Below are positions 1 to 64,000 of a stretch of DNA of 64,000 bases, one piece after another. The stretch is from Bacteroidaceae bacterium (GTDB lineage: Bacteria; Bacteroidota; Bacteroidia; Bacteroidales; Bacteroidaceae). The stretch lies in NCBI GenBank assembly GCA_017466065.1, contig JAFTUV010000035.1:1-64000 (forward strand), written 5' to 3'. The translations under genes and the position numbers were made by a program. The notes under the pieces are model-generated. The model had not been told where the DNA came from and ran no database searches. It saw only the letters and a list, made by a program, of their open reading frames with translations. The first letter of the stretch is position 1; every line of letters starts with the position of its first letter.

Positions 1-1176
1 GGTGGCAAGATAAGTTACCCTACAAGTTCAAGCAATGGTTACTCTCCTTTTTATAATAACAAATCTTTGAGAACGGTGGTAATAACAAATGAAGAGACTG
101 AAATTTACGATAACGAATTCTATAATTGCACCAATTTGAATAAGATAGTTATTGGTAACAGGGTAAAGAAGATTGGTAATTGGGCTTTCAGCCATTGCAC
201 AAACCTCAATTACTTTGCATTTGGAAGGAGTGTAACAACAATTGGAGAGGAGGCGTTCAGCGATTGTAATAACCTGACAACTATTATATCGTTAGCTACC
301 ACTCCACCCGTTTGTGGCACTCAGGCATTGGATGATATAAACAAATGGGATTGTATGCTTATGGTACCCAATGAGGGTATAGCAGATTACCAAGTTGCCG
401 AGCAGTGGAAGGATTTCTTCTTTGTTTCGGAAATACCCATTGCAGGCGACCTTACCGGCGACGGTTCGGTGGATGTTGCCGACCTCACGACATTGGTGAG
501 TATGATTCTCGACAGCTCGAAAGTAACCGATGCAGCCGACATTACCGGCGACGGTGCAGTCGATGTGAGCGACCTCACCACCATTGTCAATATAATTTTG
601 AACCCGGATGCCGGCGATGATAACAACGACACTACCGACAGCCGTGCAGTGGACCTTGGTCTCTCGGTTAAATGGGCCTCGTGCAACGTTGGTGCCACCG
701 CCCCCGAAGAGTATGGCGGCTACTACGCTTGGGGCGAAACGGAAGAGAAGAACAGTTACTATGAAAGTGACTATCTTTATTACAACAATGGTAGTTATAC
801 AAATATCGGCAGTGATATTTCCGGCACACAATATGATGTTGCAACCGTTAAATGGGGCGGTTCTTGGCGTATGCCCACCGCAGAAGAAATAGACGAATTA
901 ACAGACAACTGCACTTGGCAGTGGACTACCCTTAACGGCGTAATCGGTCACCGCGTAACCGGCCCCAACGGCAACAGCATCTTCCTGCCCGCTGCGGGCT
1001 GCCGCGACGGGCAGGAAGTCTACAATCAGGGCTCCAACGGCCGCTATTGGTCAAGCTCGTTGAGTAGCAGTCACAGCTACAACGCCTTCATCTTGTACTT
1101 CAACAACGGCAACTACGACCGGTACTACAGCTACGGCCGTTACTACGGCCACACGGTGCGCCCTGTTTGCCCATAA
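1..1176 (+). CDS. Secreted surface protein fragment: BspA-like LRR, dockerin-like pair, FISUMP domain (5' truncated)
   Basis: The reading frame is open from base 1, so the N-terminus and any signal peptide lie outside the window; the first in-frame start codon is a TTG at 67 that need not be used. Three modules are visible. First come BspA/LRR_5 repeats (pattern KIGNWAFSHCTNL). Next is a pair of dockerin-like calcium loops (DLTGDGSVDVADLTTLV and DITGDGAVDVSDLTTIV). Last is a FISUMP-type C-terminal domain that begins near VDLGLSVKWASCNVGA and ends with RPVCP. LRR_5 and FISUMP domains are common on Bacteroidales surface proteins; the function is inferred to be adhesion or binding. The last 40 codons are very rich in TAC, AAC, GGC, GAC and AGC, which resembles the variable region of a DGR target (see findings). 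A strong terminator follows. Confidence 0.85.
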   Translation, partial: GGKISYPTSSSNGYSPFYNNKSLRTVVITNEETEIYDNEFYNCTNLNKIVIGNRVKKIGNWAFSHCTNLNYFAFGRSVTTIGEEAFSDCNNLTTIISLATTPPVCGTQALDDINKWDCMLMVPNEGIADYQVAEQWKDFFFVSEIPIAGDLTGDGSVDVADLTTLVSMILDSSKVTDAADITGDGAVDVSDLTTIVNIILNPDAGDDNNDTTDSRAVDLGLSVKWASCNVGATAPEEYGGYYAWGETEEKNSYYESDYLYYNNGSYTNIGSDISGTQYDVATVKWGGSWRMPTAEEIDELTDNCTWQWTTLNGVIGHRVTGPNGNSIFLPAAGCRDGQEVYNQGSNGRYWSSSLSSSHSYNAFILYFNNGNYDRYYSYGRYYGHTVRPVCP

Positions 1177-1181
1177 ACAAC

Positions 1182-1213
1182 ACAATAAATCCCGGGGAAC
1201 CGGGATTTATTGT
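1182..1213 (+). terminator. Rho-independent terminator after the LRR/FISUMP gene
   Basis: A near-perfect stem (ACAATAAATCCCGG paired with CCGGGATTTATTGT) with a GGAA loop lies 5 bases after the stop codon. Confidence 0.8.
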
Positions 1214-1876
1214 TATAATGCCCTGTTAGGATTGCCGTGGAGGAGTTGTGTTGTTTGTTGCTTTTTATACTCCCTCCGAAATTTACTTGTAAATTTCTCG
1301 TCCTTCTATGAGAGGGACAGTAGTAAATAGCTCCTCCTCCGTGTTTCTACTCCCTCCCGGCTACCGCCGTACTCCCTCTAAAAGCGGGAGAGTTTGGGAC
1401 CGCCCCGCGGTGGAGGAGTTGCGCTTTACGGTTGTTTAATCTTCAAACAAGAGGTGTACTATATACATTTATTTAACGTGAATTCGATATAAACTCAACA
1501 ATATGTCTCGTTGTGGCACTCTGTCGAATGACAAAATTATGCGACATTATACGAATTTCTCTCTTTTTTTATGAAAAAAAGTGGTTTTTTGCATTAAAAA
1601 GATAATAAATCACTATCTTCGCAGTTGGTTTATGAGGCTGTGTGAAAATAGAGGCGCACTATCGAAGTGTAGTGTTATTCCGACCATACCTTAATGAAAA
1701 AATCAAAAGAGGTTTTCGATGAGCCTTTTGCGAATAACCGAAGGGAGGATGCACGACATTAACATATTGGATTTCTCGTCGCTTCGCTCTGTCGAAATGA
1801 CAAAATGATAGTTATTTCTATTCTGACACAACCCCGAAAGAAGAATCCGGTAATAATAAATTAAATATTTAATATA
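1214..1876. other. Gene-free 660-bp interval with repeat-like debris and an aspA promoter candidate
   Basis: I find no convincing gene here. The stretch 1265-1420 carries repeated CTCCCTCC and GGAGGAGTT words that look like a decayed interspersed repeat. The stretch 1768-1806 is half of a dispersed repeat also present at 18439-18517 (CTCGTCGCTTCGCTCTGTCG followed by AAATGACAAA). A -7 box TATCTTCGC at 1613-1621 could start aspA with a leader of about 250 nt that carries the repeat. Confidence 0.5.
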
Positions 1877-3295
1877 ATGAAGACACGTCTTGAACACGAT
1901 TCTTTGGGAGAAATTCAAGTTCCCGCCGATGCGTACTATGGTGCTCAAACATTGAGAGCATTAGTTAACTTTAAGGATGTGAGCGGCCTTTCGATAGGCG
2001 ACCACCCCTATTACATAAAGTCTTTGGCTATGGTCAAGTGGGCTGCCGCTCACGCCAATGTGTCGCTCGGCTCGCTCGACGAGGAGATAGGAACAGCCAT
2101 AAAGAAGGCTTGCGAGGAGATTATGGAGGGCGCATTGAGCGACCAGTTCCCCATCGACCTTATACAGGGTGGTGCGGGTACATCTACCAATATGAACATT
2201 AACGAGGTTGTTGCCAATCGTGCGTTGGAGATTATGGGACACAAGAAGGGTGAATACCAATATTGCAGCCCCACAGAGCACGTCGACCTTTCGCAGTCGA
2301 CCAACGATGCTTATCCCACGGCGTTCAAATTGTGTTTCATTTTGCACAACGAGGACCTTGTGCGTGAATTGCAACGCCTTATCAATGCTTTCCGTACAAA
2401 AGGCAAGGAGTTTGACCACATTATAAAGATGGGTCGCACTCAGTTGCAGGATGCGGTGCCTATGACTCTGGGGCAGGAATTCGAGGCCTTTGCGGTAACT
2501 CTCGACGAGGAGGTGAGCCGCTTGAACGAGGTTGCCAACCTGTTCTTGGAGGTGAACTTGGGAGCAACTGCCATCGGTACCGGTATTAACACCGTTCCCG
2601 GTTATTCTCACACTGCCGTGGATGCGCTGCGCGTTATTTCGGGCAAGAAGTTCGTGCTTGCCGGTAACTTGGTGGAGGCAACCTCCGATGCGGGTTCGTC
2701 GGTTATGTACTCCTCGGCATTGAAACGCTTGGCGGTGAAGTTGTCGAAAATATGCAACGACCTTCGTCTGCTTGCGAGCGGTCCCCGTTGCGGCCTTAAC
2801 GAAATTAACCTCCCTGCCGTGGTTCCCGGTTCCAATCTTATGCCCGGCAAGGTGAACCCTGTTATTCCCGAGCTTGTGAACCAGATTTGTTACAGTGTGA
2901 TAGGTAACGACCTCACAGTTACTTTTGCTGCCGAGGCCGGCCAGTTGCAGCTGAATGCGATGGAGCCTGTGATAGTTCACTCTATGCTGTCGTCTATTCG
3001 TATGATGCTCAAAGGATTGACTCGCTTGCGCGTGCTTTGTGTCGATGGCATCACTGCCAACGAGGGCCACTGCAAGGAACTTGTATTGGGCAGTATAGGT
3101 ATTGCCACTGCGCTGAACCCTGTTATCGGCTTTGAGAATACCGATCGCTTGGCCAAACGTGCTCTTAAAGAGAACCGTGGTATTTACGACCTTGTTCTCG
3201 AAGAGAAACTTATTTCGAAGGAGGAACTTGACGAATTGTTGCGTCCCGAGAAGATGATTTCTCCCTACCTGTTGAAGCCTAAACGTCGTTATTGA
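1877..3295 (+). CDS. aspA: Aspartate ammonia-lyase
   Basis: This cytoplasmic enzyme reversibly deaminates L-aspartate to fumarate and ammonia. At 472 residues it has the usual length of the aspartase/fumarase superfamily. It shows the N-terminal GEIQVPADAYYGAQT, the TNDAYPTAFK segment, GTGINTVPGYS, the aspartase stretch SKICNDLRLLASGPRCGLNE, and the flexible catalytic loop as GSNLMPGKVNP near residue 318. The catalytic serine of the loop is kept, but the second serine of the usual GSSxMP is asparagine. The match to aspartase is stronger than to fumarase because of the EINLP and AEAGQLQLN segments. It is monocistronic; a hairpin follows. With the aspartate decarboxylase at the other end of the window it belongs to aspartate/fumarate metabolism, but the two are not linked. 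Confidence 0.93.
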   Translation: MKTRLEHDSLGEIQVPADAYYGAQTLRALVNFKDVSGLSIGDHPYYIKSLAMVKWAAAHANVSLGSLDEEIGTAIKKACEEIMEGALSDQFPIDLIQGGAGTSTNMNINEVVANRALEIMGHKKGEYQYCSPTEHVDLSQSTNDAYPTAFKLCFILHNEDLVRELQRLINAFRTKGKEFDHIIKMGRTQLQDAVPMTLGQEFEAFAVTLDEEVSRLNEVANLFLEVNLGATAIGTGINTVPGYSHTAVDALRVISGKKFVLAGNLVEATSDAGSSVMYSSALKRLAVKLSKICNDLRLLASGPRCGLNEINLPAVVPGSNLMPGKVNPVIPELVNQICYSVIGNDLTVTFAAEAGQLQLNAMEPVIVHSMLSSIRMMLKGLTRLRVLCVDGITANEGHCKELVLGSIGIATALNPVIGFENTDRLAKRALKENRGIYDLVLEEKLISKEELDELLRPEKMISPYLLKPKRRY

Positions 3296-3323
3296 TAAGG
3301 ATTGTTATAAATAAGGAATCTAT

Positions 3324-3343
3324 GGCTCGCTTGCAGGCGAGCC
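3324..3343 (+). terminator. Stem-loop after aspA (weak terminator)
   Basis: GGCTCGC and GCGAGCC form a stem with a short loop. No clear T-run follows, so termination strength is uncertain. Confidence 0.45.
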
Positions 3344-3367
3344 GTAGGTGTTTAAGAATTACGCATT

Positions 3368-5428
3368 ATGAGAAATTTGTTCATCACAATTCTTTCTCTT
3401 TTGCTTGTTGCTTGTAACGAGAAGCAACACCTTGCAAAGGTTGATGTAATAGATAACATCCCCACAACCGCACCGCAGTTGCCGGCCGATGTAAAGCTCG
3501 CTCCCGATGCTTATCCGCAGAAGCTCTCTGTGGAGTATAGCGGAGAAAGGGTGGTGCTGTCTGAGCTGCCTCACGGAGTGGAGGCGGATGTGAAGGGTGC
3601 CAAGGTGGTTATACGCTCAAAGGTTCCCGGGGTGGAGTATGTTGTGCGTGGTAACACCGATAATGGCTCTTTGTTGCTGGTGAGCGAGTTTTCTCCCTTG
3701 CTCACTCTCGACTCTTTGGATATTCACTCGGTCGGTGGGGATGCGCTTGCTGTGTCGTCAAAGGAAAAAATATTCATTCGTGGCTCGCTTGTTGCTCTCT
3801 CCGATGAGCCTCGTGCCGGTGCGGTGATAGAGAAGCAGGCTGCCGTGTTGTCGCTTATGGGCGATGCTGTGTTGTGTGGCGGGGTGGATATGTGTTTGCA
3901 GGCAGCCCGTCGCGATGCGGTGCGCTCCACTGCTATTGTATATGTGGATGGGGCGCGTATTTCGGTCGATTATGCTGCTGCAAGTGCAATGAATGCAACA
4001 AACGGAATGGTGATTGCGTCGGGAGAATTTACCGGCACTGCGCTAAAAGATGTGGTGAAGGTGAAAAAAGGTAATTTTGTGATGCTTGGAGGCGCAATGT
4101 CGATAGGTGCTGCTGCCGACAAGGCCGACGCGCTTACCGCACGCAATATTTATATCTACGGTGGAGTGCTCACGGCCGATGTTCAGGGTGCCGCGGCAAA
4201 GGGATTGAAGAGCAAAGAATCGGTGTTTCTGCTTGGCGGCGAGCTGAAAGTACACACTTCGGGCGGTGCTTTGTTTGCCGAAAAGAAGAGTGATTACAGT
4301 TCTTCGTCGTGCATAAAGAGCAGCAGGAATACATATATAAACGGTGCCAATGTGTCGCTGGTGAGCGATGGCGATGCTGGCAAGGGTATAAATTGCGACG
4401 GGATGTTGCAGATTGATGGCGGTGCGCTTGCGGTGATGACCACCGGCAACGATGTGAACCACCCGATAGACCTGAATGCGCACGCCTCGGCAAAGGGTAT
4501 CAAGTGCGACAGTACAATCGTCATCAACGGTGGTGATATTGAAATTCTGGTATTTGGCAAGGGCGGTCGTTGCGAGGGGCTCGAATCGAAGGGTGATATA
4601 ATTATTGGTGGCAGTGACACTGAATTGTATATATATGCCTATGACGATGCTGTTAATGCGGGTGGAAATCTTGTTGTGAACGATGGCAGGCTCTTTGCCT
4701 ATTCTGTTACCAACGATGGCTTTGACAGTAATGCTGCCATTGACATTAACGGCGGGTTGATAATAGCCAACGGCTCGCACGCTCCCGAACAGGGTGTCGA
4801 TTGTGATTTCGCAGGCGATTTTACAGTGCGCGGCGGAACTCTTGTGTCGCTTGGCGGTGCTGCCGGGCCTTCTCCTTGTCTGCCCGAAAATTCCTCGACC
4901 TCTGCGTCGCTTGTTGCTTGGAACGGTGTTTCGGCCGACAAGGATAGTTATATTACCCTCGTTTGTGACGGCAAGCCTCTTTTTTCCTATTGTCTGCCTC
5001 GCAAGCTGAATAATGCTTCGGTGGTAATATCGTCACCTCAAATGGAGAAGGGTGGCGAATATGCACTCTCTTTGAACGATACAATTTCGGGTGGTGAATA
5101 TGCCGGCTGCGGTTTCTATTTCTCGGGCGATGCGCCTGCTGCTTCTCCGTCTGTTTCTTGGACGCAGGAGGAGTTGTTGGCTGTAATTACTGCCGATGGC
5201 TCGGTTCGTTACATAAACCCTGCAACGGCAAAGCCGGAAAGAAATATGCCTCCCCCTCCGCCTCCTCACACGGGTAATGGGGCGTTTCCTCCTCCTCCGC
5301 CGCCGGGGTTTGCGCCTGCTGCGGGTGGAGCACCGCATTTTCCGCCCCCACCGCCTCCTGCCGGTGCTGTGCAGTTTGAAGATGAGTATTTATATGATGT
5401 GAATAACCTCCCCGGGAAGGGGTGGTAA
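3368..5428 (+). CDS. Carbohydrate-binding domain lipoprotein (DUF4353-like) with polyproline C-terminus
   Basis: Residues 1-16 form a lipoprotein signal (SLLLVAC, cysteine at 16), so the protein should be anchored in a membrane and face the periplasm or the cell surface. The body repeats short beta-strand units of the type GGDIEI, KGIKCDSTIVINGG, GIDCDG and DDAVNAGGNLVVNDG, as expected for the parallel beta-helix of DUF4353 (Cthe_2159-type carbohydrate-binding) proteins; calcium and polysaccharide binding are known for that family and inferred here. The C-terminus has three proline runs (PPPPPP) separated by glycine/alanine linkers, followed by a short acidic tail. The next gene encodes a longer relative with the same repeat type, so the two look like a functional pair, but a strong terminator lies between them. 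Confidence 0.8.
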   Translation: MRNLFITILSLLLVACNEKQHLAKVDVIDNIPTTAPQLPADVKLAPDAYPQKLSVEYSGERVVLSELPHGVEADVKGAKVVIRSKVPGVEYVVRGNTDNGSLLLVSEFSPLLTLDSLDIHSVGGDALAVSSKEKIFIRGSLVALSDEPRAGAVIEKQAAVLSLMGDAVLCGGVDMCLQAARRDAVRSTAIVYVDGARISVDYAAASAMNATNGMVIASGEFTGTALKDVVKVKKGNFVMLGGAMSIGAAADKADALTARNIYIYGGVLTADVQGAAAKGLKSKESVFLLGGELKVHTSGGALFAEKKSDYSSSSCIKSSRNTYINGANVSLVSDGDAGKGINCDGMLQIDGGALAVMTTGNDVNHPIDLNAHASAKGIKCDSTIVINGGDIEILVFGKGGRCEGLESKGDIIIGGSDTELYIYAYDDAVNAGGNLVVNDGRLFAYSVTNDGFDSNAAIDINGGLIIANGSHAPEQGVDCDFAGDFTVRGGTLVSLGGAAGPSPCLPENSSTSASLVAWNGVSADKDSYITLVCDGKPLFSYCLPRKLNNASVVISSPQMEKGGEYALSLNDTISGGEYAGCGFYFSGDAPAASPSVSWTQEELLAVITADGSVRYINPATAKPERNMPPPPPPHTGNGAFPPPPPPGFAPAAGGAPHFPPPPPPAGAVQFEDEYLYDVNNLPGKGW

Positions 5429-5468
5429 CAAGAACGCAAGCGAGCCAAAAGGCTCGCTTGCGTTCTTG
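5429..5468 (+). terminator. Rho-independent terminator
   Basis: A perfect 18-bp stem (starting CAAGAACGCAAGCGAGCC) with an AAAA loop directly follows the stop codon of the upstream gene. Confidence 0.8.
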
Positions 5469-5594
5469 TGGTAATTGTACATAATTGATTTTGTAATAAA
5501 AAAAACGGAGTTAATAGAATAGATTGTCAAATAGTTGAAATTTGTTAAATTTGATATTCGGGATAAGATTATATTTGCCTAAAATATTATAAAA

Positions 5595-8500
5595 ATGACA
5601 CGGCTGTTTGTTATCCTTTCTTTATTGATGTTCTCTTTTCTTCCTCTCTTCTCGCAGAGTGAGAAGGTGTTGGTGGTAGAAACTGCGGACGGGGAAAAAT
5701 CTACTCCTTTAAGTGAGATTGTCAGTATTAAATATGTCGATGGCATTATGACTGTAAATTGCGCCGATGGCCTCAGTTACAGTGATGATGTAAATGTTGT
5801 CGATAAAATGTATTTTGGCCTTGTTGGTGATGTTAATCGTGACGGTTATGTGGATGTTGCCGATGTAACGAGCTTGGTTGCTATGATTCTCAATGAAGCT
5901 GTTGTCACAACCGCCGGTGATGTTAACGCCGATGGCACGGTGGATGTTGCCGACCTGACAAATGTTGTCGAGATAATTCTCGGTGGCGAAGAGGGCGAGT
6001 CGGCGGTTCTTGCAAAGGCGACAGCCACACGCGCTGCCGCAACCGACACTGTGCAGGCCGGGGGTGGTGTTAAGTTTAATATGAATAGTGGCGCGGTGCC
6101 TTCTGTGGCTCTGTCCCGTATCGACAGTATCTCTTTCGATAGTGCGCAGAAGTATCTCTATGTGACACTCGCCGATAAAAAAGACTCGTTGTCGATAAAT
6201 GATATTGATTGTATTCTTTATGGTGAACTGCTCTCGGCTGTTGTGGTCGATTATTGTGGCGAGAGTGCGACGGTAGAGAATCCTTTTGCATTCGATGGCG
6301 TTGGTGTTGAAATTACCGGTGCAAAGGTGGTTGTGCGCTCTACAATAGACGAGGATGTCGATTATATATTGTCGGGTGAGAGCGATTGTGGAATTTTTAA
6401 GATATATGGTACAAAGAAATATACTCTGCACTTGGCCGGGCTCTCGCTAACAAATGATGATGGGGCTGCAATAAACAGCCAATGTAAAAAGCGTGGTAAG
6501 ATTATACTCGAAGAGGGTACGGTAAATTATCTGTGCGATGCTGCGCAGTATGCAACGCCGGCTTCGGAGGACGAGAAGGCTGCCTTGTTCAGTGAGGGGC
6601 AGTTTGTGTTCGAAGGGGACGGCCGGCTTACCGTGTCGGCCAACTATAAGCACGCAATATGCAGTGACGATTATATTGCCTTCCGAGGGGGTGACATTGA
6701 GGTGCTGTCGGCAGTGAGCGATGCGGTGCATTGTAACGATTCGGTAATTGTGTCGGGTGGCACTTTGTCGCTTGCGGCATCGGGCGATGGAATCGATTGC
6801 GATGGTTATGTAACTGTGTCGGGAGGTGATATTTCGGTGGAACTGACAGGTGAGGATAAGAAGGGTATTAAGGCTCTTGGAGAGATAAATATTCTCGATG
6901 GTGCGTTGTCGATAATATCCTCGGGCGATATTTCAAAAGGATTGAAAGGCTCGCGCGATATTACAATTTCGGGTGGAATGGTTGACATTACCGTTAACGG
7001 CAATTCTATATTAGAGGCCGGCGAGCCTTCTTATTGTACCGCGATAAAGTGTGACTCTGTATTTGCGATGAGTGGCGGAACATTGGATATTAAGGCTGCC
7101 GGAACTGCCTCTCGCGGAATTTCGGCCGATGGTAATGTTGATATAAACGGTGGCGTGTGCAGTGTGGAGTGCAGTGGCGGTTATGAGATTTACGACCCTT
7201 CGGCTGTGGAAGATGATGCGGGTGAGGAGGTGGTGGCTTCGTATATAGTGTATGTGAGCAAGCCCTCGTCGTCCTCTGCTTCCAATCGTCCGGGTGCTTC
7301 GTCCTCATCTTGGAATAATATTTATCTCTATGATAGTTCAAATAATATGGTGGCTACACTGACAAACAGTGTTACTCTCAATGGCGTGGTGTTCTATTAT
7401 TACGACTTTGGGGCTGCTGTTACTGATACATACTACTTCAAGAGTGACAATTCACGCAATTATACAATACAGTCGACCTCTTTTACCGGTGTTTCTGCCG
7501 ATGTTTATTATACAATTTCTTCGACAAGCACTACATCGGGAAGAACAAAAACATACTCCCTTACCGATGTAACATCTTCTTATGCAGGCGTATCATCTTC
7601 CACGGGCAGTGTCACGGAGAAGGCTTTTGCGGCTGCGTGCATAAAGAGCGATTCTATTATTACAATCTCGGGGGGTGTGCACACTCTCTCAACATCGGGC
7701 ACTGCTTCGAAGGCGATAAAGAGTGGCGATAATTGTGTTATTTCGGGAGGTGAGCTCGATATTACCACAACCGGCAGTGCTGCTGTTGTGGCTTATGACC
7801 CCGTTTATTGTACTGCCATAAAATGTGATGCCGATTTTACAATGAGTAATGGTATTCTCACTATAAATGCCACAGGACAAGGAGGGTTGGGTATTTCGGC
7901 CGATGGTGCGCTTGCAGTTACCGGCGGAAGTATCGATGCGACAATAGGAGGTGCCGGCTCGGCATATACAGCATCGACCGGTACCGATTACTATTCGACA
8001 AAGGCTCTTAAAAGTGATGGAGAGATGTTGCTTGCCGGCGGCACAATTGTTTGTGCTGCAACAGCCAATGGTGGAAAGTGTATAGTGGCCGATGGCTTGC
8101 TGACGATTGGTGAGGATGGGCGTGCCGATGGTTATCCTTATATAACTGCAACAACCAAGGGAGCGACACTCGGAACAAGCGGTTCATCAATGGGCGGCGG
8201 AATGGGAATGGGTGGCAATGAGGGCTTTAATGCTGCACCCAAGGCTATAAAAGGTGCTGCCGACATTATTGTATATAGTGGTAATATCTATGCTTCGACT
8301 GTTGCCGATGGTGGCGAAGGGCTCGAAAGCAAGGCTACGCTCACTGTCAATGGTGGCGCGATTGAGTGTTTTACTTATGATGATGCGATAAATGCTGCTA
8401 CGGCATTGGTTGTCAATGGAGGTGCTATCTATGCTCACGCTACAAATAACGATGCAATAGACTCGAATGGTACTATTGCTGTTAATGGCGGCATTGTGCT

Positions 8501-8900
8501 TGCTTCGGGTGCTTCACAGCCCGAGGGCGGCCTCGATTGTGATAATAATTCCTTTACAATTTCGGGTGGAGTAATTTTGGGAACGGGTGGTGCTGCTTCT
8601 TCTCCTACATCTTCGTCGCAGTATTATTCTACGCTATCATCGGTTGGGGTGTCGCAGGGTAAGTTTCTTGTATTTAAGGATAGTGCGGGGGATGTGCTCT
8701 TTTCCTATAAATGTCCTAATAGTGTCAGTGGTGCTTCGGTTTTGGTCTCTTCTCCGTTGTTTACGGCCGGAACGCATACTATGCTTTATGGTGTAACGTC
8801 TGTTTCTTCTCCTGCGGAGAGTTATTTCGATGGGGTGTTCCTTGTTGGTGGTACTCCAACCGATGGCACTGCAAAGAACTTTACACCTGCTACAAGGTGA
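5595..8900 (+). CDS. Large exported protein with dockerin-like pair and DUF4353-type carbohydrate-binding repeats
   Basis: A Sec signal peptide (MTRLFVILSLLMFSFLPLFSQ) is followed by a short domain and, near residues 77-130, two dockerin-like calcium loops (GDVNRDGYVDVADVTSLV and GDVNADGTVDVADLTNVV). The rest of the 1101 residues is a long series of beta-helix turns with the motifs GGDIEV, DAVHCNDSVIVSGG, GIDCDGYVTVSGG and EGLESKATLTVNGG, the same type as the preceding lipoprotein. A Ser/Tyr-rich insertion (about residues 540-680) interrupts the helix. No catalytic motif was seen, so binding is the likely role. The dockerin-like pair could mediate calcium-dependent assembly, but no cohesin is encoded in this window. 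Confidence 0.8.
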   Translation: MTRLFVILSLLMFSFLPLFSQSEKVLVVETADGEKSTPLSEIVSIKYVDGIMTVNCADGLSYSDDVNVVDKMYFGLVGDVNRDGYVDVADVTSLVAMILNEAVVTTAGDVNADGTVDVADLTNVVEIILGGEEGESAVLAKATATRAAATDTVQAGGGVKFNMNSGAVPSVALSRIDSISFDSAQKYLYVTLADKKDSLSINDIDCILYGELLSAVVVDYCGESATVENPFAFDGVGVEITGAKVVVRSTIDEDVDYILSGESDCGIFKIYGTKKYTLHLAGLSLTNDDGAAINSQCKKRGKIILEEGTVNYLCDAAQYATPASEDEKAALFSEGQFVFEGDGRLTVSANYKHAICSDDYIAFRGGDIEVLSAVSDAVHCNDSVIVSGGTLSLAASGDGIDCDGYVTVSGGDISVELTGEDKKGIKALGEINILDGALSIISSGDISKGLKGSRDITISGGMVDITVNGNSILEAGEPSYCTAIKCDSVFAMSGGTLDIKAAGTASRGISADGNVDINGGVCSVECSGGYEIYDPSAVEDDAGEEVVASYIVYVSKPSSSSASNRPGASSSSWNNIYLYDSSNNMVATLTNSVTLNGVVFYYYDFGAAVTDTYYFKSDNSRNYTIQSTSFTGVSADVYYTISSTSTTSGRTKTYSLTDVTSSYAGVSSSTGSVTEKAFAAACIKSDSIITISGGVHTLSTSGTASKAIKSGDNCVISGGELDITTTGSAAVVAYDPVYCTAIKCDADFTMSNGILTINATGQGGLGISADGALAVTGGSIDATIGGAGSAYTASTGTDYYSTKALKSDGEMLLAGGTIVCAATANGGKCIVADGLLTIGEDGRADGYPYITATTKGATLGTSGSSMGGGMGMGGNEGFNAAPKAIKGAADIIVYSGNIYASTVADGGEGLESKATLTVNGGAIECFTYDDAINAATALVVNGGAIYAHATNNDAIDSNGTIAVNGGIVLASGASQPEGGLDCDNNSFTISGGVILGTGGAASSPTSSSQYYSTLSSVGVSQGKFLVFKDSAGDVLFSYKCPNSVSGASVLVSSPLFTAGTHTMLYGVTSVSSPAESYFDGVFLVGGTPTDGTAKNFTPATR

Positions 8901-8909
8901 GTGATGATT

Positions 8910-8953
8910 AAACCGACAGGGGTGAACTTTTAAAAGTTCACCCCTGTCGGTTT
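8910..8953. terminator. Bidirectional terminator between convergent genes
   Basis: A long perfect stem (AAACCGACAGGGGTGAACTT and its complement) lies between the plus-strand DUF4353-like gene and the minus-strand Skp-like gene, and can serve both. Confidence 0.8.
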
Positions 8954-8970
8954 ATAAGTGTTTGTATTTA

Positions 8971-9567
8971 TTAGTTGTTGGCTTTATATCTTTCGTTGAG
9001 CCCCTCGATGACATCCTCTGTAATGTCGAGTGCTTCGTTTGCATAGAGGAGGTTGTCGCCCACGCGGCTTATTATGAGGTCGTAGCCCTGCTCCTTGTTG
9101 TAGTCTTTAAGGTAGGCGTTGATTGAGTCGCGCAGAATAAGATTATTCTTCTGGCTCTCGGCGGCAAGCTCACCTGCAAGGCGTTCCGATAGTTTGTCGT
9201 AATCCTCGCGGCGTTTGAGAATGCGGGCCTGTTCCTCTTCGGCACGCTTCTGGGTGGCATATACGTTGTTCTCAATCTTGCGTTGGAAGTCCTCAATGTC
9301 GGCCTGAATGTCTTTGGCTTTCTCGCTCAATGTCATACGCATATTCTCTTCCTTGCGCAACATCTCCTTGTTTATGGTGATGGAAAGTTCGTAGTTGGTG
9401 AGCAGGGAGTCGATGTCTACAAACGCAATTTTAATTCCGTTTGCGGTTGCAACGGCACTGTTGCATTGTGCGGTTGTTGTTTGTGTGTTCTCTTTTGTGC
9501 ATTGTGCGAAAAGGAATATCGCAGCAATGGCTGTTGTGTAGATTAAGGTTCTTTTAAAATTCTTCAT
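8971..9567 (-). CDS. OmpH/Skp-family periplasmic chaperone, lipoprotein variant
   Basis: The N-terminus carries a lipoprotein signal (AIFLFAQC, cysteine near residue 23), unusual compared with the soluble Skp of Proteobacteria but frequent in Bacteroidota. The segment GIKIAFVDIDSLLTNYELS is the typical start of the OmpH domain. It is followed by a long charged coiled coil (about residues 75-150, rich in E, K, R and Q) and a C-terminal beta segment (YDLIISRVGDNLLYANEALDI). The family holds unfolded outer-membrane proteins in the periplasm. The gene runs towards the preceding gene and shares its terminator; a small membrane-protein gene lies upstream on the same strand with a 22-bp gap. Confidence 0.85.
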   Translation of the reverse strand: MKNFKRTLIYTTAIAAIFLFAQCTKENTQTTTAQCNSAVATANGIKIAFVDIDSLLTNYELSITINKEMLRKEENMRMTLSEKAKDIQADIEDFQRKIENNVYATQKRAEEEQARILKRREDYDKLSERLAGELAAESQKNNLILRDSINAYLKDYNKEQGYDLIISRVGDNLLYANEALDITEDVIEGLNERYKANN

Positions 9568-9589
9568 AGTTTAAAGTATTATAATCTGT

Positions 9590-9805
9590 TTATTTCCTGC
9601 TTTTTTCGTTCACTGCAAACGGGTTGTCGCGGCGAGCATCCCTGTCTTGCGATTGGGCGCATTTTATTCCTCTTTTGCGCATATTCTTATTGCCGCCAAT
9701 GTGTATATTGGGGAATTTCCCGTTCTTTTTTATTATTATGGTTATTGCCAACAGGGCAAAGCTAATTGCGATTATCAGCAATGTGAGTAGTAAAGTAGGT
9801 AACAT
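9590..9805 (-). CDS. Small single-pass membrane protein, conserved in Bacteroidota
   Basis: A 71-residue protein has one N-terminal hydrophobic helix (about residues 3-25) and a basic tail containing KKNGKFPNIHIGGNKNMRKR and GIKCAQSQDRDAR. I recall this GGN-(x)n-KKGIxCAxSQDRxA pattern from many short unannotated Bacteroidota proteins; its function is unknown. It is followed by the Skp-like gene on the same strand and may be cotranscribed with it. The conserved tail makes it a real gene rather than a chance frame. Confidence 0.7.
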   Translation of the reverse strand: MLPTLLLTLLIIAISFALLAITIIIKKNGKFPNIHIGGNKNMRKRGIKCAQSQDRDARRDNPFAVNEKSRK

Positions 9806-9916
9806 ATTTGTTAAATTCGTGTAACCTTAAATGTGGCAATGGCCGTAAATTGGTATATTATCGCCCAAATTGTATAATTTGAGGTAACCCTCTAATGTAT
9901 TTGCACTCGCTTTAAT

Positions 9917-10205
9917 AAATAATCAAACAAGTTTGTTATTTGCTTTCAGCGAAGTTGGCTGCGCTCATTGCGTGTGAAAATGAATTTTCACCCATTCGCT
10001 TGCTTAACTTTCTTGCTCGTTTGTTATTATATTTGAAATAATCAAGTAAACTTGTTATTTGCTTTCAGCGAAGTTGGCTGCGCTCATTGCGTGTGAAAAT
10101 GAATTTTCACCCATTCGCTTGCTCAACTTTCTTGCTCGTTTGTTATTATATTTGAAATAATCAAGTAAACTTGTTATTTCTTGCTCGTTTGTTATTATAT
10201 TTGCA
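9917..10205. repeat. 119-bp tandem repeat, two full copies and a degenerate third
   Basis: Copy 1 starts at 9917, copy 2 at 10036 and copy 3 at 10155; the spacing is exactly 119 in both steps. The first two differ at only a few positions. The third is cut short and joins the end of the unit directly. Each unit ends in GCTCGTTTGTTATTATATTTG, a promoter-like -7 element. Related sequence is seen at about 34610-34735. The rest of the interval 9806-10402 holds nothing else that I recognise. Confidence 0.85.
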
Positions 10206-10402
10206 GTAGGTCGCTCGGCAAAATGTGCAGGCTGTTATCGGGCTTTCGCTTTTTTGCCGATGCGGTTGCGAAGATAACTTTTTTGTGGGTCTTTACGCAT
10301 TTTTGTGGGTGAAAAAATATCAAAAAGCGTTTAATTATTTCATTTATTAAAGTTATTTTACAAAGTTAAATTGAAAATTAACAAATTTAAACAATTTATA
10401 TT

Positions 10403-11860
10403 ATGGAGAATATGAACTTGGAACCCAAAATGGTGTTCGATTATTTTTTGCAATTATGCAAAATTCCTCACGGTTCGAAGAACGAGACACAAATTTCTAA
10501 ATTCCTTCAAGAGTTCGGGCGCAGCCTCGGGCTTGAAACTATGGCCGATTCGGTGGGTAATGTGCTCATTAAGAAGCCTGCTTCGCCGGGTTATGAGAAC
10601 CGCAAGACTATTATATTGCAGGGGCATATGGATATGGTGTGCGACAAGCGTCCCGATGTTGTCCACGATTTTACCAAGGACCCCATTGAAACATATATCG
10701 ATGGGGAGTGGCTCAAAGCAAAGGGTACCACTCTTGGTGCCGACAATGGCATAGGCGTTGCTGCCGGAATGGCTGTTCTTGCCGATAATACTTTGAAACA
10801 CGGCCCCATAAACTGTCTTTTTACCATTGACGAGGAGACAGGCCTCACGGGTGCCGAGAAACTCACTCCCGAATTCCTGCAAGGTGACATTCTCATTAAT
10901 CTCGACTCGGAGGATGAGGGTGATATTTTCATTGGCTGTGCCGGCGGAATGCGCACAACTGCCACTTTCAAGCATTTGTTGCAACCGATTGCCGGGGATA
11001 TGTTCTATGTGAAGGTGGATATTTCGGGCCTCACCGGCGGGCACTCGGGCGACGATATTGAGAAGGGGCGTGCCAATGCCAATAAGCTGCTGTGCCGTTT
11101 CCTGTGCCGCGTAGCCGAGAAATATGAGTTCTATTTGTGCGATATTTCGGGTGGCAGCCTGCACAATGCGATTCCGCGCGATGCATCGGCTGTTTTTGCC
11201 GTGCAGTCGGCCGATAAGGAGGCGGTGCGTGTCGATTTTAATGTTTTTGCAGCCGAGGTACAGGATGAGTATAGTGTTACCGAGCCTAATGTGCGTTTCC
11301 TTATGCAAAGTACCGAGCCTGTGAAACGTTGCATCGACCCCGCAGTGGCGAAAGGGTTGTTAAAGTCGGTAAATGCGGCGTTCAACGGTGTGTTTGCAAT
11401 GAGTCAGGATATGCCGGGGCTGGTTGAAACATCGAGCAATCTTGCTTCGATAAAGCGCACTGCCGAGAATATTATAACGGTTGTAACCAGCCAGCGCAGT
11501 TCCATAGAATCGGCTCGTTATTGTGTGTCCGACACGGTGCGTGCAGCCTTTGAGCTTGGTGGCGCAGCGGTGGAGTGTAACGGCGGTTATCCCGGTTGGA
11601 AGCCTAATGTAAAGTCGGAAATTCTGAAAGTTGCTTGCGATACTTACAAGGAGATTTTCGGTCGTGAAGCTAATATAAAAGCTATTCACGCAGGCTTGGA
11701 GTGTGGCTTGTTCCTCGAAAAGGCTCCCGGGCTCGATATGATTTCTTTCGGCCCCACAATGCGTGGCGTTCACTCTCCCGACGAGAGGCTGAATATTCCC
11801 TCGACCGAGCGTTGGTGGCGTCATCTTGTTGCGGTGCTCGAAAATACTCCTTTAAAATAA
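10403..11860 (+). CDS. pepD: Aminoacyl-histidine dipeptidase (PepD family, M20C)
   Basis: This cytoplasmic metallopeptidase is predicted to hydrolyse Xaa-His dipeptides. The 485-residue length matches the family. Visible metal-site motifs are QGHMDMVCDK (about residue 73), GADNGIGVA (about 115), DEETGLTGAE (about 145), NLDSEDEG (about 170), and the late histidine in MRGVHSPDERL near the C-terminus. The lid domain carries the SGGHSGDDI-type motif as LTGGHSGDDIEKGRANA. The gene follows a 600-bp region with tandem repeats; no clear terminator separates it from the next gene 48 bp downstream. Confidence 0.93.
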   Translation: MENMNLEPKMVFDYFLQLCKIPHGSKNETQISKFLQEFGRSLGLETMADSVGNVLIKKPASPGYENRKTIILQGHMDMVCDKRPDVVHDFTKDPIETYIDGEWLKAKGTTLGADNGIGVAAGMAVLADNTLKHGPINCLFTIDEETGLTGAEKLTPEFLQGDILINLDSEDEGDIFIGCAGGMRTTATFKHLLQPIAGDMFYVKVDISGLTGGHSGDDIEKGRANANKLLCRFLCRVAEKYEFYLCDISGGSLHNAIPRDASAVFAVQSADKEAVRVDFNVFAAEVQDEYSVTEPNVRFLMQSTEPVKRCIDPAVAKGLLKSVNAAFNGVFAMSQDMPGLVETSSNLASIKRTAENIITVVTSQRSSIESARYCVSDTVRAAFELGGAAVECNGGYPGWKPNVKSEILKVACDTYKEIFGREANIKAIHAGLECGLFLEKAPGLDMISFGPTMRGVHSPDERLNIPSTERWWRHLVAVLENTPLK

Positions 11861-11908
11861 TAAAACACGAATTTGTGCGTTATTAACTATGTTACAAATG
11901 AAACATAG

Positions 11909-13366
11909 ATGAAAATTTTAGGTAAACTACTTTCGATATTGATGTTGGCGGTTGTCATCGTTGCGTGCAACGATGACACCGATTTTTCGACCGATTTTAA
12001 TCATAAACTTTTCTTTTCGACCGATACTATCCGTTTCGACACGCTGTTTACAACGTTGAGTTCCTCGCGCGATGGTGCCGTTGTCTATAACTTCAACGAC
12101 AAGGATTTAAGAATTCTGTCGGTGGAACTTGCCGGCGGCGAATCGTCGGCTTTTGGGGTTATGGTCGACGGGCAGTATGGCGCGGCTATGCGCGACCTTG
12201 AAGTGCGCAGCGGCGACAGCCTTTATGTGTTTGTGAATGTGACCCCCGGGCTGAATGGTACCGATGTTCCTCTCTTTCTCTCCGATAAATTGGTGTTTAC
12301 TCTCGAAAGTGGGGTGCAACAGTCGATAGTGCTCGAAGCGCACAGCCGCGATGCGGTGTTTATGAATGCTGTCACGGTGAATTCCGATTCGGTGATTAAG
12401 CGCGGACATTATGTCGTGTACGACAGTCTTGTGGTGGCTCCCGGCGTGCAGCTCACTGTGGAGCCGGGCACTACGCTCTATTTTCACGATGATGTGCCTA
12501 TGGTGGTGCGTGGAACCATTATGGCACGGGGTACAAAGAGTGCGCCGATAGTGCTGCGCGGCGACCGTACCGACAGAATTTTCTCCTATCTGCCTTATGA
12601 CCGTTTGCCGGGACAGTGGGACGGGGTAGTGCTTGCTTCGTCGAGCAATGGCAATGTCTTTGAATATTGCGATATTCACAGTGCCAATTACGGAATTAAG
12701 ATGGAGCCGGGTGATGATGCTGCCGTGCAGCGCCTCACGATGAATGCTTCGCGTTTGCAGAATTTCTATGGCAACGCCTTGGAACTTGTCGATGCACAGG
12801 CCGATGTTACAAACTCGCTCATTGCAAATGCGGGTGGCAACTGTGTGAAAGTGGTTGGCGGCAGGGTGAATTTCACGCACTGCACCATTGCCAATTTCTT
12901 TGTGTTCAAGGTGCGCGATGTTGCGCTCTCACTTTATAATTATAATGGTGCCGAGGATGCTCCCCTCTATGGCGCGAATTTTGTGAATTGCATAATCACG
13001 GGCTCGCGAGAGGATGAGGTTATGGGCTATTTCCTGCCCGAGGAAAAGGCTGTTCCCGGCAGTGAGAATATTCGTTTCGAGAACTCTCTCCTTAATACTG
13101 TTGTGCCCGAGGACGACGAGCGTTTCGTGAATGTTGTTGTCGATGCGGTTGCTGCGCCTCCTTTCGCCAATGCGCATTTTGCCGTGATAAATCACGATGT
13201 TTATTACTACGATTTTCATCTGTCGGAAATATCAACAGCGCGTGCTATGGGTAATGAATCTTTTGTGGCCGATGATGTGTTGAGTGTCGATATTGACGGC
13301 GTGTCGCGCGAGCCCGGTTCGGTGGATGCGGGTTGTTTCCAGTATGTGGCTCCTGCAACGGAGTAG
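11909..13366 (+). CDS. Right-handed beta-helix lipoprotein
   Basis: The signal segment LSILMLAVVIVACNDD places the lipidated cysteine near residue 20. An N-terminal beta-sandwich region (about residues 25-155) resembles the immunoglobulin-like part seen in many Bacteroidota lipoproteins. From about residue 170 onwards it shows parallel beta-helix turns (QLTVEPGTTLYFHDDVPMVV, GNVFEYCDIHSANYGIKM, NSLIANAGGNCVKV). It is of the pectate-lyase-like, noncatalytic type: I see no acidic catalytic cluster. The function is unknown; a surface polysaccharide role is a guess. A strong terminator follows. Confidence 0.75.
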   Translation: MKILGKLLSILMLAVVIVACNDDTDFSTDFNHKLFFSTDTIRFDTLFTTLSSSRDGAVVYNFNDKDLRILSVELAGGESSAFGVMVDGQYGAAMRDLEVRSGDSLYVFVNVTPGLNGTDVPLFLSDKLVFTLESGVQQSIVLEAHSRDAVFMNAVTVNSDSVIKRGHYVVYDSLVVAPGVQLTVEPGTTLYFHDDVPMVVRGTIMARGTKSAPIVLRGDRTDRIFSYLPYDRLPGQWDGVVLASSSNGNVFEYCDIHSANYGIKMEPGDDAAVQRLTMNASRLQNFYGNALELVDAQADVTNSLIANAGGNCVKVVGGRVNFTHCTIANFFVFKVRDVALSLYNYNGAEDAPLYGANFVNCIITGSREDEVMGYFLPEEKAVPGSENIRFENSLLNTVVPEDDERFVNVVVDAVAAPPFANAHFAVINHDVYYYDFHLSEISTARAMGNESFVADDVLSVDIDGVSREPGSVDAGCFQYVAPATE

Positions 13367-13385
13367 TGTAATTCTGTATTCTTAT

Positions 13386-13426
13386 AAGAACGCCCTTCTT
13401 TTTATTATTATAAGGAGGGCGTTCTT
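13386..13426 (+). terminator. Rho-independent terminator
   Basis: AAGAACGCCCTTCTT pairs with AAGGAGGGCGTTCTT around an AT-rich loop. The following 250 bp up to the next gene shows no further feature. Confidence 0.75.
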
Positions 13427-13675
13427 GCGTGTATGGGTGTGCTGAAATAAAAAAAAGGATTTTATGTAGGATGTTTTAAAAAAATGTATAATTTTGTGAA
13501 AAGGAAATTATATAGGCAGTGGATTCTGCTGAGGTTCTTGCTACTGTCGGTATTCGTGTTAATGTCGTGAGTTTTAGGATGTAACAAAAAAGTGTCTTGT
13601 TGCTTTTCGAAAATAAACAACCTTAATGGAATTATTTACTGAGCCTCTTTTTTGTTTTATTAAAATCTTACACTT

Positions 13676-14236
13676 ATGAAAAAGATGGTATTTTTGTTGG
13701 TAGCAATGTTGGCTATGACATCGACAGTATTGGCACAGGAAATAACATTGGATGGTTCTTGGGCAATGCTTAAAGAGAAGGGGACTTATATGTTGTGGGT
13801 TGTTTACAACGATATGAAAATCGGCGATAAGTCTGTTGAGGAGTTTTTAAAGACACAGGATGAAAAATTTGTTAATGATTGGAATAATGAGGTTGTTCCT
13901 CAATCGATGCAATATGCACTGCTGATTCCTAACTATGCCAACAAAAAATTTACTGTCGACCAGTATAATCCGCAATATAAGTTTGTATTGAAATTAAATA
14001 CTCTTGACCTTGGATTTGGCGGTGGAGCTTTTATTCCTTTTGCAGGAGCAAAAGCCGGTGGTGCCGAAATTTCGGGTGAGTTGCAGGTGTTTAGTGCGAA
14101 GGATGAATTGTTGGGTACAATGACCTTTAAAGAGGTAAAAGGCGTTTCTGTAATGACCGATGCGCAACGTTGGGGTATGAGCTATTATGAACTTGGTAAC
14201 AGATTGAAGAAGGCTGTGAAGAAATATAAAGAATAA
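13676..14236 (+). CDS. Exported protein of unknown function
   Basis: A signal peptide (MKKMVFLLVAMLAMTSTVLAQ) precedes about 165 residues. I do not recognise the family. It has a hydrophobic glycine-rich stretch near the middle (LDLGFGGGAFIPFAGAKAGG) and a basic C-terminal helix (GNRLKKAVKKYKE). The central part reads like a small mixed alpha/beta domain. It is monocistronic, with its own terminator, and is unrelated to its neighbours. Confidence 0.7.
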   Translation: MKKMVFLLVAMLAMTSTVLAQEITLDGSWAMLKEKGTYMLWVVYNDMKIGDKSVEEFLKTQDEKFVNDWNNEVVPQSMQYALLIPNYANKKFTVDQYNPQYKFVLKLNTLDLGFGGGAFIPFAGAKAGGAEISGELQVFSAKDELLGTMTFKEVKGVSVMTDAQRWGMSYYELGNRLKKAVKKYKE

Positions 14237-14255
14237 TTTGTGAACAGATATTTTT

Positions 14256-14284
14256 ACGAGGCTGCCGGGCAGCCTCGTTTTTTA
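14256..14284. terminator. Rho-independent terminator
   Basis: ACGAGGCTGCC and GGCAGCCTCGT form the stem, followed by a T-run. It sits between convergent genes. Confidence 0.8.
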
Positions 14285-14312
14285 TATCCTTGAATGAGAT
14301 GTAGCAATGTTG

Positions 14313-14786
14313 CTATTCGTGATGATAGGGCAGATGGTTGATGATGGTGTAGGCACGGTAGAGTTGCTCGATGAAAAGGAGACGTATCATCTGGTGCGAG
14401 AAGGTCATTTTGGAGAGTGAGAGTTTTTCGTGTGCAGCGTCGTACACTTTTTGTGCAAAGCCGTAGGGGCCGCCCACAATAAATACCAATCGCTTTGTGG
14501 AGATATTCTGTTTGTGCTCTATCCACGCGGCAAATTCGGTGGAGCGGTACTCCTTGCCACCCTCGTCGAGCAGCACCACGCGGTCGCCCGGTTGCAGGGC
14601 TTTGAGTATGAGCTCGCCCTCTTGTTCCTTCTGCTGTGCTTCGCTCAATTTGCGGGCGTTTTTCAGCTCGGGGATAACTTCTGTGTCGAATTGTGCAAAG
14701 TGGTTCACGCGACCGGTGTAGTCTTTTATGCCGGCGATTATGTTGGTGTCGATGGTGCGGCCCACCACCAAGAGTGTTATTTTCAT
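14313..14786 (-). CDS. rlmH: 23S rRNA (pseudouridine-1915-N3)-methyltransferase
   Basis: This SPOUT-class enzyme uses SAM to methylate pseudouridine 1915 in helix 69 of 23S rRNA. The 157-residue length fits. Diagnostic motifs are the start MKITLLVVGRT, VVLLDEGGKEYRS, FIVGGPYGF and the C-terminal SHQMIRLLFIEQLYRAYTII followed by NHLPYHHE. It is divergent from nadC, with a recognisable -7 box on each side of the gap. Confidence 0.95.
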   Translation of the reverse strand: MKITLLVVGRTIDTNIIAGIKDYTGRVNHFAQFDTEVIPELKNARKLSEAQQKEQEGELILKALQPGDRVVLLDEGGKEYRSTEFAAWIEHKQNISTKRLVFIVGGPYGFAQKVYDAAHEKLSLSKMTFSHQMIRLLFIEQLYRAYTIINHLPYHHE

Positions 14787-14805
14787 TTTATATATTTTTT
14801 ATGTC

Positions 14806-14886
14806 GCGAAGATAGGAAGTTTTTGTGTAATCGCAAAAATGGCTCTACTGTTTGCTGTAATTGCGGGATTTTTTCTCTATCTTCGC
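14806..14886. promoter_or_regulatory. Divergent promoters for rlmH (minus) and nadC (plus)
   Basis: A TATCTTCGC box reads leftward at 14814-14806 towards rlmH, and another reads rightward at 14878-14886 towards nadC. The nadC box has a TTTG at 14851-14854 as a possible -33 element. Confidence 0.5.
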
Positions 14887-14923
14887 GAAAAATACTTTTT
14901 GGAGATTTAAATAGTTTCTTATT

Positions 14924-15775
14924 ATGGACATTAAAGAAGAACTTATCGATAGGCTCATCGACCTGTCGTTTGCCGAGGATATTGGCGATGGTGACCACAC
15001 AACGCTCTCTTCAATCCCTGCCGATGCAATGGGAAAGAATATGTTGCTCATTAAAGAGGATGGCGTGCTTGCCGGTGTGGAAATGGCGAAACGTATTTTT
15101 GCCCGTTTCGACAAAGAGTTGCAGGTGGAGGTTCTCATAGAGGATGGTGCCGAGGTTAAGAAGGGCGATATTGCAATGTATGTGACAGGCAGTGTGCGCT
15201 CGTTGTTGCAGACGGAGCGATTGATGCTTAATGTGATGCAGCGTATGAGCGGTATTGCCACAATGACACGCAAATATGTGCGCCGTTTGGAGGGCACCAA
15301 CACCCGCGTGCTCGATACCCGCAAGACTACTCCCGGAATGCGCATTATGGAGAAGGAGGCTGTGCGCATCGGTGGTGGCGTTAACCACCGCATAGGCTTG
15401 TTCGATATGATTCTGTTGAAGGATAACCACGTCGATTTTGCAGGGGGCATAACTGCTGCCATTACCCGTGCGCAGGAGTATTGCAAGGCTAATGGCAAAG
15501 ACCTTAAAATAGAGATAGAGGTCCGTAATTTCGACGAATTGCAGGAGGTGCTCGACCTTGGCGGCGTGCAGCGCATTATGTTCGATAATTTCGACACCGA
15601 GAAAACCCGTAAGGCTGTGGAGATGGTTGCCGGACGCTATGAAACGGAGTCGTCGGGTGGAATTACCTTCGATACTTTGCGCGACTATGCTCTTTGTGGC
15701 GTGGATTATATTTCGGTAGGTGCCCTCACACATTCGGTTAAGGGGCTTGATATGAGCTTTAAAGCTGTTAAGTGA
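14924..15775 (+). CDS. nadC: Nicotinate-nucleotide pyrophosphorylase (carboxylating)
   Basis: The enzyme converts quinolinate and PRPP to nicotinate mononucleotide in de novo NAD synthesis. It is 283 residues long, as usual for the family. It shows AEDIGDGDHTT, ERLMLNVMQRMSGIAT, the PRPP/quinolinate-site segments TRVLDTRKTTPGMR and RIGGGVNHRIGLFDMILLKD, then IEIEVRNFDELQE, IMFDNF and ITFDTLRDYALCGVDYISVG. Neighbours give no NAD operon context. Confidence 0.96.
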   Translation: MDIKEELIDRLIDLSFAEDIGDGDHTTLSSIPADAMGKNMLLIKEDGVLAGVEMAKRIFARFDKELQVEVLIEDGAEVKKGDIAMYVTGSVRSLLQTERLMLNVMQRMSGIATMTRKYVRRLEGTNTRVLDTRKTTPGMRIMEKEAVRIGGGVNHRIGLFDMILLKDNHVDFAGGITAAITRAQEYCKANGKDLKIEIEVRNFDELQEVLDLGGVQRIMFDNFDTEKTRKAVEMVAGRYETESSGGITFDTLRDYALCGVDYISVGALTHSVKGLDMSFKAVK

Positions 15776-15865
15776 CCTTTTTATTGATTTTTCGACGCAG
15801 TTGGCCGATTATAGTTCCTTGTGTGAACAAAAAGGTGTAACTTGTTGTCGAAAAACGCATACACA

Positions 15866-17092
15866 ATGAAAATAAGCAGGAGAACGACCGAGTATCTTAT
15901 TTACTTCCTTTTTTGGGGAGCACTTATTCTTTCTCCTTTCTGGGGCATAAATCTCAAAGCTCCGCTTGAAACTGTCGATTGGGACCAGATTTTTAAATTC
16001 TGGGCCTATCTTTCTCCTGCTTTAATTCTCTTCTTTATAAATAACAACTTGCTAATGCCGTTCCTCCTTTATAAAAAAGGAGGGCTGCATTACTTGTTGC
16101 ATTTGATATGCATAATGGCGTTGGTTTATTTCGGGTCGGTGTTTGTAGCCTCTACGGTGGGCCGGGAGAGCAATTCCCCGCCTCACAGGGAGATGCGTCA
16201 CAAGCCGAAGGATGGCAGAATGCGTAAAGGCCCTGCAATGGAGGTGTATGCCAAATATTATAATGTGCAAGCAACCGTGCACGACTTTTTCTCCGATAAC
16301 TACTCCTATCAGATTAAAAAGCACAGGCCGCCAAAGGATAAGGTGAAGGCTTTGCCATACGCACTTGTACACCCCGACAGTGTGCAGATACTGATTATTG
16401 TGTTCACGCTTATTTTCAATATCTGCGTGCGACTCTTCTTCCTCACATTGCGCAGCGACGAGCATTTGAAGGAACTTGAAAAGCAGAAGTTGCGCACCGA
16501 GCTTAATTTCCTGAAATACCAGATTAATCCTCATTTCTTTATGAACACGTTGAATAATATTCACGCGCTCATAGACATTGACAAGGATAAGGCGCAAGAG
16601 TCGCTGATAGGGCTTTCGAAAATGATGAGGCACGTCCTCTACGAGGCATCGGCATCGTTTGTGAACCTATCGAAAGAGATTGAGTTCTTGAACAGTTATG
16701 TGGAGCTTATGCGTCTGCGTTACACAAAAGCATTGAAGGTTGAGTGCTCCTTCCCCGAACAGTGCGAGGAGTATTTTGTGCCATCGTTGTTGTTCGTGTC
16801 GTTCGTGGAGAATGCTTTTAAACACGGAGTGGCCTATAATGGAAAATCGGATATTAAGATAGATATGAGTGTGAACGACGGCCTCATAAGGTTCTCTTGC
16901 TCGAACAGCTGTGTGGCAGGCAAGAAGAGCGATGAAAAAAAATCCTATTCGGGAATAGGGATAGACAATGTGAGGAAAAGGCTTTCGTTGATATATGGCG
17001 AGGATTATAGTTTGGAAATAAAAAGAGATAAGAAGATATTTTGTGTAACGCTGAAAATCCCGGTGCAAAATGATAAGATGTATATTAGTTGA
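15866..17092 (+). CDS. LytS/YehU-type sensor histidine kinase
   Basis: I place the start at ATG 15866; an in-frame TTG at 15842 is less likely. There are four predicted membrane helices (about residues 10-25, 46-66, 76-98 and 173-195), with an extracytoplasmic loop rich in basic residues between helices 3 and 4. The cytoplasmic part has the His_kinase (PF06580) motif LKYQINPHFFMNTLNNIH with the phosphoacceptor His223, and an HATPase domain with the N-box FVENAFKHG and the G-box YSGIGIDNVRKRL. The next gene overlaps by 23 bases and encodes its LytTR-type partner. The signal sensed is unknown. Confidence 0.92.
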   Translation: MKISRRTTEYLIYFLFWGALILSPFWGINLKAPLETVDWDQIFKFWAYLSPALILFFINNNLLMPFLLYKKGGLHYLLHLICIMALVYFGSVFVASTVGRESNSPPHREMRHKPKDGRMRKGPAMEVYAKYYNVQATVHDFFSDNYSYQIKKHRPPKDKVKALPYALVHPDSVQILIIVFTLIFNICVRLFFLTLRSDEHLKELEKQKLRTELNFLKYQINPHFFMNTLNNIHALIDIDKDKAQESLIGLSKMMRHVLYEASASFVNLSKEIEFLNSYVELMRLRYTKALKVECSFPEQCEEYFVPSLLFVSFVENAFKHGVAYNGKSDIKIDMSVNDGLIRFSCSNSCVAGKKSDEKKSYSGIGIDNVRKRLSLIYGEDYSLEIKRDKKIFCVTLKIPVQNDKMYIS

Positions 17093-17810
17093 CGATGAAC
17101 CTCTTGCTCTTGTGCAGCTGCAAAAGTATGTCGAGAGGGTGCCTTTCTTGGAATGTGTGAAGGCTTGCTCTTGTGCAACCGAAGCCATCGAGGCTTTGTC
17201 GAATGAAGAGGTCGATGCAATGTTCGTGGATATAAATATGCCCGACATAAACGGCCTTCAACTTGTGGGCTCATTGTCCAATCCGCCGATGGTGGTGTTC
17301 ACCACTGCCTATTCGGAATATGCGATAGAGGGTTTCAGGCTCGATGCGGTCGATTATCTTCTTAAACCTTTTTCGTTCGAGAGCTTTATGAAGGCTGTGA
17401 ACAAGGTGCACGAGCTCTACGCGTTGCGCCACAGGGCTCAGCAGGGATATACCGAGGAGGGCACGGTGACGGACGATTGTCTTTTTGTGAAGTCGGATTA
17501 TCGCATTCTGCGCATCCCCATTGCCGACATAAAGTACATTGAGAGTATGAGCGAGTATGTGAGAATTTATGTCGAGGGATATACAAAACCCATAATATCA
17601 CTCATCAGTATGAAGAAGATTGAGGAGTATCTGCCCTCGGCCTCGTTTATGCGTGTGCACCGTTCCTATATTGTGAACTTGAAAAAAATTATGGAGGTGT
17701 CGAGAATGCGCATTGTCTATAATGGCGATATTTTTGTTCCCATAGGAGATATGTATAAGGATAGGTTCTTTGAATATATCGACAGTCGTTTTGTGGGCAA
17801 GAATAGTTGA
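17070..17810 (+). CDS. LytTR-family response regulator
   Basis: The receiver domain (residues 1-120) has the acidic pair DDE near the N-terminus, the phosphoacceptor Asp54 in MFVDINMPDINGLQLV, and a KPFSF motif. The C-terminal LytTR DNA-binding domain (about 135-240) has FVKSDYRILRIPIADIKYIE and the family-typical FMRVHRSYIVNLKKI. It overlaps the kinase gene by 23 bases, so the pair is translationally coupled. Target promoters cannot be deduced from this window. Confidence 0.93.
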   Translation: MIRCILVDDEPLALVQLQKYVERVPFLECVKACSCATEAIEALSNEEVDAMFVDINMPDINGLQLVGSLSNPPMVVFTTAYSEYAIEGFRLDAVDYLLKPFSFESFMKAVNKVHELYALRHRAQQGYTEEGTVTDDCLFVKSDYRILRIPIADIKYIESMSEYVRIYVEGYTKPIISLISMKKIEEYLPSASFMRVHRSYIVNLKKIMEVSRMRIVYNGDIFVPIGDMYKDRFFEYIDSRFVGKNS

Positions 17811-17828
17811 TTGTTCCCGGCTTTTTTA

Positions 17829-17837
17829 TAGCTTTGC
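17829..17837 (+). promoter_or_regulatory. -7 promoter box upstream of the deaminase gene
   Basis: TAGCTTTGC matches the Bacteroidota -7 consensus. Transcription would start near 17843. Confidence 0.5.
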
Positions 17838-17898
17838 GATGCAGTGAACCATAATGGATGGTTCTTTGTTGAATGTTCGGTTGAAAAATAAGAAACGA

Positions 17899-18375
17899 AT
17901 GGAGCTTATGAAGCACGAGGATTTTATGCGTCGAGCCATAGAACTTGCTGTGGAGAATGTGAAGAATGGAGGCGGCCCTTTCGGTGCCGTCGTAGTGCGT
18001 AACGGCGAGATTGTTGCCACCGGTGTAAACAGGGTTACGGCCAATAACGACCCTACGGCACACGCCGAAGTGTCGGCCATAAGGGCTGCTTGCACAAGGC
18101 TCGGGACCTTCGATTTAAGCGGCTGTGTCATATATACATCGTGTGAGCCTTGCCCTATGTGCTTGGGTGCCATTTATTGGGCGCATTTGGATAAGATATA
18201 TTATGGAGCCAATCAGCACGATGCGGCTGCAATTAATTTTGACGATTCTTTTATTTATCGCGAATTGGAACTTAAACCTGCCGACAGGAAAAAGGCGATG
18301 CTGAATTTGTTGCACGATGAGGCTCTTGCTCCCTTTAATCTGTGGCGCGATAAGGAGGATAAGATAGAATATTAG
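17899..18375 (+). CDS. Nucleoside/guanine deaminase (cytidine-deaminase fold)
   Basis: The zinc site is intact: HAEVSA supplies histidine and the catalytic glutamate, and CEPCPMCLGAI supplies the two cysteines. The segments GGGPFGAVVV and NDPTAHAEVSAIRAACTRLG with IYTSCEPCPMCLGAIYWA agree best with guanine deaminases of the GuaD type, which form xanthine and ammonia from guanine; a tRNA-adenosine deaminase (TadA) is less likely because the C-terminal DDSFIYREL segment is GuaD-like. Start choice: ATG 17899 (MELMKHED); an ATG at 17854 would lie only about 11 nt after the predicted transcription start. A terminator follows. Confidence 0.82.
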   Translation: MELMKHEDFMRRAIELAVENVKNGGGPFGAVVVRNGEIVATGVNRVTANNDPTAHAEVSAIRAACTRLGTFDLSGCVIYTSCEPCPMCLGAIYWAHLDKIYYGANQHDAAAINFDDSFIYRELELKPADRKKAMLNLLHDEALAPFNLWRDKEDKIEY

Positions 18376-18376
18376 T

Positions 18377-18410
18377 AAAATAGCCAAAGGCATTTGCCTT
18401 TGGCTATTTT
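18377..18410 (+). terminator. Rho-independent terminator
   Basis: AAAATAGCCAAAGGC pairs with GCCTTTGGCTATTTT almost directly after the deaminase stop codon. Confidence 0.8.
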
Positions 18411-18438
18411 GGTGATTATATACAATGTTACACTTGTT

Positions 18439-18517
18439 TGTCATTTCGATGGAGCGGAGCGACGAGAAATCTGGATATCAGCATTGTTGAGATTTCTCAC
18501 ATTTGTTCGAAATGACA
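18439..18517. repeat. Imperfect palindromic dispersed repeat
   Basis: TGTCATTTCG at the left pairs with CGAAATGACA at the right, and GAGAAATC with GATTTCTC inside. Half of the element recurs at about 1768-1806. Translated, it gives the FVISTERSDEKS string known as a repeat artefact in Bacteroidota annotation, so the frames across it are not genes. Confidence 0.65.
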
Positions 18518-18564
18518 GTTTCTTATCAGTTTTTCTATTGGTGTAAAATTATATATAATTGCCG

Positions 18565-18924
18565 CTATTTTAATGTCTTGAAGTGTAGAATGTGAATGGT
18601 TATTCCTGTGGCAAGCAATATGAAAAACAACCGCAACCACAAATTCTCGGCAATGCCGAAAGTGCAATAGAGAAGGGTTGCCCACACAAGGCTCACCGAA
18701 ACTATTTTCACCCTTAGCGGAATAGCTTTGTTCTCACGGAAATTGCGTATATATGGGCCTAAATGGGGGTGAGCCAACAGCCAATCGTATAGTTCCTTGG
18801 AACTGCGGAAGTAGAGTGCTGCCGATAGCAGAAGGAAAGGAGTGGTTGGTAATAAAGGCAGGAAAATACCTATTATGCCAAGCAGTAACGAGAATGTTCC
18901 TAAAAATATCAGCAGGTATTTCAT
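18565..18924 (-). CDS. DUF454 (YbaN-like) inner-membrane protein
   Basis: A 119-residue protein has two hydrophobic blocks: an N-terminal pair of helices (LLIFLGTFSLLLGIIGIFLP) with the diagnostic LPTTPFLLLSAALYFRSS, and a C-terminal pair (about residues 75-112). The middle segment LYDWLLAHPHLGPYIRNFRE is the DUF454 signature. The function is not established. The gene stands alone on the minus strand. Confidence 0.88.
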   Translation of the reverse strand: MKYLLIFLGTFSLLLGIIGIFLPLLPTTPFLLLSAALYFRSSKELYDWLLAHPHLGPYIRNFRENKAIPLRVKIVSVSLVWATLLYCTFGIAENLWLRLFFILLATGITIHILHFKTLK

Positions 18925-19113
18925 AAAGGGGTTACAGTTATTCTATCTTCTTAAATTGGCTGCGAAGTTATGAATTTTATTTATATAAAAAGGGAAAAAC
19001 CGCTTTATTGGTTTAAAAAAGGTGCTATTTTTTTTATTTATTCAAAAATGTGTTGTACATTGCAAATGTTTAGAAAAACACACACTTATAATTAACCATT
19101 AAAAAATACGAGT

Positions 19114-19605
19114 ATGAAACGATTGATGCTGCTTGCACTATTTGCTTTTATGGCAGGTGCTCTTTATGTGTCGGCCCAACAGAAGGTTGATAAGGATATT
19201 TATGGTTTGTGGCAGTATGCCGAGGAACGTGTGGCACCCGACGGTTCGGTGCAATATATAGGTAAGCCTATATTTAAAAGCATCAATCAGGATAACACAT
19301 ATTTTGCAATGGTGAGCATTACTCTCGATGTTGCCGGTAGCGAGAAGGAGAAACCCTATTCTATTACCGAAACATATATAACACAGAGCGGCGAGATTGA
19401 ATTCTCTTCTCCCGGTTCCTATATGGAGTATATTGGGGAGCATTATACCAACCCCGGGCTCACTAATACTATTACCAGTATGAAGTATGAGTTTAAGGAC
19501 GATGCAAAAAATGTGATGTATATAGAGTATCTCACTGCAAACAACAACGATACTTGGTTCGGAGAGACTTGGATAAAGGTTCAGCCGTTCGGAACAAAGA
19601 AATAG
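19114..19605 (+). CDS. Exported protein, probably DUF4488 family
   Basis: A signal peptide (MKRLMLLALFAFMAGALYVSAQ) precedes about 140 residues of beta-rich sequence starting DIYGLWQYAEERVAPDGSVQ and ending WFGETWIKVQPF. This lipocalin-like pattern (GxW start, repeated strands, C-terminal ETWxKV) fits DUF4488 as I recall it; the function is unknown. It is the last ordinary chromosomal gene before phage cluster 1, and a bidirectional terminator separates the two. Confidence 0.65.
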   Translation: MKRLMLLALFAFMAGALYVSAQQKVDKDIYGLWQYAEERVAPDGSVQYIGKPIFKSINQDNTYFAMVSITLDVAGSEKEKPYSITETYITQSGEIEFSSPGSYMEYIGEHYTNPGLTNTITSMKYEFKDDAKNVMYIEYLTANNNDTWFGETWIKVQPFGTKK

Positions 19606-19630
19606 TTGTTGTTAAAAACAATCTGTCTAT

Positions 19631-19672
19631 AATAAATAAAGCAGCCTGAGTTGATGGGCTGCTTCATTTATT
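19631..19672. terminator. Bidirectional terminator at the left edge of phage cluster 1
   Basis: AATAAATAAAGCAGCC pairs with GGCTGCTTCATTTATT (one mismatch). It serves both the DUF4488-like gene and terL, whose stop codon abuts the stem. Confidence 0.8.
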
Positions 19673-21689
19673 ATATGCTGGCTTCGCTTATGATGCGTGT
19701 GCGACGGTTCGTGCTCTTCTGCTCGGCTATGCGATGAGGAAGAGGGTGGTTGTAACAGGCCCACACAAGAATGGCTGTTGCCATTACACGGTCGTCGTGA
19801 TTGCCCTCTATTGCTCCTGTTTCTCTTCCATTCTCTTTGAGTTCGTAAAGGTCGAGCTCGTATGTGGTTTCTATGCATCGTTCAATATATAATTCATCGC
19901 GCAGGGCTTTGACAAGAAAATTTATTACCATCGGTTTTGTGGAACTGTTGGTGTGAAAACCCCAACGGCGCGGTCGTCCCTGCTTTATCTCCAACTGCGA
20001 AGTGCGGCTGTACAGGTTACTGTATTTCCCGGCAATTTCGTTGAGTATATATTCGAAATTATTGCCCTCGGTGCCGTCTGTTTCGAGTGTGTTCGATTCT
20101 ATAATGAGCAGGGCATTGTCATAGGCCCGGGCAATCTCCACAGCCTTCCACGCGAGGCGGTCGTGTTCAATGTGTCCGTGCCAGCAGGCGACAATTTCGG
20201 GCACCCCTCCATCGAGCATTGCGAGGCGGTCGGCAACAAGAATACAGGAGTAGTCGGCCTTCTCGCTCACGCCGCCAACATCCACACTCACTATGTAACG
20301 GTCGCGCAGGGATTGCTCCTTGTCAGGCATAAGCCACACCCACAAGGAATTTTCGTTGCAAATCTCGCCGGGTGCGGCGGGGGCGAACCGTGTGCGCTCG
20401 GCTCTCCGTCCTTGTTCGTCGGTCGTGTAACCATCGGGTACAATGTCGCCCTTGAATGTTGGCGGCACGCAGGTGCGTCTTATATTTTGTACATAAGAGA
20501 GGCGGAATACTCGTCGGCCGGTACTTTGGAAGGCTTCGGCGGCGGTGGAGGGAAATTCCGAGAAAAGACGCCATTCGTCGGGCATCTCTTTGCGTTTGTC
20601 GCGGTACCAAGCGATTGCTTCGAGTGTGGCTCCAAAGGAAAAGAGTTGCTTTTCATAGTCGTCGAGGCTGTCGATGAAACTCTCATAGTCGCCCGCTGCA
20701 ATGGGCTTGCAGTAAAGGTCTATGCTGTACCAAGGTATAAAGACCGGAGTAAAATTGTTTCTTCCCTCAACGGCATCGATCCAAGTGCGGTGAAAGAAAT
20801 TGCCCACTCCTTTGGCGGTCGATTCGAGAACTTTTACAGTATAGGGGCCGCGGGCGATGGAACCGAAAATGGATTGTACAAGGTCCTCGGGCTTGCGTCC
20901 TTGCGTGGCTTTCCACAGGCCTACCTCTGTGAGGTGAGCCATACTTATATCTTCACTGCGCAACGAGTCGGGTTTTTGCGACGAACCTAATGAGTATCGG
21001 CTGTTGCTCCAACTTATGACTCGCGTCTTTTGTGCGCCCTGATAGGGGGCGGTTGTTATCTTCTTGCCGCCTGTGGCCCAAGTGGGGTAGTGGCTTATTA
21101 CTTTTGCAAGCATTCCTGCCACTATGGACGACTGTTTTTCAATATCGCCGCATATTACGCTGTTCCAGTTGCGTTTGTGCACAAGTTGTATCCACAGCAT
21201 ATATAATTGTGTGAGGGTGCTGCCACCCCATTGACGGGCTTTGCACAGAATTATGTCTATGGGCTTGTCGGCAAGGCGCAGTGCTTCCAAGGCTGTGAGG
21301 TATTGTCGCTGCGCACGGTTGAGGGTGAATGGAATGTCGCGCCCTTTTCCTTTGTCCGATATTGTGGTCATACTTCTTGCCCAATATTCAAAGTCGTGTT
21401 TTATGCGTGTGAGGCAAAATTCGAACCATAAGTTCAGTAATTGTTTGTTTGTGGCCTGCGCACCAATTACCTGTTCTATGTATTTGTGTGCTCCTAATTG
21501 TATCAGTTTGTCTGTTCTTTCGTCGGCGAGCATAGAGTGTGGGAGGTTGATTCTTTCCAAAGGGAATCCCTCAATCCGGGTCCATTGGCGTGCCACCGAG
21601 GTTGAGCCTTCGCCTGTTATTGGATTATAAACGGCCGAGATTGCTCCCAGCCGTTCGATGTTTTCTTTTATTATTTTTTCTTTTTCCAC
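19671..21689 (-). CDS. terL: Phage terminase large subunit
   Basis: This is the packaging motor and nuclease of tailed phages. The 672-residue protein has a Walker-A-like motif KARQWGGST at residues 150-158, an ATPase region with EVGLWKATQGRKPED, and a C-terminal RNase-H-fold nuclease starting at RYIVSVDVGGVSEKADYS with later acidic motifs (LLIIESNTL and NHDDRVMA). The start is GTG 21689, two bases after the stop of the upstream gene, which suggests coupling. Three small minus-strand genes precede it. TerL is in cluster 1 while the portal is in cluster 2, which is unusual for a functional prophage. Confidence 0.9.
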   Translation of the reverse strand: MEKEKIIKENIERLGAISAVYNPITGEGSTSVARQWTRIEGFPLERINLPHSMLADERTDKLIQLGAHKYIEQVIGAQATNKQLLNLWFEFCLTRIKHDFEYWARSMTTISDKGKGRDIPFTLNRAQRQYLTALEALRLADKPIDIILCKARQWGGSTLTQLYMLWIQLVHKRNWNSVICGDIEKQSSIVAGMLAKVISHYPTWATGGKKITTAPYQGAQKTRVISWSNSRYSLGSSQKPDSLRSEDISMAHLTEVGLWKATQGRKPEDLVQSIFGSIARGPYTVKVLESTAKGVGNFFHRTWIDAVEGRNNFTPVFIPWYSIDLYCKPIAAGDYESFIDSLDDYEKQLFSFGATLEAIAWYRDKRKEMPDEWRLFSEFPSTAAEAFQSTGRRVFRLSYVQNIRRTCVPPTFKGDIVPDGYTTDEQGRRAERTRFAPAAPGEICNENSLWVWLMPDKEQSLRDRYIVSVDVGGVSEKADYSCILVADRLAMLDGGVPEIVACWHGHIEHDRLAWKAVEIARAYDNALLIIESNTLETDGTEGNNFEYILNEIAGKYSNLYSRTSQLEIKQGRPRRWGFHTNSSTKPMVINFLVKALRDELYIERCIETTYELDLYELKENGRETGAIEGNHDDRVMATAILVWACYNHPLPHRIAEQKSTNRRTRIISEASI

Positions 21690-21691
21690 GT

Positions 21692-22168
21692 TTAAATTCC
21701 TGCAAGGTCGGTGGCGCGACGGCGTACACCGGGGTTGTTGTATAGCTTTGCGAACTGTTGTTGCACATTGTCGTAGAGGTTGGCTTTTAGGGCCATATTA
21801 GGCTGGGCCTGCATCGGTTGTCGCAACAGGAGCCATTGTAGGATTATTTCGTTTACAAGGTAGTCGGTTATTGCTTGTTTAAGCAACGGTACAATGTGCG
21901 GATGTTGCTTGTTGCTTGTTTCGAATGTAATTTCAATGTAGCTTTCGTCTATGCGGTAACTTATGCAAGGGAAACGAAGAGCAACAGCAGATATAAGCTC
22001 GTTCAATGCTCTTTGTGCGAACATAACGAATAGTTCCTTCTCGTCGGTGCTGCTTTGTATGGTGTCGGCGTCTAAATCTTTGCGTTTGGCCGATTCTCCC
22101 ATATAGTGATTCCTTAAATCAATCTGCTGTTGCAGTTCGTTTTTTCTTATAATTATACAATGTGTCAT
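21692..22168 (-). CDS. Phage-cluster protein of unknown function (paralogue 2 of 3)
   Basis: 158 residues, no known domain. It shares an outline with the gene just upstream and with 31227-31646: an N-terminal IIIRKNEL-type start, a NHYMGESAKRK motif, a hydrophilic STDEKELFVM segment, a hydrophobic ILQWLLLRQP segment and an arginine-rich end. The start codon overlaps the upstream stop (TAATG). It may be a neck or head-completion protein, but that is only a guess from its position beside terL. Confidence 0.65.
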   Translation of the reverse strand: MTHCIIIRKNELQQQIDLRNHYMGESAKRKDLDADTIQSSTDEKELFVMFAQRALNELISAVALRFPCISYRIDESYIEITFETSNKQHPHIVPLLKQAITDYLVNEIILQWLLLRQPMQAQPNMALKANLYDNVQQQFAKLYNNPGVRRRATDLAGI

Positions 22169-22677
22169 TATAGGTCGATTATGTTATGAGGGTCCTCTAA
22201 CTCTATTACCGGCTTTTGTCGCAGGGCAAAAAGTTCACGCAGTTGTTGTGCGATGGTCTGCGCTTCTGCTGCCGGTATTGCAGCCTCCTCGGGACGGTGT
22301 TGCAGCAACCATTGTTGCAGCACTCTCTTTACAGCATAGCTTTCCATACTCTTCTCTATTCGGCTGAGGGCTGTTTCGGGGAACATTGCCGGCATTGGCA
22401 GGGTAAATACATAGAGCTTGCTGTCGTTTGTCGTTCCTTCGTTAATCTCTTCGATGCTGCATATTGCAAAATAGCGTGAGATTAGGTTGCCAAGCTCGGC
22501 GATTGCATTGCCAATGTGGTCGCTCAATTGGGTGCTGTCGTCACTCGATACCTGCATCTGGGCGGCAAGGCGTTCGGGAATGCCAATCTCTTTACGGGCT
22601 TCACCTGTGTAATAGGTGTAGATTTGAATTCTTTGTTCAATGTTCTTGTGCAGAACTTTTAATTTAATCTCTTTCAT
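22168..22677 (-). CDS. Phage-cluster protein of unknown function (paralogue 1 of 3)
   Basis: 169 residues, first gene of the leftward unit that ends with terL. It has the same outline as the next gene: YTYYTGEARKEIG, a hydrophilic middle, VLQQWLLQHRPEE, and LFALRQKPVIE near the end, the last being close to LSLREKPVRE in the protein at 31227-31646. It is preceded by a copy of the cluster-specific promoter whose predicted start lies only about 8 nt before the ATG. The function is unknown. Confidence 0.7.
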   Translation of the reverse strand: MKEIKLKVLHKNIEQRIQIYTYYTGEARKEIGIPERLAAQMQVSSDDSTQLSDHIGNAIAELGNLISRYFAICSIEEINEGTTNDSKLYVFTLPMPAMFPETALSRIEKSMESYAVKRVLQQWLLQHRPEEAAIPAAEAQTIAQQLRELFALRQKPVIELEDPHNIIDL

Positions 22678-22691
22678 AGTTTGTTTTTTTT

Positions 22692-22736
22692 GCGAAGATA
22701 TGTGCCGTTGTGCGCTGCGAGGTTGTTATTCTGACA
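22692..22736 (-). promoter_or_regulatory. Phage-cluster promoter F (towards terL)
   Basis: Read on the minus strand: TGTCAG, then ACAACCTC, then 27 nt ending in TATCTTCGC. It matches the architecture of the other cluster promoters with one change in GCAACC and TTCGC in place of TTTGC. Confidence 0.55.
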
Positions 22737-22767
22737 TTTTGCTTCTCTTTTGTGTCGATTCTGCAAA

Positions 22768-23190
22768 TTATATGGCGGCGATGTTGCGTTCGCGCAAGGT
22801 TTTATAGACAATGCCTCGGAAGGTCTCTTCGTCGAGATAGAATGATGGTGCCGGCTCTTCTATTATTTTTTCGAGTATGATGTAACGGTAGTGACTGCTG
22901 CTTTCGCGTATGCGTTTGAGGTAGCGGCTGTAAATCTCTCTGTACATTTCCATCTTGTTTTTATTCACGAGAGGAAGGCGTTTCTTTCGCATCATTAAAG
23001 AGATGTAGCGACGGGCGTTCTCAAATGTTACATAGAAGCGTGGTGCTTTTCCTTTTACGGCTTTTTCTATCACTTGGTTCTGTGTGGCCAAGGGATTGTC
23101 TTTTCTCACTTCCTTCATTGTTTCAAAAAATGTCGCAATGACATCGTTTTTACGCATATTGCGTATTGATTTCTTTTCTGTATCCTTCAT
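22768..23190 (-). CDS. Basic phage-cluster protein with internal repeat, possibly DNA-binding
   Basis: 140 residues from ATG 23190; a further upstream ATG at 23229 lies before the predicted transcription start and is rejected. The protein is strongly basic. A motif occurs twice: KAPRFYVTFENARRYISLMM and PAPSFYLDEETFRGIVYKTL, about 58 residues apart. This could be a repeated helix-turn-helix-like unit, which would suit a regulator or a small terminase subunit, but neither is demonstrated. It is divergent from the capsid operon and driven by promoter C. Confidence 0.7.
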   Translation of the reverse strand: MKDTEKKSIRNMRKNDVIATFFETMKEVRKDNPLATQNQVIEKAVKGKAPRFYVTFENARRYISLMMRKKRLPLVNKNKMEMYREIYSRYLKRIRESSSHYRYIILEKIIEEPAPSFYLDEETFRGIVYKTLRERNIAAI

Positions 23191-23212
23191 AGTGCTTTTG
23201 TGTTTTGTGTGT

Positions 23213-23257
23213 GCAAAAATAATAGCCAAAATAGGCTAAAAGGTTGCGTTTTTGACA
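23213..23257 (-). promoter_or_regulatory. Phage-cluster promoter C with putative repressor operator
   Basis: On the minus strand: TGTCAA, GCAACCTT, then 27 nt ending in TTTGC. Between the elements lies AGCC-N6-GGCT (23224-23237), the same inverted repeat that occurs beside the repressor gene. Confidence 0.6.
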
Positions 23258-23432
23258 CTTTATTTATTAACAGGTGCTAATTGCTTGATTGCTAATTTGT
23301 AAATCTTGCAATATTGTGCGGTGTAATGCGGTCGTTGTCCTCTTTTTGCGGCTACCTTAATTAATATGATAGCAATTTGTTGCTAATACGGGTTGCCTGT
23401 TTGGGGCTTTTTTATCTGTTTTTGGCATTATT

Positions 23433-23489
23433 GCAACCTTTGATTGTCAATTTAGCAACCTTCCCGGCTCGTTTTGATATTTCCTTTGC
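23433..23489 (+). promoter_or_regulatory. Phage-cluster promoter A (capsid operon), with an extra GCAACC box
   Basis: TGTCAATTTAGCAACCTT at 23445-23462 is followed by 27 nt ending in TTTGC at 23489. A second GCAACC lies at 23433-23438, exactly 22 bp upstream of the first, i.e. two helical turns, as for a dimeric activator. TTGCTAA boxes lie at 23289 and 23380. The remainder of the 330-bp divergent region shows no gene. Confidence 0.65.
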
Positions 23490-23524
23490 CGTTGAAAAGT
23501 TTAACACCTATAAACGATAATTTT

Positions 23525-24316
23525 ATGAAACAGAATTTAAAGAATGAAGCACAGTTGCCCTATGTCGATGGGAATGTCGAGCAGGGTGGTGTGCCTGTTG
23601 CGCAGCAGCCCGATACTGCTGCTGAACCGCAGTCGGCTCTCCTTGCTCTGGAAAATGGGTTGAAGGAGATTTTTGGAGAGGATTTTGATATTAACGAGAG
23701 TGTGTCGCAGGAGGCTCTGTTACAGCACTTGCGTATGAACCGCGAGCAGAATGAACGCCTTGCCGAAGCTCTTGAACGTGACCCGCGTTTGGCGCAGATG
23801 CTTATGGATATGATTAGCGGCAAACGCAATGCTCACTCGGCTATGGCACGTTATTTCGGGCGTTCGATGATGAACATTGATGAGAACAGCCCGGAGTTTG
23901 AGGAGATGATGCTGGCCGACGAGGAGCGTCGTGACGAGCTGCTTCGCACGGCTGCCGAGCGACGTAATTATGAGGAGAATCTGAAAATGAGTCGCGATGT
24001 TATTGAAAATTTCTGTCGCGAACGTGGCTATGATGCTGCTACTTTTATGAATGATGTTTGGGATAAGTTGATTATGCCAATCCTCTCGGGTAATTATACC
24101 TATGAGGTGTGTACGGCTCTCGAACACGCAATAAATTATGAGCAGGATGTGGAGGATGCTTTTGCTGCCGGTGACATTAAAGGCCGCAATACAAACATTC
24201 AGCGTATGAAGGAGGATTTTGGCGATGGATTGCCGAAAGGGATGAGCAGTGCCGCGCCTGATGCTGCTCCCAAACGCCGCAGAAATTCCCTTATTGAGGA
24301 TGCTTTGCAGGCTTGA
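23525..24316 (+). CDS. Probable phage scaffold or head-assembly protein
   Basis: 263 residues from ATG 23525, 36 nt after promoter A; upstream in-frame codons are excluded because they lie within the promoter. It is acidic, helical and rich in Q, E, M and R, with likely coiled coil around MNREQNERLAEALERDPRLA and EERRDELLRTAAERRNYEEN, and a basic C-terminus (PKRRRNSLIED). There is no catalytic motif. The position directly before the capsid gene and the composition suit a scaffold protein; this is inference. Confidence 0.65.
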   Translation: MKQNLKNEAQLPYVDGNVEQGGVPVAQQPDTAAEPQSALLALENGLKEIFGEDFDINESVSQEALLQHLRMNREQNERLAEALERDPRLAQMLMDMISGKRNAHSAMARYFGRSMMNIDENSPEFEEMMLADEERRDELLRTAAERRNYEENLKMSRDVIENFCRERGYDAATFMNDVWDKLIMPILSGNYTYEVCTALEHAINYEQDVEDAFAAGDIKGRNTNIQRMKEDFGDGLPKGMSSAAPDAAPKRRRNSLIEDALQA

Positions 24317-24387
24317 TGCTAAAAGAGAGACAGCACCTTATTTATAAACAGTTTCTTAACTTTTTATTAATTAATAACTTTTTTAAA

Positions 24388-26010
24388 ATGAAAAAACTTT
24401 TTGATTTTTTGAAGGAGAATCCTATGTTTGCTCTCCTTCTGTTGGTGAGTGTGGCGTTTGCTCTTTTTGCCGATGAGCAGGCCGGTTTATCATTGGCTAT
24501 GGCCGCAGTTGTTGCTCCCGGTGGAACAAAGGCCTCGCGTGGCATTGCCGGATTGCCTACGCAGGGCTTGGGCGATGCTACCACCGTGTCCAATGTGTCG
24601 GAATTGAGCCCCGAACTTATCGATGCCGACATTGATGAACAGATTGTGGGCATTGCCAGCGACGAGAGTGTAATAGACACTATTAAGCGTAAGATTCGTC
24701 GTCAGGTTCCTGTGACCTCGTTCGAGGTTGACCATTATCTCATTGACGACAAACGCTCAAAGGCATACACCAATGATACTTATACGGGCATTGGTGCCAC
24801 CCGTGCCGAAATTCCCTTCTCAACAACCGGTGAAAGAAAAATTTTTCAGGAGTATTTTACTGCAATATGCAAAGGCGTGAACGGTTACGACCCCACCGGC
24901 CAGATTGAGATGCCGGGTGTCGACCTTATGCTCTTCTTCGTGGGCAAGAACAGCACCACCGAGGCTCCTATCGCAATGGCTGTGAACGGCCCCAAGAACA
25001 ATGCTACCGACGACTATTGCACGGTGCCCACAATTCCCGCAGGTACCGAGGTTATTCTCTTGTCGTCGGCTGCATACGAAACACAAAAGTTCATTGCTCC
25101 CAGCACTATTGTTCCTGTTCCCGAACGTATGTATTTGCAGAAACAGCTGTGCAACAGCATTGTGAGTGATTATTTTGCAGCACAGAAGAAACGCATACAG
25201 TTTAATAAATCGCAAATTGCCGAGGCTATTTTGCGTCAGTTCCGCCTCGAAAGTTGTCGCACAGCTTGGGTGGGACAGCCCGGTAAGTTCAAAGTGCAGG
25301 CAATGGATGCTGCAATGGGTTACCAATGGGATTATTTCAGCAAGGGAATTCGCTGGCAGTTCAAGCGTCAGTACGACCTTTCGTCGAAGATTACTTTTGC
25401 CGACCTCATCAACCTCTCTATGGTGAAGTTCACAGGGTTCAATTGTACAAAGAAGGCTATATGGTTGCTTGGCAAGCAGTTGCTCAACGATATCCAGAAA
25501 ATCGACCTCACTCTGCACAAGAACATAAGCGTTGCCAGCGGAAAGACCTACGGCATTGAATGTTCACGCATACATACTGTGTTTGGTGATATTGACCTTA
25601 TACACGACCCCACACTCGATGCTCTCGGCTATTCTAATTGCGGTGGACTGATTGATGCCAACGGTCTTGTGCGCTATTATATGAAGAACGAGGACTCGAA
25701 GACCGAAAATGTGGATGGTGAGGAGGCAAGCCGTCAGGTTGTGATGACTATCGACTGCCTCTGCTTGAAGGGGTACAGCCATATATGGGTCAATGGTGCG
25801 GCTGCCGAGAGCGATATTCCCGGAACTTCCCGCGTGGTGAGTGCTTCGTCGCTCCCCGAGTCGCCAAAAACAAACGATGTTGTTATTCTCACCGAGGATG
25901 TTATGCATCAGGTGAACGGTGAGCAGAAATTGTGGTTCACCTCCGGCTCTGTGGTTACTTTCAATGGTTCTACTTGGGTGGAATATACCGGTGAAATTAT
26001 TGCAGCATAA
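24388..26010 (+). CDS. Phage major capsid protein (HK97-like, SU10/DUF5309-type)
   Basis: 540 residues from ATG 24388. Region 60-110 (SPELIDADIDEQIVGIASDE and IKRKIRRQVPVTSFEVDHYL) resembles the start of the large capsid proteins of Bacteroides podophages and crAss-like phages. Long mixed alpha/beta sequence follows, and the C-terminus has an added beta domain. The first 45 residues are odd: a strongly hydrophobic segment (FALLLLVSVAFALF) looks like a membrane or signal helix. A stem-loop after the gene and its position behind the scaffold candidate support the call. Confidence rests on context and pattern, not on a search. Confidence 0.72.
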   Translation: MKKLFDFLKENPMFALLLLVSVAFALFADEQAGLSLAMAAVVAPGGTKASRGIAGLPTQGLGDATTVSNVSELSPELIDADIDEQIVGIASDESVIDTIKRKIRRQVPVTSFEVDHYLIDDKRSKAYTNDTYTGIGATRAEIPFSTTGERKIFQEYFTAICKGVNGYDPTGQIEMPGVDLMLFFVGKNSTTEAPIAMAVNGPKNNATDDYCTVPTIPAGTEVILLSSAAYETQKFIAPSTIVPVPERMYLQKQLCNSIVSDYFAAQKKRIQFNKSQIAEAILRQFRLESCRTAWVGQPGKFKVQAMDAAMGYQWDYFSKGIRWQFKRQYDLSSKITFADLINLSMVKFTGFNCTKKAIWLLGKQLLNDIQKIDLTLHKNISVASGKTYGIECSRIHTVFGDIDLIHDPTLDALGYSNCGGLIDANGLVRYYMKNEDSKTENVDGEEASRQVVMTIDCLCLKGYSHIWVNGAAAESDIPGTSRVVSASSLPESPKTNDVVILTEDVMHQVNGEQKLWFTSGSVVTFNGSTWVEYTGEIIAA

Positions 26011-26058
26011 TATGATTCATTTATAATCTGAATAGAAGTTACCCGAATGTAAAATCTT

Positions 26059-26090
26059 GCAGCACGCTCCACCTTTGCGGAGCGTGCTGC
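26059..26090. terminator. Stem-loop after the capsid gene
   Basis: GCAGCACGCTCC pairs perfectly with GGAGCGTGCTGC. It is followed by an A-run, not a T-run, on the plus strand, so it may act as a partial terminator or mRNA-end stabiliser. Confidence 0.5.
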
Positions 26091-26108
26091 TCAAAAAAAA
26101 GAAATAAA

Positions 26109-26534
26109 ATGAGAAAGAGAATTACTTATGAAATTCACGGACAGGTAGAAAGGAATAGCTTTTTTCGTGTGGGCAAGGCGTTGATAAGGATTGAGTTCAC
26201 CGGGGGAATGATAAACTCTACCGGTTCTTATCCTGCGCAGTACACAACCGAGAATCCTCTCTACCAGCAGGCGATAGAGAAGAGTGCGGCTTTCCGTAAT
26301 GGTGAGATTAAGCGTGGCAAGGTTGAAACATTTGGTTCGGAGAGCGAGGAGAAGGCTCCCGTTGCCGATGATGAAACGGTTGTCACACCGTTTGCCGATG
26401 TTACAAACTTGCAGCAGGCCCGTGCGGTGCTGATGGCAGAGCCCTATAATTGTAATCTTTCGGAATTGCAGAATAAGAGTGCGGTCAAGGCTGTTGCAGC
26501 GCAAAAAGGTGTCAGCTTCCCTGCTTGGTTATGA
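26109..26534 (+). CDS. Small phage-cluster protein of unknown function
   Basis: 141 residues, no family recognised. The N-terminal half starts MRKRITYEIHGQVERNSFFR and has a beta-like pattern. A linker rich in E, A and P follows, then a small helical end (NLQQARAVLMAEPYNCNLSE) that resembles the HeH/SAP-type fold found at the C-terminus of head-decoration or connector proteins. The stop overlaps the next start (ATGA), so it belongs to the head operon. Confidence 0.6.
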   Translation: MRKRITYEIHGQVERNSFFRVGKALIRIEFTGGMINSTGSYPAQYTTENPLYQQAIEKSAAFRNGEIKRGKVETFGSESEEKAPVADDETVVTPFADVTNLQQARAVLMAEPYNCNLSELQNKSAVKAVAAQKGVSFPAWL

Positions 26535-27181
26535 TTACAACGCAGAAACTTGTAGAGAAGGTCGCATTCTTGGTAAATGAACCGGACAACGACTCGGCAA
26601 TAACCCTTTTAAGCGAGGATACACGCTCTTTGTTCGACACGATAGGGGAATTGCTCCCCGACGCTGTGCTTTTTGTACAGCATAATAAGCAGGGTGGTGT
26701 GCTTAACCCGAAAGAGTGCGATGCGGCTGCCTGCACTGTTACCGACAATGGCGACGGGAGTGTGACCGTGTCGCTTCCCGATGATTTTATCAACCTCATA
26801 GAATTTCGTCTGGATGGATGGGCGCGGCCTTGTACCCGTCTGGAACCGACAACCTCGCCGGTGGCACTTGCTCAAAGTAATATATATACGCGAGGCGGTT
26901 CTTGCAAGCCTGTATGTGTCGAGAGCGTGGATGGGCAAGGAGGCAGGGCTATGAATTGCTATTCGTTGCCGGCAGGGAAAGGGCCTGTGATCAAGAGCTT
27001 TGTGTATGAGGCTCTTTTTGTTCCGCAGACAGGCTTGTCGTGTGCCGAGGGCAGTCCTCTTGTGTGGGCGGTCGTTTACCAATGTGCGGCTCTCTTGTAT
27101 AATGTGTTCGAGAAGCGTGATGCTGCCAACGCTTTTATGGCTCTTGCAGTGTCATTTTGTAAAAATAATAAAATAGAATAA
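26531..27181 (+). CDS. Probable phage head-tail connector or adaptor protein
   Basis: 216 residues, translationally coupled to the previous gene by an ATGA overlap. Its outline resembles connector/adaptor proteins of podophages: an N-terminal helix (TTQKLVEKVAFLVNEPDND), a beta segment with LPDDFINLIEFRLDGWARPC, and a C-terminal helix with LVWAVVYQCAALLYNVFEKR that precedes a short tail. It lies between the capsid gene and a large tail protein, as connectors do. No motif proves it. Confidence 0.6.
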   Translation: MITTQKLVEKVAFLVNEPDNDSAITLLSEDTRSLFDTIGELLPDAVLFVQHNKQGGVLNPKECDAAACTVTDNGDGSVTVSLPDDFINLIEFRLDGWARPCTRLEPTTSPVALAQSNIYTRGGSCKPVCVESVDGQGGRAMNCYSLPAGKGPVIKSFVYEALFVPQTGLSCAEGSPLVWAVVYQCAALLYNVFEKRDAANAFMALAVSFCKNNKIE

Positions 27182-27184
27182 TTT

Positions 27185-27466
27185 ATGGCTGTAAAAAGAA
27201 TGGACTTCTTTCTCAATGGAACTTTTTGGGAAAGTGCGCCCTTGCAATGCGGGGGTGGTGATGTGAGAGTGAGAATTCACAAGAAGGGGCCTTACCCCGT
27301 GGACCTGCTTGTGAGCATCGATGGGGAGGAAGAGTATATAAAGTATGACGACTTCGGGCTCGACGACCTTAAATGTGAAATTACTCTCGAAGGGCCTATG
27401 GAGGGACAGTGCGTGAAATTCCGTTCGCGCAGTGAGTTTACCTTGATAAAGTGTATGGAGCAGTAG
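27185..27466 (+). CDS. Small phage-cluster protein of unknown function
   Basis: 93 residues, entirely beta-like (RMDFFLNGTFWESAPLQCGG, CEITLEGPMEGQCVKFRSRS). It follows the connector-like gene by 3 nt and precedes the holin by 4 nt, so it is part of the same operon. I see nothing to give it a function. Confidence 0.6.
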   Translation: MAVKRMDFFLNGTFWESAPLQCGGGDVRVRIHKKGPYPVDLLVSIDGEEEYIKYDDFGLDDLKCEITLEGPMEGQCVKFRSRSEFTLIKCMEQ

Positions 27467-27470
27467 TATT

Positions 27471-27944
27471 ATGGATAGCCTGAAATATATATTCGCATCG
27501 TTGTTGGCCAATATTGCCGGGCTTTTATTCCCCATCAGGAACGATATTTTTGGCTTGGTACTGCTCTTTTCGTTGAATTTCATAGTTGGGATGTTTGCCG
27601 ATTTAAGCAACCATCGTGATTGGAGCTTTAAAAAGGCCTTCTGCTTTTTCAGGGACGCGGCAGTCTATTTTGCGATGGTTGCCTCGATGTATCTTCTTGG
27701 TCATCTTAAAGGGGAAGAGGAGGCTGCCGTGCATTGTGTTTCGTTTATGATATATGTTGCGATTTATTTCTATGGCACAAATATTCTGCGAAATGCGCGT
27801 ATGCTCACACAGGAACATAGCACGTTGTTCAGAATTCTGGATTTTCTCTATTATGTGCTGAGCTTTAAAGTGGTTGGCAAATATGGCTGTCTGAAAAGTT
27901 ATATGGAATTGTATGAGAAAGATAAGAAAAGTATGGTTGTGTAG
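27471..27944 (+). CDS. Phage holin-like membrane protein
   Basis: 157 residues with three or four hydrophobic segments (about 6-22, 26-42, 58-73 and 84-100), a basic connecting loop (NHRDWSFKKAFCFFRD) and a charged C-terminal tail. This matches the layout of the Bacteroidota phage holin family, which permeabilises the inner membrane at lysis. The following gene, overlapping by 32 nt, is spanin-like, which strengthens the lysis reading. No endolysin gene accompanies them. Confidence 0.7.
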   Translation: MDSLKYIFASLLANIAGLLFPIRNDIFGLVLLFSLNFIVGMFADLSNHRDWSFKKAFCFFRDAAVYFAMVASMYLLGHLKGEEEAAVHCVSFMIYVAIYFYGTNILRNARMLTQEHSTLFRILDFLYYVLSFKVVGKYGCLKSYMELYEKDKKSMVV

Positions 27945-28320
27945 TTTGCTGGTTCTCTTTGCCGCCTGTGTGTCGGGCGGCAAAAGGGAACTGTTGCAAC
28001 AATCCCACACAAATAGCGCGGAGCGTCTGATGCGCGATAGCATATATATGCGCGACAGCATTTTTGTGGCTCATCGGGCCGACACTGTCTTTTACGAAAA
28101 GTTAAGGACCGTGTATCGCGACAGGTTGCGGGTGGACACATTCATAATGTGCGACACAGTGTGCAAGGAAAAGGTGGTAACCGTGGAGAAGATTGTGAAG
28201 AAATATCCCTCTCCTTGGCTGTTGCTGTTGGCAATTGCATTGTATGCAGCTTGGCGTAAGGGAATACTGCAACTGTTGTGGAGATTCCTGTGTGGGTTAT
28301 TGAAATATTTTATAGGATAA
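27913..28320 (+). CDS. Spanin-like lipoprotein with C-terminal membrane helix (u-spanin candidate)
   Basis: 135 residues. The N-terminus has a lipobox (LLVLFAACVSG), which would lipidate the protein and place it in the outer membrane. The middle is polar and helical with RDSIYMRDSIFVAHRADTVF. The C-terminus is a hydrophobic helix (PWLLLLAIALYAAW) suited to the inner membrane. This layout, outer-membrane anchor plus inner-membrane helix in one chain, is that of unimolecular spanins such as T1 gp11, which fuse the two membranes in the last step of lysis. The overlap with the holin gene supports it. Confidence 0.6.
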   Translation: MRKIRKVWLCSLLVLFAACVSGGKRELLQQSHTNSAERLMRDSIYMRDSIFVAHRADTVFYEKLRTVYRDRLRVDTFIMCDTVCKEKVVTVEKIVKKYPSPWLLLLAIALYAAWRKGILQLLWRFLCGLLKYFIG

Positions 28321-28322
28321 TT

Positions 28323-31220
28323 ATGCAAAAGAGTTTTTCGTTTAAGGGGATTACCAGAAACAGCGACAACCTGCTGGTTGCCGATGGTGAGTGTATGGAG
28401 CTTATAAACTTGCGGGTAAAGGAAGGGTGCTTGGAGCCTCTTCCCTCGGAATATAATGAAACAGAACTTGAACGTTGCTATGAGAAAGTCTATTGGCATT
28501 CTGCTGCCAATATGTACCTGTGCATAGAGTATAAGAACGAGGGGAGGGTTAATATATATGACAAGGATTTAAAGATTGTGAGGAACGAGAGTACCGGCGG
28601 AGTGGAGCTTTTCCCATTGCTCACACAAGTGCATCGCATAGAGTTTGCAGGGAAAATAGTGTGTTGCGTAGCAGAAAAAACAACATACTATTTGATTTAT
28701 GATGTCGATAAATATCGGTGGTTGGGAGAGCTTCCCGAATTACCGGAACTTTCAATCTCCTATGAGTCGGTTGTGTATGAGTCGGTAAGTGACGATGAAT
28801 ATGAAGCCGGTCTTTCCTTTCGCAATGAAGATACTGCTTTGCGCTGGGAGAACGTGTCCAAAGGATATTTCGATCAAACACTCTCTATGTTGCATAGCCG
28901 TGGCTATTATGTCGACCGTGCTCTCTTCCGATACGCTTTAAGGCTTTTTGACGGCAACTACATCTGTTACTCGCCGATATATTATGTCGATGACAATTCC
29001 GAGGTCGATGGATTGGGGCGTGATTCGAATAATTTTCAATCGGGTCCCTTGGTTGCCGGAACTCTCAAAGGGCAAAAAGTGACGAAGATACAAGGATTTC
29101 TCCCAGACTACCATTTGAAGGAACTTAATCTTGCCGCTTGGGAAAATATAATAGTGAGTGTCGATATTTTCACCTCGGGCTCCATCTATGGGCACAAGAT
29201 TGTTGATTCGAAAGATGAATTCAGATTGCGTGACGGCAGCGTCCTGTTGTCGAGGTATTCGGGTGTTGAGCGTTATGTAGGAAAGACCGGGTTGGAGATT
29301 ATGAACGATGTTCAAGAGGCTGCCTCTTTCTATAAAGTGGCCGAATACAGCATCTATGGTGTGCAGCTCGACCGTGTCGAGAATGTTTCATTGTCGAGCT
29401 TGGCTTTGTGCGAAACCTTGCCCGACGAATCGGGCTCGCAGGTTACCCGTGGTGCTGCTTATAGTTACTTCTTTAACGGCCGATTGCATCTTGCCGGCAT
29501 CAGGGAGGTGCTTATGAAAGGATATTCCCCTTGTGCCTATCTGCCGGCGAATAGCACCTCTTGTGTTGCCGACTATGCGATTGTTGCTACACGTTTAAAG
29601 ACGACATTGGGCACTTCGGTAGTGAGGAGGGAGTTTGTGAAATCTTTTACACTTGCTGTCGATGGAGAAATATTCTCAATTTCACCTTATATAATGTATC
29701 CCGATGTGCGAGCATTTGAAACTATTTTCATTATTTCAGTGCGAGGCGTTGTTTTTCGAAAATCGTTCCCGTTGAAACAGCATAAGATTTTGAATCTGGC
29801 TCATTATGTAAATGCGAGCGGCAATATGTATGATGTTTCTCTCGAATGTAATTTGTCGGTGGGTACAAAGCCCTCTTCCTATTCCGTTAATAATATTCTG
29901 GCCTATTTCTCCTATATTCCCGGTGTTTATGAGATTGTATATGTTTCGGGCGGAATATGGTATTATGGCGACCAACCGTTCGTGTTGCACGATGGCCCCG
30001 ATGGTGAGAGGTATTATAGAATTATAATGACACTGAATCCGCAACCGGGGGACACTATTAAAATAACCATCGGAAAAAGGTCCTCTGTCGAAACTATAAC
30101 GGGAGTGGGAAATATTATCATAGACGATACTTGGGAGGTGTTGGAGGAGGTAGAGGATATTGCCGAGGAGAATACTTGCGAGGTTCGTGGCAATGTGATG
30201 AAGGTGTCGGCTGTGGATAATCCTTTCTTCTTTGCGGCAAAAAACACCTATCAGCCTTCGCGAGAAGATATTGTGGCTATGTGCAGTAACACGGTAACTT
30301 TGTCACAGGGACAATTCGGGCAGCATCCGCTTTATGTTTTCTGTCGCGATGGCATTTGGGTAATGCAGAGTGATTTATCGGGCAATCTCACTTATCTCAC
30401 AGCCCTCCCGCTCTCCTATGAGGTTTGTGTGAATGCCGACTCGGTGTGTTACACCCCTGCGGGCATTGTCTTTTTGAGCAAGCGTGGGCTGATGCTGTTA
30501 AAAGGCAATACGCTGAAAACTTTTTCCGATGCAGTAGATGTCGATTCGCATTTTATGCAGCGGGTGGTGGCTCGCGACCTTTTTTATCGTGTAGCGATGG
30601 TTGTTGGCAATCAGTATTCGTTGAGCAGGGAAAGTTTCAGGGAGTATATAAAGAGTGATTTAGTGGTTGGCTATATACAGTCGGAGAATGAAGTGTGGAT
30701 TTCTTGCCCCGACTATAATTACTCCTATATATATTCGTTGGATAATGGTAGCTGGACAAAAATATCTAAAAGTTTTGTCGGCTTTGTGAATACCTTTCCC
30801 CATCAGTCTTTTGTGCGCATAATAGACGACAAAAGTTATATCGCAACAATAGATAAGGATAATGCCGGGCCCTATTCTCCTGTTACGTTATTTACCCGTC
30901 CGCAACTATGGGGCACGAAACTGCCCAAAAGAATATTGCAGTTTATGCTGCACGCATCCATAAAGGCTGCCGCCACCGGTTCGTCCTACGAGTATGGAGG
31001 GCTTGCCTGCTATCTGTTGTGCAGCAACGATGGCATACACTTCAAATTGGTTGCAGGGGTTGAAAAGAGTGAAGATTTTAATGATATTGTTTTTCCTTAT
31101 TTCCCTACACAGGCTTATAAATATTATGTTATTGCCTTGTCAGGCGCAATAAATCTCGACAGTCGCATTGTCGGTGCGGAATTGTCGGTTGCCACTGCTT
31201 GGGAAAATCGTTTACGTTAA
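28323..31220 (+). CDS. Large phage tail or stabilisation protein
   Basis: 965 residues from ATG 28323; the open frame extends 15 codons upstream but overlaps the spanin gene. It is beta-rich throughout with repeated short strands, typical of the large propeller-like tail-tube/stabilisation proteins of podophages (P22 gp10 or T7 gp12 in role). The N-terminal FSFKGITRNSDNLLVADGEC with MELINLRVKEG is a start that I recall from equivalent Bacteroidota phage proteins. No enzymatic motif was seen. It is the largest gene of cluster 1 and ends one codon before the next gene's frame begins. Confidence 0.7.
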   Translation: MQKSFSFKGITRNSDNLLVADGECMELINLRVKEGCLEPLPSEYNETELERCYEKVYWHSAANMYLCIEYKNEGRVNIYDKDLKIVRNESTGGVELFPLLTQVHRIEFAGKIVCCVAEKTTYYLIYDVDKYRWLGELPELPELSISYESVVYESVSDDEYEAGLSFRNEDTALRWENVSKGYFDQTLSMLHSRGYYVDRALFRYALRLFDGNYICYSPIYYVDDNSEVDGLGRDSNNFQSGPLVAGTLKGQKVTKIQGFLPDYHLKELNLAAWENIIVSVDIFTSGSIYGHKIVDSKDEFRLRDGSVLLSRYSGVERYVGKTGLEIMNDVQEAASFYKVAEYSIYGVQLDRVENVSLSSLALCETLPDESGSQVTRGAAYSYFFNGRLHLAGIREVLMKGYSPCAYLPANSTSCVADYAIVATRLKTTLGTSVVRREFVKSFTLAVDGEIFSISPYIMYPDVRAFETIFIISVRGVVFRKSFPLKQHKILNLAHYVNASGNMYDVSLECNLSVGTKPSSYSVNNILAYFSYIPGVYEIVYVSGGIWYYGDQPFVLHDGPDGERYYRIIMTLNPQPGDTIKITIGKRSSVETITGVGNIIIDDTWEVLEEVEDIAEENTCEVRGNVMKVSAVDNPFFFAAKNTYQPSREDIVAMCSNTVTLSQGQFGQHPLYVFCRDGIWVMQSDLSGNLTYLTALPLSYEVCVNADSVCYTPAGIVFLSKRGLMLLKGNTLKTFSDAVDVDSHFMQRVVARDLFYRVAMVVGNQYSLSRESFREYIKSDLVVGYIQSENEVWISCPDYNYSYIYSLDNGSWTKISKSFVGFVNTFPHQSFVRIIDDKSYIATIDKDNAGPYSPVTLFTRPQLWGTKLPKRILQFMLHASIKAAATGSSYEYGGLACYLLCSNDGIHFKLVAGVEKSEDFNDIVFPYFPTQAYKYYVIALSGAINLDSRIVGAELSVATAWENRLR

Positions 31221-31226
31221 TTGCTT

Positions 31227-31646
31227 ATGAATATAGTTATAGACAAGAATGAAATTGTGTGCGGCCTGCATAAAATGTCGGCCCATCTGGGTGTTAAATT
31301 GTCGGCTCCCGAGCTTGTCGCCTCTACACCCGACGATGAAGAGAAGATTACTGTGATGTTGCAGGCTTCTTCTGTTGAACTTCTAAAATTGCTATCTCCT
31401 TATGCCACTTTTGCCGATGGTGCCGATGCATATACCTATCTGCTCGAAATGCCTGTCAATTGGAAGGTGGGGCAGATGGGCAATCTCGTGAACCTGTGCA
31501 AGATGTATATGCAGTATTCGTTGTTTGCCCGCTGGCTCGATTTTGTGAAGAGCGACAGTGCAATGCTCTATCGTACTTTGAATGCGGAAACGGCATCGGC
31601 TATTGTACACATACTGTCGTTGCGCGAGAAGCCTGTCCGCGAATAG
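31227..31646 (+). CDS. Phage-cluster protein of unknown function (paralogue 3 of 3)
   Basis: 139 residues from ATG 31227. It lines up with the two genes upstream of terL: IVIDKNEI at the start, DDEEKITVMLQASSVELLKL against the DEKELFVM segment, FARWLDF in place of the QWLL segment, and LREKPVRE against LRQKPVIE. The family therefore occurs three times in cluster 1, at both ends of it. The function is unknown; a repeated structural subunit is possible. A bidirectional terminator follows. Confidence 0.65.
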   Translation: MNIVIDKNEIVCGLHKMSAHLGVKLSAPELVASTPDDEEKITVMLQASSVELLKLLSPYATFADGADAYTYLLEMPVNWKVGQMGNLVNLCKMYMQYSLFARWLDFVKSDSAMLYRTLNAETASAIVHILSLREKPVRE

Positions 31647-31647
31647 T

Positions 31648-31694
31648 GCATAATAAAAGAGTGAAGGTTTTTAATCTTCACTCTTTTATTATGC
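31648..31694. terminator. Bidirectional terminator
   Basis: GCATAATAAAAGAGTGAA pairs with TTCACTCTTTTATTATGC, 20 bp and perfect. It separates the rightward structural operon from two leftward small genes. Confidence 0.85.
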
Positions 31695-31904
31695 TTATGC
31701 GACGGTTTTTGTGGAATATCGTCGGTTGGTGTCGCGTATGATTCTTTTTTCGTTTCGCCCTATATATATGCTGCACATTGCAAATGCCGTAAACGATAAA
31801 ATGAATACTATGCTTGACAAAAAATCTTCGAGTGCTCCTTCGGCACAGCCTATGATAAGTGCGAGGCTTGTAATCTGTATGGTAGTGAGTGTGCTTGCTT
31901 TCAT
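31695..31904 (-). CDS. Small membrane protein of phage cluster 1
   Basis: 69 residues with two hydrophobic segments (TIQITSLALIIGCAE and LSSIVFILSFTAFAMCSIY) and a basic tail. It starts 40 nt after the upstream minus-strand gene and ends at the terminator. Such two-helix proteins occur among phage accessory and superinfection genes, but no function can be given. It may be a chance frame, although the fit to the operon is good. Confidence 0.5.
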   Translation of the reverse strand: MKASTLTTIQITSLALIIGCAEGALEDFLSSIVFILSFTAFAMCSIYIGRNEKRIIRDTNRRYSTKTVA

Positions 31905-31944
31905 AATTTTTCTATTTAATTGTTCTTTTGCTCTATAAAAACTT

Positions 31945-32337
31945 TTAAACAGTTTTTTGATTATTCTCGAAAGACCAATATATCAGCCTATTGCTCTCCT
32001 TGTCGCTGCTCTTTATTTTAAGTGTCGCTTGGCTGATGAGCTTCTCCTTGCGCATAAGCAATACTTTCCCAATTTCGTTTTTCTCTCCTTCGTGGGGCAA
32101 ACGTTTAATCTCCATTCTGTATTTATGGAGTCTAAGTATTTTGCTTCTTTCTCCAAGAAAATCCTTAACAAACTCCTCGTCCTTGTATTTGTCGTAGATT
32201 TGATAACTCTCTGTGAGGCTGCTTGTCCACTCTCTTTTCCGTTTGAATGCATAGAGTAGGTATTCTGCCCACTCCAAGCATTTCTCTGCAATGCAGTCGC
32301 ATAGGTGTCTGCTTTTTCCAATTTCTCTACTTTTCAT
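31945..32337 (-). CDS. Basic protein of unknown function, divergent from the repressor
   Basis: 130 residues, rich in K, R and E, helical (EKCLEWAEYLLYAFKRKREW, GKVLLMRKEKLISQATLKIK). It lies in the position of a phage early gene opposite the repressor. Promoter D, with an operator-like inverted repeat at its start site, reads into it through a leader of about 130 nt. It may be an antirepressor or activator; no domain is recognised. Confidence 0.6.
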   Translation of the reverse strand: MKSREIGKSRHLCDCIAEKCLEWAEYLLYAFKRKREWTSSLTESYQIYDKYKDEEFVKDFLGERSKILRLHKYRMEIKRLPHEGEKNEIGKVLLMRKEKLISQATLKIKSSDKESNRLIYWSFENNQKTV

Positions 32338-32460
32338 AATTAAATCTTGTTTAAATCCTTTTGTGTTTTATTATAATTTTGTATGTTTGTCGCTGAAACG
32401 GCTTTTGTAGCCTTTTTTTGCTTTTGTGCATCTTTTTGTATGCCTTCTTGGTGGGCGAAT

Positions 32461-32509
32461 AGCCATTTATGGCTGCAAATATAGCTTTATATTTGATAAA
32501 AAAGGTTGC
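32461..32509 (-). promoter_or_regulatory. Phage-cluster promoter D with repressor operator
   Basis: On the minus strand GCAACCTT at 32509-32502 is followed by 27 nt ending in TTTGC at 32475. Immediately downstream, over the start site, lies AGCC-ATTTAT-GGCT (32461-32474), the same AGCC-N6-GGCT repeat as in promoter C. A GGCT half-site follows at 32534. The rest of 32338-32589 carries no gene. Confidence 0.6.
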
Positions 32510-32589
32510 GAAATTAGTTCAAATAGTAAAAAATGGCTATTTTAAAATGAGTCTAAATAAGTTGTTATTTGGATAATAATTGTGATAAA

Positions 32590-33222
32590 ATGGATAAGAC
32601 TATCAAGGATAGAATTTTGAGTGTTTTCAGGTTGAAGAAGATAAATGTCAATCGCGCCAGTCGCTTGCTTGGAATTCCGCAACGCACGCTGAACCGTCAG
32701 GTGAACGAGAATGGCAAGGTGGGTATGGACCTAGTATATTCCCTGCTTAATACATTTAACGATATATCCCCTGCTTGGCTTTTGCTGGGGCAGGGCGAGA
32801 TGTTGCAGGACTCCGATGCAATGGCGGCAGTTGCATCCTCCGCTCCCTTTTTCAGCAATCTGCCGGTGAGCGCAGGGTTAAAGGAGGCGTTCGACCCATC
32901 GAGGGAGAAACCAACCGGTTTTATATCTATGCCCGGGCTGACGGCGCAGTTCTATTTTCCCGTGTCGGGCACTTCTATGGAACCCGAAATACATTCGGGC
33001 GATATTATAGGTGTAAACAGGGTTGACTCGTTGCGCGATGTGGACCCCGATAAAATATATATGATTGTCACAAACGAATCGCGTATGATAAAGCGTTGTC
33101 ACTCCGATGAGAATGACGAGAGTATAATGTGGTGCGTGTCGCCCAACTATCCGTCGTTTAAAATAAAGAAGAACGATATTTGTGCAATGTTCCACGTTGT
33201 GAACAGAATAGAGAGGCTTTAA
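32590..33222 (+). CDS. CI/LexA-type repressor with S24 peptidase domain
   Basis: 210 residues from ATG 32590; a TTG at 32569 is less likely. The N-terminal helix-turn-helix (about 18-45, NVNRASRLLGIPQRTLNRQV) binds DNA. The linker carries the likely self-cleavage site Ala95-Gly96 (LPVSAGLKE). The S24 domain has the nucleophile Ser129 (PVSGTSMEPEIHSGDII) and the general-base Lys168 (RMIKRC), so autocleavage should be intact and the system inducible by RecA/SOS. It is monocistronic with its own terminator. The two AGCC-N6-GGCT sites are the best candidates for its operators. Its integrity suggests that the phage clusters are still under regulation. Confidence 0.9.
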   Translation: MDKTIKDRILSVFRLKKINVNRASRLLGIPQRTLNRQVNENGKVGMDLVYSLLNTFNDISPAWLLLGQGEMLQDSDAMAAVASSAPFFSNLPVSAGLKEAFDPSREKPTGFISMPGLTAQFYFPVSGTSMEPEIHSGDIIGVNRVDSLRDVDPDKIYMIVTNESRMIKRCHSDENDESIMWCVSPNYPSFKIKKNDICAMFHVVNRIERL

Positions 33223-33240
33223 CGTGCGATGATGGCGCGC

Positions 33241-33279
33241 TATATTATGGCAGGCACCCACGGGTGCCTGCCATAATAT
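33241..33279 (+). terminator. Rho-independent terminator at the right edge of phage cluster 1
   Basis: TATTATGGCAGGCACCC pairs with GGGTGCCTGCCATAATA. Confidence 0.8.
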
Positions 33280-33395
33280 TAGATGTTTCTTACTCTGTAA
33301 AAAGGATAAAATCCAATATTTACTCCGAAAATCTGTCAAAATTTCATTGTAACTTAAAAAACAGGTGATATTTTTTTCATTTTTTACAAATATTT

Positions 33396-33405
33396 TATAC
33401 TTTCG
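33396..33405 (+). promoter_or_regulatory. -7 promoter box for ald
   Basis: TATACTTTCG at a suitable distance (about 35 nt) before the ald start codon; this is a moderate match to the consensus. Confidence 0.4.
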
Positions 33406-33438
33406 TCTGCTCAAATGTAGAATTCAAAATTTGTTATT

Positions 33439-34545
33439 ATGATAATAGGAGTACCAAAAGAGATTAAGAATAATGAGAACCGCGTGGGAATGACCCCTTC
33501 CGGTGTCAAGGAGATGACCAAGCGTGGCCATACTGTATATGTTCAGGCTTCGGCAGGGTTGAACAGCGGATTCAGCGATGAAGCATATGTTGCAGCAGGA
33601 GCCAATATCCTGCCCGCCATTGAAGATGTCTATGCAATTGCAGAGATGATTGTTAAGGTTAAAGAGCCCATTGAGAGCGAATATAAACTTGTGCGCAAAG
33701 GGCAGTTGCTGTTCACCTATTTCCACTTTGCGTCGAGCGAGCCGCTCACAAAAGCAATGATTGAGAGTGGGGCAGTATGCTGCGCCTATGAAACAGTGGA
33801 GCGCAAAGACCGTTCTTTGCCTTTGCTCATTCCTATGTCCGAGATTGCCGGTCGTATGGCCATTCAGGAAGGGTGCTATTTCCTTGAACGCCCCCGTGGC
33901 GGAAAAGGCAAGCTCTTGGGTGGCGTGCCCGGTGTCAAGCCTGCCAAGGTGTTTGTGATTGGTGCCGGAGTGGTAGGTACAACAGCGGCCCGTACCGCAG
34001 CGGGAATGGGTGCCGATGTTACAATTTGCGACATTTCCTTGCCCCGTCTTTCCTATCTTGCCGATGTTATGCCCAGCAACGTGAAGACACTTATGTCGTC
34101 GGAGTATAATATTAGTGAGGAACTTAAAACTGCCGACCTTGTTATCGGCTCGGTGCTTATTCCGGGTGCAAAGGCCCCCAAGCTGGTTACACGCGAAATG
34201 CTTGCGGCTATGGAGCCGGGCAGTGTGCTTGTGGATGTTGCAATAGACCAAGGCGGTTGCTTCGAGACATCGCACCCGACAACTCACGAGGAACCTACAT
34301 ATTATGTCGATGGAATACAGCACTATTGTGTCGCCAATATCCCGGGCGCAGTGCCTTACACCTCCACATTGGCACTCACGAACGCAACGTTGCCCTATGC
34401 GCTGCAACTTGCCGACAAAGGGTGGCGCAAGGCTTGTGCCGACAATGAGGAACTGCGAAAAGGATTGAATGTGGCAGAAGGCAATGTCGTGTATAAAAAA
34501 GTTGCCGAAACGTGGAACCTTCCTTTTGTGGAACTCGATTTATAA
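33439..34545 (+). CDS. ald: Alanine dehydrogenase
   Basis: NAD-dependent enzyme that converts L-alanine to pyruvate and ammonia, or the reverse. The 368-residue length is that of the family. It begins MIIGVPKEIKNNENRVGMTP with the substrate-site arginine, has the catalytic lysine region (VKVKEPIESEY) and catalytic histidine (YFHFAS), and a Rossmann motif FVIGAGVVGTTAARTAAGMG. The PGAVPYTSTLALTNATLPYA segment is typical. It lies alone between phage cluster 1 and the ATP synthase operon, closed by a strong terminator. Confidence 0.95.
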   Translation: MIIGVPKEIKNNENRVGMTPSGVKEMTKRGHTVYVQASAGLNSGFSDEAYVAAGANILPAIEDVYAIAEMIVKVKEPIESEYKLVRKGQLLFTYFHFASSEPLTKAMIESGAVCCAYETVERKDRSLPLLIPMSEIAGRMAIQEGCYFLERPRGGKGKLLGGVPGVKPAKVFVIGAGVVGTTAARTAAGMGADVTICDISLPRLSYLADVMPSNVKTLMSSEYNISEELKTADLVIGSVLIPGAKAPKLVTREMLAAMEPGSVLVDVAIDQGGCFETSHPTTHEEPTYYVDGIQHYCVANIPGAVPYTSTLALTNATLPYALQLADKGWRKACADNEELRKGLNVAEGNVVYKKVAETWNLPFVELDL

Positions 34546-34553
34546 TGGATATT

Positions 34554-34599
34554 CCCACACATTTAACGCCCGACTTCTGCCGGGCGTTAAATGTGTGGG
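34554..34599. terminator. Rho-independent terminator after ald
   Basis: CCCACACATTTAACGCCCG pairs perfectly with CGGGCGTTAAATGTGTGGG, a 19-bp stem. Confidence 0.85.
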
Positions 34600-34867
34600 A
34601 AATGCTTGCTTTATTCGCTCGTTTGTTTGTATATTTGAGGTAAACCTCGAATATTTCTGCACTCGCTGTGAAAAATATTCAAGTAAACTTAATATTTCTC
34701 GCTCGTTTGTTTGTATATTTGCAATAATAGGCGAATGAAACAGCATCGGCGGTAAATAATCAGGGTGTAATTGTTCTTTTTACCCGCTTGTGCCAATATT
34801 CGTAGCGTTGTCTATGCTTTGCGGAACCATACAAAATGTTCGGCTGTTAATTATACGACGCACTTTT

Positions 34868-35130
34868 AGAAGTTGTTTGAATTTATATCGCCAAAATTTT
34901 ATAGAACAAGAATAGGATGTTTGTTTCTTTTTTAAGGGCGCGTAGCGGGCTATGTAACCGCAAAAAAGGAAGAAACAGACATTTTTGACTCACGCGAAAA
35001 TAGGCTGCACTCGCTTTACAATCTGTAAGTAAACTTACATTGCGCTCGTTGGCACTATTTTTGAATATAAAAAATGGCGAAACATTCGGCTCCTATAAGA
35101 AAATATTTTTTAGAAATTAAAACAATTTCT
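34868..35130. repeat. MITE-like repeat, copy 1 (263 bp, contains a 75-bp insertion)
   Basis: The ends are inverted repeats (AGAAGTTGTTTGAATTT and its approximate complement at 35112-35130). Apart from a 75-bp insertion near 34986-35062, it aligns along its length with the 188-bp copy at 42191-42378. The two are direct repeats that enclose the ATP synthase operon. It holds no gene and must contain or adjoin the operon promoter. The interval 34600-34867 before it has sequence related to the 119-bp repeats at 9.9 kb. Confidence 0.75.
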
Positions 35131-35153
35131 TAGTTAATTTAATAGCATATTAG

Positions 35154-36680
<1,527 letters not shown>

Positions 36681-36689
36681 CCTTGTAGA

Positions 36690-36944
36690 ATGGCTGCCAG
36701 CAATCTGAAACTCATAATTCTCTCCCCCGAAAAGGAACTCTTCTCGGGAAATGTCACGGCTGTATCCCTTCCCGGTGCAACGGCACCCTTCACGGTGCTT
36801 TATAACCACGCACCCATAATCTCGGTCTTGGAGCGTGGCACTGTACGTTGGGAGGCGGAAACGCAGGGTGAGGTTGCCATTGCCGGCGGCTTTGTCGAAG
36901 TGTGCGACAATGTGGTTACTGCCTGTGTTGAAACAATAAAATGA
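36690..36944 (+). CDS. atpC: ATP synthase F1 subunit epsilon (short form)
   Basis: 84 residues, containing only the N-terminal beta-sandwich (LKLIILSPEKELFSGNVTAV, PGATAPFTVLYNHAPIIS, GGFVEVCDNVVTACVE). The inhibitory C-terminal helical domain of the E. coli protein is absent, as is common in Bacteroidota. It follows atpD by 9 nt, and its stop overlaps the next start. Confidence 0.93.
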   Translation: MAASNLKLIILSPEKELFSGNVTAVSLPGATAPFTVLYNHAPIISVLERGTVRWEAETQGEVAIAGGFVEVCDNVVTACVETIK

Positions 36945-37327
36945 CAACTATGAAAAAACAGTTTAAAACAATCTTTATATTGACGGGAATATTGCTGCTG
37001 CTCTCGCTGCTTGCCGAGCTTATTATGTCGCATTGTTTCCCACAGTATATTTTTAAAGGCCATTGGGTGGTGACGCTCTACTTCTGGATTCTCTATATGG
37101 GAGCGTTGTTCTTTATGCCCGCTCCAATGTCGGGAACGGCCTTTGCGAAATATATAATAGGCTTAAAGGCCGTGAAGATGCTTGCGTCGATGTTCTTCAT
37201 TGCCATTTTCGCATTTATTATGCGCGACAATGTCATATCCCTTGTAATTACATTTTTTGTCTACTATCTGCTGTTGCTCGTTCCCGAGTGTGCATATAGT
37301 ATATATATGAAGAAACATATAAAATGA
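36941..37327 (+). CDS. AtpI-like membrane protein of the ATP synthase operon
   Basis: 128 residues with four hydrophobic segments (about 10-28, 43-60, 76-96 and 101-119). It holds the position between atpC and atpB where Bacteroidales operons encode a small integral membrane protein likened to AtpI, an assembly factor for the c-ring. The match is by position and topology only. Both ends overlap neighbours by 4 nt, which indicates coupling. Confidence 0.75.
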   Translation: MTTMKKQFKTIFILTGILLLLSLLAELIMSHCFPQYIFKGHWVVTLYFWILYMGALFFMPAPMSGTAFAKYIIGLKAVKMLASMFFIAIFAFIMRDNVISLVITFFVYYLLLLVPECAYSIYMKKHIK

Positions 37328-38391
37328 AACAGGTGCGTCACATACTATTGCTTTTGCTTCCGCTGCTCGTGATAAACTCGCGGGCCTTTGCAGCATCGTC
37401 GGGTGAGCAAGAGCCGTTCGACGCTTCCAAGGTTATATTCGAGCATTTGAAAGACTCTTACGAATGGCACATAACCAAGATAGGCGACCACCACATATCC
37501 ATTCCTCTGCCGGTGATACTTTACAGCGAGCGGGCAGGGTGGCAAATGTTCTCCTCGTCGGTGTTTCATCACTCCGATGAGTATAATGGTTTTTATATTG
37601 CCCGCGAGGGTAGTGCCGAGGGAAAAATCGTGGAGCGCGACGCACAGGGGAATGAAACACGCCCGTTACTCGATATTTCGATAACCAAGAACGTGCTCGC
37701 GATATTCCTGAATGCAATATTACTATGTGTGGTAATGCTATCAACCTCCCGTTGGTATCGCAGGCACAAGTGCAGCGATGCGGCTCCGCGAGGTTTTGTG
37801 GGAGCGATGGAAATGATGGTAACAATGGTCGTCGACGATGTTATTAAGCCCAATGTGGGTGCAAAGTCGGAACGTTTCACTCCCTATCTGCTCACAGTGT
37901 TCTTTTTCATACTGCTCAGCAACCTGATGGGGCTCGTTCCTGTTTTTCCGGGTGGAGCGAACGTTACGGGAAACATCGCGGTTACCCTTGCTCTTGCTCT
38001 TTGCACATTCATAGCCGTGAACTTTTTTGGCAACAAAGAGTATTGGAAAGAAATCTTCTGGCCCGATGTTCCGACGTGGTTAAAGATCCCTATTCCGTTA
38101 ATGCCGTTTATCGAGCTTTTCGGAATTGTGGTAAAACCTTTCGCCCTCACGGTGCGTTTGTTTGCCAATATTTTTGCCGGGCACACAGCGATACTGGTAT
38201 TTATCTGCCTCATATTTATAACAATGTCGGTTAATAAATACCTTGGTGGAGCAATGACCGTCGTTTCGGTATTCTTCTCGGTATTTATGAACATATTGGA
38301 ATTACTTGTGGCTTTTATACAGGCATTCGTGTTTACAATGTTGTCGGCTGTCTTTATAGGCCTTGCACAGCCCGAACATCATCATAAATGA
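37324..38391 (+). CDS. atpB: ATP synthase Fo subunit a
   Basis: 355 residues. The N-terminal signal-like helix and a periplasmic extension (about residues 25-115) precede the membrane part. The a-subunit signature is clear: FTPYLLTVFFFILLSNLMGL, then KPFALTVRLFANIFAGHTAI with the essential arginine (VRLFAN), and a C-terminal helix hairpin (ILELLVAFIQAFVFTMLSAV). The long N-terminal extension is a Bacteroidota feature. Confidence 0.95.
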   Translation: MKQVRHILLLLLPLLVINSRAFAASSGEQEPFDASKVIFEHLKDSYEWHITKIGDHHISIPLPVILYSERAGWQMFSSSVFHHSDEYNGFYIAREGSAEGKIVERDAQGNETRPLLDISITKNVLAIFLNAILLCVVMLSTSRWYRRHKCSDAAPRGFVGAMEMMVTMVVDDVIKPNVGAKSERFTPYLLTVFFFILLSNLMGLVPVFPGGANVTGNIAVTLALALCTFIAVNFFGNKEYWKEIFWPDVPTWLKIPIPLMPFIELFGIVVKPFALTVRLFANIFAGHTAILVFICLIFITMSVNKYLGGAMTVVSVFFSVFMNILELLVAFIQAFVFTMLSAVFIGLAQPEHHHK

Positions 38392-38420
38392 GTACTGATT
38401 ATTAATTTAAAATAACTATT

Positions 38421-38672
38421 ATGTTTACAATTCTTTTACAAGCAACGATTGGCGCGAGCCTTTCAAAAGTAGCAGCGGCACTTGCCGCAAGTATTGCAGT
38501 TGTTGGTGCCGCACTCGGCATTGGTCGCATTGCCTCCACGGCATTGGAATCTATGGCACGCCAGCCCGAGGCTGCGAGCGATATTCGTTCGAGTATGATT
38601 CTCGCGGCTGCACTCATCGAGGGCGTTGCAATGTTTGCCATCCTTGTATCAATCCTTGTTATATTGCTGTAA
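38421..38672 (+). CDS. atpE: ATP synthase Fo subunit c
   Basis: 83 residues forming the usual two-helix hairpin, with loop ARQPEAASDIR and the ion-binding carboxylate Glu67 in ALIEGVAMFAIL. The sodium-binding signature (a Gln in helix 1 plus a Ser or Thr after the Glu) is missing, so proton coupling is inferred. Confidence 0.95.
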   Translation: MFTILLQATIGASLSKVAAALAASIAVVGAALGIGRIASTALESMARQPEAASDIRSSMILAAALIEGVAMFAILVSILVILL

Positions 38673-38690
38673 TATAAAAAAGAGCAGAAG

Positions 38691-39200
38691 ATGTCTATTT
38701 TATTACCCGATGCAGGCCTTCTCTTTTGGATGCTTGTGGCCTTTGGAATAGTATTTTTCATACTCTCCAAATATGCCTTTCCTGCAATTACTTCGTTTAT
38801 CGACGAACGTAAACGCTTTATCGACGAAGCCTTGAACAACGCAAAAGAGGCAAATGCAAAGCTCGCCGAGATAAATGCCGAGGGCGAGGCAATATTGCAG
38901 GCTGCACGCGACGAGCAGACAAGAATATTGCGCGAAGCTGCCGTGGCCCGCGAGCAACTTATAAAGGATGCTTGCGAAAAGGCCAATATCGAGGGCGAGA
39001 AGTTGCTCGCCGAGGCTCGTCGTGTGATAGAGCAAGAGAAAGAGGCTGCATTGAACGAAATACGCAACAATATAGCCGAACTCTCGCTCGGCATTGCCGA
39101 AAAGGTGCTTCGTCGTGAATTGTCGGGCGATGCCTCGCAACAGGCATACGTCGAGAAACTTGTTGACGAGACAATTGTAGATAAAAACAACAGGAAATGA
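38691..39200 (+). CDS. atpF: ATP synthase Fo subunit b
   Basis: 169 residues: one N-terminal membrane helix (PDAGLLFWMLVAFGIVFFIL) followed by a long charged coiled coil (FIDERKRFIDEALNNAKEAN onwards), as expected for the peripheral stalk. It overlaps atpH by 4 nt. Confidence 0.94.
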   Translation: MSILLPDAGLLFWMLVAFGIVFFILSKYAFPAITSFIDERKRFIDEALNNAKEANAKLAEINAEGEAILQAARDEQTRILREAAVAREQLIKDACEKANIEGEKLLAEARRVIEQEKEAALNEIRNNIAELSLGIAEKVLRRELSGDASQQAYVEKLVDETIVDKNNRK

Positions 39201-39748
39201 ATATAGGAGTAGTTGCACGGCGTTACGCTCTTGCCCTCTATGAGTATGCCAAAGAGGAACGGGCCGAGGTTGCAGTATATAAGAATATGCTGCAATTAAA
39301 GAACGCACTGCGCCAAATGAAAGAATTTCCCGTAGTATTAAGGAACCCCGCAATGGATGTTGGCGAGAAGGTCCGCCTCATCTGCTCGGCGGTTGAAGAG
39401 CCTTCACCGGCCTTCGAACGCTTCGCCTCGCTCGTGGTAAATACGGCTCGCGAGGACCTTCTATTATATATGGCATACTCCTATATAGATATCTATCGCG
39501 AGGATAAAAAGGTGGTGGCTATGAAGATAACCACTGCCGCCCCCTTGTCAAGGGAGTTGCAGGATAAAATAGAGGGCATCATCGAACAGCAGAACGATGT
39601 TGATATTGAAATTAGAAACATTGTCGACCCCTCGCTCATAGGCGGCTTTATTTGTGAGGCAAGGGGCATACGCCTCGATGCGAGTGTCAGCAAGCAACTC
39701 GCCGAGATAAAAAAACAATTGGTAAGAACTAACAAGAAATTAGTATAA
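39197..39748 (+). CDS. atpH: ATP synthase F1 subunit delta
   Basis: 183 residues with the delta/OSCP outline: N-terminal helical domain ([15 protein letters not shown]), a central LIxxxR-like part and the C-terminal signature [20 protein letters not shown] followed by SVSKQL. It connects F1 to the b stalk. It overlaps both neighbours. Confidence 0.94.
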
Positions 39749-41325
39749 TGAATATAAAACCCAGTGAAGTGTCGGCAGTGCTCCTTGAACAACTGAAAGG
39801 AGTGAGCAGCAATGCCAAATATGACGAGGTGGGCACCGTGTTGCAAGTGAGCGATGGAGTGGCACGCATCTATGGCTTGAATAATGCCGAGGCCGAGGAA
39901 CTCCTCGAATTCGATAATGGAATTATGGCCATTGTAATGAACCTCGAAGAGGATAACGTGGGAGCAATTCTGCTTGGTCCCACCGATAAGATAAAGGAGG
40001 GAATGACTGTGAAGCGCACCGGTCGCATCGCCTCGATAGATGTGTGCGACGGAGTGCTGGGGCGTGTCATTACTCCTCTTGGCGAGCCTCTCGACGGCAA
40101 GGGAGATATTGAGGGAGAAAAGTATGAGATGCCTCTCGACCGCAAGGCTCCCGGAGTGATATTCCGCCAGCCGGTAACAGAGCCTTTGCAGACAGGCTTA
40201 AAGTCGATCGACTCAATGATACCCATCGGCCGTGGTCAGCGTGAACTTATAATAGGCGACCGCCAGACGGGTAAAACCGCGATAGCCATAGATACCATTA
40301 TCAACCAGCGTGCCAACTACGAGGCCGGTAACCCCGTCTATTGCATATATGTGGCGATAGGGCAGAAAGGCTCCACTGTGGCAGCCATCGTGAATACACT
40401 GCGCCGCTATAAAGCACTCGACTACACAACCGTGGTGGTGGCAACGGCTGCCGACACAGCAGCTATGCAATATTATGCACCTATGGCGGGAGCGGCCATC
40501 GGCGAGTATTTCCGCGACACGGGCCGTCACGCACTTGTTGTTTACGACGACCTTTCGAAGCAGGCTGTTGCCTATCGCGAGGTGTCGCTCATCCTCCGTC
40601 GTCCCTCGGGGCGCGAGGCCTATCCGGGCGATGTATTCTATCTGCACTCACGTTTGCTCGAACGCGCAGCGAGAATCATTAACCAGCAGGATGTTGCCGA
40701 GCAGATGAACGACCTTCCGCCAAGCCTCAAAGGCAAAGTGAAAGGCGGTGGTTCGTTGACAGCTCTTCCCATCATAGAAACACAGGCCGGCGATGTTTCG
40801 GCCTATATTCCCACCAATGTAATTTCTATTACCGACGGCCAGATTTATCTTGAAAGCGACCTTTTCAATCAGGGCTTCCGTCCCGCGGTGAATGTGGGAA
40901 TTTCAGTGTCGCGTGTGGGTGGCAACGCACAGATTAAGTCAATGAAAAAAGTTGCCGGAACGCTTAAAATAGACCAAGCGCAGTTCCGTGAGCTCGAAGC
41001 ATTCGCAAAATTCGGTAGTGATATGGACCCTGTGACAAAAATGGTTATAGACCGCGGCCGTCGCAACAATGCCCTGCTTGTGCAACCGCAATACTCGCCA
41101 ATGCCGGTGGGTGAGCAGGTTGCAATCATATATTGCGGTGTTAACAATCTGTTGAGCAAGGTGCCGCGTGAGAAGGTCGCAGAGTTTGAAAGCCTCTTTC
41201 TCGATATTATGCGCACACAGCATCGCGCCGATGTGCTCGATACCCTTTCTTCGGGCGTGATAAACGATGCCGTAGAGAAAATAATCAAGAGTGTGGCCGC
41301 CGAAATAACATCAACCCTCAATTAG
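39748..41325 (+). CDS. atpA: ATP synthase F1 subunit alpha
   Basis: 525 residues. The P-loop is [18 protein letters not shown] (near residue 170), followed by [32 protein letters not shown], the [24 protein letters not shown] segment and [15 protein letters not shown]. Start and stop are tight against neighbours, consistent with one operon. Confidence 0.97.
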
Positions 41326-41333
41326 GCAATGCG

Positions 41334-42191
41334 ATGAACCTTAAAGAGATAAAGCAGCGAATACAATCGGTTAAAAGCACGCAGAAGATTACATCGGCAA
41401 TGAAACTCGTTTCGGCCGCAAAGCTCCGTCGTGCCCAGAATACGATAGAGAATATGTTGCCCTACAAACAAAAATTCGATGGAATACTCGCTGCTTTTCT
41501 AAAAAACAGGCAAACGCTCGACACGCCATACACCGTCGTCCGCGAAGTGAAAAAGGTAGCAATTATCGCACTCTCCTCCAATACCAGCCTGTGCGGCGGT
41601 TTTAATGCCAATATAATACGCGAGGCAAAGGAGACGATTGATAAATATGTCGCGGCCGGAGTGAATGTGGAAATATTGCCGGTAGGGAAGAAAATATATG
41701 ATGCAGTGTGCAAGATGGGCTATGAACCCAATATTTCACTGATGGAACAGGCAACCGCTGTTTCCTACAACGAGGTTGCCACAGTTGCCGCCGGGCTTAT
41801 GGAACGCTTCGTGTCGGGTAATGTTGACCGTGTGGAACTTTTATACACCCATTTTCACTCGGCAGCCAAGCAGGTTCCGGTAAAAGAGACTTTTCTACCA
41901 ATAGATGTCGATGCTCTTGCCGGTGAAGCAGCAATCTCCCACGAATATATCTTGGAACCAAGCAGCGAAGCACTGTTGCAAGCACTCCTGCCACGCGCAA
42001 TAACATTGCAACTGTTCACAGCCCTGCTCGATTCTGTCGCAGCCGAGCACGCAGCCCGTATGATGGCTATGCAGATTGCAACCGACAATGCCGACGACCT
42101 CATCGAGGAACTTGTACGCGAGTATAACAAGGGTCGTCAACAAGCAATTACAAACGAACTGCTCGATATTGTAGCCGGCAGTTCCAACTAA
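41334..42191 (+). CDS. atpG: ATP synthase F1 subunit gamma
   Basis: 285 residues: N-terminal coiled-coil helix with the signature IQSVKSTQKITSAMKLVSAA followed by KLRRAQ, and C-terminal helix MMAMQIATDNADDLIEELVR leading to YNKGRQQAITNELLDIV. This is the central rotor. It is the last gene of the operon; the first base of the following MITE-like repeat is the last base of its stop codon. Confidence 0.95.
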   Translation: MNLKEIKQRIQSVKSTQKITSAMKLVSAAKLRRAQNTIENMLPYKQKFDGILAAFLKNRQTLDTPYTVVREVKKVAIIALSSNTSLCGGFNANIIREAKETIDKYVAAGVNVEILPVGKKIYDAVCKMGYEPNISLMEQATAVSYNEVATVAAGLMERFVSGNVDRVELLYTHFHSAAKQVPVKETFLPIDVDALAGEAAISHEYILEPSSEALLQALLPRAITLQLFTALLDSVAAEHAARMMAMQIATDNADDLIEELVREYNKGRQQAITNELLDIVAGSSN

Positions 42192-42378
42192 GAAGCTGTT
42201 TAAATTTATATCGCCAAAATTTTTATAGAACAAGAATAGGATGTTTATTTCTTTTTTAAGGGCGTGTAGCGGGTTACATAACCGCAAAAAAGAAGGAAAC
42301 AGACATTCTCGAATATAAAAATGGCGAAACATTCGGCTTCTATAAGAAAAATATTTTTTAGAAATTCAAACAGCTTCT
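42191..42378. repeat. MITE-like repeat, copy 2 (188 bp)
   Basis: Terminal inverted repeats AGAAGCTGTTTAAATTT and, at the right end, the approximate complement ending CAGCTTCT. It is the uninterrupted version of the element at 34868-35130 and lies between atpG and the thioredoxin-like gene. It contains no gene. Confidence 0.75.
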
Positions 42379-42392
42379 AACCCATAAACAGA

Positions 42393-43496
42393 ATGAAAAA
42401 AACGGCACTATATATAATCCTTTCCATTCTCCTTTTATCGTGCACAGACAATTTCAATGTGCGTGTTACAGGAACCGTGGAGGGGGGAATCGACAATGGC
42501 GACAGCATATTCCTTATGTCGCTCGACGGGCAGAACAGAGCCACGGTAATATCCAAGAGCATTGTGCACGACAGCAGTTTCACATTGTCGGGCAATATGG
42601 AACTGCCCGCAGTGTGCAATGTGGTGACATTCACACCGCAGGGTCGCTTGGCACGCAAAATGGATTTTATAGCCGAGGGCGGGGATGTGCAGTTGAAAGT
42701 GCTTCCCGACTATTATCGCATTGGCGGCACGGCACTGAACGATGCAATGCAGATGGTGCGCGACTCGTTGGAGATTGCAACGAGAATATATAAACGCTAC
42801 CGGCATAAGATAGCAGTTTCCCCCAATCTGTCACCTATGGGTCGCAAAGAGGCCGACGATGCAATGGCAATCGCCTCCTATCAGTATAGAAAAGCTCTTT
42901 ATAATGCCATAGAAAAGAATATCGGCAACATTCTTGCTCCCTATTTTATAAAAAATAATATAGATGTGATAGAGCCGTCGAAAGGGTTGCAGTTCATTAA
43001 ACAGCTGCCCCCTGCCCGCAAGGACAATGTAATATCATACATAAACAAGCTCTACACAGCGCAGCAACTGTGCGACGTGGGAAATCCCTTTGTCGATTTT
43101 AAGATGCGCGATGCTGCCGGCACGGTGCACACCCTCTCGGCCTATGCAGGGAAGGGCGTTCCTGTGCTCATATATCTGTGGACAGCCGGCAATGCAACCT
43201 CTCTTGATGAGGCCCGTGCCGTGTGCACTCTGCAACAGGAGTGTGGCTCACAGGCGCAGTTTATAGGCATTTCCATCGACCGCAGCCATAAAATGTGGCG
43301 TTCGGCCATTGAGAAAGAGGGATTGTGCGGCATTCAGCTCACCGACCTTAAAGGGTGGGACAACCAATTTATGCAGCTCTATGGCATTGACAAGATTCCC
43401 TATTTTGTGCTCATCGCCGGCGATGGCACCATTCTCTATCGTGGAATCTCCTTTGCCGATGCCTCTTCGCAGCTCAAAGAGCAGTTGCAACGGTAA
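42393..43496 (+). CDS. DUF4369/thioredoxin-fold lipoprotein lacking CXXC
   Basis: 367 residues. Lipobox LLLSC (Cys near residue 16). The N-terminal domain (about 20-125) is DUF4369-like, followed by a helical linker and a thioredoxin-fold domain from about residue 230 (NPFVDFKMRDAAGTVHTLSA, VPVLIYLW, IDKIPYFVLIAGDGTILYRG). The cis-proline region is kept, but where TlpA-like enzymes have WCxxC this protein reads LWTAGNATSLDE, so no redox-active cysteines remain. It is probably a periplasmic binding or structural protein rather than an oxidoreductase. Confidence 0.8.
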   Translation: MKKTALYIILSILLLSCTDNFNVRVTGTVEGGIDNGDSIFLMSLDGQNRATVISKSIVHDSSFTLSGNMELPAVCNVVTFTPQGRLARKMDFIAEGGDVQLKVLPDYYRIGGTALNDAMQMVRDSLEIATRIYKRYRHKIAVSPNLSPMGRKEADDAMAIASYQYRKALYNAIEKNIGNILAPYFIKNNIDVIEPSKGLQFIKQLPPARKDNVISYINKLYTAQQLCDVGNPFVDFKMRDAAGTVHTLSAYAGKGVPVLIYLWTAGNATSLDEARAVCTLQQECGSQAQFIGISIDRSHKMWRSAIEKEGLCGIQLTDLKGWDNQFMQLYGIDKIPYFVLIAGDGTILYRGISFADASSQLKEQLQR

Positions 43497-43602
43497 ATTG
43501 CAGTATACCCGGTGCGTGCCGCATAGAATAATTAAAATTATAGAAATATCTTCTATAAAAAACACGTTCTACATAATAATATTACAAGACCCTGAAAAGA
43601 GT

Positions 43603-43634
43603 GTTGTCTTTTGCGAAAATTTTTCTAACTTTGC
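43603..43634 (+). promoter_or_regulatory. Promoter of the DGR locus
   Basis: TTG at 43604 and TAACTTTGC at 43626-43634 are separated by 19 nt, which fits the Bacteroidota -33/-7 spacing. The leader up to the first gene is about 345 nt; short frames in it look like chance, and I see no known riboswitch. Confidence 0.5.
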
Positions 43635-43983
43635 AATGTCGTGGCTATGAGCCTCGGCATTACATATTTTTTTGATGAAAGTGTTTTCGCTTTTATCCTT
43701 GCAAGAGAATCTGACAGTTTTCAATGAAATGAGGATAACGACGACACTCGTCATCTGTATTGATATGCGACTAATCCCCATATCATATACAGGTGTGGGG
43801 TCTTGTAATCGTTTATTCGTTTCGGGTTTTGTCAGAGCCTTCTTGCAGATAAACGGAAGTCGGCTCCACACTTTCTTTATTTTGATTTTCTCTATCGAGG
43901 AGCCCGGTAGAAACAGCGCACGCCATAGTGTGCCTGAACGGGTAGATAAATGAATTAAAATATTAACTAAAAATCCTCGAACT

Positions 43984-44457
43984 ATGAAAACAAAAATTTC
44001 AATTCTTTTAATGTTTTTTGTGTTGGTTTCAACCACAGTGTCGGCACAGTTCTATAATCGTAAAAAAGTCGCCATCACCGAGGTTGTCGATAAAAGTGGC
44101 GATGTTGCCGATGGTACAAAAACCTTTATTCGCACAGCTCTCACCGATGCTATAACAAATTCCGATGGCTATGAGGGGTATGCCGAGATTTGCTTTATGT
44201 CGCTCGAAATGAATTTCGACAGAACAGGAAACATATCCAAGGCAACACTCACTTATGTGAAGAAACAGCTTATGGAATATATCCTTGTGTCCGAGGTTAC
44301 ACCTTTGGATAAAAAGACCGTGCTGCTCAGTGCCCGCATAGTTAATACCTCGAATGGCAAGATTGTGGCATCGTCGTCGGTTCGCACATACGCCGATATT
44401 GATTACCTGCGTGGTGCCTGCAACAGCCTTGCCTATAAGTTAGTCGGTGCAATTTAA
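43984..44457 (+). CDS. Exported CsgG/LpoB-like domain protein upstream of the DGR target
   Basis: 157 residues with a signal peptide cleaved near VSA-QF (residues 21-22). The mature part (KKVAITEVVDKSGDVADGTK, FIRTALTDAI, YILVSEVTPLDKKTVLLSAR, GKIVASSSVR) resembles the fold of CsgG-like or LpoB-like periplasmic and outer-membrane-associated proteins. It is clearly related to the N-terminal domain of the next gene (QFYNRKKVAITEVVDKSGDV against QFFEKQKVVVWEIYDRNNDV). It probably forms a pair or complex with the diversified protein. No lipobox is seen. Confidence 0.7.
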   Translation: MKTKISILLMFFVLVSTTVSAQFYNRKKVAITEVVDKSGDVADGTKTFIRTALTDAITNSDGYEGYAEICFMSLEMNFDRTGNISKATLTYVKKQLMEYILVSEVTPLDKKTVLLSARIVNTSNGKIVASSSVRTYADIDYLRGACNSLAYKLVGAI

Positions 44458-44470
44458 ACAGTATTTAATA

Positions 44471-45817
44471 ATGGACAGAAAAATATTTATTCCCCTTCTG
44501 TTGTGTGTGGCAACGCTCTTCCCCTCTGTTGCCACAGCACAATTTTTTGAAAAGCAGAAGGTGGTTGTTTGGGAGATATACGACCGCAACAACGATGTTA
44601 AGGTCTCCTCGGCAACCAAACAGCAAATTCGCACAAGCATAGTCGATGCATTTGTGAGCTCACGAAATTATGAGGCCTTCGAGGGGAATTTCGATGATGT
44701 AAAGAACAAATTGTCGTCACGGGGGCTCACTCCCTCTCCCGGTAATGTGGCAAAGGTTGCCCGTGAACTGTACAATGTGGATTTTGTGCTTTTTACGACG
44801 ATAAGGATAATGGATCGCTCAAACTCATTCGACGATTTTAAAGTGAACCTATCGTCGGAGCTTTTCAGTACCGAAACACAAAAGGCCGAACGAATGGCTT
44901 ATGTAGATATGAAGAGCGACCCGGCAGCCATCCCCGCTGCCTGTGCCGAGCTTTTGGGCAAATTGCTTAATGAAAAGTTGAGCGCGCCGGCACCTGCCCG
45001 GGAGGCATCCTCTTTCTCGCAGCCTGCGCAATCCTCCAATTCACAGCCGGCCTATACCCAATCGCCACAGTCGCAAACACCGCAGAACTTTGTGGAGAAT
45101 GCCGGTTGCGGCCTTAATATGAAAATGATATATGTCGAGGGTGGCTCGTTTAGGATGGGAGCCACGGCAGAGCAGGGTAGCGAGGCCGAGAGTGATGAAT
45201 CGCCTATTCACACAGTGCAGCTTGAATCGTTCTACATTGCCGAGTGCATAGTTACACAGGCGCAGTGGGAAACGATTATGGGCACCACCATATACAGGCA
45301 AAAAGAGTTGGCAGGTGCTTCTTCTCTTTATGGAGTGGGTGCCGATGTCCCTATGTACTATATAAGCTGGGACGAGGCGCAGGCTTTTTGTCGCGAATTG
45401 AGTGCAATGACAGGGCGCACCTATATACTGCCCACCGAAGCGCAGTGGGAGTATGCAGCCCGTGGCGGCAAGCACAGCAAGGGATATAAATATAGCGGAA
45501 GCTATATGGCAGATGCTGTTGCTTGGTATAGTTCCAATAGTGGCAGCAAGGCCAATCCCGTGAAACAGAAACGTGCAAACGAACTTGGGTTGTACGATAT
45601 GAGCGGTAACCTCTATGAGTGGTGTTACGATTGGTACGGTTCTTACAGTTCTTCACCGCAGAACAATCCCACAGGGCCTTCATCCGGTCAATATCGTGTT
45701 TGCCGTGGCGGTTACTGGAATGTCTATGCCCGGAATTGCCGTGTTTCTAATCGTAACTACGGCACTCCTTCGTTTCGCGACGTCAATATTGGTTTTCGTG
45801 TGGTTTGCCTCCCATAG
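44471..45817 (+). CDS. DGR target (variable) protein: CsgG/LpoB-like N-domain plus SUMF1/FGE C-type-lectin-fold domain
   Basis: 448 residues from ATG 44471. Signal peptide cleaved near ATA-QF (residue 23). Residues 25-170 match the domain of the preceding gene. A Ser/Gln/Pro-rich linker (about 172-205) leads to a formylglycine-generating-enzyme-type domain (about 210-446: MIYVEGGSFRMGA, TQAQWETIMG, YYISWDEAQAFCRELS, LPTEAQWEYAARGG, LGLYDMSGNLYEWCYDWYG, CRGGYW, GFRVVC), a fold repeatedly used by DGR target proteins. The last 40 codons are the variable repeat: residues V418, Y419, Y430, G431, F435, D437 and V438 replace asparagines of the template. The protein is exported, so the diversified face should be outside the cytoplasm. 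Confidence 0.92.
   Translation: MDRKIFIPLLLCVATLFPSVATAQFFEKQKVVVWEIYDRNNDVKVSSATKQQIRTSIVDAFVSSRNYEAFEGNFDDVKNKLSSRGLTPSPGNVAKVARELYNVDFVLFTTIRIMDRSNSFDDFKVNLSSELFSTETQKAERMAYVDMKSDPAAIPAACAELLGKLLNEKLSAPAPAREASSFSQPAQSSNSQPAYTQSPQSQTPQNFVENAGCGLNMKMIYVEGGSFRMGATAEQGSEAESDESPIHTVQLESFYIAECIVTQAQWETIMGTTIYRQKELAGASSLYGVGADVPMYYISWDEAQAFCRELSAMTGRTYILPTEAQWEYAARGGKHSKGYKYSGSYMADAVAWYSSNSGSKANPVKQKRANELGLYDMSGNLYEWCYDWYGSYSSSPQNNPTGPSSGQYRVCRGGYWNVYARNCRVSNRNYGTPSFRDVNIGFRVVCLP
45696..45817 (+). repeat. DGR variable repeat (VR)
   Basis: 122 bp, ending at the stop codon of the target gene. It aligns without gaps to 47370-47491 and differs at 11 positions (45722, 45723, 45725, 45758, 45761, 45762, 45773, 45774, 45779, 45782, 45783). 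All 11 are adenines in the template copy. The final 31 bp are identical, as expected for the initiation (IMH) end. Confidence 0.95.
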
Positions 45818-45826
45818 TTTAAAATA

Positions 45827-45892
45827 GGACCATTTGTTTATGGCGAGCGGGTCAATTTAAAAGACCCGCGAGTGATACAAATGGCCCGTTTT
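45827..45892 (+). terminator. Large stem-loop 10 bp after the VR: DGR hairpin and/or terminator
   Basis: The outer stem GGACCATTTGT/ACAAATGGCCC has one mismatch; the inner stem is GCGGGTC/GACCCGC. Five Ts follow. In characterised DGRs a hairpin just downstream of the VR promotes retrohoming; this position fits, but an ordinary terminator is equally possible. Confidence 0.65.
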
Positions 45893-45905
45893 TATATAAT
45901 TTTCT

Positions 45906-46364
45906 ATGCAAATTAAGATATTCGATATTCTTGCATCGGCATCGGAACAAGATGTTGAAATAGTCAATAAATTTATCAGAGGACACAAGGTTGTTGATAT
46001 TGATAAACAATTCTATGTATCATCGGATAATGTGGCTCACTGGTCGTTGTGTATTACATATCTTGCAATGGCATATCAACAACAAAATAATCAACCCGAA
46101 AAACGTGAAAAGGTCGATTATAAGAATGTGTTGAGTGCCGATGATTTTGAGAAATTCACAAAACTTCGAATTATAAGAAAAAAACTGGCCGAAGACAATG
46201 CAATTCCGGCTTATGCAGTATTTACCGATTCAGAATTGGCACAGATTGCTCAATTGCCATCTGTTGATGCAAGATTATTGAAGCAGATAACAGGGATTGG
46301 GGATAAACGTGTGGAAAAATATGGTAACCTTATTTGTGAGATATACAAAGAAACAACAGAATGA
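45906..46364 (+). CDS. HRDC-domain DGR accessory protein
   Basis: 152 residues. The C-terminal part (about 75-148) is an HRDC domain (FEKFTKLRIIRKKLAEDNAI followed by PAYAVFTDSELAQIAQLPSV and ITGIGDKRVEKYGNLICEI). The N-terminal part is of unknown fold. HRDC proteins are known to replace the usual four-helix accessory protein Avd in some DGRs, and this gene overlaps the reverse transcriptase gene by an ATGA. It may bind the template RNA or the target DNA; that is inferred. Confidence 0.88.
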   Translation: MQIKIFDILASASEQDVEIVNKFIRGHKVVDIDKQFYVSSDNVAHWSLCITYLAMAYQQQNNQPEKREKVDYKNVLSADDFEKFTKLRIIRKKLAEDNAIPAYAVFTDSELAQIAQLPSVDARLLKQITGIGDKRVEKYGNLICEIYKETTE

Positions 46365-47359
46365 AACGGCAGGGTAATCTTATGTCTGAAATTACCGAAG
46401 TTGATAATTTGATGTTGGCCTTTTGTAAAGCCCGGCGTGGAAAATTGCATAGGCCTGAGGTCATAGAATACTCTTTAAATGTCGTAGAGAATTTATTGAA
46501 TTTGCGTGAAAAACTAATAAATGAAACGTTGAAAGTTGGCAACTATCATTACTTTGAGATATACGACCCTAAAAAACGTAAAATATGTGCAGCCTCATTT
46601 GAAGAAAGAGTTGTGCATAACGCAATAATAAATGTCTGTAAAGATAGGTTCGAACGCAATTTGATATTTGATACATACGCGACCCGTGAAGGTAAGGGCG
46701 TTTATGCAGCAATAAACAGAGCGAGGGTCGCGGTACACAAATATCCCTATGTTGCAAAATTGGATGTGCGTAAATATTTCGATTCAATAAATCACAATGT
46801 CCTTAAAGCTAAGTTGTTGCGTATTTTCAAGGATAAGAAACTTTTATGTTTATTAAACTCTATCATTGATTCATATCAAACTGCACCATCTACCGGCATT
46901 CCGATAGGAAATTTAACAAGTCAGTATTTCGCAAATTTTTATCTGTCAGATTTAGACCATTTTGTCAAGGAAAAACTTAAAGTTCCTATTTATGTGCGTT
47001 ATATGGATGATATATTGCTAACTGCCGATAGCCGGGAAAATTTGAAAAGGGTTGTTGTTGAGATAAAGAACTTTCTTGAAAGAGAATTATTTTTAGAATT
47101 AAAATCGGCACAAATCTGTAATGTAAATAGTGGAGTATCGTTTTTAGGTTACACGCTGTTCCCTGATTTTATATTGTTGAATAGGCGTAGTAAATTGCGT
47201 TTGATAAAGAAATGGCGTTCCTATTCTTCTTTATTGATGTGTGGCGCTTGGAATGATGAAATGTATTTGCAGCATATACAACCCTTATTAGCATTTGCCA
47301 ATAAGGCAAATACTATAAAATTGCGTAAAGAATTATGTAAATATGCGGTAAATAGTTGA
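46361..47359 (+). CDS. DGR reverse transcriptase
   Basis: 332 residues, translationally coupled to the HRDC gene. The RT motifs are LDVRKYFDSI (residues 134-143), the DGR-diagnostic IGNLTSQ (182-188, equivalent to the (I/L/V)GxxxSQ signature instead of the retroviral QG motif), the catalytic YMDD (214-217) and SGVSFLGYTLF (the primer-grip region). In DGRs this enzyme makes adenine-mutagenised cDNA from the template RNA. There is no maturase or endonuclease domain, which argues against a group II intron. The template repeat begins 11 nt after its stop codon. Confidence 0.95.
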   Translation: MKRQGNLMSEITEVDNLMLAFCKARRGKLHRPEVIEYSLNVVENLLNLREKLINETLKVGNYHYFEIYDPKKRKICAASFEERVVHNAIINVCKDRFERNLIFDTYATREGKGVYAAINRARVAVHKYPYVAKLDVRKYFDSINHNVLKAKLLRIFKDKKLLCLLNSIIDSYQTAPSTGIPIGNLTSQYFANFYLSDLDHFVKEKLKVPIYVRYMDDILLTADSRENLKRVVVEIKNFLERELFLELKSAQICNVNSGVSFLGYTLFPDFILLNRRSKLRLIKKWRSYSSLLMCGAWNDEMYLQHIQPLLAFANKANTIKLRKELCKYAVNS

Positions 47360-47369
47360 GAGAGGTTTA

Positions 47370-47491
47370 GTGTTTGCCGTGGCGGTTACTGGAATAACAA
47401 TGCCCGGAATTGCCGTGTTTCTAATCGTAACAACAACACTCCTTCGAATCGCAACAACAATATTGGTTTTCGTGTGGTTTGCCTCCCATAG
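47370..47491 (+). repeat. DGR template repeat (TR)
   Basis: 122 bp directly downstream of the reverse transcriptase. It carries 12 AAY codons in the register of the target gene, in four clusters. Every difference from the VR is at one of its adenines. It includes the stop codon; the first mismatch after it (C versus T) marks the end of the copied unit. Confidence 0.95.
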
Positions 47492-47492
47492 C

Positions 47493-47518
47493 TTAAAGCA
47501 GATGGATTTCTGCTTTAA
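47493..47518 (+). terminator. Stem-loop after the TR
   Basis: TTAAAGCAG pairs with CTGCTTTAA; probably ends or stabilises the template RNA. Confidence 0.5.
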
Positions 47519-47580
47519 ACAAACTGTTGCCCGCTCTGTTTCTTAAAAGAAATAGAAATAAAGTGAGATGAATTCTCCTT

Positions 47581-47627
47581 AGAGTGTAGTGATAGTAGCA
47601 TAAGGCGAATTCTCTACACTCTTTTTA
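47581..47627 (+). terminator. Stem-loop with T-run
   Basis: AGAGTGTAG pairs with CTACACTCT and is followed by TTTTTA. From here to 47803 I see no gene, only a dispersed-repeat-like stretch around 47690-47775. Confidence 0.55.
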
Positions 47628-47803
47628 TACAAATTTCTTATAGAAGACCTATCGCTTATTTTGCCCTTTTTATAAAGAAGATGACTAAAAAGTATATTTC
47701 TGCGTTACGCTTGCCTTCAAAATCCTCATTTACGCCAAGTAAGCTCCGGTTTTTCAGGCTACGCAAGCCTTGAACTACATCTTTTTATTCATCTCCTACA
47801 CAC

Positions 47804-47846
47804 AAAAGAGACCGCTAAAAAATACTTTTTAGTCGGCCTCTTTTTT
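47804..47846. terminator. Terminator at the left edge of phage cluster 2
   Basis: AAAAGAGACCGCTAAAAAA pairs imperfectly with TTTTTTAGTCGGCCTCTTTT; it can end the leftward gene that follows. Confidence 0.65.
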
Positions 47847-47871
47847 TGCGAGTTCTTTGCCACCGGCACGC

Positions 47872-48117
47872 TCACCCTTCGATTCCGCGCAATGTCTGTT
47901 GCAGCAGTGCACCGAGATTGTCATCGCCTTGTTCCTTCTCCTTGTTGAGCTTCACAAGAAAATCGGCGGTGGTTTTCAGTGCTTGGTTTATTGTGCCGGG
48001 GTCCTCGCAGTTCACCGTCAGTTTTTCGAGCCTTTGTATGAGGCGATGAAAGAGTGACAGTGTTTCGTTGTGTACATCGTCGATTGTCACACAACCGTTC
48101 TTTCTGCTTTTTACCAT
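47872..48117 (-). CDS. Small helical protein of phage cluster 2
   Basis: 81 residues from ATG 48117. The open frame goes further upstream to 48219, but promoter E lies inside that extension, so the shorter form is preferred. Sequence: VTIDDVHNETLSLFHRLIQR, then helical segments with LKTTADFLVKLNKEKEQGDD and a conserved-looking tail (LGALLQQTLRGIE). This could be a small terminase subunit or a regulator; nothing proves either. Confidence 0.6.
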   Translation of the reverse strand: MVKSRKNGCVTIDDVHNETLSLFHRLIQRLEKLTVNCEDPGTINQALKTTADFLVKLNKEKEQGDDNLGALLQQTLRGIEG

Positions 48118-48146
48118 TGCTTGAATCTTTATTTTCGTTCTTTCCC

Positions 48147-48180
48147 ACAAAGATACAGCGTTTTTGCGCGAGAAGGTTGC
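48147..48180 (-). promoter_or_regulatory. Phage-cluster promoter E
   Basis: On the minus strand GCAACCTT (48180-48173) is followed by 26 nt ending in a perfect TATCTTTG. It belongs to the same class as promoters A, B, C, D and F, with a spacer one base shorter. Confidence 0.55.
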
Positions 48181-48213
48181 TGAATTGCTAAAATATTGTG
48201 TGTTAAATGTTTT

Positions 48214-48258
48214 TGTCAATTTAGCAACCTTGTTTGCCCATTTTGATATTTCTTTTGC
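48214..48258 (+). promoter_or_regulatory. Phage-cluster promoter B
   Basis: TGTCAATTTAGCAACCTT is identical over 18 bases to promoter A in cluster 1, and TTTTGATATTTC is a second identical block at the same distance. The TTTGC ends 14 nt before the start codon, so the leader is very short. Confidence 0.65.
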
Positions 48259-48272
48259 AGCAAAAAAGACGT

Positions 48273-48797
48273 ATGGGTTTATTTACAGTTTTATCAGTGG
48301 TGAATGGAGCCTTGGCGCTCTATTCGGGTGTGAAAGGAATGTTTGACTCGGCCAAGGCCAAGGAAAAACGTGAGAATTCCTTGAAGAAAATCTCTCAGGC
48401 AGAGAGTAATTGGTTCCGAAGAAACTATTTCGGCGATTATCTGAACAGTTCAAGTTCGAGGGCTGCCATAAAAAGAGTGGAAAAGACTTTGCGCAAGCAG
48501 AATGAACAGAACAGGGCGTATGCGGCAATAAATGGTGCTACCCCCGAGCTTGCTGTTGCGCGCAACCAGAAGGGGCTGGATGTGGTGGACAATGTGATGA
48601 CAAATATCGCTTCGCAAAGCGATGCCTTGAAACGTAATGTCGACTCCACGCACCTGAAAAACAGGCAGGCGATTGCCAATAGGGAACTGTCGCAACTGTC
48701 GCTCGACGAGAGAATGGCGGCGCAAAGTGCAACAAAAGGGCTCGACCTCTTCAAAGATGCAATGATGGGGCTGAATTGGGGTAATGAGGTCGATTAA
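48273..48797 (+). CDS. Phage-cluster 2 helical protein (possible internal virion protein)
   Basis: 174 residues from ATG 48273. After a short hydrophobic start (MGLFTVLSVVNGALALYSGV) it is nearly all helical and Q/N/K-rich (KKISQAESNWFRRNYFGDYL). A composition of this kind is seen in ejected internal proteins encoded next to portals in podophages. No domain is recognised. The end overlaps no essential sequence of the next gene, whose preferred start is 13 nt downstream. Confidence 0.6.
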   Translation: MGLFTVLSVVNGALALYSGVKGMFDSAKAKEKRENSLKKISQAESNWFRRNYFGDYLNSSSSRAAIKRVEKTLRKQNEQNRAYAAINGATPELAVARNQKGLDVVDNVMTNIASQSDALKRNVDSTHLKNRQAIANRELSQLSLDERMAAQSATKGLDLFKDAMMGLNWGNEVD

Positions 48798-48810
48798 CGG
48801 GAGAGAGCCT

Positions 48811-49266
48811 ATGTACAACAGCAACAGATACAAGGATGCGGCATTATACCGGCAGATGATTATGGATAGTGCACGCAAGGAGTATGCAAGGGTGAAGCAA
48901 AAGCGCACTATGGCCGCCATTACCGATTTTGCAACAAATCTGCTCTCCATTATGGGCTATAATAAGGGGGTGCAGTATGATGTAACTCCGCGCCCACAGT
49001 CGGCTGCGGCAGCTGCAAAGTTTGAACTTGCAAAAGAACGCTACCTTAAAACAATTTCCGATTATGGCGGTGCAATAGCAGCAGCAAAGTTAAAAGCGGG
49101 CAGGTCGGGTGGCGGTGACAGCACTCCTCTCATTCGCCCTGCGCACAACAGCGTGCCGCTCCCGGCACCGTATAGGAAAAAAGATTCGAAAGGGAGTGAA
49201 GATATTATCAGTAAAATAAGAAATATACAAACTCCTGTTTGGCTTATAAACAATAATAAAAAGTAG
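48811..49266 (+). CDS. Phage-cluster 2 small protein (possible internal virion protein)
   Basis: 151 residues from ATG 48811, chosen because GGGAGAG lies at a good ribosome-binding distance; an ATG at 48784 overlapping the previous gene is possible. Helical N-terminus (YRQMIMDSARKEYARVKQKR), Ala-rich middle (PQSAAAAAKFELAKERYLKT) and a proline-rich tail. The function is unknown. It is five bases upstream of the polyvalent-protein gene. Confidence 0.6.
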   Translation: MYNSNRYKDAALYRQMIMDSARKEYARVKQKRTMAAITDFATNLLSIMGYNKGVQYDVTPRPQSAAAAAKFELAKERYLKTISDYGGAIAAAKLKAGRSGGGDSTPLIRPAHNSVPLPAPYRKKDSKGSEDIISKIRNIQTPVWLINNNKK

Positions 49267-49271
49267 AATAT

Positions 49272-52200
49272 ATGATTAGAAACGATGAAAACAATGGTAT
49301 TTTGGGATACGGAAATTCCAAACGCAAGAGAGTGAAGAATGCATTGTATAACCCCCAAACTGCTGCCGACAGTTTCGATGCCTTCACCACCGAGGAGCGC
49401 AGCGATATGAATGCATCGCTGGATGAAATGTCGTCCTATTTGGACAAGGAGCGAGAGCGATGGGCGGCTCCCGTCGATGCTGCAAGGCGCGAAAAGGAGT
49501 ACATTGCCTCGGCACGCAACTATATTGTGCCCAAGGACGATGAAATGCGCCGCCGCCGTCAATTTGTAATGTCGGACAGGGCGGTGAAGGATGCTGCCGA
49601 TAGCTTCTTCGACAAGAATGTGAAGGGTATATTCGAGAGTGAGAAACATTCTGCCGGTGAGCGTGCAATGGAGGCCTATAAAAAAGGACTCTCGGTGCCC
49701 GGCAGCGACCCCGTTGCTGCAACCGGTGCAATGCGCAATGAATCGGACCCGCGACGGGTAATCCGCAATACAATGCAAAGGATTCCCGAACAGGAACTCG
49801 ACGATGTTGCAGGCAGTTATGCCCGCTATGCAGGGCTGTCGCCCGAAAAGTATCGCAAGGCGGTGGTGGAGCCGGCCATCGAACAGCGTATGTTCGATGA
49901 GTATGTAAAAGAGGCTGCTCCCAAAAGCAGTGGCGAATATATTGCACGCAGTGCTATTGATAATTCATTAACAGGCAAGCTCGTGAATTTGGGTCTCGAA
50001 GCATCCTCGCCCCGCACATCGCACGCAGCCGTGAATGCCGCCGGCCTCTCGTCCTACGATGCGAGTCGCACCGAAAATCTTATTGCAGGCATAGGTTCGC
50101 TTGTGGTGGATATGCCAATGTTTGCGGGCATAGGAGGTGTTTCGTCCAACCTTGTGGGCAAGGCAGCCACGGGCATTGCAAAGGGATTGTCGTCCAATCT
50201 TGCGAAGAAATATGCCGCGAAAGGGATGCAGTTACCCGAGGCCGAGCGTATTGTGAGGCGTGCCATTGTTGGCAAAATGGGAACAAAAATCGCACAGAAT
50301 TCGGCGACGCAAGGCCTCACACTCGGCGGTTACGATGCCGGCAACAGCATAGCCGAGGACTTGCTCTACAACGATGGAATAGATGTGGGCAAGGCTGTCG
50401 ATGCTTATGCTCACGGCCTCGCCACAGGTGTGGCTGTCGGAGCGGTGGGCACCCCTCTTAAAGAACTCTCGCGCGGCCTCACAGGCGGCAAGAAGGTTGC
50501 TGCATCGGCCGGTGTGCTTGGTGCCGAGGCGGGTGTGTTCACATTAAGCTCGAATGCCGACAAACTAATGTCGGGAGTGGAGGTGGAGCCCATAGACCTG
50601 CTCTACAACTATGGCGAGAGTATCGCAACGCTCGGAGCTATGAGAATGGCTCATTGGCGTCCCACCGGTGGCAGCTTGAAACTCGATGCTAACGGTAAAC
50701 TGAAACAGAAACTTAATCTCACGACAGGCGAGGCGCGTGAAATTCGTAAGGCAGGTGTCGACCCGCAACGTTTTATTTCGGCACTCGAAAATTCTTTCAG
50801 AACCTCCACGCAAAAAACTCCAAAAGAGCTCGATGCCATAAAGAGCGATTATCTTGCCCTGATGGAGAGTGGAGAGCTATCGGCGGCCACCCGTTCAAAA
50901 TTGCTCTATCTTGTCGAGAATAAAGTAACCTCGACCCCGCCTGTTGCGGTCGATTGCAACGTGCATAGTTTGGGCGAGAATGGATACAGCGCAACACTGC
51001 TCGATGCTGCCGGCCGTCGCATCTCCACTCGCGACTTTTCCAATGCAAAAGACTTGGAAACATTTCTCATTATGAATCGCTCCGAATTGCGAAAAAACAA
51101 GATTGCCACCTGTGAAGAGGCTTTATTGGGCAAGTACGATTCTGAAAACTTCTTCCGTCAGGCAGGGCGTTACGCGCAAGAACACGGGACCGATATAAAT
51201 GAAATTGCCGAGGCTATGTATAAAAAGGCCGGCGGGGAACCGCTCGATGGTCGTGAGAGTGAGATGATGGATAATATCTCGCGTCGTGCAAGCTATGGCG
51301 ATAAAGGTGTAGGTACAATGCTCTACAATCTGCGCAAACAGTTGGAACGTGAATTCAACCTCAACGAAGGCAGTCTGCTCGCTGCCGTGAATCGCAAGGC
51401 CTACCGTTGCTCGGCAGCCGAGAATAAGGCTCTCGATAAGTATCTCGAAATAATGCAACAGGAGGTTGAAGTGCTCAAAAACGGCACAACATCCACACGT
51501 TATAACAGCTTGCAGAAGGAGCGCGACGCTTCTCCCTACGGCGGGCTTGGAAACGAGGAGATAAAAGCCCTCGAAAAGGAGAGATATATAAATTTTGTAA
51601 ACTCCACCGATGCAGGCTGGCTCAACAAGAATTCTATTCCCGACCTCACCGAGGGTGACGAGCCGGGTGGTCGCACAGCCCGCATAAAGGTTCCTACCGA
51701 TTGGAACAAGCCCTATGCTTGGAGCTATTCGGGCTTGCGCAACAGTTACGAGGATATGATGTACTATAAGCAACGTGCCGAGGAGATTGCCGGAAAAATG
51801 GGGCATAAACTGAACTTCCTTTTCGACGAGAGTGAGGTGGAACACAATTCAAGCGATATTGAATATAACAATAAAGTTCGTTCGCAGGGCTGGCTCGACA
51901 ATTCCACGGGAAAGGTATATATAAATCTGCCTAATATAAAGGATGTTGGTGAGCTTGAACGTGTTGTCGTACACGAGGTTGTGGGACACAAAGGCCTTTC
52001 CAACCTTTTCGGGGAGTATATATTCGATTTTTACGAGGACCTGTATAAGATGGCCGACACGGAAATGCGCGAGGGCATCCACGAAATAGGCCGAAAATAT
52101 AATACGCAAGGGTTTATTGCAGTTGAGGAGTATTTGGCCCACCTTGCCGAAAAAAGCAACCCCACACGCAAGGAACGCACGGTTCTCAACAGATTGAAGG

Positions 52201-54221
52201 ATTGTGTGAACAATGCGCTTGTGCGTATGAATATCATTTCGGGAGAAAAGGCCAAGGTTACAACCGACGAACTTTGCAATCTGCTCTCGGCTCACCATAA
52301 AGCGATGCTCGACAGAGTGCATCCGAACGATTATCGTGCATCGGTGTTCGGGAAATTCCCCTCGGCGCGTCACAAGGATGGCTACTACGATACGCCCTCA
52401 TTCCATAATGAGATAAGGCGTCGTGCCGCCAACAATGAACTATATGCCGGTACGCCTGAATATCTGCTGCCCGACAAGAAGATTCTGTATGATGAGTTTG
52501 ATAACGCAGCCGGCAATGGCAATCATCCGGCATCCTCTTATAGATTTATAGGAGAGCGTGGTGCCGATAATCTTGCCGAGGCCGACAATGGTCGCCTTAA
52601 TGAGCAGTCCTACCTTGCCACTGCAAGGGAAATGGAGGCCAATGGAGCTTCCTCGCAGGAAATTTGGGCAGAAACAGGCTGGGCGCGTGGTGCCGATGGT
52701 ATGTGGCGCAGCGAAATGGAGTATGAAACAATACAATTGAACGATGTTGTTTACAACCAACTGCTTATGAAGAATCCCAAACTGGCCGGCAGGTATGACA
52801 GGGTGGTTAACAAGCCTATAAGTGAACGCACCATTGATGATGAAGTATTTATCAAAAGTGTTTTTGATAATAACCCCTCGCTGTTCAAGGACTTGCAGGT
52901 GAGAGATGTTGTCAGCGACCCGCTTTTCTATGCGGCTTACCCCGAACTTGCATATATTCCCGTGAAAGTAACAAAGTATATGAAAGAATCTTCTTATTAC
53001 GACCCTAAAAAGCAGGTGATGTATGTAAACCGGGATTTTCTCACCAACCCTCAAATGCTGTCGAAAACCATTGTCACTCCTTTGCAGCAGATGATTCAGC
53101 ACTACGAAGGGTTCGAAAAAAGTGTTTCTCTGTTGAGGGCCGATGCCGAGGATGTATTTGTCAATAAATATTACGAAGCAATGGATGCCATAAACAAAAT
53201 AAACAGCATTGATAATGCCAAGAAAATGCCCTCGTTATTGACAATTCTCAACGACCATTTTATAAAAGAATATGGAATGTTGCCCGACAAATTCCTAAAA
53301 GCTTTTCCCTCGGTCGATGAGTACATTCTGTATAAAGTGACAGGAAGACCGCAATCGTTTAGTGGAAATGTTGAAACAAGAAATCTGCTCACCCGTCAGA
53401 CAATGCTGGGAGAGGATCGTATGTTTACTCCTCCCGAGGCAACCGAGGATGTTCCACGCAATAAACAAATCTCTTTGGAGCAATTCTCCAATATGGATAA
53501 AATGCTAACCGGTCCTATGGATGTGATATACAGGAATGTGAGGGAGAACAACACCAACCGTCCTATGAAACTCCGAAAAACATCGAAAAAGATGGATGAA
53601 CTGCAATTCACGCCCTTGGAGAAAAAAATCCTCGGAGCACAATATGACGAAATGTCGGCAACCATTGCCGAGGCTTATGATAAACTGAAAAAGAGTGGCA
53701 AACTTCGCGGAAAAAATGCTCTCGACCTCACAGCTGCACTCGTAGAGAAGTTGGCCGGCAGTTTCATAGAGGAGGTTGCTCTTGGCGGTATTTATAAACC
53801 TAACAACCTTTTGAACAAATATAGCGGCAAATATGGCACGGTAGGTTATAAGAGAGGACGTCTGACCGATTCCGACTATGTCGCAGAGCTGTTGAAGGCT
53901 GCTGTACGAAAGGAAAAAGAGAGGAATGAAGCTCCTGTTAGTTACAAGGATAATGGAATGGGAGAAATCTCGGAGAAAGAAAAGGCAGCCCGTAAAAATC
54001 TTATTGACAAACTGGAACAACAGCATAATGAGGAAACAGAGAACTTTTGGAAGAGCTACTACAACAGACGTCGCATCGACGAGGATAAACCTCGCAAAAT
54101 CGGTTATTACGAAAAACTCAATCAACGTGATTACACTGTCCCCATCGATGAAGATGAAGTGATTTATGACGAAGATGGCAAGCCTATTGTTACAATGAAA
54201 AAGGATGAAATGAATAACTAA
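49272..54221 (+). CDS. Giant polyvalent-type phage protein with zincin metallopeptidase motif
   Basis: 1649 residues, the largest gene in the window. Residues 280-460 are Ala/Gly/Val-rich with hydrophobic helices (GTKIAQNSATQGLTLGGYDA, GLATGVAVGAVGTPLKELSR), possibly membrane-active. Around residue 860 a domain begins, and at 901-906 it shows HEVVGH with a further acidic motif EEYLAHLAE near 952: this is the HExxH plus downstream Glu arrangement of zincin metallopeptidases. Lysine/glutamate-rich helices end the protein. Phage and plasmid polyvalent proteins that are injected with DNA often combine such peptidase domains with other effector domains. It sits directly before the portal gene, as injected proteins do. 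The substrate is unknown. Confidence 0.7.
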   Translation: MIRNDENNGILGYGNSKRKRVKNALYNPQTAADSFDAFTTEERSDMNASLDEMSSYLDKERERWAAPVDAARREKEYIASARNYIVPKDDEMRRRRQFVMSDRAVKDAADSFFDKNVKGIFESEKHSAGERAMEAYKKGLSVPGSDPVAATGAMRNESDPRRVIRNTMQRIPEQELDDVAGSYARYAGLSPEKYRKAVVEPAIEQRMFDEYVKEAAPKSSGEYIARSAIDNSLTGKLVNLGLEASSPRTSHAAVNAAGLSSYDASRTENLIAGIGSLVVDMPMFAGIGGVSSNLVGKAATGIAKGLSSNLAKKYAAKGMQLPEAERIVRRAIVGKMGTKIAQNSATQGLTLGGYDAGNSIAEDLLYNDGIDVGKAVDAYAHGLATGVAVGAVGTPLKELSRGLTGGKKVAASAGVLGAEAGVFTLSSNADKLMSGVEVEPIDLLYNYGESIATLGAMRMAHWRPTGGSLKLDANGKLKQKLNLTTGEAREIRKAGVDPQRFISALENSFRTSTQKTPKELDAIKSDYLALMESGELSAATRSKLLYLVENKVTSTPPVAVDCNVHSLGENGYSATLLDAAGRRISTRDFSNAKDLETFLIMNRSELRKNKIATCEEALLGKYDSENFFRQAGRYAQEHGTDINEIAEAMYKKAGGEPLDGRESEMMDNISRRASYGDKGVGTMLYNLRKQLEREFNLNEGSLLAAVNRKAYRCSAAENKALDKYLEIMQQEVEVLKNGTTSTRYNSLQKERDASPYGGLGNEEIKALEKERYINFVNSTDAGWLNKNSIPDLTEGDEPGGRTARIKVPTDWNKPYAWSYSGLRNSYEDMMYYKQRAEEIAGKMGHKLNFLFDESEVEHNSSDIEYNNKVRSQGWLDNSTGKVYINLPNIKDVGELERVVVHEVVGHKGLSNLFGEYIFDFYEDLYKMADTEMREGIHEIGRKYNTQGFIAVEEYLAHLAEKSNPTRKERTVLNRLKDCVNNALVRMNIISGEKAKVTTDELCNLLSAHHKAMLDRVHPNDYRASVFGKFPSARHKDGYYDTPSFHNEIRRRAANNELYAGTPEYLLPDKKILYDEFDNAAGNGNHPASSYRFIGERGADNLAEADNGRLNEQSYLATAREMEANGASSQEIWAETGWARGADGMWRSEMEYETIQLNDVVYNQLLMKNPKLAGRYDRVVNKPISERTIDDEVFIKSVFDNNPSLFKDLQVRDVVSDPLFYAAYPELAYIPVKVTKYMKESSYYDPKKQVMYVNRDFLTNPQMLSKTIVTPLQQMIQHYEGFEKSVSLLRADAEDVFVNKYYEAMDAINKINSIDNAKKMPSLLTILNDHFIKEYGMLPDKFLKAFPSVDEYILYKVTGRPQSFSGNVETRNLLTRQTMLGEDRMFTPPEATEDVPRNKQISLEQFSNMDKMLTGPMDVIYRNVRENNTNRPMKLRKTSKKMDELQFTPLEKKILGAQYDEMSATIAEAYDKLKKSGKLRGKNALDLTAALVEKLAGSFIEEVALGGIYKPNNLLNKYSGKYGTVGYKRGRLTDSDYVAELLKAAVRKEKERNEAPVSYKDNGMGEISEKEKAARKNLIDKLEQQHNEETENFWKSYYNRRRIDEDKPRKIGYYEKLNQRDYTVPIDEDEVIYDEDGKPIVTMKKDEMNN

Positions 54222-54233
54222 TATCTATCGGTA

Positions 54234-56207
54234 ATGAATAAGTTTGTAAACAGAAAAGTAAAAGCAGAGCCGGCGTTGCGCGACGGAATTGTGGAGAAGA
54301 GCGAGGGTAGTGCCGTCGATTTTCTCAATGAGTGTGCAGCCTGCTGGATAGCTCTCGATGAGGCTCGCCGCAAATTGCGGCGCAGCCTTATGTACAGCTA
54401 CGGCGACCAGTGGGGCGACTATGTGCGCGACCCCGACACGCTCTCTATGATTACCGAGGGTGAACTTATTAAGAAGAATGGCAAAGTGCCCTTGAAGAAT
54501 AATATGATTGCTCCCATATTGAGCAACATCGACGGACAGATGCGCCAAAATCTTTTGCGTCCCGTTTGCGTGGCACGCGACCAATCCGAGGGAAGAGTGG
54601 GAGAGATGATGAGTGTGGCCATTGAGTATGTACACGATATAAACGAAATGGAGGAGGTAGACTCCGATTCTATGCGTATGTTGCTCAACGGAGGAATGAC
54701 GGCACAAAGAATAGAGTATGGAATGAACCCTTCGCGAGGGCAAAAGGATGTTTGGGTGTATGCAGTGAACCCCTCGCGCCTCTTCTTTAACACCAATCTC
54801 GAAGATGTGCGTATGTGGGACCTGAACTGCATAGGCGAGATATTCGACCTTCCTCTCGAACAGGTGCTTGCACTGTTTGCGCGTACACAGGCCGACAAGG
54901 AGCGGGTGAAGAGCTATTATTTGGAGGTCGCAGGCAATAACTCGCCTGTGACACGTGCAATGCAGGGCGACGAAACAGCCTCCCTCTCATTCTACACCCC
55001 CTCGCGTCCCGACCTTTGCCGTGTTATTCTTGGCTGGAAACTCGAATCGCGCGATGCCTACTGCTGGAACGACAACCAAAAAGGAACTTGGGGATATTTG
55101 CCTTATACCCCGGCGTCGAAGAAACGGCTCGACAGTGAGAATAACCGTCGCAAACAGGAGGCAAAGGCTGCCGGCCTCGCCGAGGAAGATGTGCTGCTTG
55201 TCGATTATGCCTTTGCCATCGAACGCTATTGGTATTATCGCTATATGACACCCTATGGCAATGTGTTACAAGAGGGACGCAGTCCCTATTGGCACGGGGA
55301 GCACAACTATGTGCTGCACCTTTATCCGCTTGTTCAAGGGAAACTCGGCAACTTTGTCGAGCAGTTCATCGACCAGCAGAGAGCCATAAACCGCACGGCA
55401 ACACTCATCGATTTTATACGCGGAACCTCGTCGAAAGGTGTGCTTGTCGTCGATGACGATGCCTTTGAGAGTATGAGCCGCGAGGAGGTCATCGACGAAT
55501 ATGTGCGTTACAACGGAGTGCTGTTCGTGAAACTTAAACCCGGGCAGAGTATCGACGGGGTGGTGCGGCAGTATAACAGCGGCGCAGCCGTGGCCGGCGA
55601 CTTTGAATTGCTTAACTTGCAGTTGAGGCTCATAAACGAAATATCGGGAGTGAATTCGGCTATGCAAGGACAATCACCGCGTGCCGGCACTCCCGCGAGC
55701 CTCTATGCCCAACAGGTGCAGAACTCCTCGCTCAACCTCAAAGGGTTGTTCGACAGCTACCGCAATTTCCGTCGCCGTCGCGATATTAAACTTATGAAGA
55801 CAATACAGCAGTATTATACCGAAGTGCGTTACATCGACCTTGCCGGCAGTGAATATAGCGAAGAGGCCAGATGGTATAACCCCGAGAAGGTGCGCGATGC
55901 TCAAATAGATCTCACAATATCCGAGGGATATAACACACCGGCCTACCAGATGATTGCCAACGACTTCCTTATGGAGCTTTTCCGTGCAAATGCCTTGGAT
56001 GTTAAGACTATGCTCGAAAATAGTTCCTACCCCTTTGCCACCAAAATTCTCGAAGCAATAAAACGCAACGAGGAACAGGCTGCGCAGGGTGCTCCTATGA
56101 ATGGCATTTCGCCCGAACTTCTTGCCGGGCTGCAACAGGCAGGGCAGGAGCAATCGCCGGAGCAGAGCAACAGCCACGAGGCACCCCCGGCCACCGATGC
56201 ATATTAA
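54234..56207 (+). CDS. Phage portal protein (podophage/crAss-like type)
   Basis: 657 residues. The N-terminal region (SYGDQWGDYVRDPDTLSMIT followed by PLKNNMIAPILSNIDGQMRQ) and the central FVEQFIDQQRAINRTATLID with EISGVNSAMQGQSPRAGTPA are patterns of P22-like portal proteins in Bacteroidota phages. It has a helical barrel-like C-terminus and an E/Q/A-rich tail (EEQAAQGAPMNGISPELLAG). The portal is the dodecameric DNA entry ring to which TerL docks, yet terL lies about 33 kb away in cluster 1. A terminator separates it from ligA. Confidence 0.85.
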   Translation: MNKFVNRKVKAEPALRDGIVEKSEGSAVDFLNECAACWIALDEARRKLRRSLMYSYGDQWGDYVRDPDTLSMITEGELIKKNGKVPLKNNMIAPILSNIDGQMRQNLLRPVCVARDQSEGRVGEMMSVAIEYVHDINEMEEVDSDSMRMLLNGGMTAQRIEYGMNPSRGQKDVWVYAVNPSRLFFNTNLEDVRMWDLNCIGEIFDLPLEQVLALFARTQADKERVKSYYLEVAGNNSPVTRAMQGDETASLSFYTPSRPDLCRVILGWKLESRDAYCWNDNQKGTWGYLPYTPASKKRLDSENNRRKQEAKAAGLAEEDVLLVDYAFAIERYWYYRYMTPYGNVLQEGRSPYWHGEHNYVLHLYPLVQGKLGNFVEQFIDQQRAINRTATLIDFIRGTSSKGVLVVDDDAFESMSREEVIDEYVRYNGVLFVKLKPGQSIDGVVRQYNSGAAVAGDFELLNLQLRLINEISGVNSAMQGQSPRAGTPASLYAQQVQNSSLNLKGLFDSYRNFRRRRDIKLMKTIQQYYTEVRYIDLAGSEYSEEARWYNPEKVRDAQIDLTISEGYNTPAYQMIANDFLMELFRANALDVKTMLENSSYPFATKILEAIKRNEEQAAQGAPMNGISPELLAGLQQAGQEQSPEQSNSHEAPPATDAY

Positions 56208-56228
56208 CTCTAATTCTGCAAATAACAC

Positions 56229-56272
56229 AAGAGCGGTTTTTGGGGGCAACCCCCAAAAACCGCTCTTTTTTG
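56229..56272 (+). terminator. Rho-independent terminator at the right edge of phage cluster 2
   Basis: AAGAGCGGTTTTTGGGGG pairs with CCCCCAAAAACCGCTCTT, followed by a T-run. Confidence 0.85.
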
Positions 56273-56318
56273 TTGCATTAAAAACATTTGCAGCCTGTGA
56301 TAATAGCGAAAAAAGATG

Positions 56319-56327
56319 TATCTTTGC
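56319..56327 (+). promoter_or_regulatory. -7 promoter box for ligA
   Basis: TATCTTTGC, a perfect consensus, 25 nt before the ligA start codon. Confidence 0.6.
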
Positions 56328-56349
56328 ACGTTTAGAAAAGCTGTATTGA

Positions 56350-58362
<2,013 letters not shown>

Positions 58363-58450
58363 AAGAAATAATTAATATTTGAGGTAAAAAAATAAGGATA
58401 TTGGCAATATTTGATGTAATTTTGTCACGATAAAAAGAAATTGAATATTT

Positions 58451-59344
58451 ATGATGCAAAAAAGAATAGCCGGAGCCGGTGTAGCGATAGTGACACCCTT
58501 CACAAAAACCGGCGAAGTTGATTATGCCGCGCTTGAAAATCTGGTGCAGATGCACCTTGATTGCGGTACCGATTTTCTGTGTGTGCACGGTACAACGGGA
58601 GAAACTCCTACACTCACCATCGAAGAGAAACGTGAAACACGAAAGCGCATCATAAAACAGGTGGCCGGTCGCATCCCTATAATGCTGGGTGTGGGTGGCA
58701 ACAACACGTTTGCTGTGGTAAACGAGCTTAAAACCGAGGATTTTACAGGCATCGATGCAATCCTCTCGATAGTTCCTTATTACAACAAGCCCAATCAGGA
58801 GGGAATGTACCGGCACTTTAAGGCGATAGCCGCTGCTACCGAGCTTCCTATATATCTTTACAATGTTCCCGGTCGCACAGGAGTGAATATGGTGCCCGAA
58901 ACAGCTGTGCGCCTTGCAAAGGAGTGCAAGAATATTGTCGGTCTTAAAGCCGCATCGGGAAATCTGCAACAAATTTCCCATTTGATGGATATAAAGCCAC
59001 AGGGCTTCGATGTACTTTCGGGCGACGATGCGCTCACTATCGATATAATGAAGATGGGGGGCGTGGGAGTAATCTCGGTCTTTGCCAATGCCTTCCCCGC
59101 CGAATTGTCGGCACTTGTAAAGGCAATACAGGAGGGAAAGAACGAAGAGGCACGCCGTATCGACGAAACTTATCGCAATATCTACCGTCTGCTTTTTGTC
59201 GATGGTAATCCCGCCGGTGCAAAAATAGCACTAAACATAATGGGTAAATGCGAAAATGAGCTTCGTCTGCCGCTTGTTCCTGTGAGCACAGCAGTGGCAC
59301 AGGAAATGAAAGAGGCAATAGCAATATTGAACAAGAAACTCTGA
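58451..59344 (+). CDS. dapA: 4-hydroxy-tetrahydrodipicolinate synthase
   Basis: 297 residues. It condenses pyruvate and aspartate semialdehyde on the way to lysine and diaminopimelate. Motifs: GAGVAIVTPFTKTGEVDYAA, CVHGTTGETPTL, the tyrosine in YLYNVPGRTGVNM, and the Schiff-base lysine in NIVGLKAASGNL. ATG 58451 or 58454 are both possible. It is followed after 1 nt by the TIGR02757 gene. Confidence 0.96.
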   Translation: MMQKRIAGAGVAIVTPFTKTGEVDYAALENLVQMHLDCGTDFLCVHGTTGETPTLTIEEKRETRKRIIKQVAGRIPIMLGVGGNNTFAVVNELKTEDFTGIDAILSIVPYYNKPNQEGMYRHFKAIAAATELPIYLYNVPGRTGVNMVPETAVRLAKECKNIVGLKAASGNLQQISHLMDIKPQGFDVLSGDDALTIDIMKMGGVGVISVFANAFPAELSALVKAIQEGKNEEARRIDETYRNIYRLLFVDGNPAGAKIALNIMGKCENELRLPLVPVSTAVAQEMKEAIAILNKKL

Positions 59345-59345
59345 A

Positions 59346-60119
59346 ATGAATAAATTGAAAAGACTGCTCGATGAAAAGGCAGCCCTTTATAATTGTAAAG
59401 AGTTTATAGATAACGACCCTGTGTGGTTCCCCCACCAGTTCAGCGACAGGCGCGACATTGAGATTGCAGCCTTCCTCGCCTCGATAATAGCTTGGGGTAA
59501 CCGCAAGATGATACTCGCTTCGGGCAGAAAAATGCTCTTTGATATAATGCGTGGCAAGCCCTACGATTATATAATGAGTGGCAAGTGGAGCGAGTTGTGC
59601 GGAACCGACAATATACACCGCACATTTTTTGCGCGCGACCTTGTTTATGTTGCCCGCGGATTGAAACAGATTTATGAGGAGCGTGGCTCTATGGAGTCTT
59701 TTTTCTCGGGCACCGATGATGTGTGGGAAGGAATGGCAGCCCTGCGTAGTGAGTTTCTCTCGGCAAACAGTGGAGCAGAAACAAGGCACATTTCGAACCC
59801 CTTGCCACGGAAAGGGAAACCTGCATCGGCGTGCAAGCGTCTGAATATGATGCTGCGGTGGCTGTCGCGCAACGACGGCATTGTCGACCTTGGAATATGG
59901 CACAACATATCACCATCGAAACTTATGATACCGCTCGATGTTCACGTTGCACGCATAGGGCGCAGATTAGGGCTCATAACCCGCGCACAGAATGATAGAA
60001 AAACAGTGGAAGAACTCACGGCCGCCCTGCGGGAACTCTCTCCTGCCGACCCTGTGATTTACGACTTTGCCCTTTTTGGGGTAGGGGTTGCCGGCGATGA
60101 GTTTTTTCTGCAACTATAA
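59346..60119 (+). CDS. TIGR02757/DUF2400 family protein
   Basis: 257 residues of mainly helical sequence with DNDPVWFPHQFSDRRDIEIA, FLASIIAWGNRKMIL, ACKRLNMMLRWLSRNDGIVD, and LMIPLDVHVARIGRRLGLI near the C-terminus. The last motif resembles the helix-hairpin-helix neighbourhood of DNA glycosylases, and the family is annotated as of unknown function. It is coupled to dapA by position only (1 nt gap). Confidence 0.88.
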   Translation: MNKLKRLLDEKAALYNCKEFIDNDPVWFPHQFSDRRDIEIAAFLASIIAWGNRKMILASGRKMLFDIMRGKPYDYIMSGKWSELCGTDNIHRTFFARDLVYVARGLKQIYEERGSMESFFSGTDDVWEGMAALRSEFLSANSGAETRHISNPLPRKGKPASACKRLNMMLRWLSRNDGIVDLGIWHNISPSKLMIPLDVHVARIGRRLGLITRAQNDRKTVEELTAALRELSPADPVIYDFALFGVGVAGDEFFLQL

Positions 60120-60169
60120 TATAATTAGGAATAATAATAGTGCATAGGAGGCACTGATAACTAAACAAT

Positions 60170-62449
60170 ATGGCAAAAATTAACAAAGAAGACGCATTGA
60201 ATTACCACGAGGGCAAACGCCCGGGAAAAATAGAGGTGGTCCCCACGAAACCCTATTTTACACAGGCCGACCTGTGCCTTGCATACTCTCCCGGTGTTGC
60301 AGAGCCCTGTCTTGAAATTCAGAAAGACCCGCAGAACGCATACCGATATACCGATAAAGGAAATCTTGTGGCCGTAATCTCGAACGGAACTGCCGTGCTT
60401 GGCCTTGGCAACATAGGCGCATTGAGTGGCAAGCCTGTGATGGAGGGAAAAGGCCTTCTATTCAAGATTTATGCCGGAATCGATGTATTTGATATAGAAA
60501 TCAACGAGACCGACCCCGATAAATTCATTGAGGCCGTGAAGGCAATCTCACCCACATTCGGTGGTATAAATCTCGAAGATATAAAGGCACCCGAGTGCTT
60601 CGAAATAGAGCAACGCTTGAAGAAAGAGCTCGACATTCCCGTAATGCACGACGACCAGCACGGAACAGCCATAATATCGGCAGCCGGTCTTTTGAACGCT
60701 CTCGAAGTGAACGGAAAGGATATTTCCAAAGTGAAGGTAGTGGTAAATGGTGCAGGTGCCGCTGCAATCTCCTGTACAAAACTCTATATAGCCCTTGGCG
60801 TGAAGAAGGAGAATGTGGTGATGCTCGACAGCCGTGGCGTAATAAACAGCGAACGCACCAACCTCACCCCCGAGAAAATGGAATTTGTAACATCGCGCAC
60901 TGATATTCACACCCTCGAAGAGGCCATCAAGGATGCCGATGTATTCCTTGGCCTCTCCAAAGGAAATGTACTCTCAAAGGATATGGTACGTTCAATGGCA
61001 AAAGATCCCATTGTGTTTGCTCTTGCCAATCCCGAGCCCGAAATTACATACGAGGATGCAATGGAGAGCCGTCCCGATGTGCTTATGAGTACCGGTCGTT
61101 CCGACTATCCCAATCAGATAAACAACGTAATAGGCTTCCCCTATATATTCCGTGGTGCCCTCGACACAGCAGCCGTGGCCATTAACGAGGAGATGAAGCT
61201 CGCCGCCGTTCGTGCAATCGCCAATCTGGCCAAATTGCCCGTTCCCGAGGTTGTGAACAAAGTTTATCACGTTAACCACCTTGCATTCGGTCGCGATTAT
61301 TTCATCCCGAAACCTGTCGACCCCCGTTTGCTTGTCGAGGTATCTACCGCAGTGGCAAAAGCTGCCATAGAGAGTGGCGTTGCCCGCAAGACAATCACCG
61401 ATTGGGAGGCCTACAAGGAACATCTGCTCGAATTTATGGGTCGTGAGTCGAAACTCACACAGCAGATTTACGAAATGGCACGCACCGAAACAAAGCGCAT
61501 CGTCTTTGCCGAGGGTGCTCACCCCTCGATGATGAAGGCCGCCGTTAAGGCAAAGGAGGAGAGAATATGCCAGCCCATTCTGCTCGGTAACGACGAAATT
61601 ATAGCCAAGCTCGCGAAGGAACTCGATTTAAGCCTCGAAGGCATTGAGGTTGTGAACCTCCGTCACCCTAACGAAATGGCACGCCGTGAGCGTTACGCCC
61701 GCATATTGGCCGAGAAACGCCAGCGCAAGGGATATACTTTCGAGGAGGCCAACGACAAGATGTTCGAACGCAACTATTTCGGTATGATGATGGTTGAAAC
61801 AGGCGATGCCGATGCTTTTGTAACCGGTCTTTACACAAAATACTCCAACACCATCAAGGTTGCCAAAGAGGTAATTGGCCTTCAACCCGGATTCAATCAC
61901 TTTGCAACAATGCACATTCTGAACTCCAATAAAGGAACGTTCTTTGTTGCCGACACCCTCATAAACCGTGCGCCAGCAACCGATACACTCGTGGATGTGG
62001 CTCGCCTGATGGAGAAGACCGTTCGTTTCTTCAACCACGAACCGGTGATGGCAATGGTGTCCTATTCTAACTTCGGAACCGACAAGGGTGGCAGTGCCGG
62101 CAATGTGCAGAAGGCTGTGGAATATCTGCACGCCACTTATCCCGAATGGAAACTCGATGGTGAGATGCAGGTTAACGTGGCTATGAACCGTGAACTGCGC
62201 GACAACAAGTATCCTTTCAACAAACTCAAAGGATTGGATGTCAACACTTTGATATTTCCCAACCTTAATTCGGCCAACTCCTCATATAAACTGTTGCAGG
62301 CTTTGAGCCCCGACACCGAGATTATAGGTCCGTTGCAGATGGGATTGAACAAGCCCATTCACTTTATTGATTTTGAGAGCACTGTGCAGGAAATTCTCAA
62401 TGTAACTGCCGTTGCTGCAATCGATGCAATAGTGAACAACAAGAAGTAA
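60170..62449 (+). CDS. maeB: NADP-dependent malic enzyme with phosphotransacetylase-like domain
   Basis: 759 residues. The N-terminal half is the malic enzyme: [12 protein letters not shown], the tyrosine/lysine site region, [20 protein letters not shown] and the NAD(P)-binding [14 protein letters not shown]. From about residue 430 the protein is a phosphate acetyl/butyryltransferase-like domain ([54 protein letters not shown]) that in MaeB enzymes is regulatory rather than catalytic. It decarboxylates malate to pyruvate and supplies NADPH. Its own terminator follows. Confidence 0.96.
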
Positions 62450-62461
62450 ATGCACTTTACA

Positions 62462-62511
62462 TAAAAATCCATCGCCCTTACACTCAAAATGTAAGGGCGA
62501 TGGATTTTTAT
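62462..62511. terminator. Bidirectional terminator between maeB and the decarboxylase gene
   Basis: TAAAAATCCATCGCCCTTAC pairs perfectly with its complement GTAAGGGCGATGGATTTTTA around a short loop. The right arm overlaps the stop of the minus-strand gene. Confidence 0.85.
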
Positions 62512-64000
62512 ATCTCCACCACGGGCAGGCTCTTCTTCCATCTGTCGGCATAAGAATCGAGAATAGTTCTCACGTTCCTGCCTATTATGGCATAATCCTC
62601 CTCCTTTAAATTGGCAAGCGATACCCGTATGCTCCATTCGGGCCCGTCGAAGCCCCCACCGTTCAGAACCACCAGCGATGTTTCGGTTGCCAAGCGAAAA
62701 ACAACATCGAGCGGGTTATAGTTCAAACGCAAATAATCGGCAAAGTCGTTGCCGTAGAACCTCTTTGCCCACACAAGAAGGTCAATCTCGGAATAATAAC
62801 CTGCCCGCAAAGGGTCGGGCGGCAAGGTAAATCCCATATTCCTCCACAGAGTGTCGAGTCTGCGTCCTATAATATCAATCATCTTGCCGCGGAACCTGTC
62901 CTCCTCGCGTTTGTCTATAATGGAGTAGAGTGCAAATAGGCTCATCTGCATCTGCTGCGGCAGGGATAATCCCGCAGTGTGGTTCAAAGCAACCTGTCGG
63001 CTGTCGGCAACCATACGGTCGATGAAACGCATATTCTCTACATCGTGGCGTATGCTCCCGTAGCGTTGCTGCAATTCACCTTTGCGTTTGCGGGGCAATC
63101 GTTTCAGCAGCCCGTCAAAAATATTGTCGCGGTGCATCACAGTTACCGCAGTGCGCCAGCCTGTCGCACCAAAATATTTCGAGAAAGAGTAAACACCTAT
63201 GGTGTTGTGTGGCAGTTCGCCGATGAGCGACCGGAATCCCGGAACGTAAGTGGCATAAACATCATCGGTCACAATCATCAGGTTGGGGTTCCATCTGTTC
63301 ACTATGTCAACAAGCGCAGCAACCGTGTCGTTGCTCAACGAGTAGCTTGGCGGGTTGCTTGGGTTCACTATGAACACCGCTTTATATGCCGTGTCGCGCA
63401 ATCGGTTAATCTCGCGCTCGTCATACTGCCACAAGTGCAGCCCATCCTTGCTCATTCTGTTTGCCGGGATATGTGTCACTTTGAATTTGTAGCGGCGCAG
63501 TTCGGGAATCTCAATGTAGGGAGTGAATACAGGGGTGAGCAGCGCAATGTTGTCGCCCTTGCCCAACAGATAATTCTGTTGCAGGCTGTCGAATATGTAG
63601 CACATTGCGGCAGTGCCACCCTCGGTCGCAAAAAGGTCGAATTCTCCCTGTGGCGGTCGCCCTCCGCAAAGTTCCTGTGCTATGTAGTCGCGAACGGCAA
63701 TCTCGGTGTATTGCAGAATGCGTCCCGGCACAGGATATTGGTCGCCGATGGCACCCTCCACCCATTCGTGAACAAGGCTGTCCGCATCGGCTTTATGTTC
63801 GAACAGCATATAGTTGTAACACTTTTGCAGAAAACCGGCACCCTCCTTGCCACCCATCTTCTCGATAAAGAGATTGAATCGCTTGGCAATGCCATCCTTC
63901 TGTGGAATTCCGGCAAGCCCTTCGGGGCACTCCCACACTCTGCGACACTCATTGAGCCCGAATTCTCCCAACAGGAAAAAGGCCTCGCGAGGCACAGTTG
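62508..64000 (-). CDS. Aspartate 4-decarboxylase (5' truncated by the window edge)
   Basis: At least 497 codons on the minus strand; the frame stays open to base 64000. The GTG at 63995 is internal, since the family continues upstream of TVPREAFFLLGEFGLNECRR. It is a fold-type I PLP enzyme: FATEGGTAAMCYIFDSLQQN, the VNPSNPPSYSLSN loop, TDDVYATYVPGFRSL and the PLP-binding lysine in YSFSKYFGATGWRTAV. The long C-terminal part with NGGGFDGPEWSIRVSLANL fits aspartate 4-decarboxylase (L-aspartate to L-alanine and carbon dioxide, also a weak aminotransferase) rather than a simple aminotransferase. Alanine formed could feed the alanine dehydrogenase, but the genes are far apart. Confidence 0.88.
   Translation of the reverse strand, partial: TVPREAFFLLGEFGLNECRRVWECPEGLAGIPQKDGIAKRFNLFIEKMGGKEGAGFLQKCYNYMLFEHKADADSLVHEWVEGAIGDQYPVPGRILQYTEIAVRDYIAQELCGGRPPQGEFDLFATEGGTAAMCYIFDSLQQNYLLGKGDNIALLTPVFTPYIEIPELRRYKFKVTHIPANRMSKDGLHLWQYDEREINRLRDTAYKAVFIVNPSNPPSYSLSNDTVAALVDIVNRWNPNLMIVTDDVYATYVPGFRSLIGELPHNTIGVYSFSKYFGATGWRTAVTVMHRDNIFDGLLKRLPRKRKGELQQRYGSIRHDVENMRFIDRMVADSRQVALNHTAGLSLPQQMQMSLFALYSIIDKREEDRFRGKMIDIIGRRLDTLWRNMGFTLPPDPLRAGYYSEIDLLVWAKRFYGNDFADYLRLNYNPLDVVFRLATETSLVVLNGGGFDGPEWSIRVSLANLKEEDYAIIGRNVRTILDSYADRWKKSLPVVEI

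Follow-up and report, generated by a model that had tools for sequence, protein, structure and literature searches.

Two previously described kinds of gene transfer agent (GTA) provide the closest comparisons for the genes described here. In the account of the Rhodobacter capsulatus agent (RcGTA) that was consulted, a core structural cluster is accompanied by ectopic loci with tail fibres, the large terminase is T4-like, inheritance is vertical across the host clade, and DNA transfer is established (PMC6854486). The FpGTA I and II agents of Faecalibacterium, as presented in the source used, come from gut bacteria and have head genes of the short-tailed-phage type and genes in separate operons, the head genes (TerS, TerL, portal, scaffold, and capsid) occupying one operon; particles and protected DNA of ∼9 kb were shown (PMC12946183). 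The present system, found in a Bacteroidaceae genus, resembles RcGTA as described in that account in its core cluster with ectopic fibre-like loci, T4-like TerL, and vertical inheritance (PMC6854486), but differs in its Bacteroidota host, in head genes that are themselves divided between loci, frequently on either side of the ATP synthase operon, in a common predicted promoter visible at the separate loci, in an S24 gene beside the particle genes, and in the presence of DUF5675/DUF6973 genes in the regulon. Unlike in FpGTA, portal and TerL lie at different loci in most species, and the system is known from its genes alone. If the interpretation given below is true, GTA-like particles would extend to a further phylum, the Bacteroidota, which are dominant in the gut; no such Bacteroidota system was named in the titles and abstracts found in the open-access literature.

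The window, a 64,000-nt stretch of DNA, contains two complementary clusters at 19.7–33.2 kb (cluster 1) and 47.9–56.2 kb (cluster 2), as a first-pass annotation had reported. The features of both are as follows:

19671..21689, minus strand: TerL, large terminase (phrog_2 match, 2e-18; T4 gp17 by profile search, 3.4e-12)
21692..22168, minus strand: c1a, conserved protein (phrog_19255, weak)
22168..22677, minus strand: c1b, relative of c1a (phrog_19255)
22768..23190, minus strand: c1c, leading gene of the TerL operon and a candidate small terminase (position only)
23213..23257, minus strand: predicted particle promoter of the c1c-TerL operon (weight matrix, 29.6 bits)
23445..23489, plus strand: predicted particle promoter of the capsid operon (weight matrix, 55.1 bits)
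23525..24316, plus strand: scaffold-like protein immediately 5′ of the capsid gene (function by position)
24388..26010, plus strand: major capsid protein, HK97 fold (profile and structure-model matches)
26109..26534, plus strand: c1d, conserved head-region protein (conservation)
26525..27181, plus strand: c1e, connector candidate (phrog_22135, unknown function)
27185..27466, plus strand: c1f, conserved protein (conservation)
27471..27944, plus strand: holin-like membrane protein (Pfam, 19.2 bits, under the cut-off of 22.2)
27913..28320, plus strand: spanin-like lipoprotein with C-terminal membrane segment
28323..31220, plus strand: tail980, large tail-like protein (in one clade a relative has moved to a third locus)
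31227..31646, plus strand: c1g, phrog_19255 relative (PHROG)
31945..32337, minus strand: orf31945, S24 neighbour, late-regulator candidate
32475..32519, minus strand: weak promoter-like site before orf31945 (two pattern mismatches; weight matrix, -2.7; overlaps a palindrome)
32590..33222, plus strand: S24-type (CI/LexA-like) repressor (S24 match, 2.3e-9; conserved Ala-Gly and Ser/Lys motifs)
47875..48117, minus strand: c2z, highly conserved 81-aa protein divergent from cluster 2, small-terminase candidate (conservation)
48214..48258, plus strand: predicted particle promoter of the portal operon (weight matrix, 56.7 bits)
48273..48797, plus strand: c2a, internal or ejection protein candidate
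48784..49266, plus strand: c2b, small fast-changing protein (comparison with relatives)
49272..54221, plus strand: large polyvalent protein with LPD23 domain (3.5e-11)
54234..56207, plus strand: portal protein, P22 type (portal match, 1e-35)

TerL, capsid, S24 repressor, and a tail-like protein were recovered in cluster 1 as annotated; the holin-like assignment is sub-threshold and the spanin-like one was made by sequence only. PHROG and Pfam scans matched no portal in cluster 1, and in cluster 2 they confirmed the portal and polyvalent protein and matched neither terminase nor capsid. The scaffold-like gene is present, but its annotated start at 23474 was moved to 23525 because of the position of the capsid-operon promoter; c2z had been overlooked. 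A PHROG search with the capsid returned an unknown PHROG alone; its profile matched the VP1 major capsid (9in6, 6.2e-6), and its structure model (mean pLDDT 63) resembles the capsids of VP1, crAss001, and SU10, with the RcGTA capsid (6tb9) appearing only among general HK97-fold rows. The capsid profile and predicted fold, together with the P22-type portal, thus resemble the VP1-/crAss-type lineage of short-tailed phages, whereas the genes here are chromosomally fixed and dispersed, with no phage genome around them. Profile searches against solved structures returned nothing useful for tail980, c1c, or orf31945, or for the portal at 1e-3.

Between the clusters lie ald, the ATP synthase genes, and a diversity-generating retroelement (DGR) with a reverse transcriptase, as annotated; the DGR template and variable repeat are identical at 90 of 100 nt. 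The DGR was rejected as a part of the system, as the relatives' portal loci, searched up to 10 kb upstream of the portal, gave no FGE, HRDC, or RT matches, and it is a local neighbour. No integrase or phage-type replication gene was present among the window ORFs scanned (some small ORFs fell outside the scan), and the cluster flanks had no att-like word in common beyond shuffles, in agreement with the annotated lack of att repeats. As to the tail fibre and endolysin described as missing, fibre-like and lysin-like candidates occur at other loci in related genomes.

Both clusters are preceded by the same rare predicted 45-nt promoter, TGTCA-N5-GCAACCTT-N18-TTCCTTTGC, which points to the common control that had been proposed. 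The window sites scored 56.7, 55.1, and 29.6 bits, whereas no background position of 344,164 exceeded 3.6 bits, using a weight matrix trained on relatives' sites that it selected itself, with the window sites excluded from training. A pattern derived from the two clusters alone had 49 genus-wide matches, against none for the reversed control; 41 were at clusters, and of the other eight only the one in G016 precedes a gene, the rest looking like chance. A wider pattern, designed after the fibre promoters had been seen and therefore not independent, had 121 matches against three for its reversed control; a few of these are probably chance, because seven of 60 promoter-match regions inspected lacked a site of at least 12 bits. 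In pairwise comparison of upstream regions, a match of 16 of 22 was attained by 33 of 36 pairs and by 33 of 108 shuffles, with the promoter itself being the best word in only 27 of the 36.

Away from the clusters, fibre-like genes have the promoter in front of them (14 distinct sites of at least 18 bits), as does the relocated tail980 in three of the five genomes concerned; such ectopic auxiliary genes of the particle are thus predicted to share the control of the clusters. Another off-cluster group includes proteins with DUF5675 or DUF6973, and the genes next in line are often secreted or lipoprotein-like. The name fibre-like rests mainly on a repeat pattern and a putative knob motif. The fibre-like proteins had no Pfam or PHROG match, and a low-confidence model (pLDDT 61) had unnamed phage proteins as its two best viral matches, with tail-fibre proteins only at E >0.02. 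In related genomes, the promoter signature serves to locate further components of the system, a help given that GTAs are hard to recognise.

Among 44 genomes of the genus, all of them metagenome-assembled (MAGs; completeness not stated), particle-type TerL, capsid, and tail980 relatives were each found in 42 and the portal in 41; the misses fit MAG gaps, since rpoB itself was matched in only 32 (29 over its cut-off). Across 399 sampled Bacteroidaceae genomes, the capsid had a homolog of at least 75% identity in 34, of at most 41% in 16, and none in 349, and capsids outside the genus did not exceed 41%. At each of 37 cluster 1 loci, c1d and c1e come after the capsid gene. With window genes up to 2.6 kb away counted as neighbours, the most frequent arrangement has the ATP synthase operon between clusters 1 and 2, with ligA after cluster 2, and S24 lies next to cluster 2 in three of 20 informative genomes. 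Both clusters are kept across the genus, often at the same sites, and recurrence of the ATP synthase layout in other MAGs led to rejection of an assembly join, which the first-pass annotation had raised as a concern. Clusters 1 and 2 are contiguous in G007 and G022, so that self-packaging may be conceivable there.

The capsid, TerL, and portal of the genus each formed one clade in quick trees that included nine of 22 prepared phage or prophage rows (SH-aLRT 99, 99, and 100, respectively). Distances correlated with those of rpoB in Mantel tests (capsid, r = 0.80; portal, 0.58; TerL, 0.49; each reached in none of 999 permutations). For linked host genes in 13 genomes the values were 0.92 (maePTA), 0.87 (DUF2400), and 0.68 (ligA), with atpA/atpD left out because different ATPases were mixed; given the weaker correlations of portal and TerL, these may have undergone recombination or rate change. 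The dN/dS of capsid, TerL, and portal was low, 0.01–0.06 in three genome pairs. The S24 gene has a dS of 1.04 between G008 and G009, far above its neighbours, as if it had been replaced in that lineage. The genes, first annotated as all intact, are mostly so across the genus, as ORF lengths also indicate; internal stops occur in the portal of G008, TerL of G018, and orf31945 of G022 and G033, and tail980 is broken in G014, any of which may be assembly error.

Four viral contigs from IMG/VR (L081–L083 and L092) carry portal, TerL, and capsid genes 46–62% identical to those of the genus, in the contiguous order Portal-TerL-c1c-scaffold-capsid. A related promoter is predicted near the scaffold gene in L081 and L083 (21.9 and 23.9 bits), with only 8.0 bits in L092, and the polyvalent protein has ∼2,060 aa in three of these contigs, against a median of 1,482 aa in the genus. 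Because portal and TerL are neighbours in these viral relatives, and because some genomes have S24 next to cluster 2, the two-cluster split is probably not ancestral. With the series of layouts (S24 beside cluster 2; clusters on either side of the ATP synthase operon; tail gene moved to a third site), the steps by which a virus was domesticated can be traced.

With a probability of roughly two in three, clusters 1 and 2 are parts of one podovirus-derived particle system, chromosomally fixed in this genus and GTA-like in function, and its present state is best explained by fragmentation into several loci with a single regulon retained. The direct evidence is that the genes are conserved, largely intact, under purifying selection, and monophyletic relative to the sampled phages, and that a common predicted promoter stands at both clusters and at dispersed fibre-like and other genes; genus-wide conservation, low dN/dS, and that promoter support the earlier proposal that the particle system is fixed in the chromosome and commonly controlled. 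As in GTAs, head and packaging genes are phage-derived (by PHROG/Pfam, profile, and structure-model matches), fixed and vertically inherited in the host clade, and, outside G008, G018, G014, G022, and G033, intact under purifying selection. Most likely, this is a GTA-like particle with a dispersed regulon, freed upon cleavage of the S24 repressor and presumably packaging host DNA. The self-cleaving repressor would keep the system silent until DNA damage removed it, whereupon a late regulator, for which orf31945 is the candidate, would fire all promoters at once. Heads would then assemble, TerL would fill them through the portal with chromosomal DNA, the expected cargo because most species have no contiguous element left to pack, holin and spanin would open the cell, and fibres encoded elsewhere would bind recipients; such a particle would function as a GTA. 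In all 39 genomes that have orf31945, this gene lies next to S24. A conserved S24 operator was rejected, as the window palindrome is not clearly kept in relatives, and we therefore only infer S24 control of orf31945. The promoter of orf31945 itself is low-scoring and no DNA-binding fold was detected in its product, both of which speak against a late-regulator role.

The DUF5675/DUF6973 genes raise a possible link between DNA transfer and competition. Tentatively, the particle might be a genus-wide, domesticated chassis with a dispersed, open-ended regulon, in which any gene gaining the 45-nt promoter becomes co-expressed, so that a shell that both kills competitors and moves host DNA carries a shifting repertoire of receptor fibres and of cell-wall-active effectors together with their immunity partners. 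We consider it unlikely that the particle is mainly a weapon or delivery device, ejecting putative effectors (the polyvalent and DUF5675/DUF6973 proteins) into other cells with DNA absent or incidental. In its favour, of the 52 ORFs found behind the promoter, 48 are off-cluster once three c2a and one c2z are set aside, and 16 of these form one similarity group, three scanned members of which were one DUF5675 and two DUF6973 proteins, and seven of nine units inspected (not L343 and L347) have, by eye, a secreted or lipoprotein-like gene directly downstream, as an immunity partner would be; these genes and their partners are no less consistent with a weapon than with a simple GTA. Constraint on TerL, whose presumed ATPase and nuclease residues are invariant across 29 aligned rows, and on the portal is, however, similar to that on the capsid, which argues for DNA packaging.

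A prophage, ordinary or in decay, that rearrangement had split in this strain would account for the contiguous genes of the viral contigs and for a second, prophage-like copy elsewhere in G016. An intact prophage, with contiguous genome, integrase, and att repeats, is not what the two separated clusters represent, and the near-universal, mostly intact, and monophyletic genes of the genus, their several layouts, the same promoter at separated loci, and the lack of an integrase hit in the window already contradict this origin, which we regard as highly improbable. Somewhat less remote, yet still improbable, is a helper locus used by mobile satellites, with the dispersed promoter genes belonging to elements that exploit the particle: one promoter-gene unit is near-identical in G001, G004, and G044, and several families recur at different places, like cargo on small elements, but the 16 sites read look, from neighbours read by eye, like small units among host genes, and the fibre-like genes suggest parts of the particle.

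The two clusters most plausibly encode a fixed, co-regulated, dispersed particle derived from a phage, a reading that is well supported and to which we give a probability of about 0.93. Family scans of the main ORFs in the window placed genes for TerL, capsid, holin-like, and tail-like proteins and an S24 repressor in cluster 1, and genes for the portal and polyvalent protein in cluster 2, in agreement with the first-pass annotation on these genes, with its holin and tail as holin-like and tail-like. The capsid, which carries no name in PHROGs, matched the major capsid of phage VP1 by profile (6.2e-6), and its predicted model (pLDDT 63) resembled capsids of VP1, crAss001, and SU10 in structure comparison. 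TerL matched T4 gp17 (3.4e-12), and the residues that we take to be its ATPase and nuclease residues were invariant in 29 aligned rows. Three proteins of one particle cluster matched a single PHROG, and the small gene divergent from cluster 2 also lies beside it in relatives:

21692–22677, minus strand: c1a and c1b, both matching phrog_19255
31221–31646: c1g, matching phrog_19255
47875–48117, minus strand: c2z, 81 aa, beside cluster 2

Among the viral and prophage loci compared, the only relative found for c1a, c1b, or c1g was one of c1a, in the G016 prophage. Mean column identity of c2z was 78% (17 rows), and it had no match in Pfam or PHROGs or in the six viral or prophage loci tested; it is possibly a packaging or regulatory protein.

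To assess distribution, the portal was scanned in one genome per species, which yielded 151 confirmed loci; 80 of these were retained, and the close group comprised L001–L036, L039, L045, and L050 (39 genomes, G001–G039). The host appears to belong to the Bacteroidales. Its closest records that bear a name are MAGs labeled Bacteroidales bacterium or Bacteroidaceae bacterium, for the most part from the hindgut of ruminants. The capsid was matched in 38 of the 39 close-group genomes, with only a distant match in G025. Across the 44 genomes examined from the genus of G011, the portal was matched in 41, TerL in 43 (42 of particle type), particle-type capsid in 42 (two scans combined), relatives of the large tail-like protein tail980 in 42, S24 in 42 (41 at ≥44% identity), and orf31945 in 39, upholding the earlier proposal of a chromosomally fixed system. 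Because rpoB itself was matched in just 32 of the 44 (29 above its cut-off), the missing particle genes fit incomplete assemblies. Of 399 family genomes sampled, 34 had a capsid ≥75% identical, 16 had one at ≤41%, and 349 had none. Second copies were rare: G016 carries one that resembles a prophage, G025 has a more distant one, and in G044 there is a capsid match at 28%.

In all 37 cluster 1 loci of the genus, c1d and c1e follow the capsid gene; the scaffold gene lies before it in 36, the remaining contig starting inside the capsid gene. The next gene after S24 (20 informative genomes) was atpD in 13, c2a in three, a DUF4369 gene in three, and a second S24 fragment in one; upstream of c2a (32 genomes) lay atpG in 11, and in 15 no gene of the window was closer than 2.6 kb; and ligA followed the portal in 23/34. 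Thus, in the commonest layout the clusters wrap the ATP synthase operon. S24 and orf31945 were neighbors in all 39 genomes having orf31945, and the pair was distant from cluster 1 in G011 and G017. The gene order in four IMG/VR viral contigs (L081–L083 and L092) is portal, TerL, c1c, scaffold, capsid.

The clusters share a promoter, in support of the suggestion that the split loci are under common control. In the window, an identical 18-nt word occurs upstream of the scaffold gene and of c2a; between these two upstream regions, a 22-nt match of at least 16 was found in 33/36 genomes (window counted) vs. 33/108 shuffles, and by reading the best shared word was the promoter in 27/36. Variants often agreed within one genome. 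Searching with a pattern drawn up from the two clusters yielded 49 hits in 30/44 genomes, and the reversed pattern none. A weight matrix of 45 nt, trained on sites of relatives, scored 56.7, 55.1, and 29.6 bits on the window sites (best of 344,164 background positions, 3.6); relatives’ upstream regions reached ≥33 bits at 35/38 scaffold and 32/37 c2a genes, sites that also trained the matrix. The TTTGC end resembles the Bacteroidota −7 element; TGTCA-N5-GCAACC may accordingly serve either as the binding site of an activator or as an alternative to the −33 element.

The promoter also extends beyond the clusters. A wider pattern gave 121 matches (our sum) in 39/44 genomes vs. three for the control, 64 at clusters and 57 elsewhere by our own count. 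A site of ≥12 bits was present in 53 of 60 regions around these sites and fiber loci; 52 ORFs downstream were retained, including three c2a and one c2z, and the 48 off-cluster ORFs formed a group of 16, a fiber-like group of 10, two of four, four pairs, and six singles. Three members of the largest group were scanned, one matching DUF5675 (6.9e-16) and two DUF6973 (7e-20, 3e-11), and a secreted or lipoprotein-like gene (by eye) lay directly downstream in 7/9 inspected units. An off-cluster site in G016 precedes a 373-aa protein with relatives in 26/44 genomes, and the promoter reached ≥18 bits at 15/30 of the loci examined (14 distinct sites). The tail980 relative lies on a different contig from cluster 1 in G023, G028, G030, G037, and G041; the promoter stands before it in three of these (35.8, 32.6, and 21.4 bits), the fourth reaching 10.4 and the fifth having no site above 10 bits. 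At the off-cluster sites L350 and L332, the promoter is followed by a recurring unit that encodes two proteins of 93 and 81 aa and one that by eye is glycosyltransferase-like, perhaps for modification of fibers.

In quick trees, TerL, capsid, and portal were each recovered as one clade (SH-aLRT 99, 99, and 100) against nine phage or prophage rows selected from a set of 22. Pairwise distances correlated with those of rpoB at 0.80 for capsid (25 genomes), 0.58 for portal (26), and 0.49 for TerL (24), all three exceeding every one of 999 permutations; for linked host genes the values were 0.68–0.92 (13 genomes). The dN/dS check proposed for the structural genes gave low values for these three (0.01–0.06, three pairs), with looser values for the polyvalent and spanin-like proteins (0.15–0.23). 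Between G008 and G009, dS of the three (0.21–0.28) fell inside the range of five host genes (0.08–0.52), and that of S24 (1.04) above it. The prophage-like relative in G016 (C6, L149–L150) has a capsid 75% and a portal 60% identical to those of the window and no particle promoter above background; the closer capsid hints at an exchange of modules.

S24 has a peptidase domain, and its Ala-Gly and Ser/Lys motifs, presumably those of self-cleavage, were conserved in seven copies compared. DNA damage would prompt S24 to cleave itself, and orf31945 would act as late activator; a conserved S24 operator could not be shown in relatives. As to role, our best guess is that the particle probably acts as a gene transfer agent, the main rival, effector delivery, being rather unlikely. 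The kind of system is already known, since passages of PMC6854486 describe ectopic fiber loci for the Rhodobacter capsulatus agent and passages of PMC12946183 two operons for that of Faecalibacterium; here, fiber-like genes also lie off-cluster, as in the former. Novel features are the phylum, the separation of the head genes from one another, and the promoter-defined regulon with DUF5675/DUF6973 genes; among the titles and abstract openings that searches of the open-access library brought up, none names such a system in Bacteroidota.

Between the clusters, the DGR (43984–47500) comprises FlgO-like, FGE-domain target, HRDC, and reverse transcriptase genes, with the template repeat directly after the last; over 140 nt compared, 14 of 25 repeat differences fell at template adenines, and the element had no match in the portal loci of relatives. 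At 67–8900, proteins with Dockerin-type and Cthe_2159 carbohydrate-binding domains are encoded near each other.
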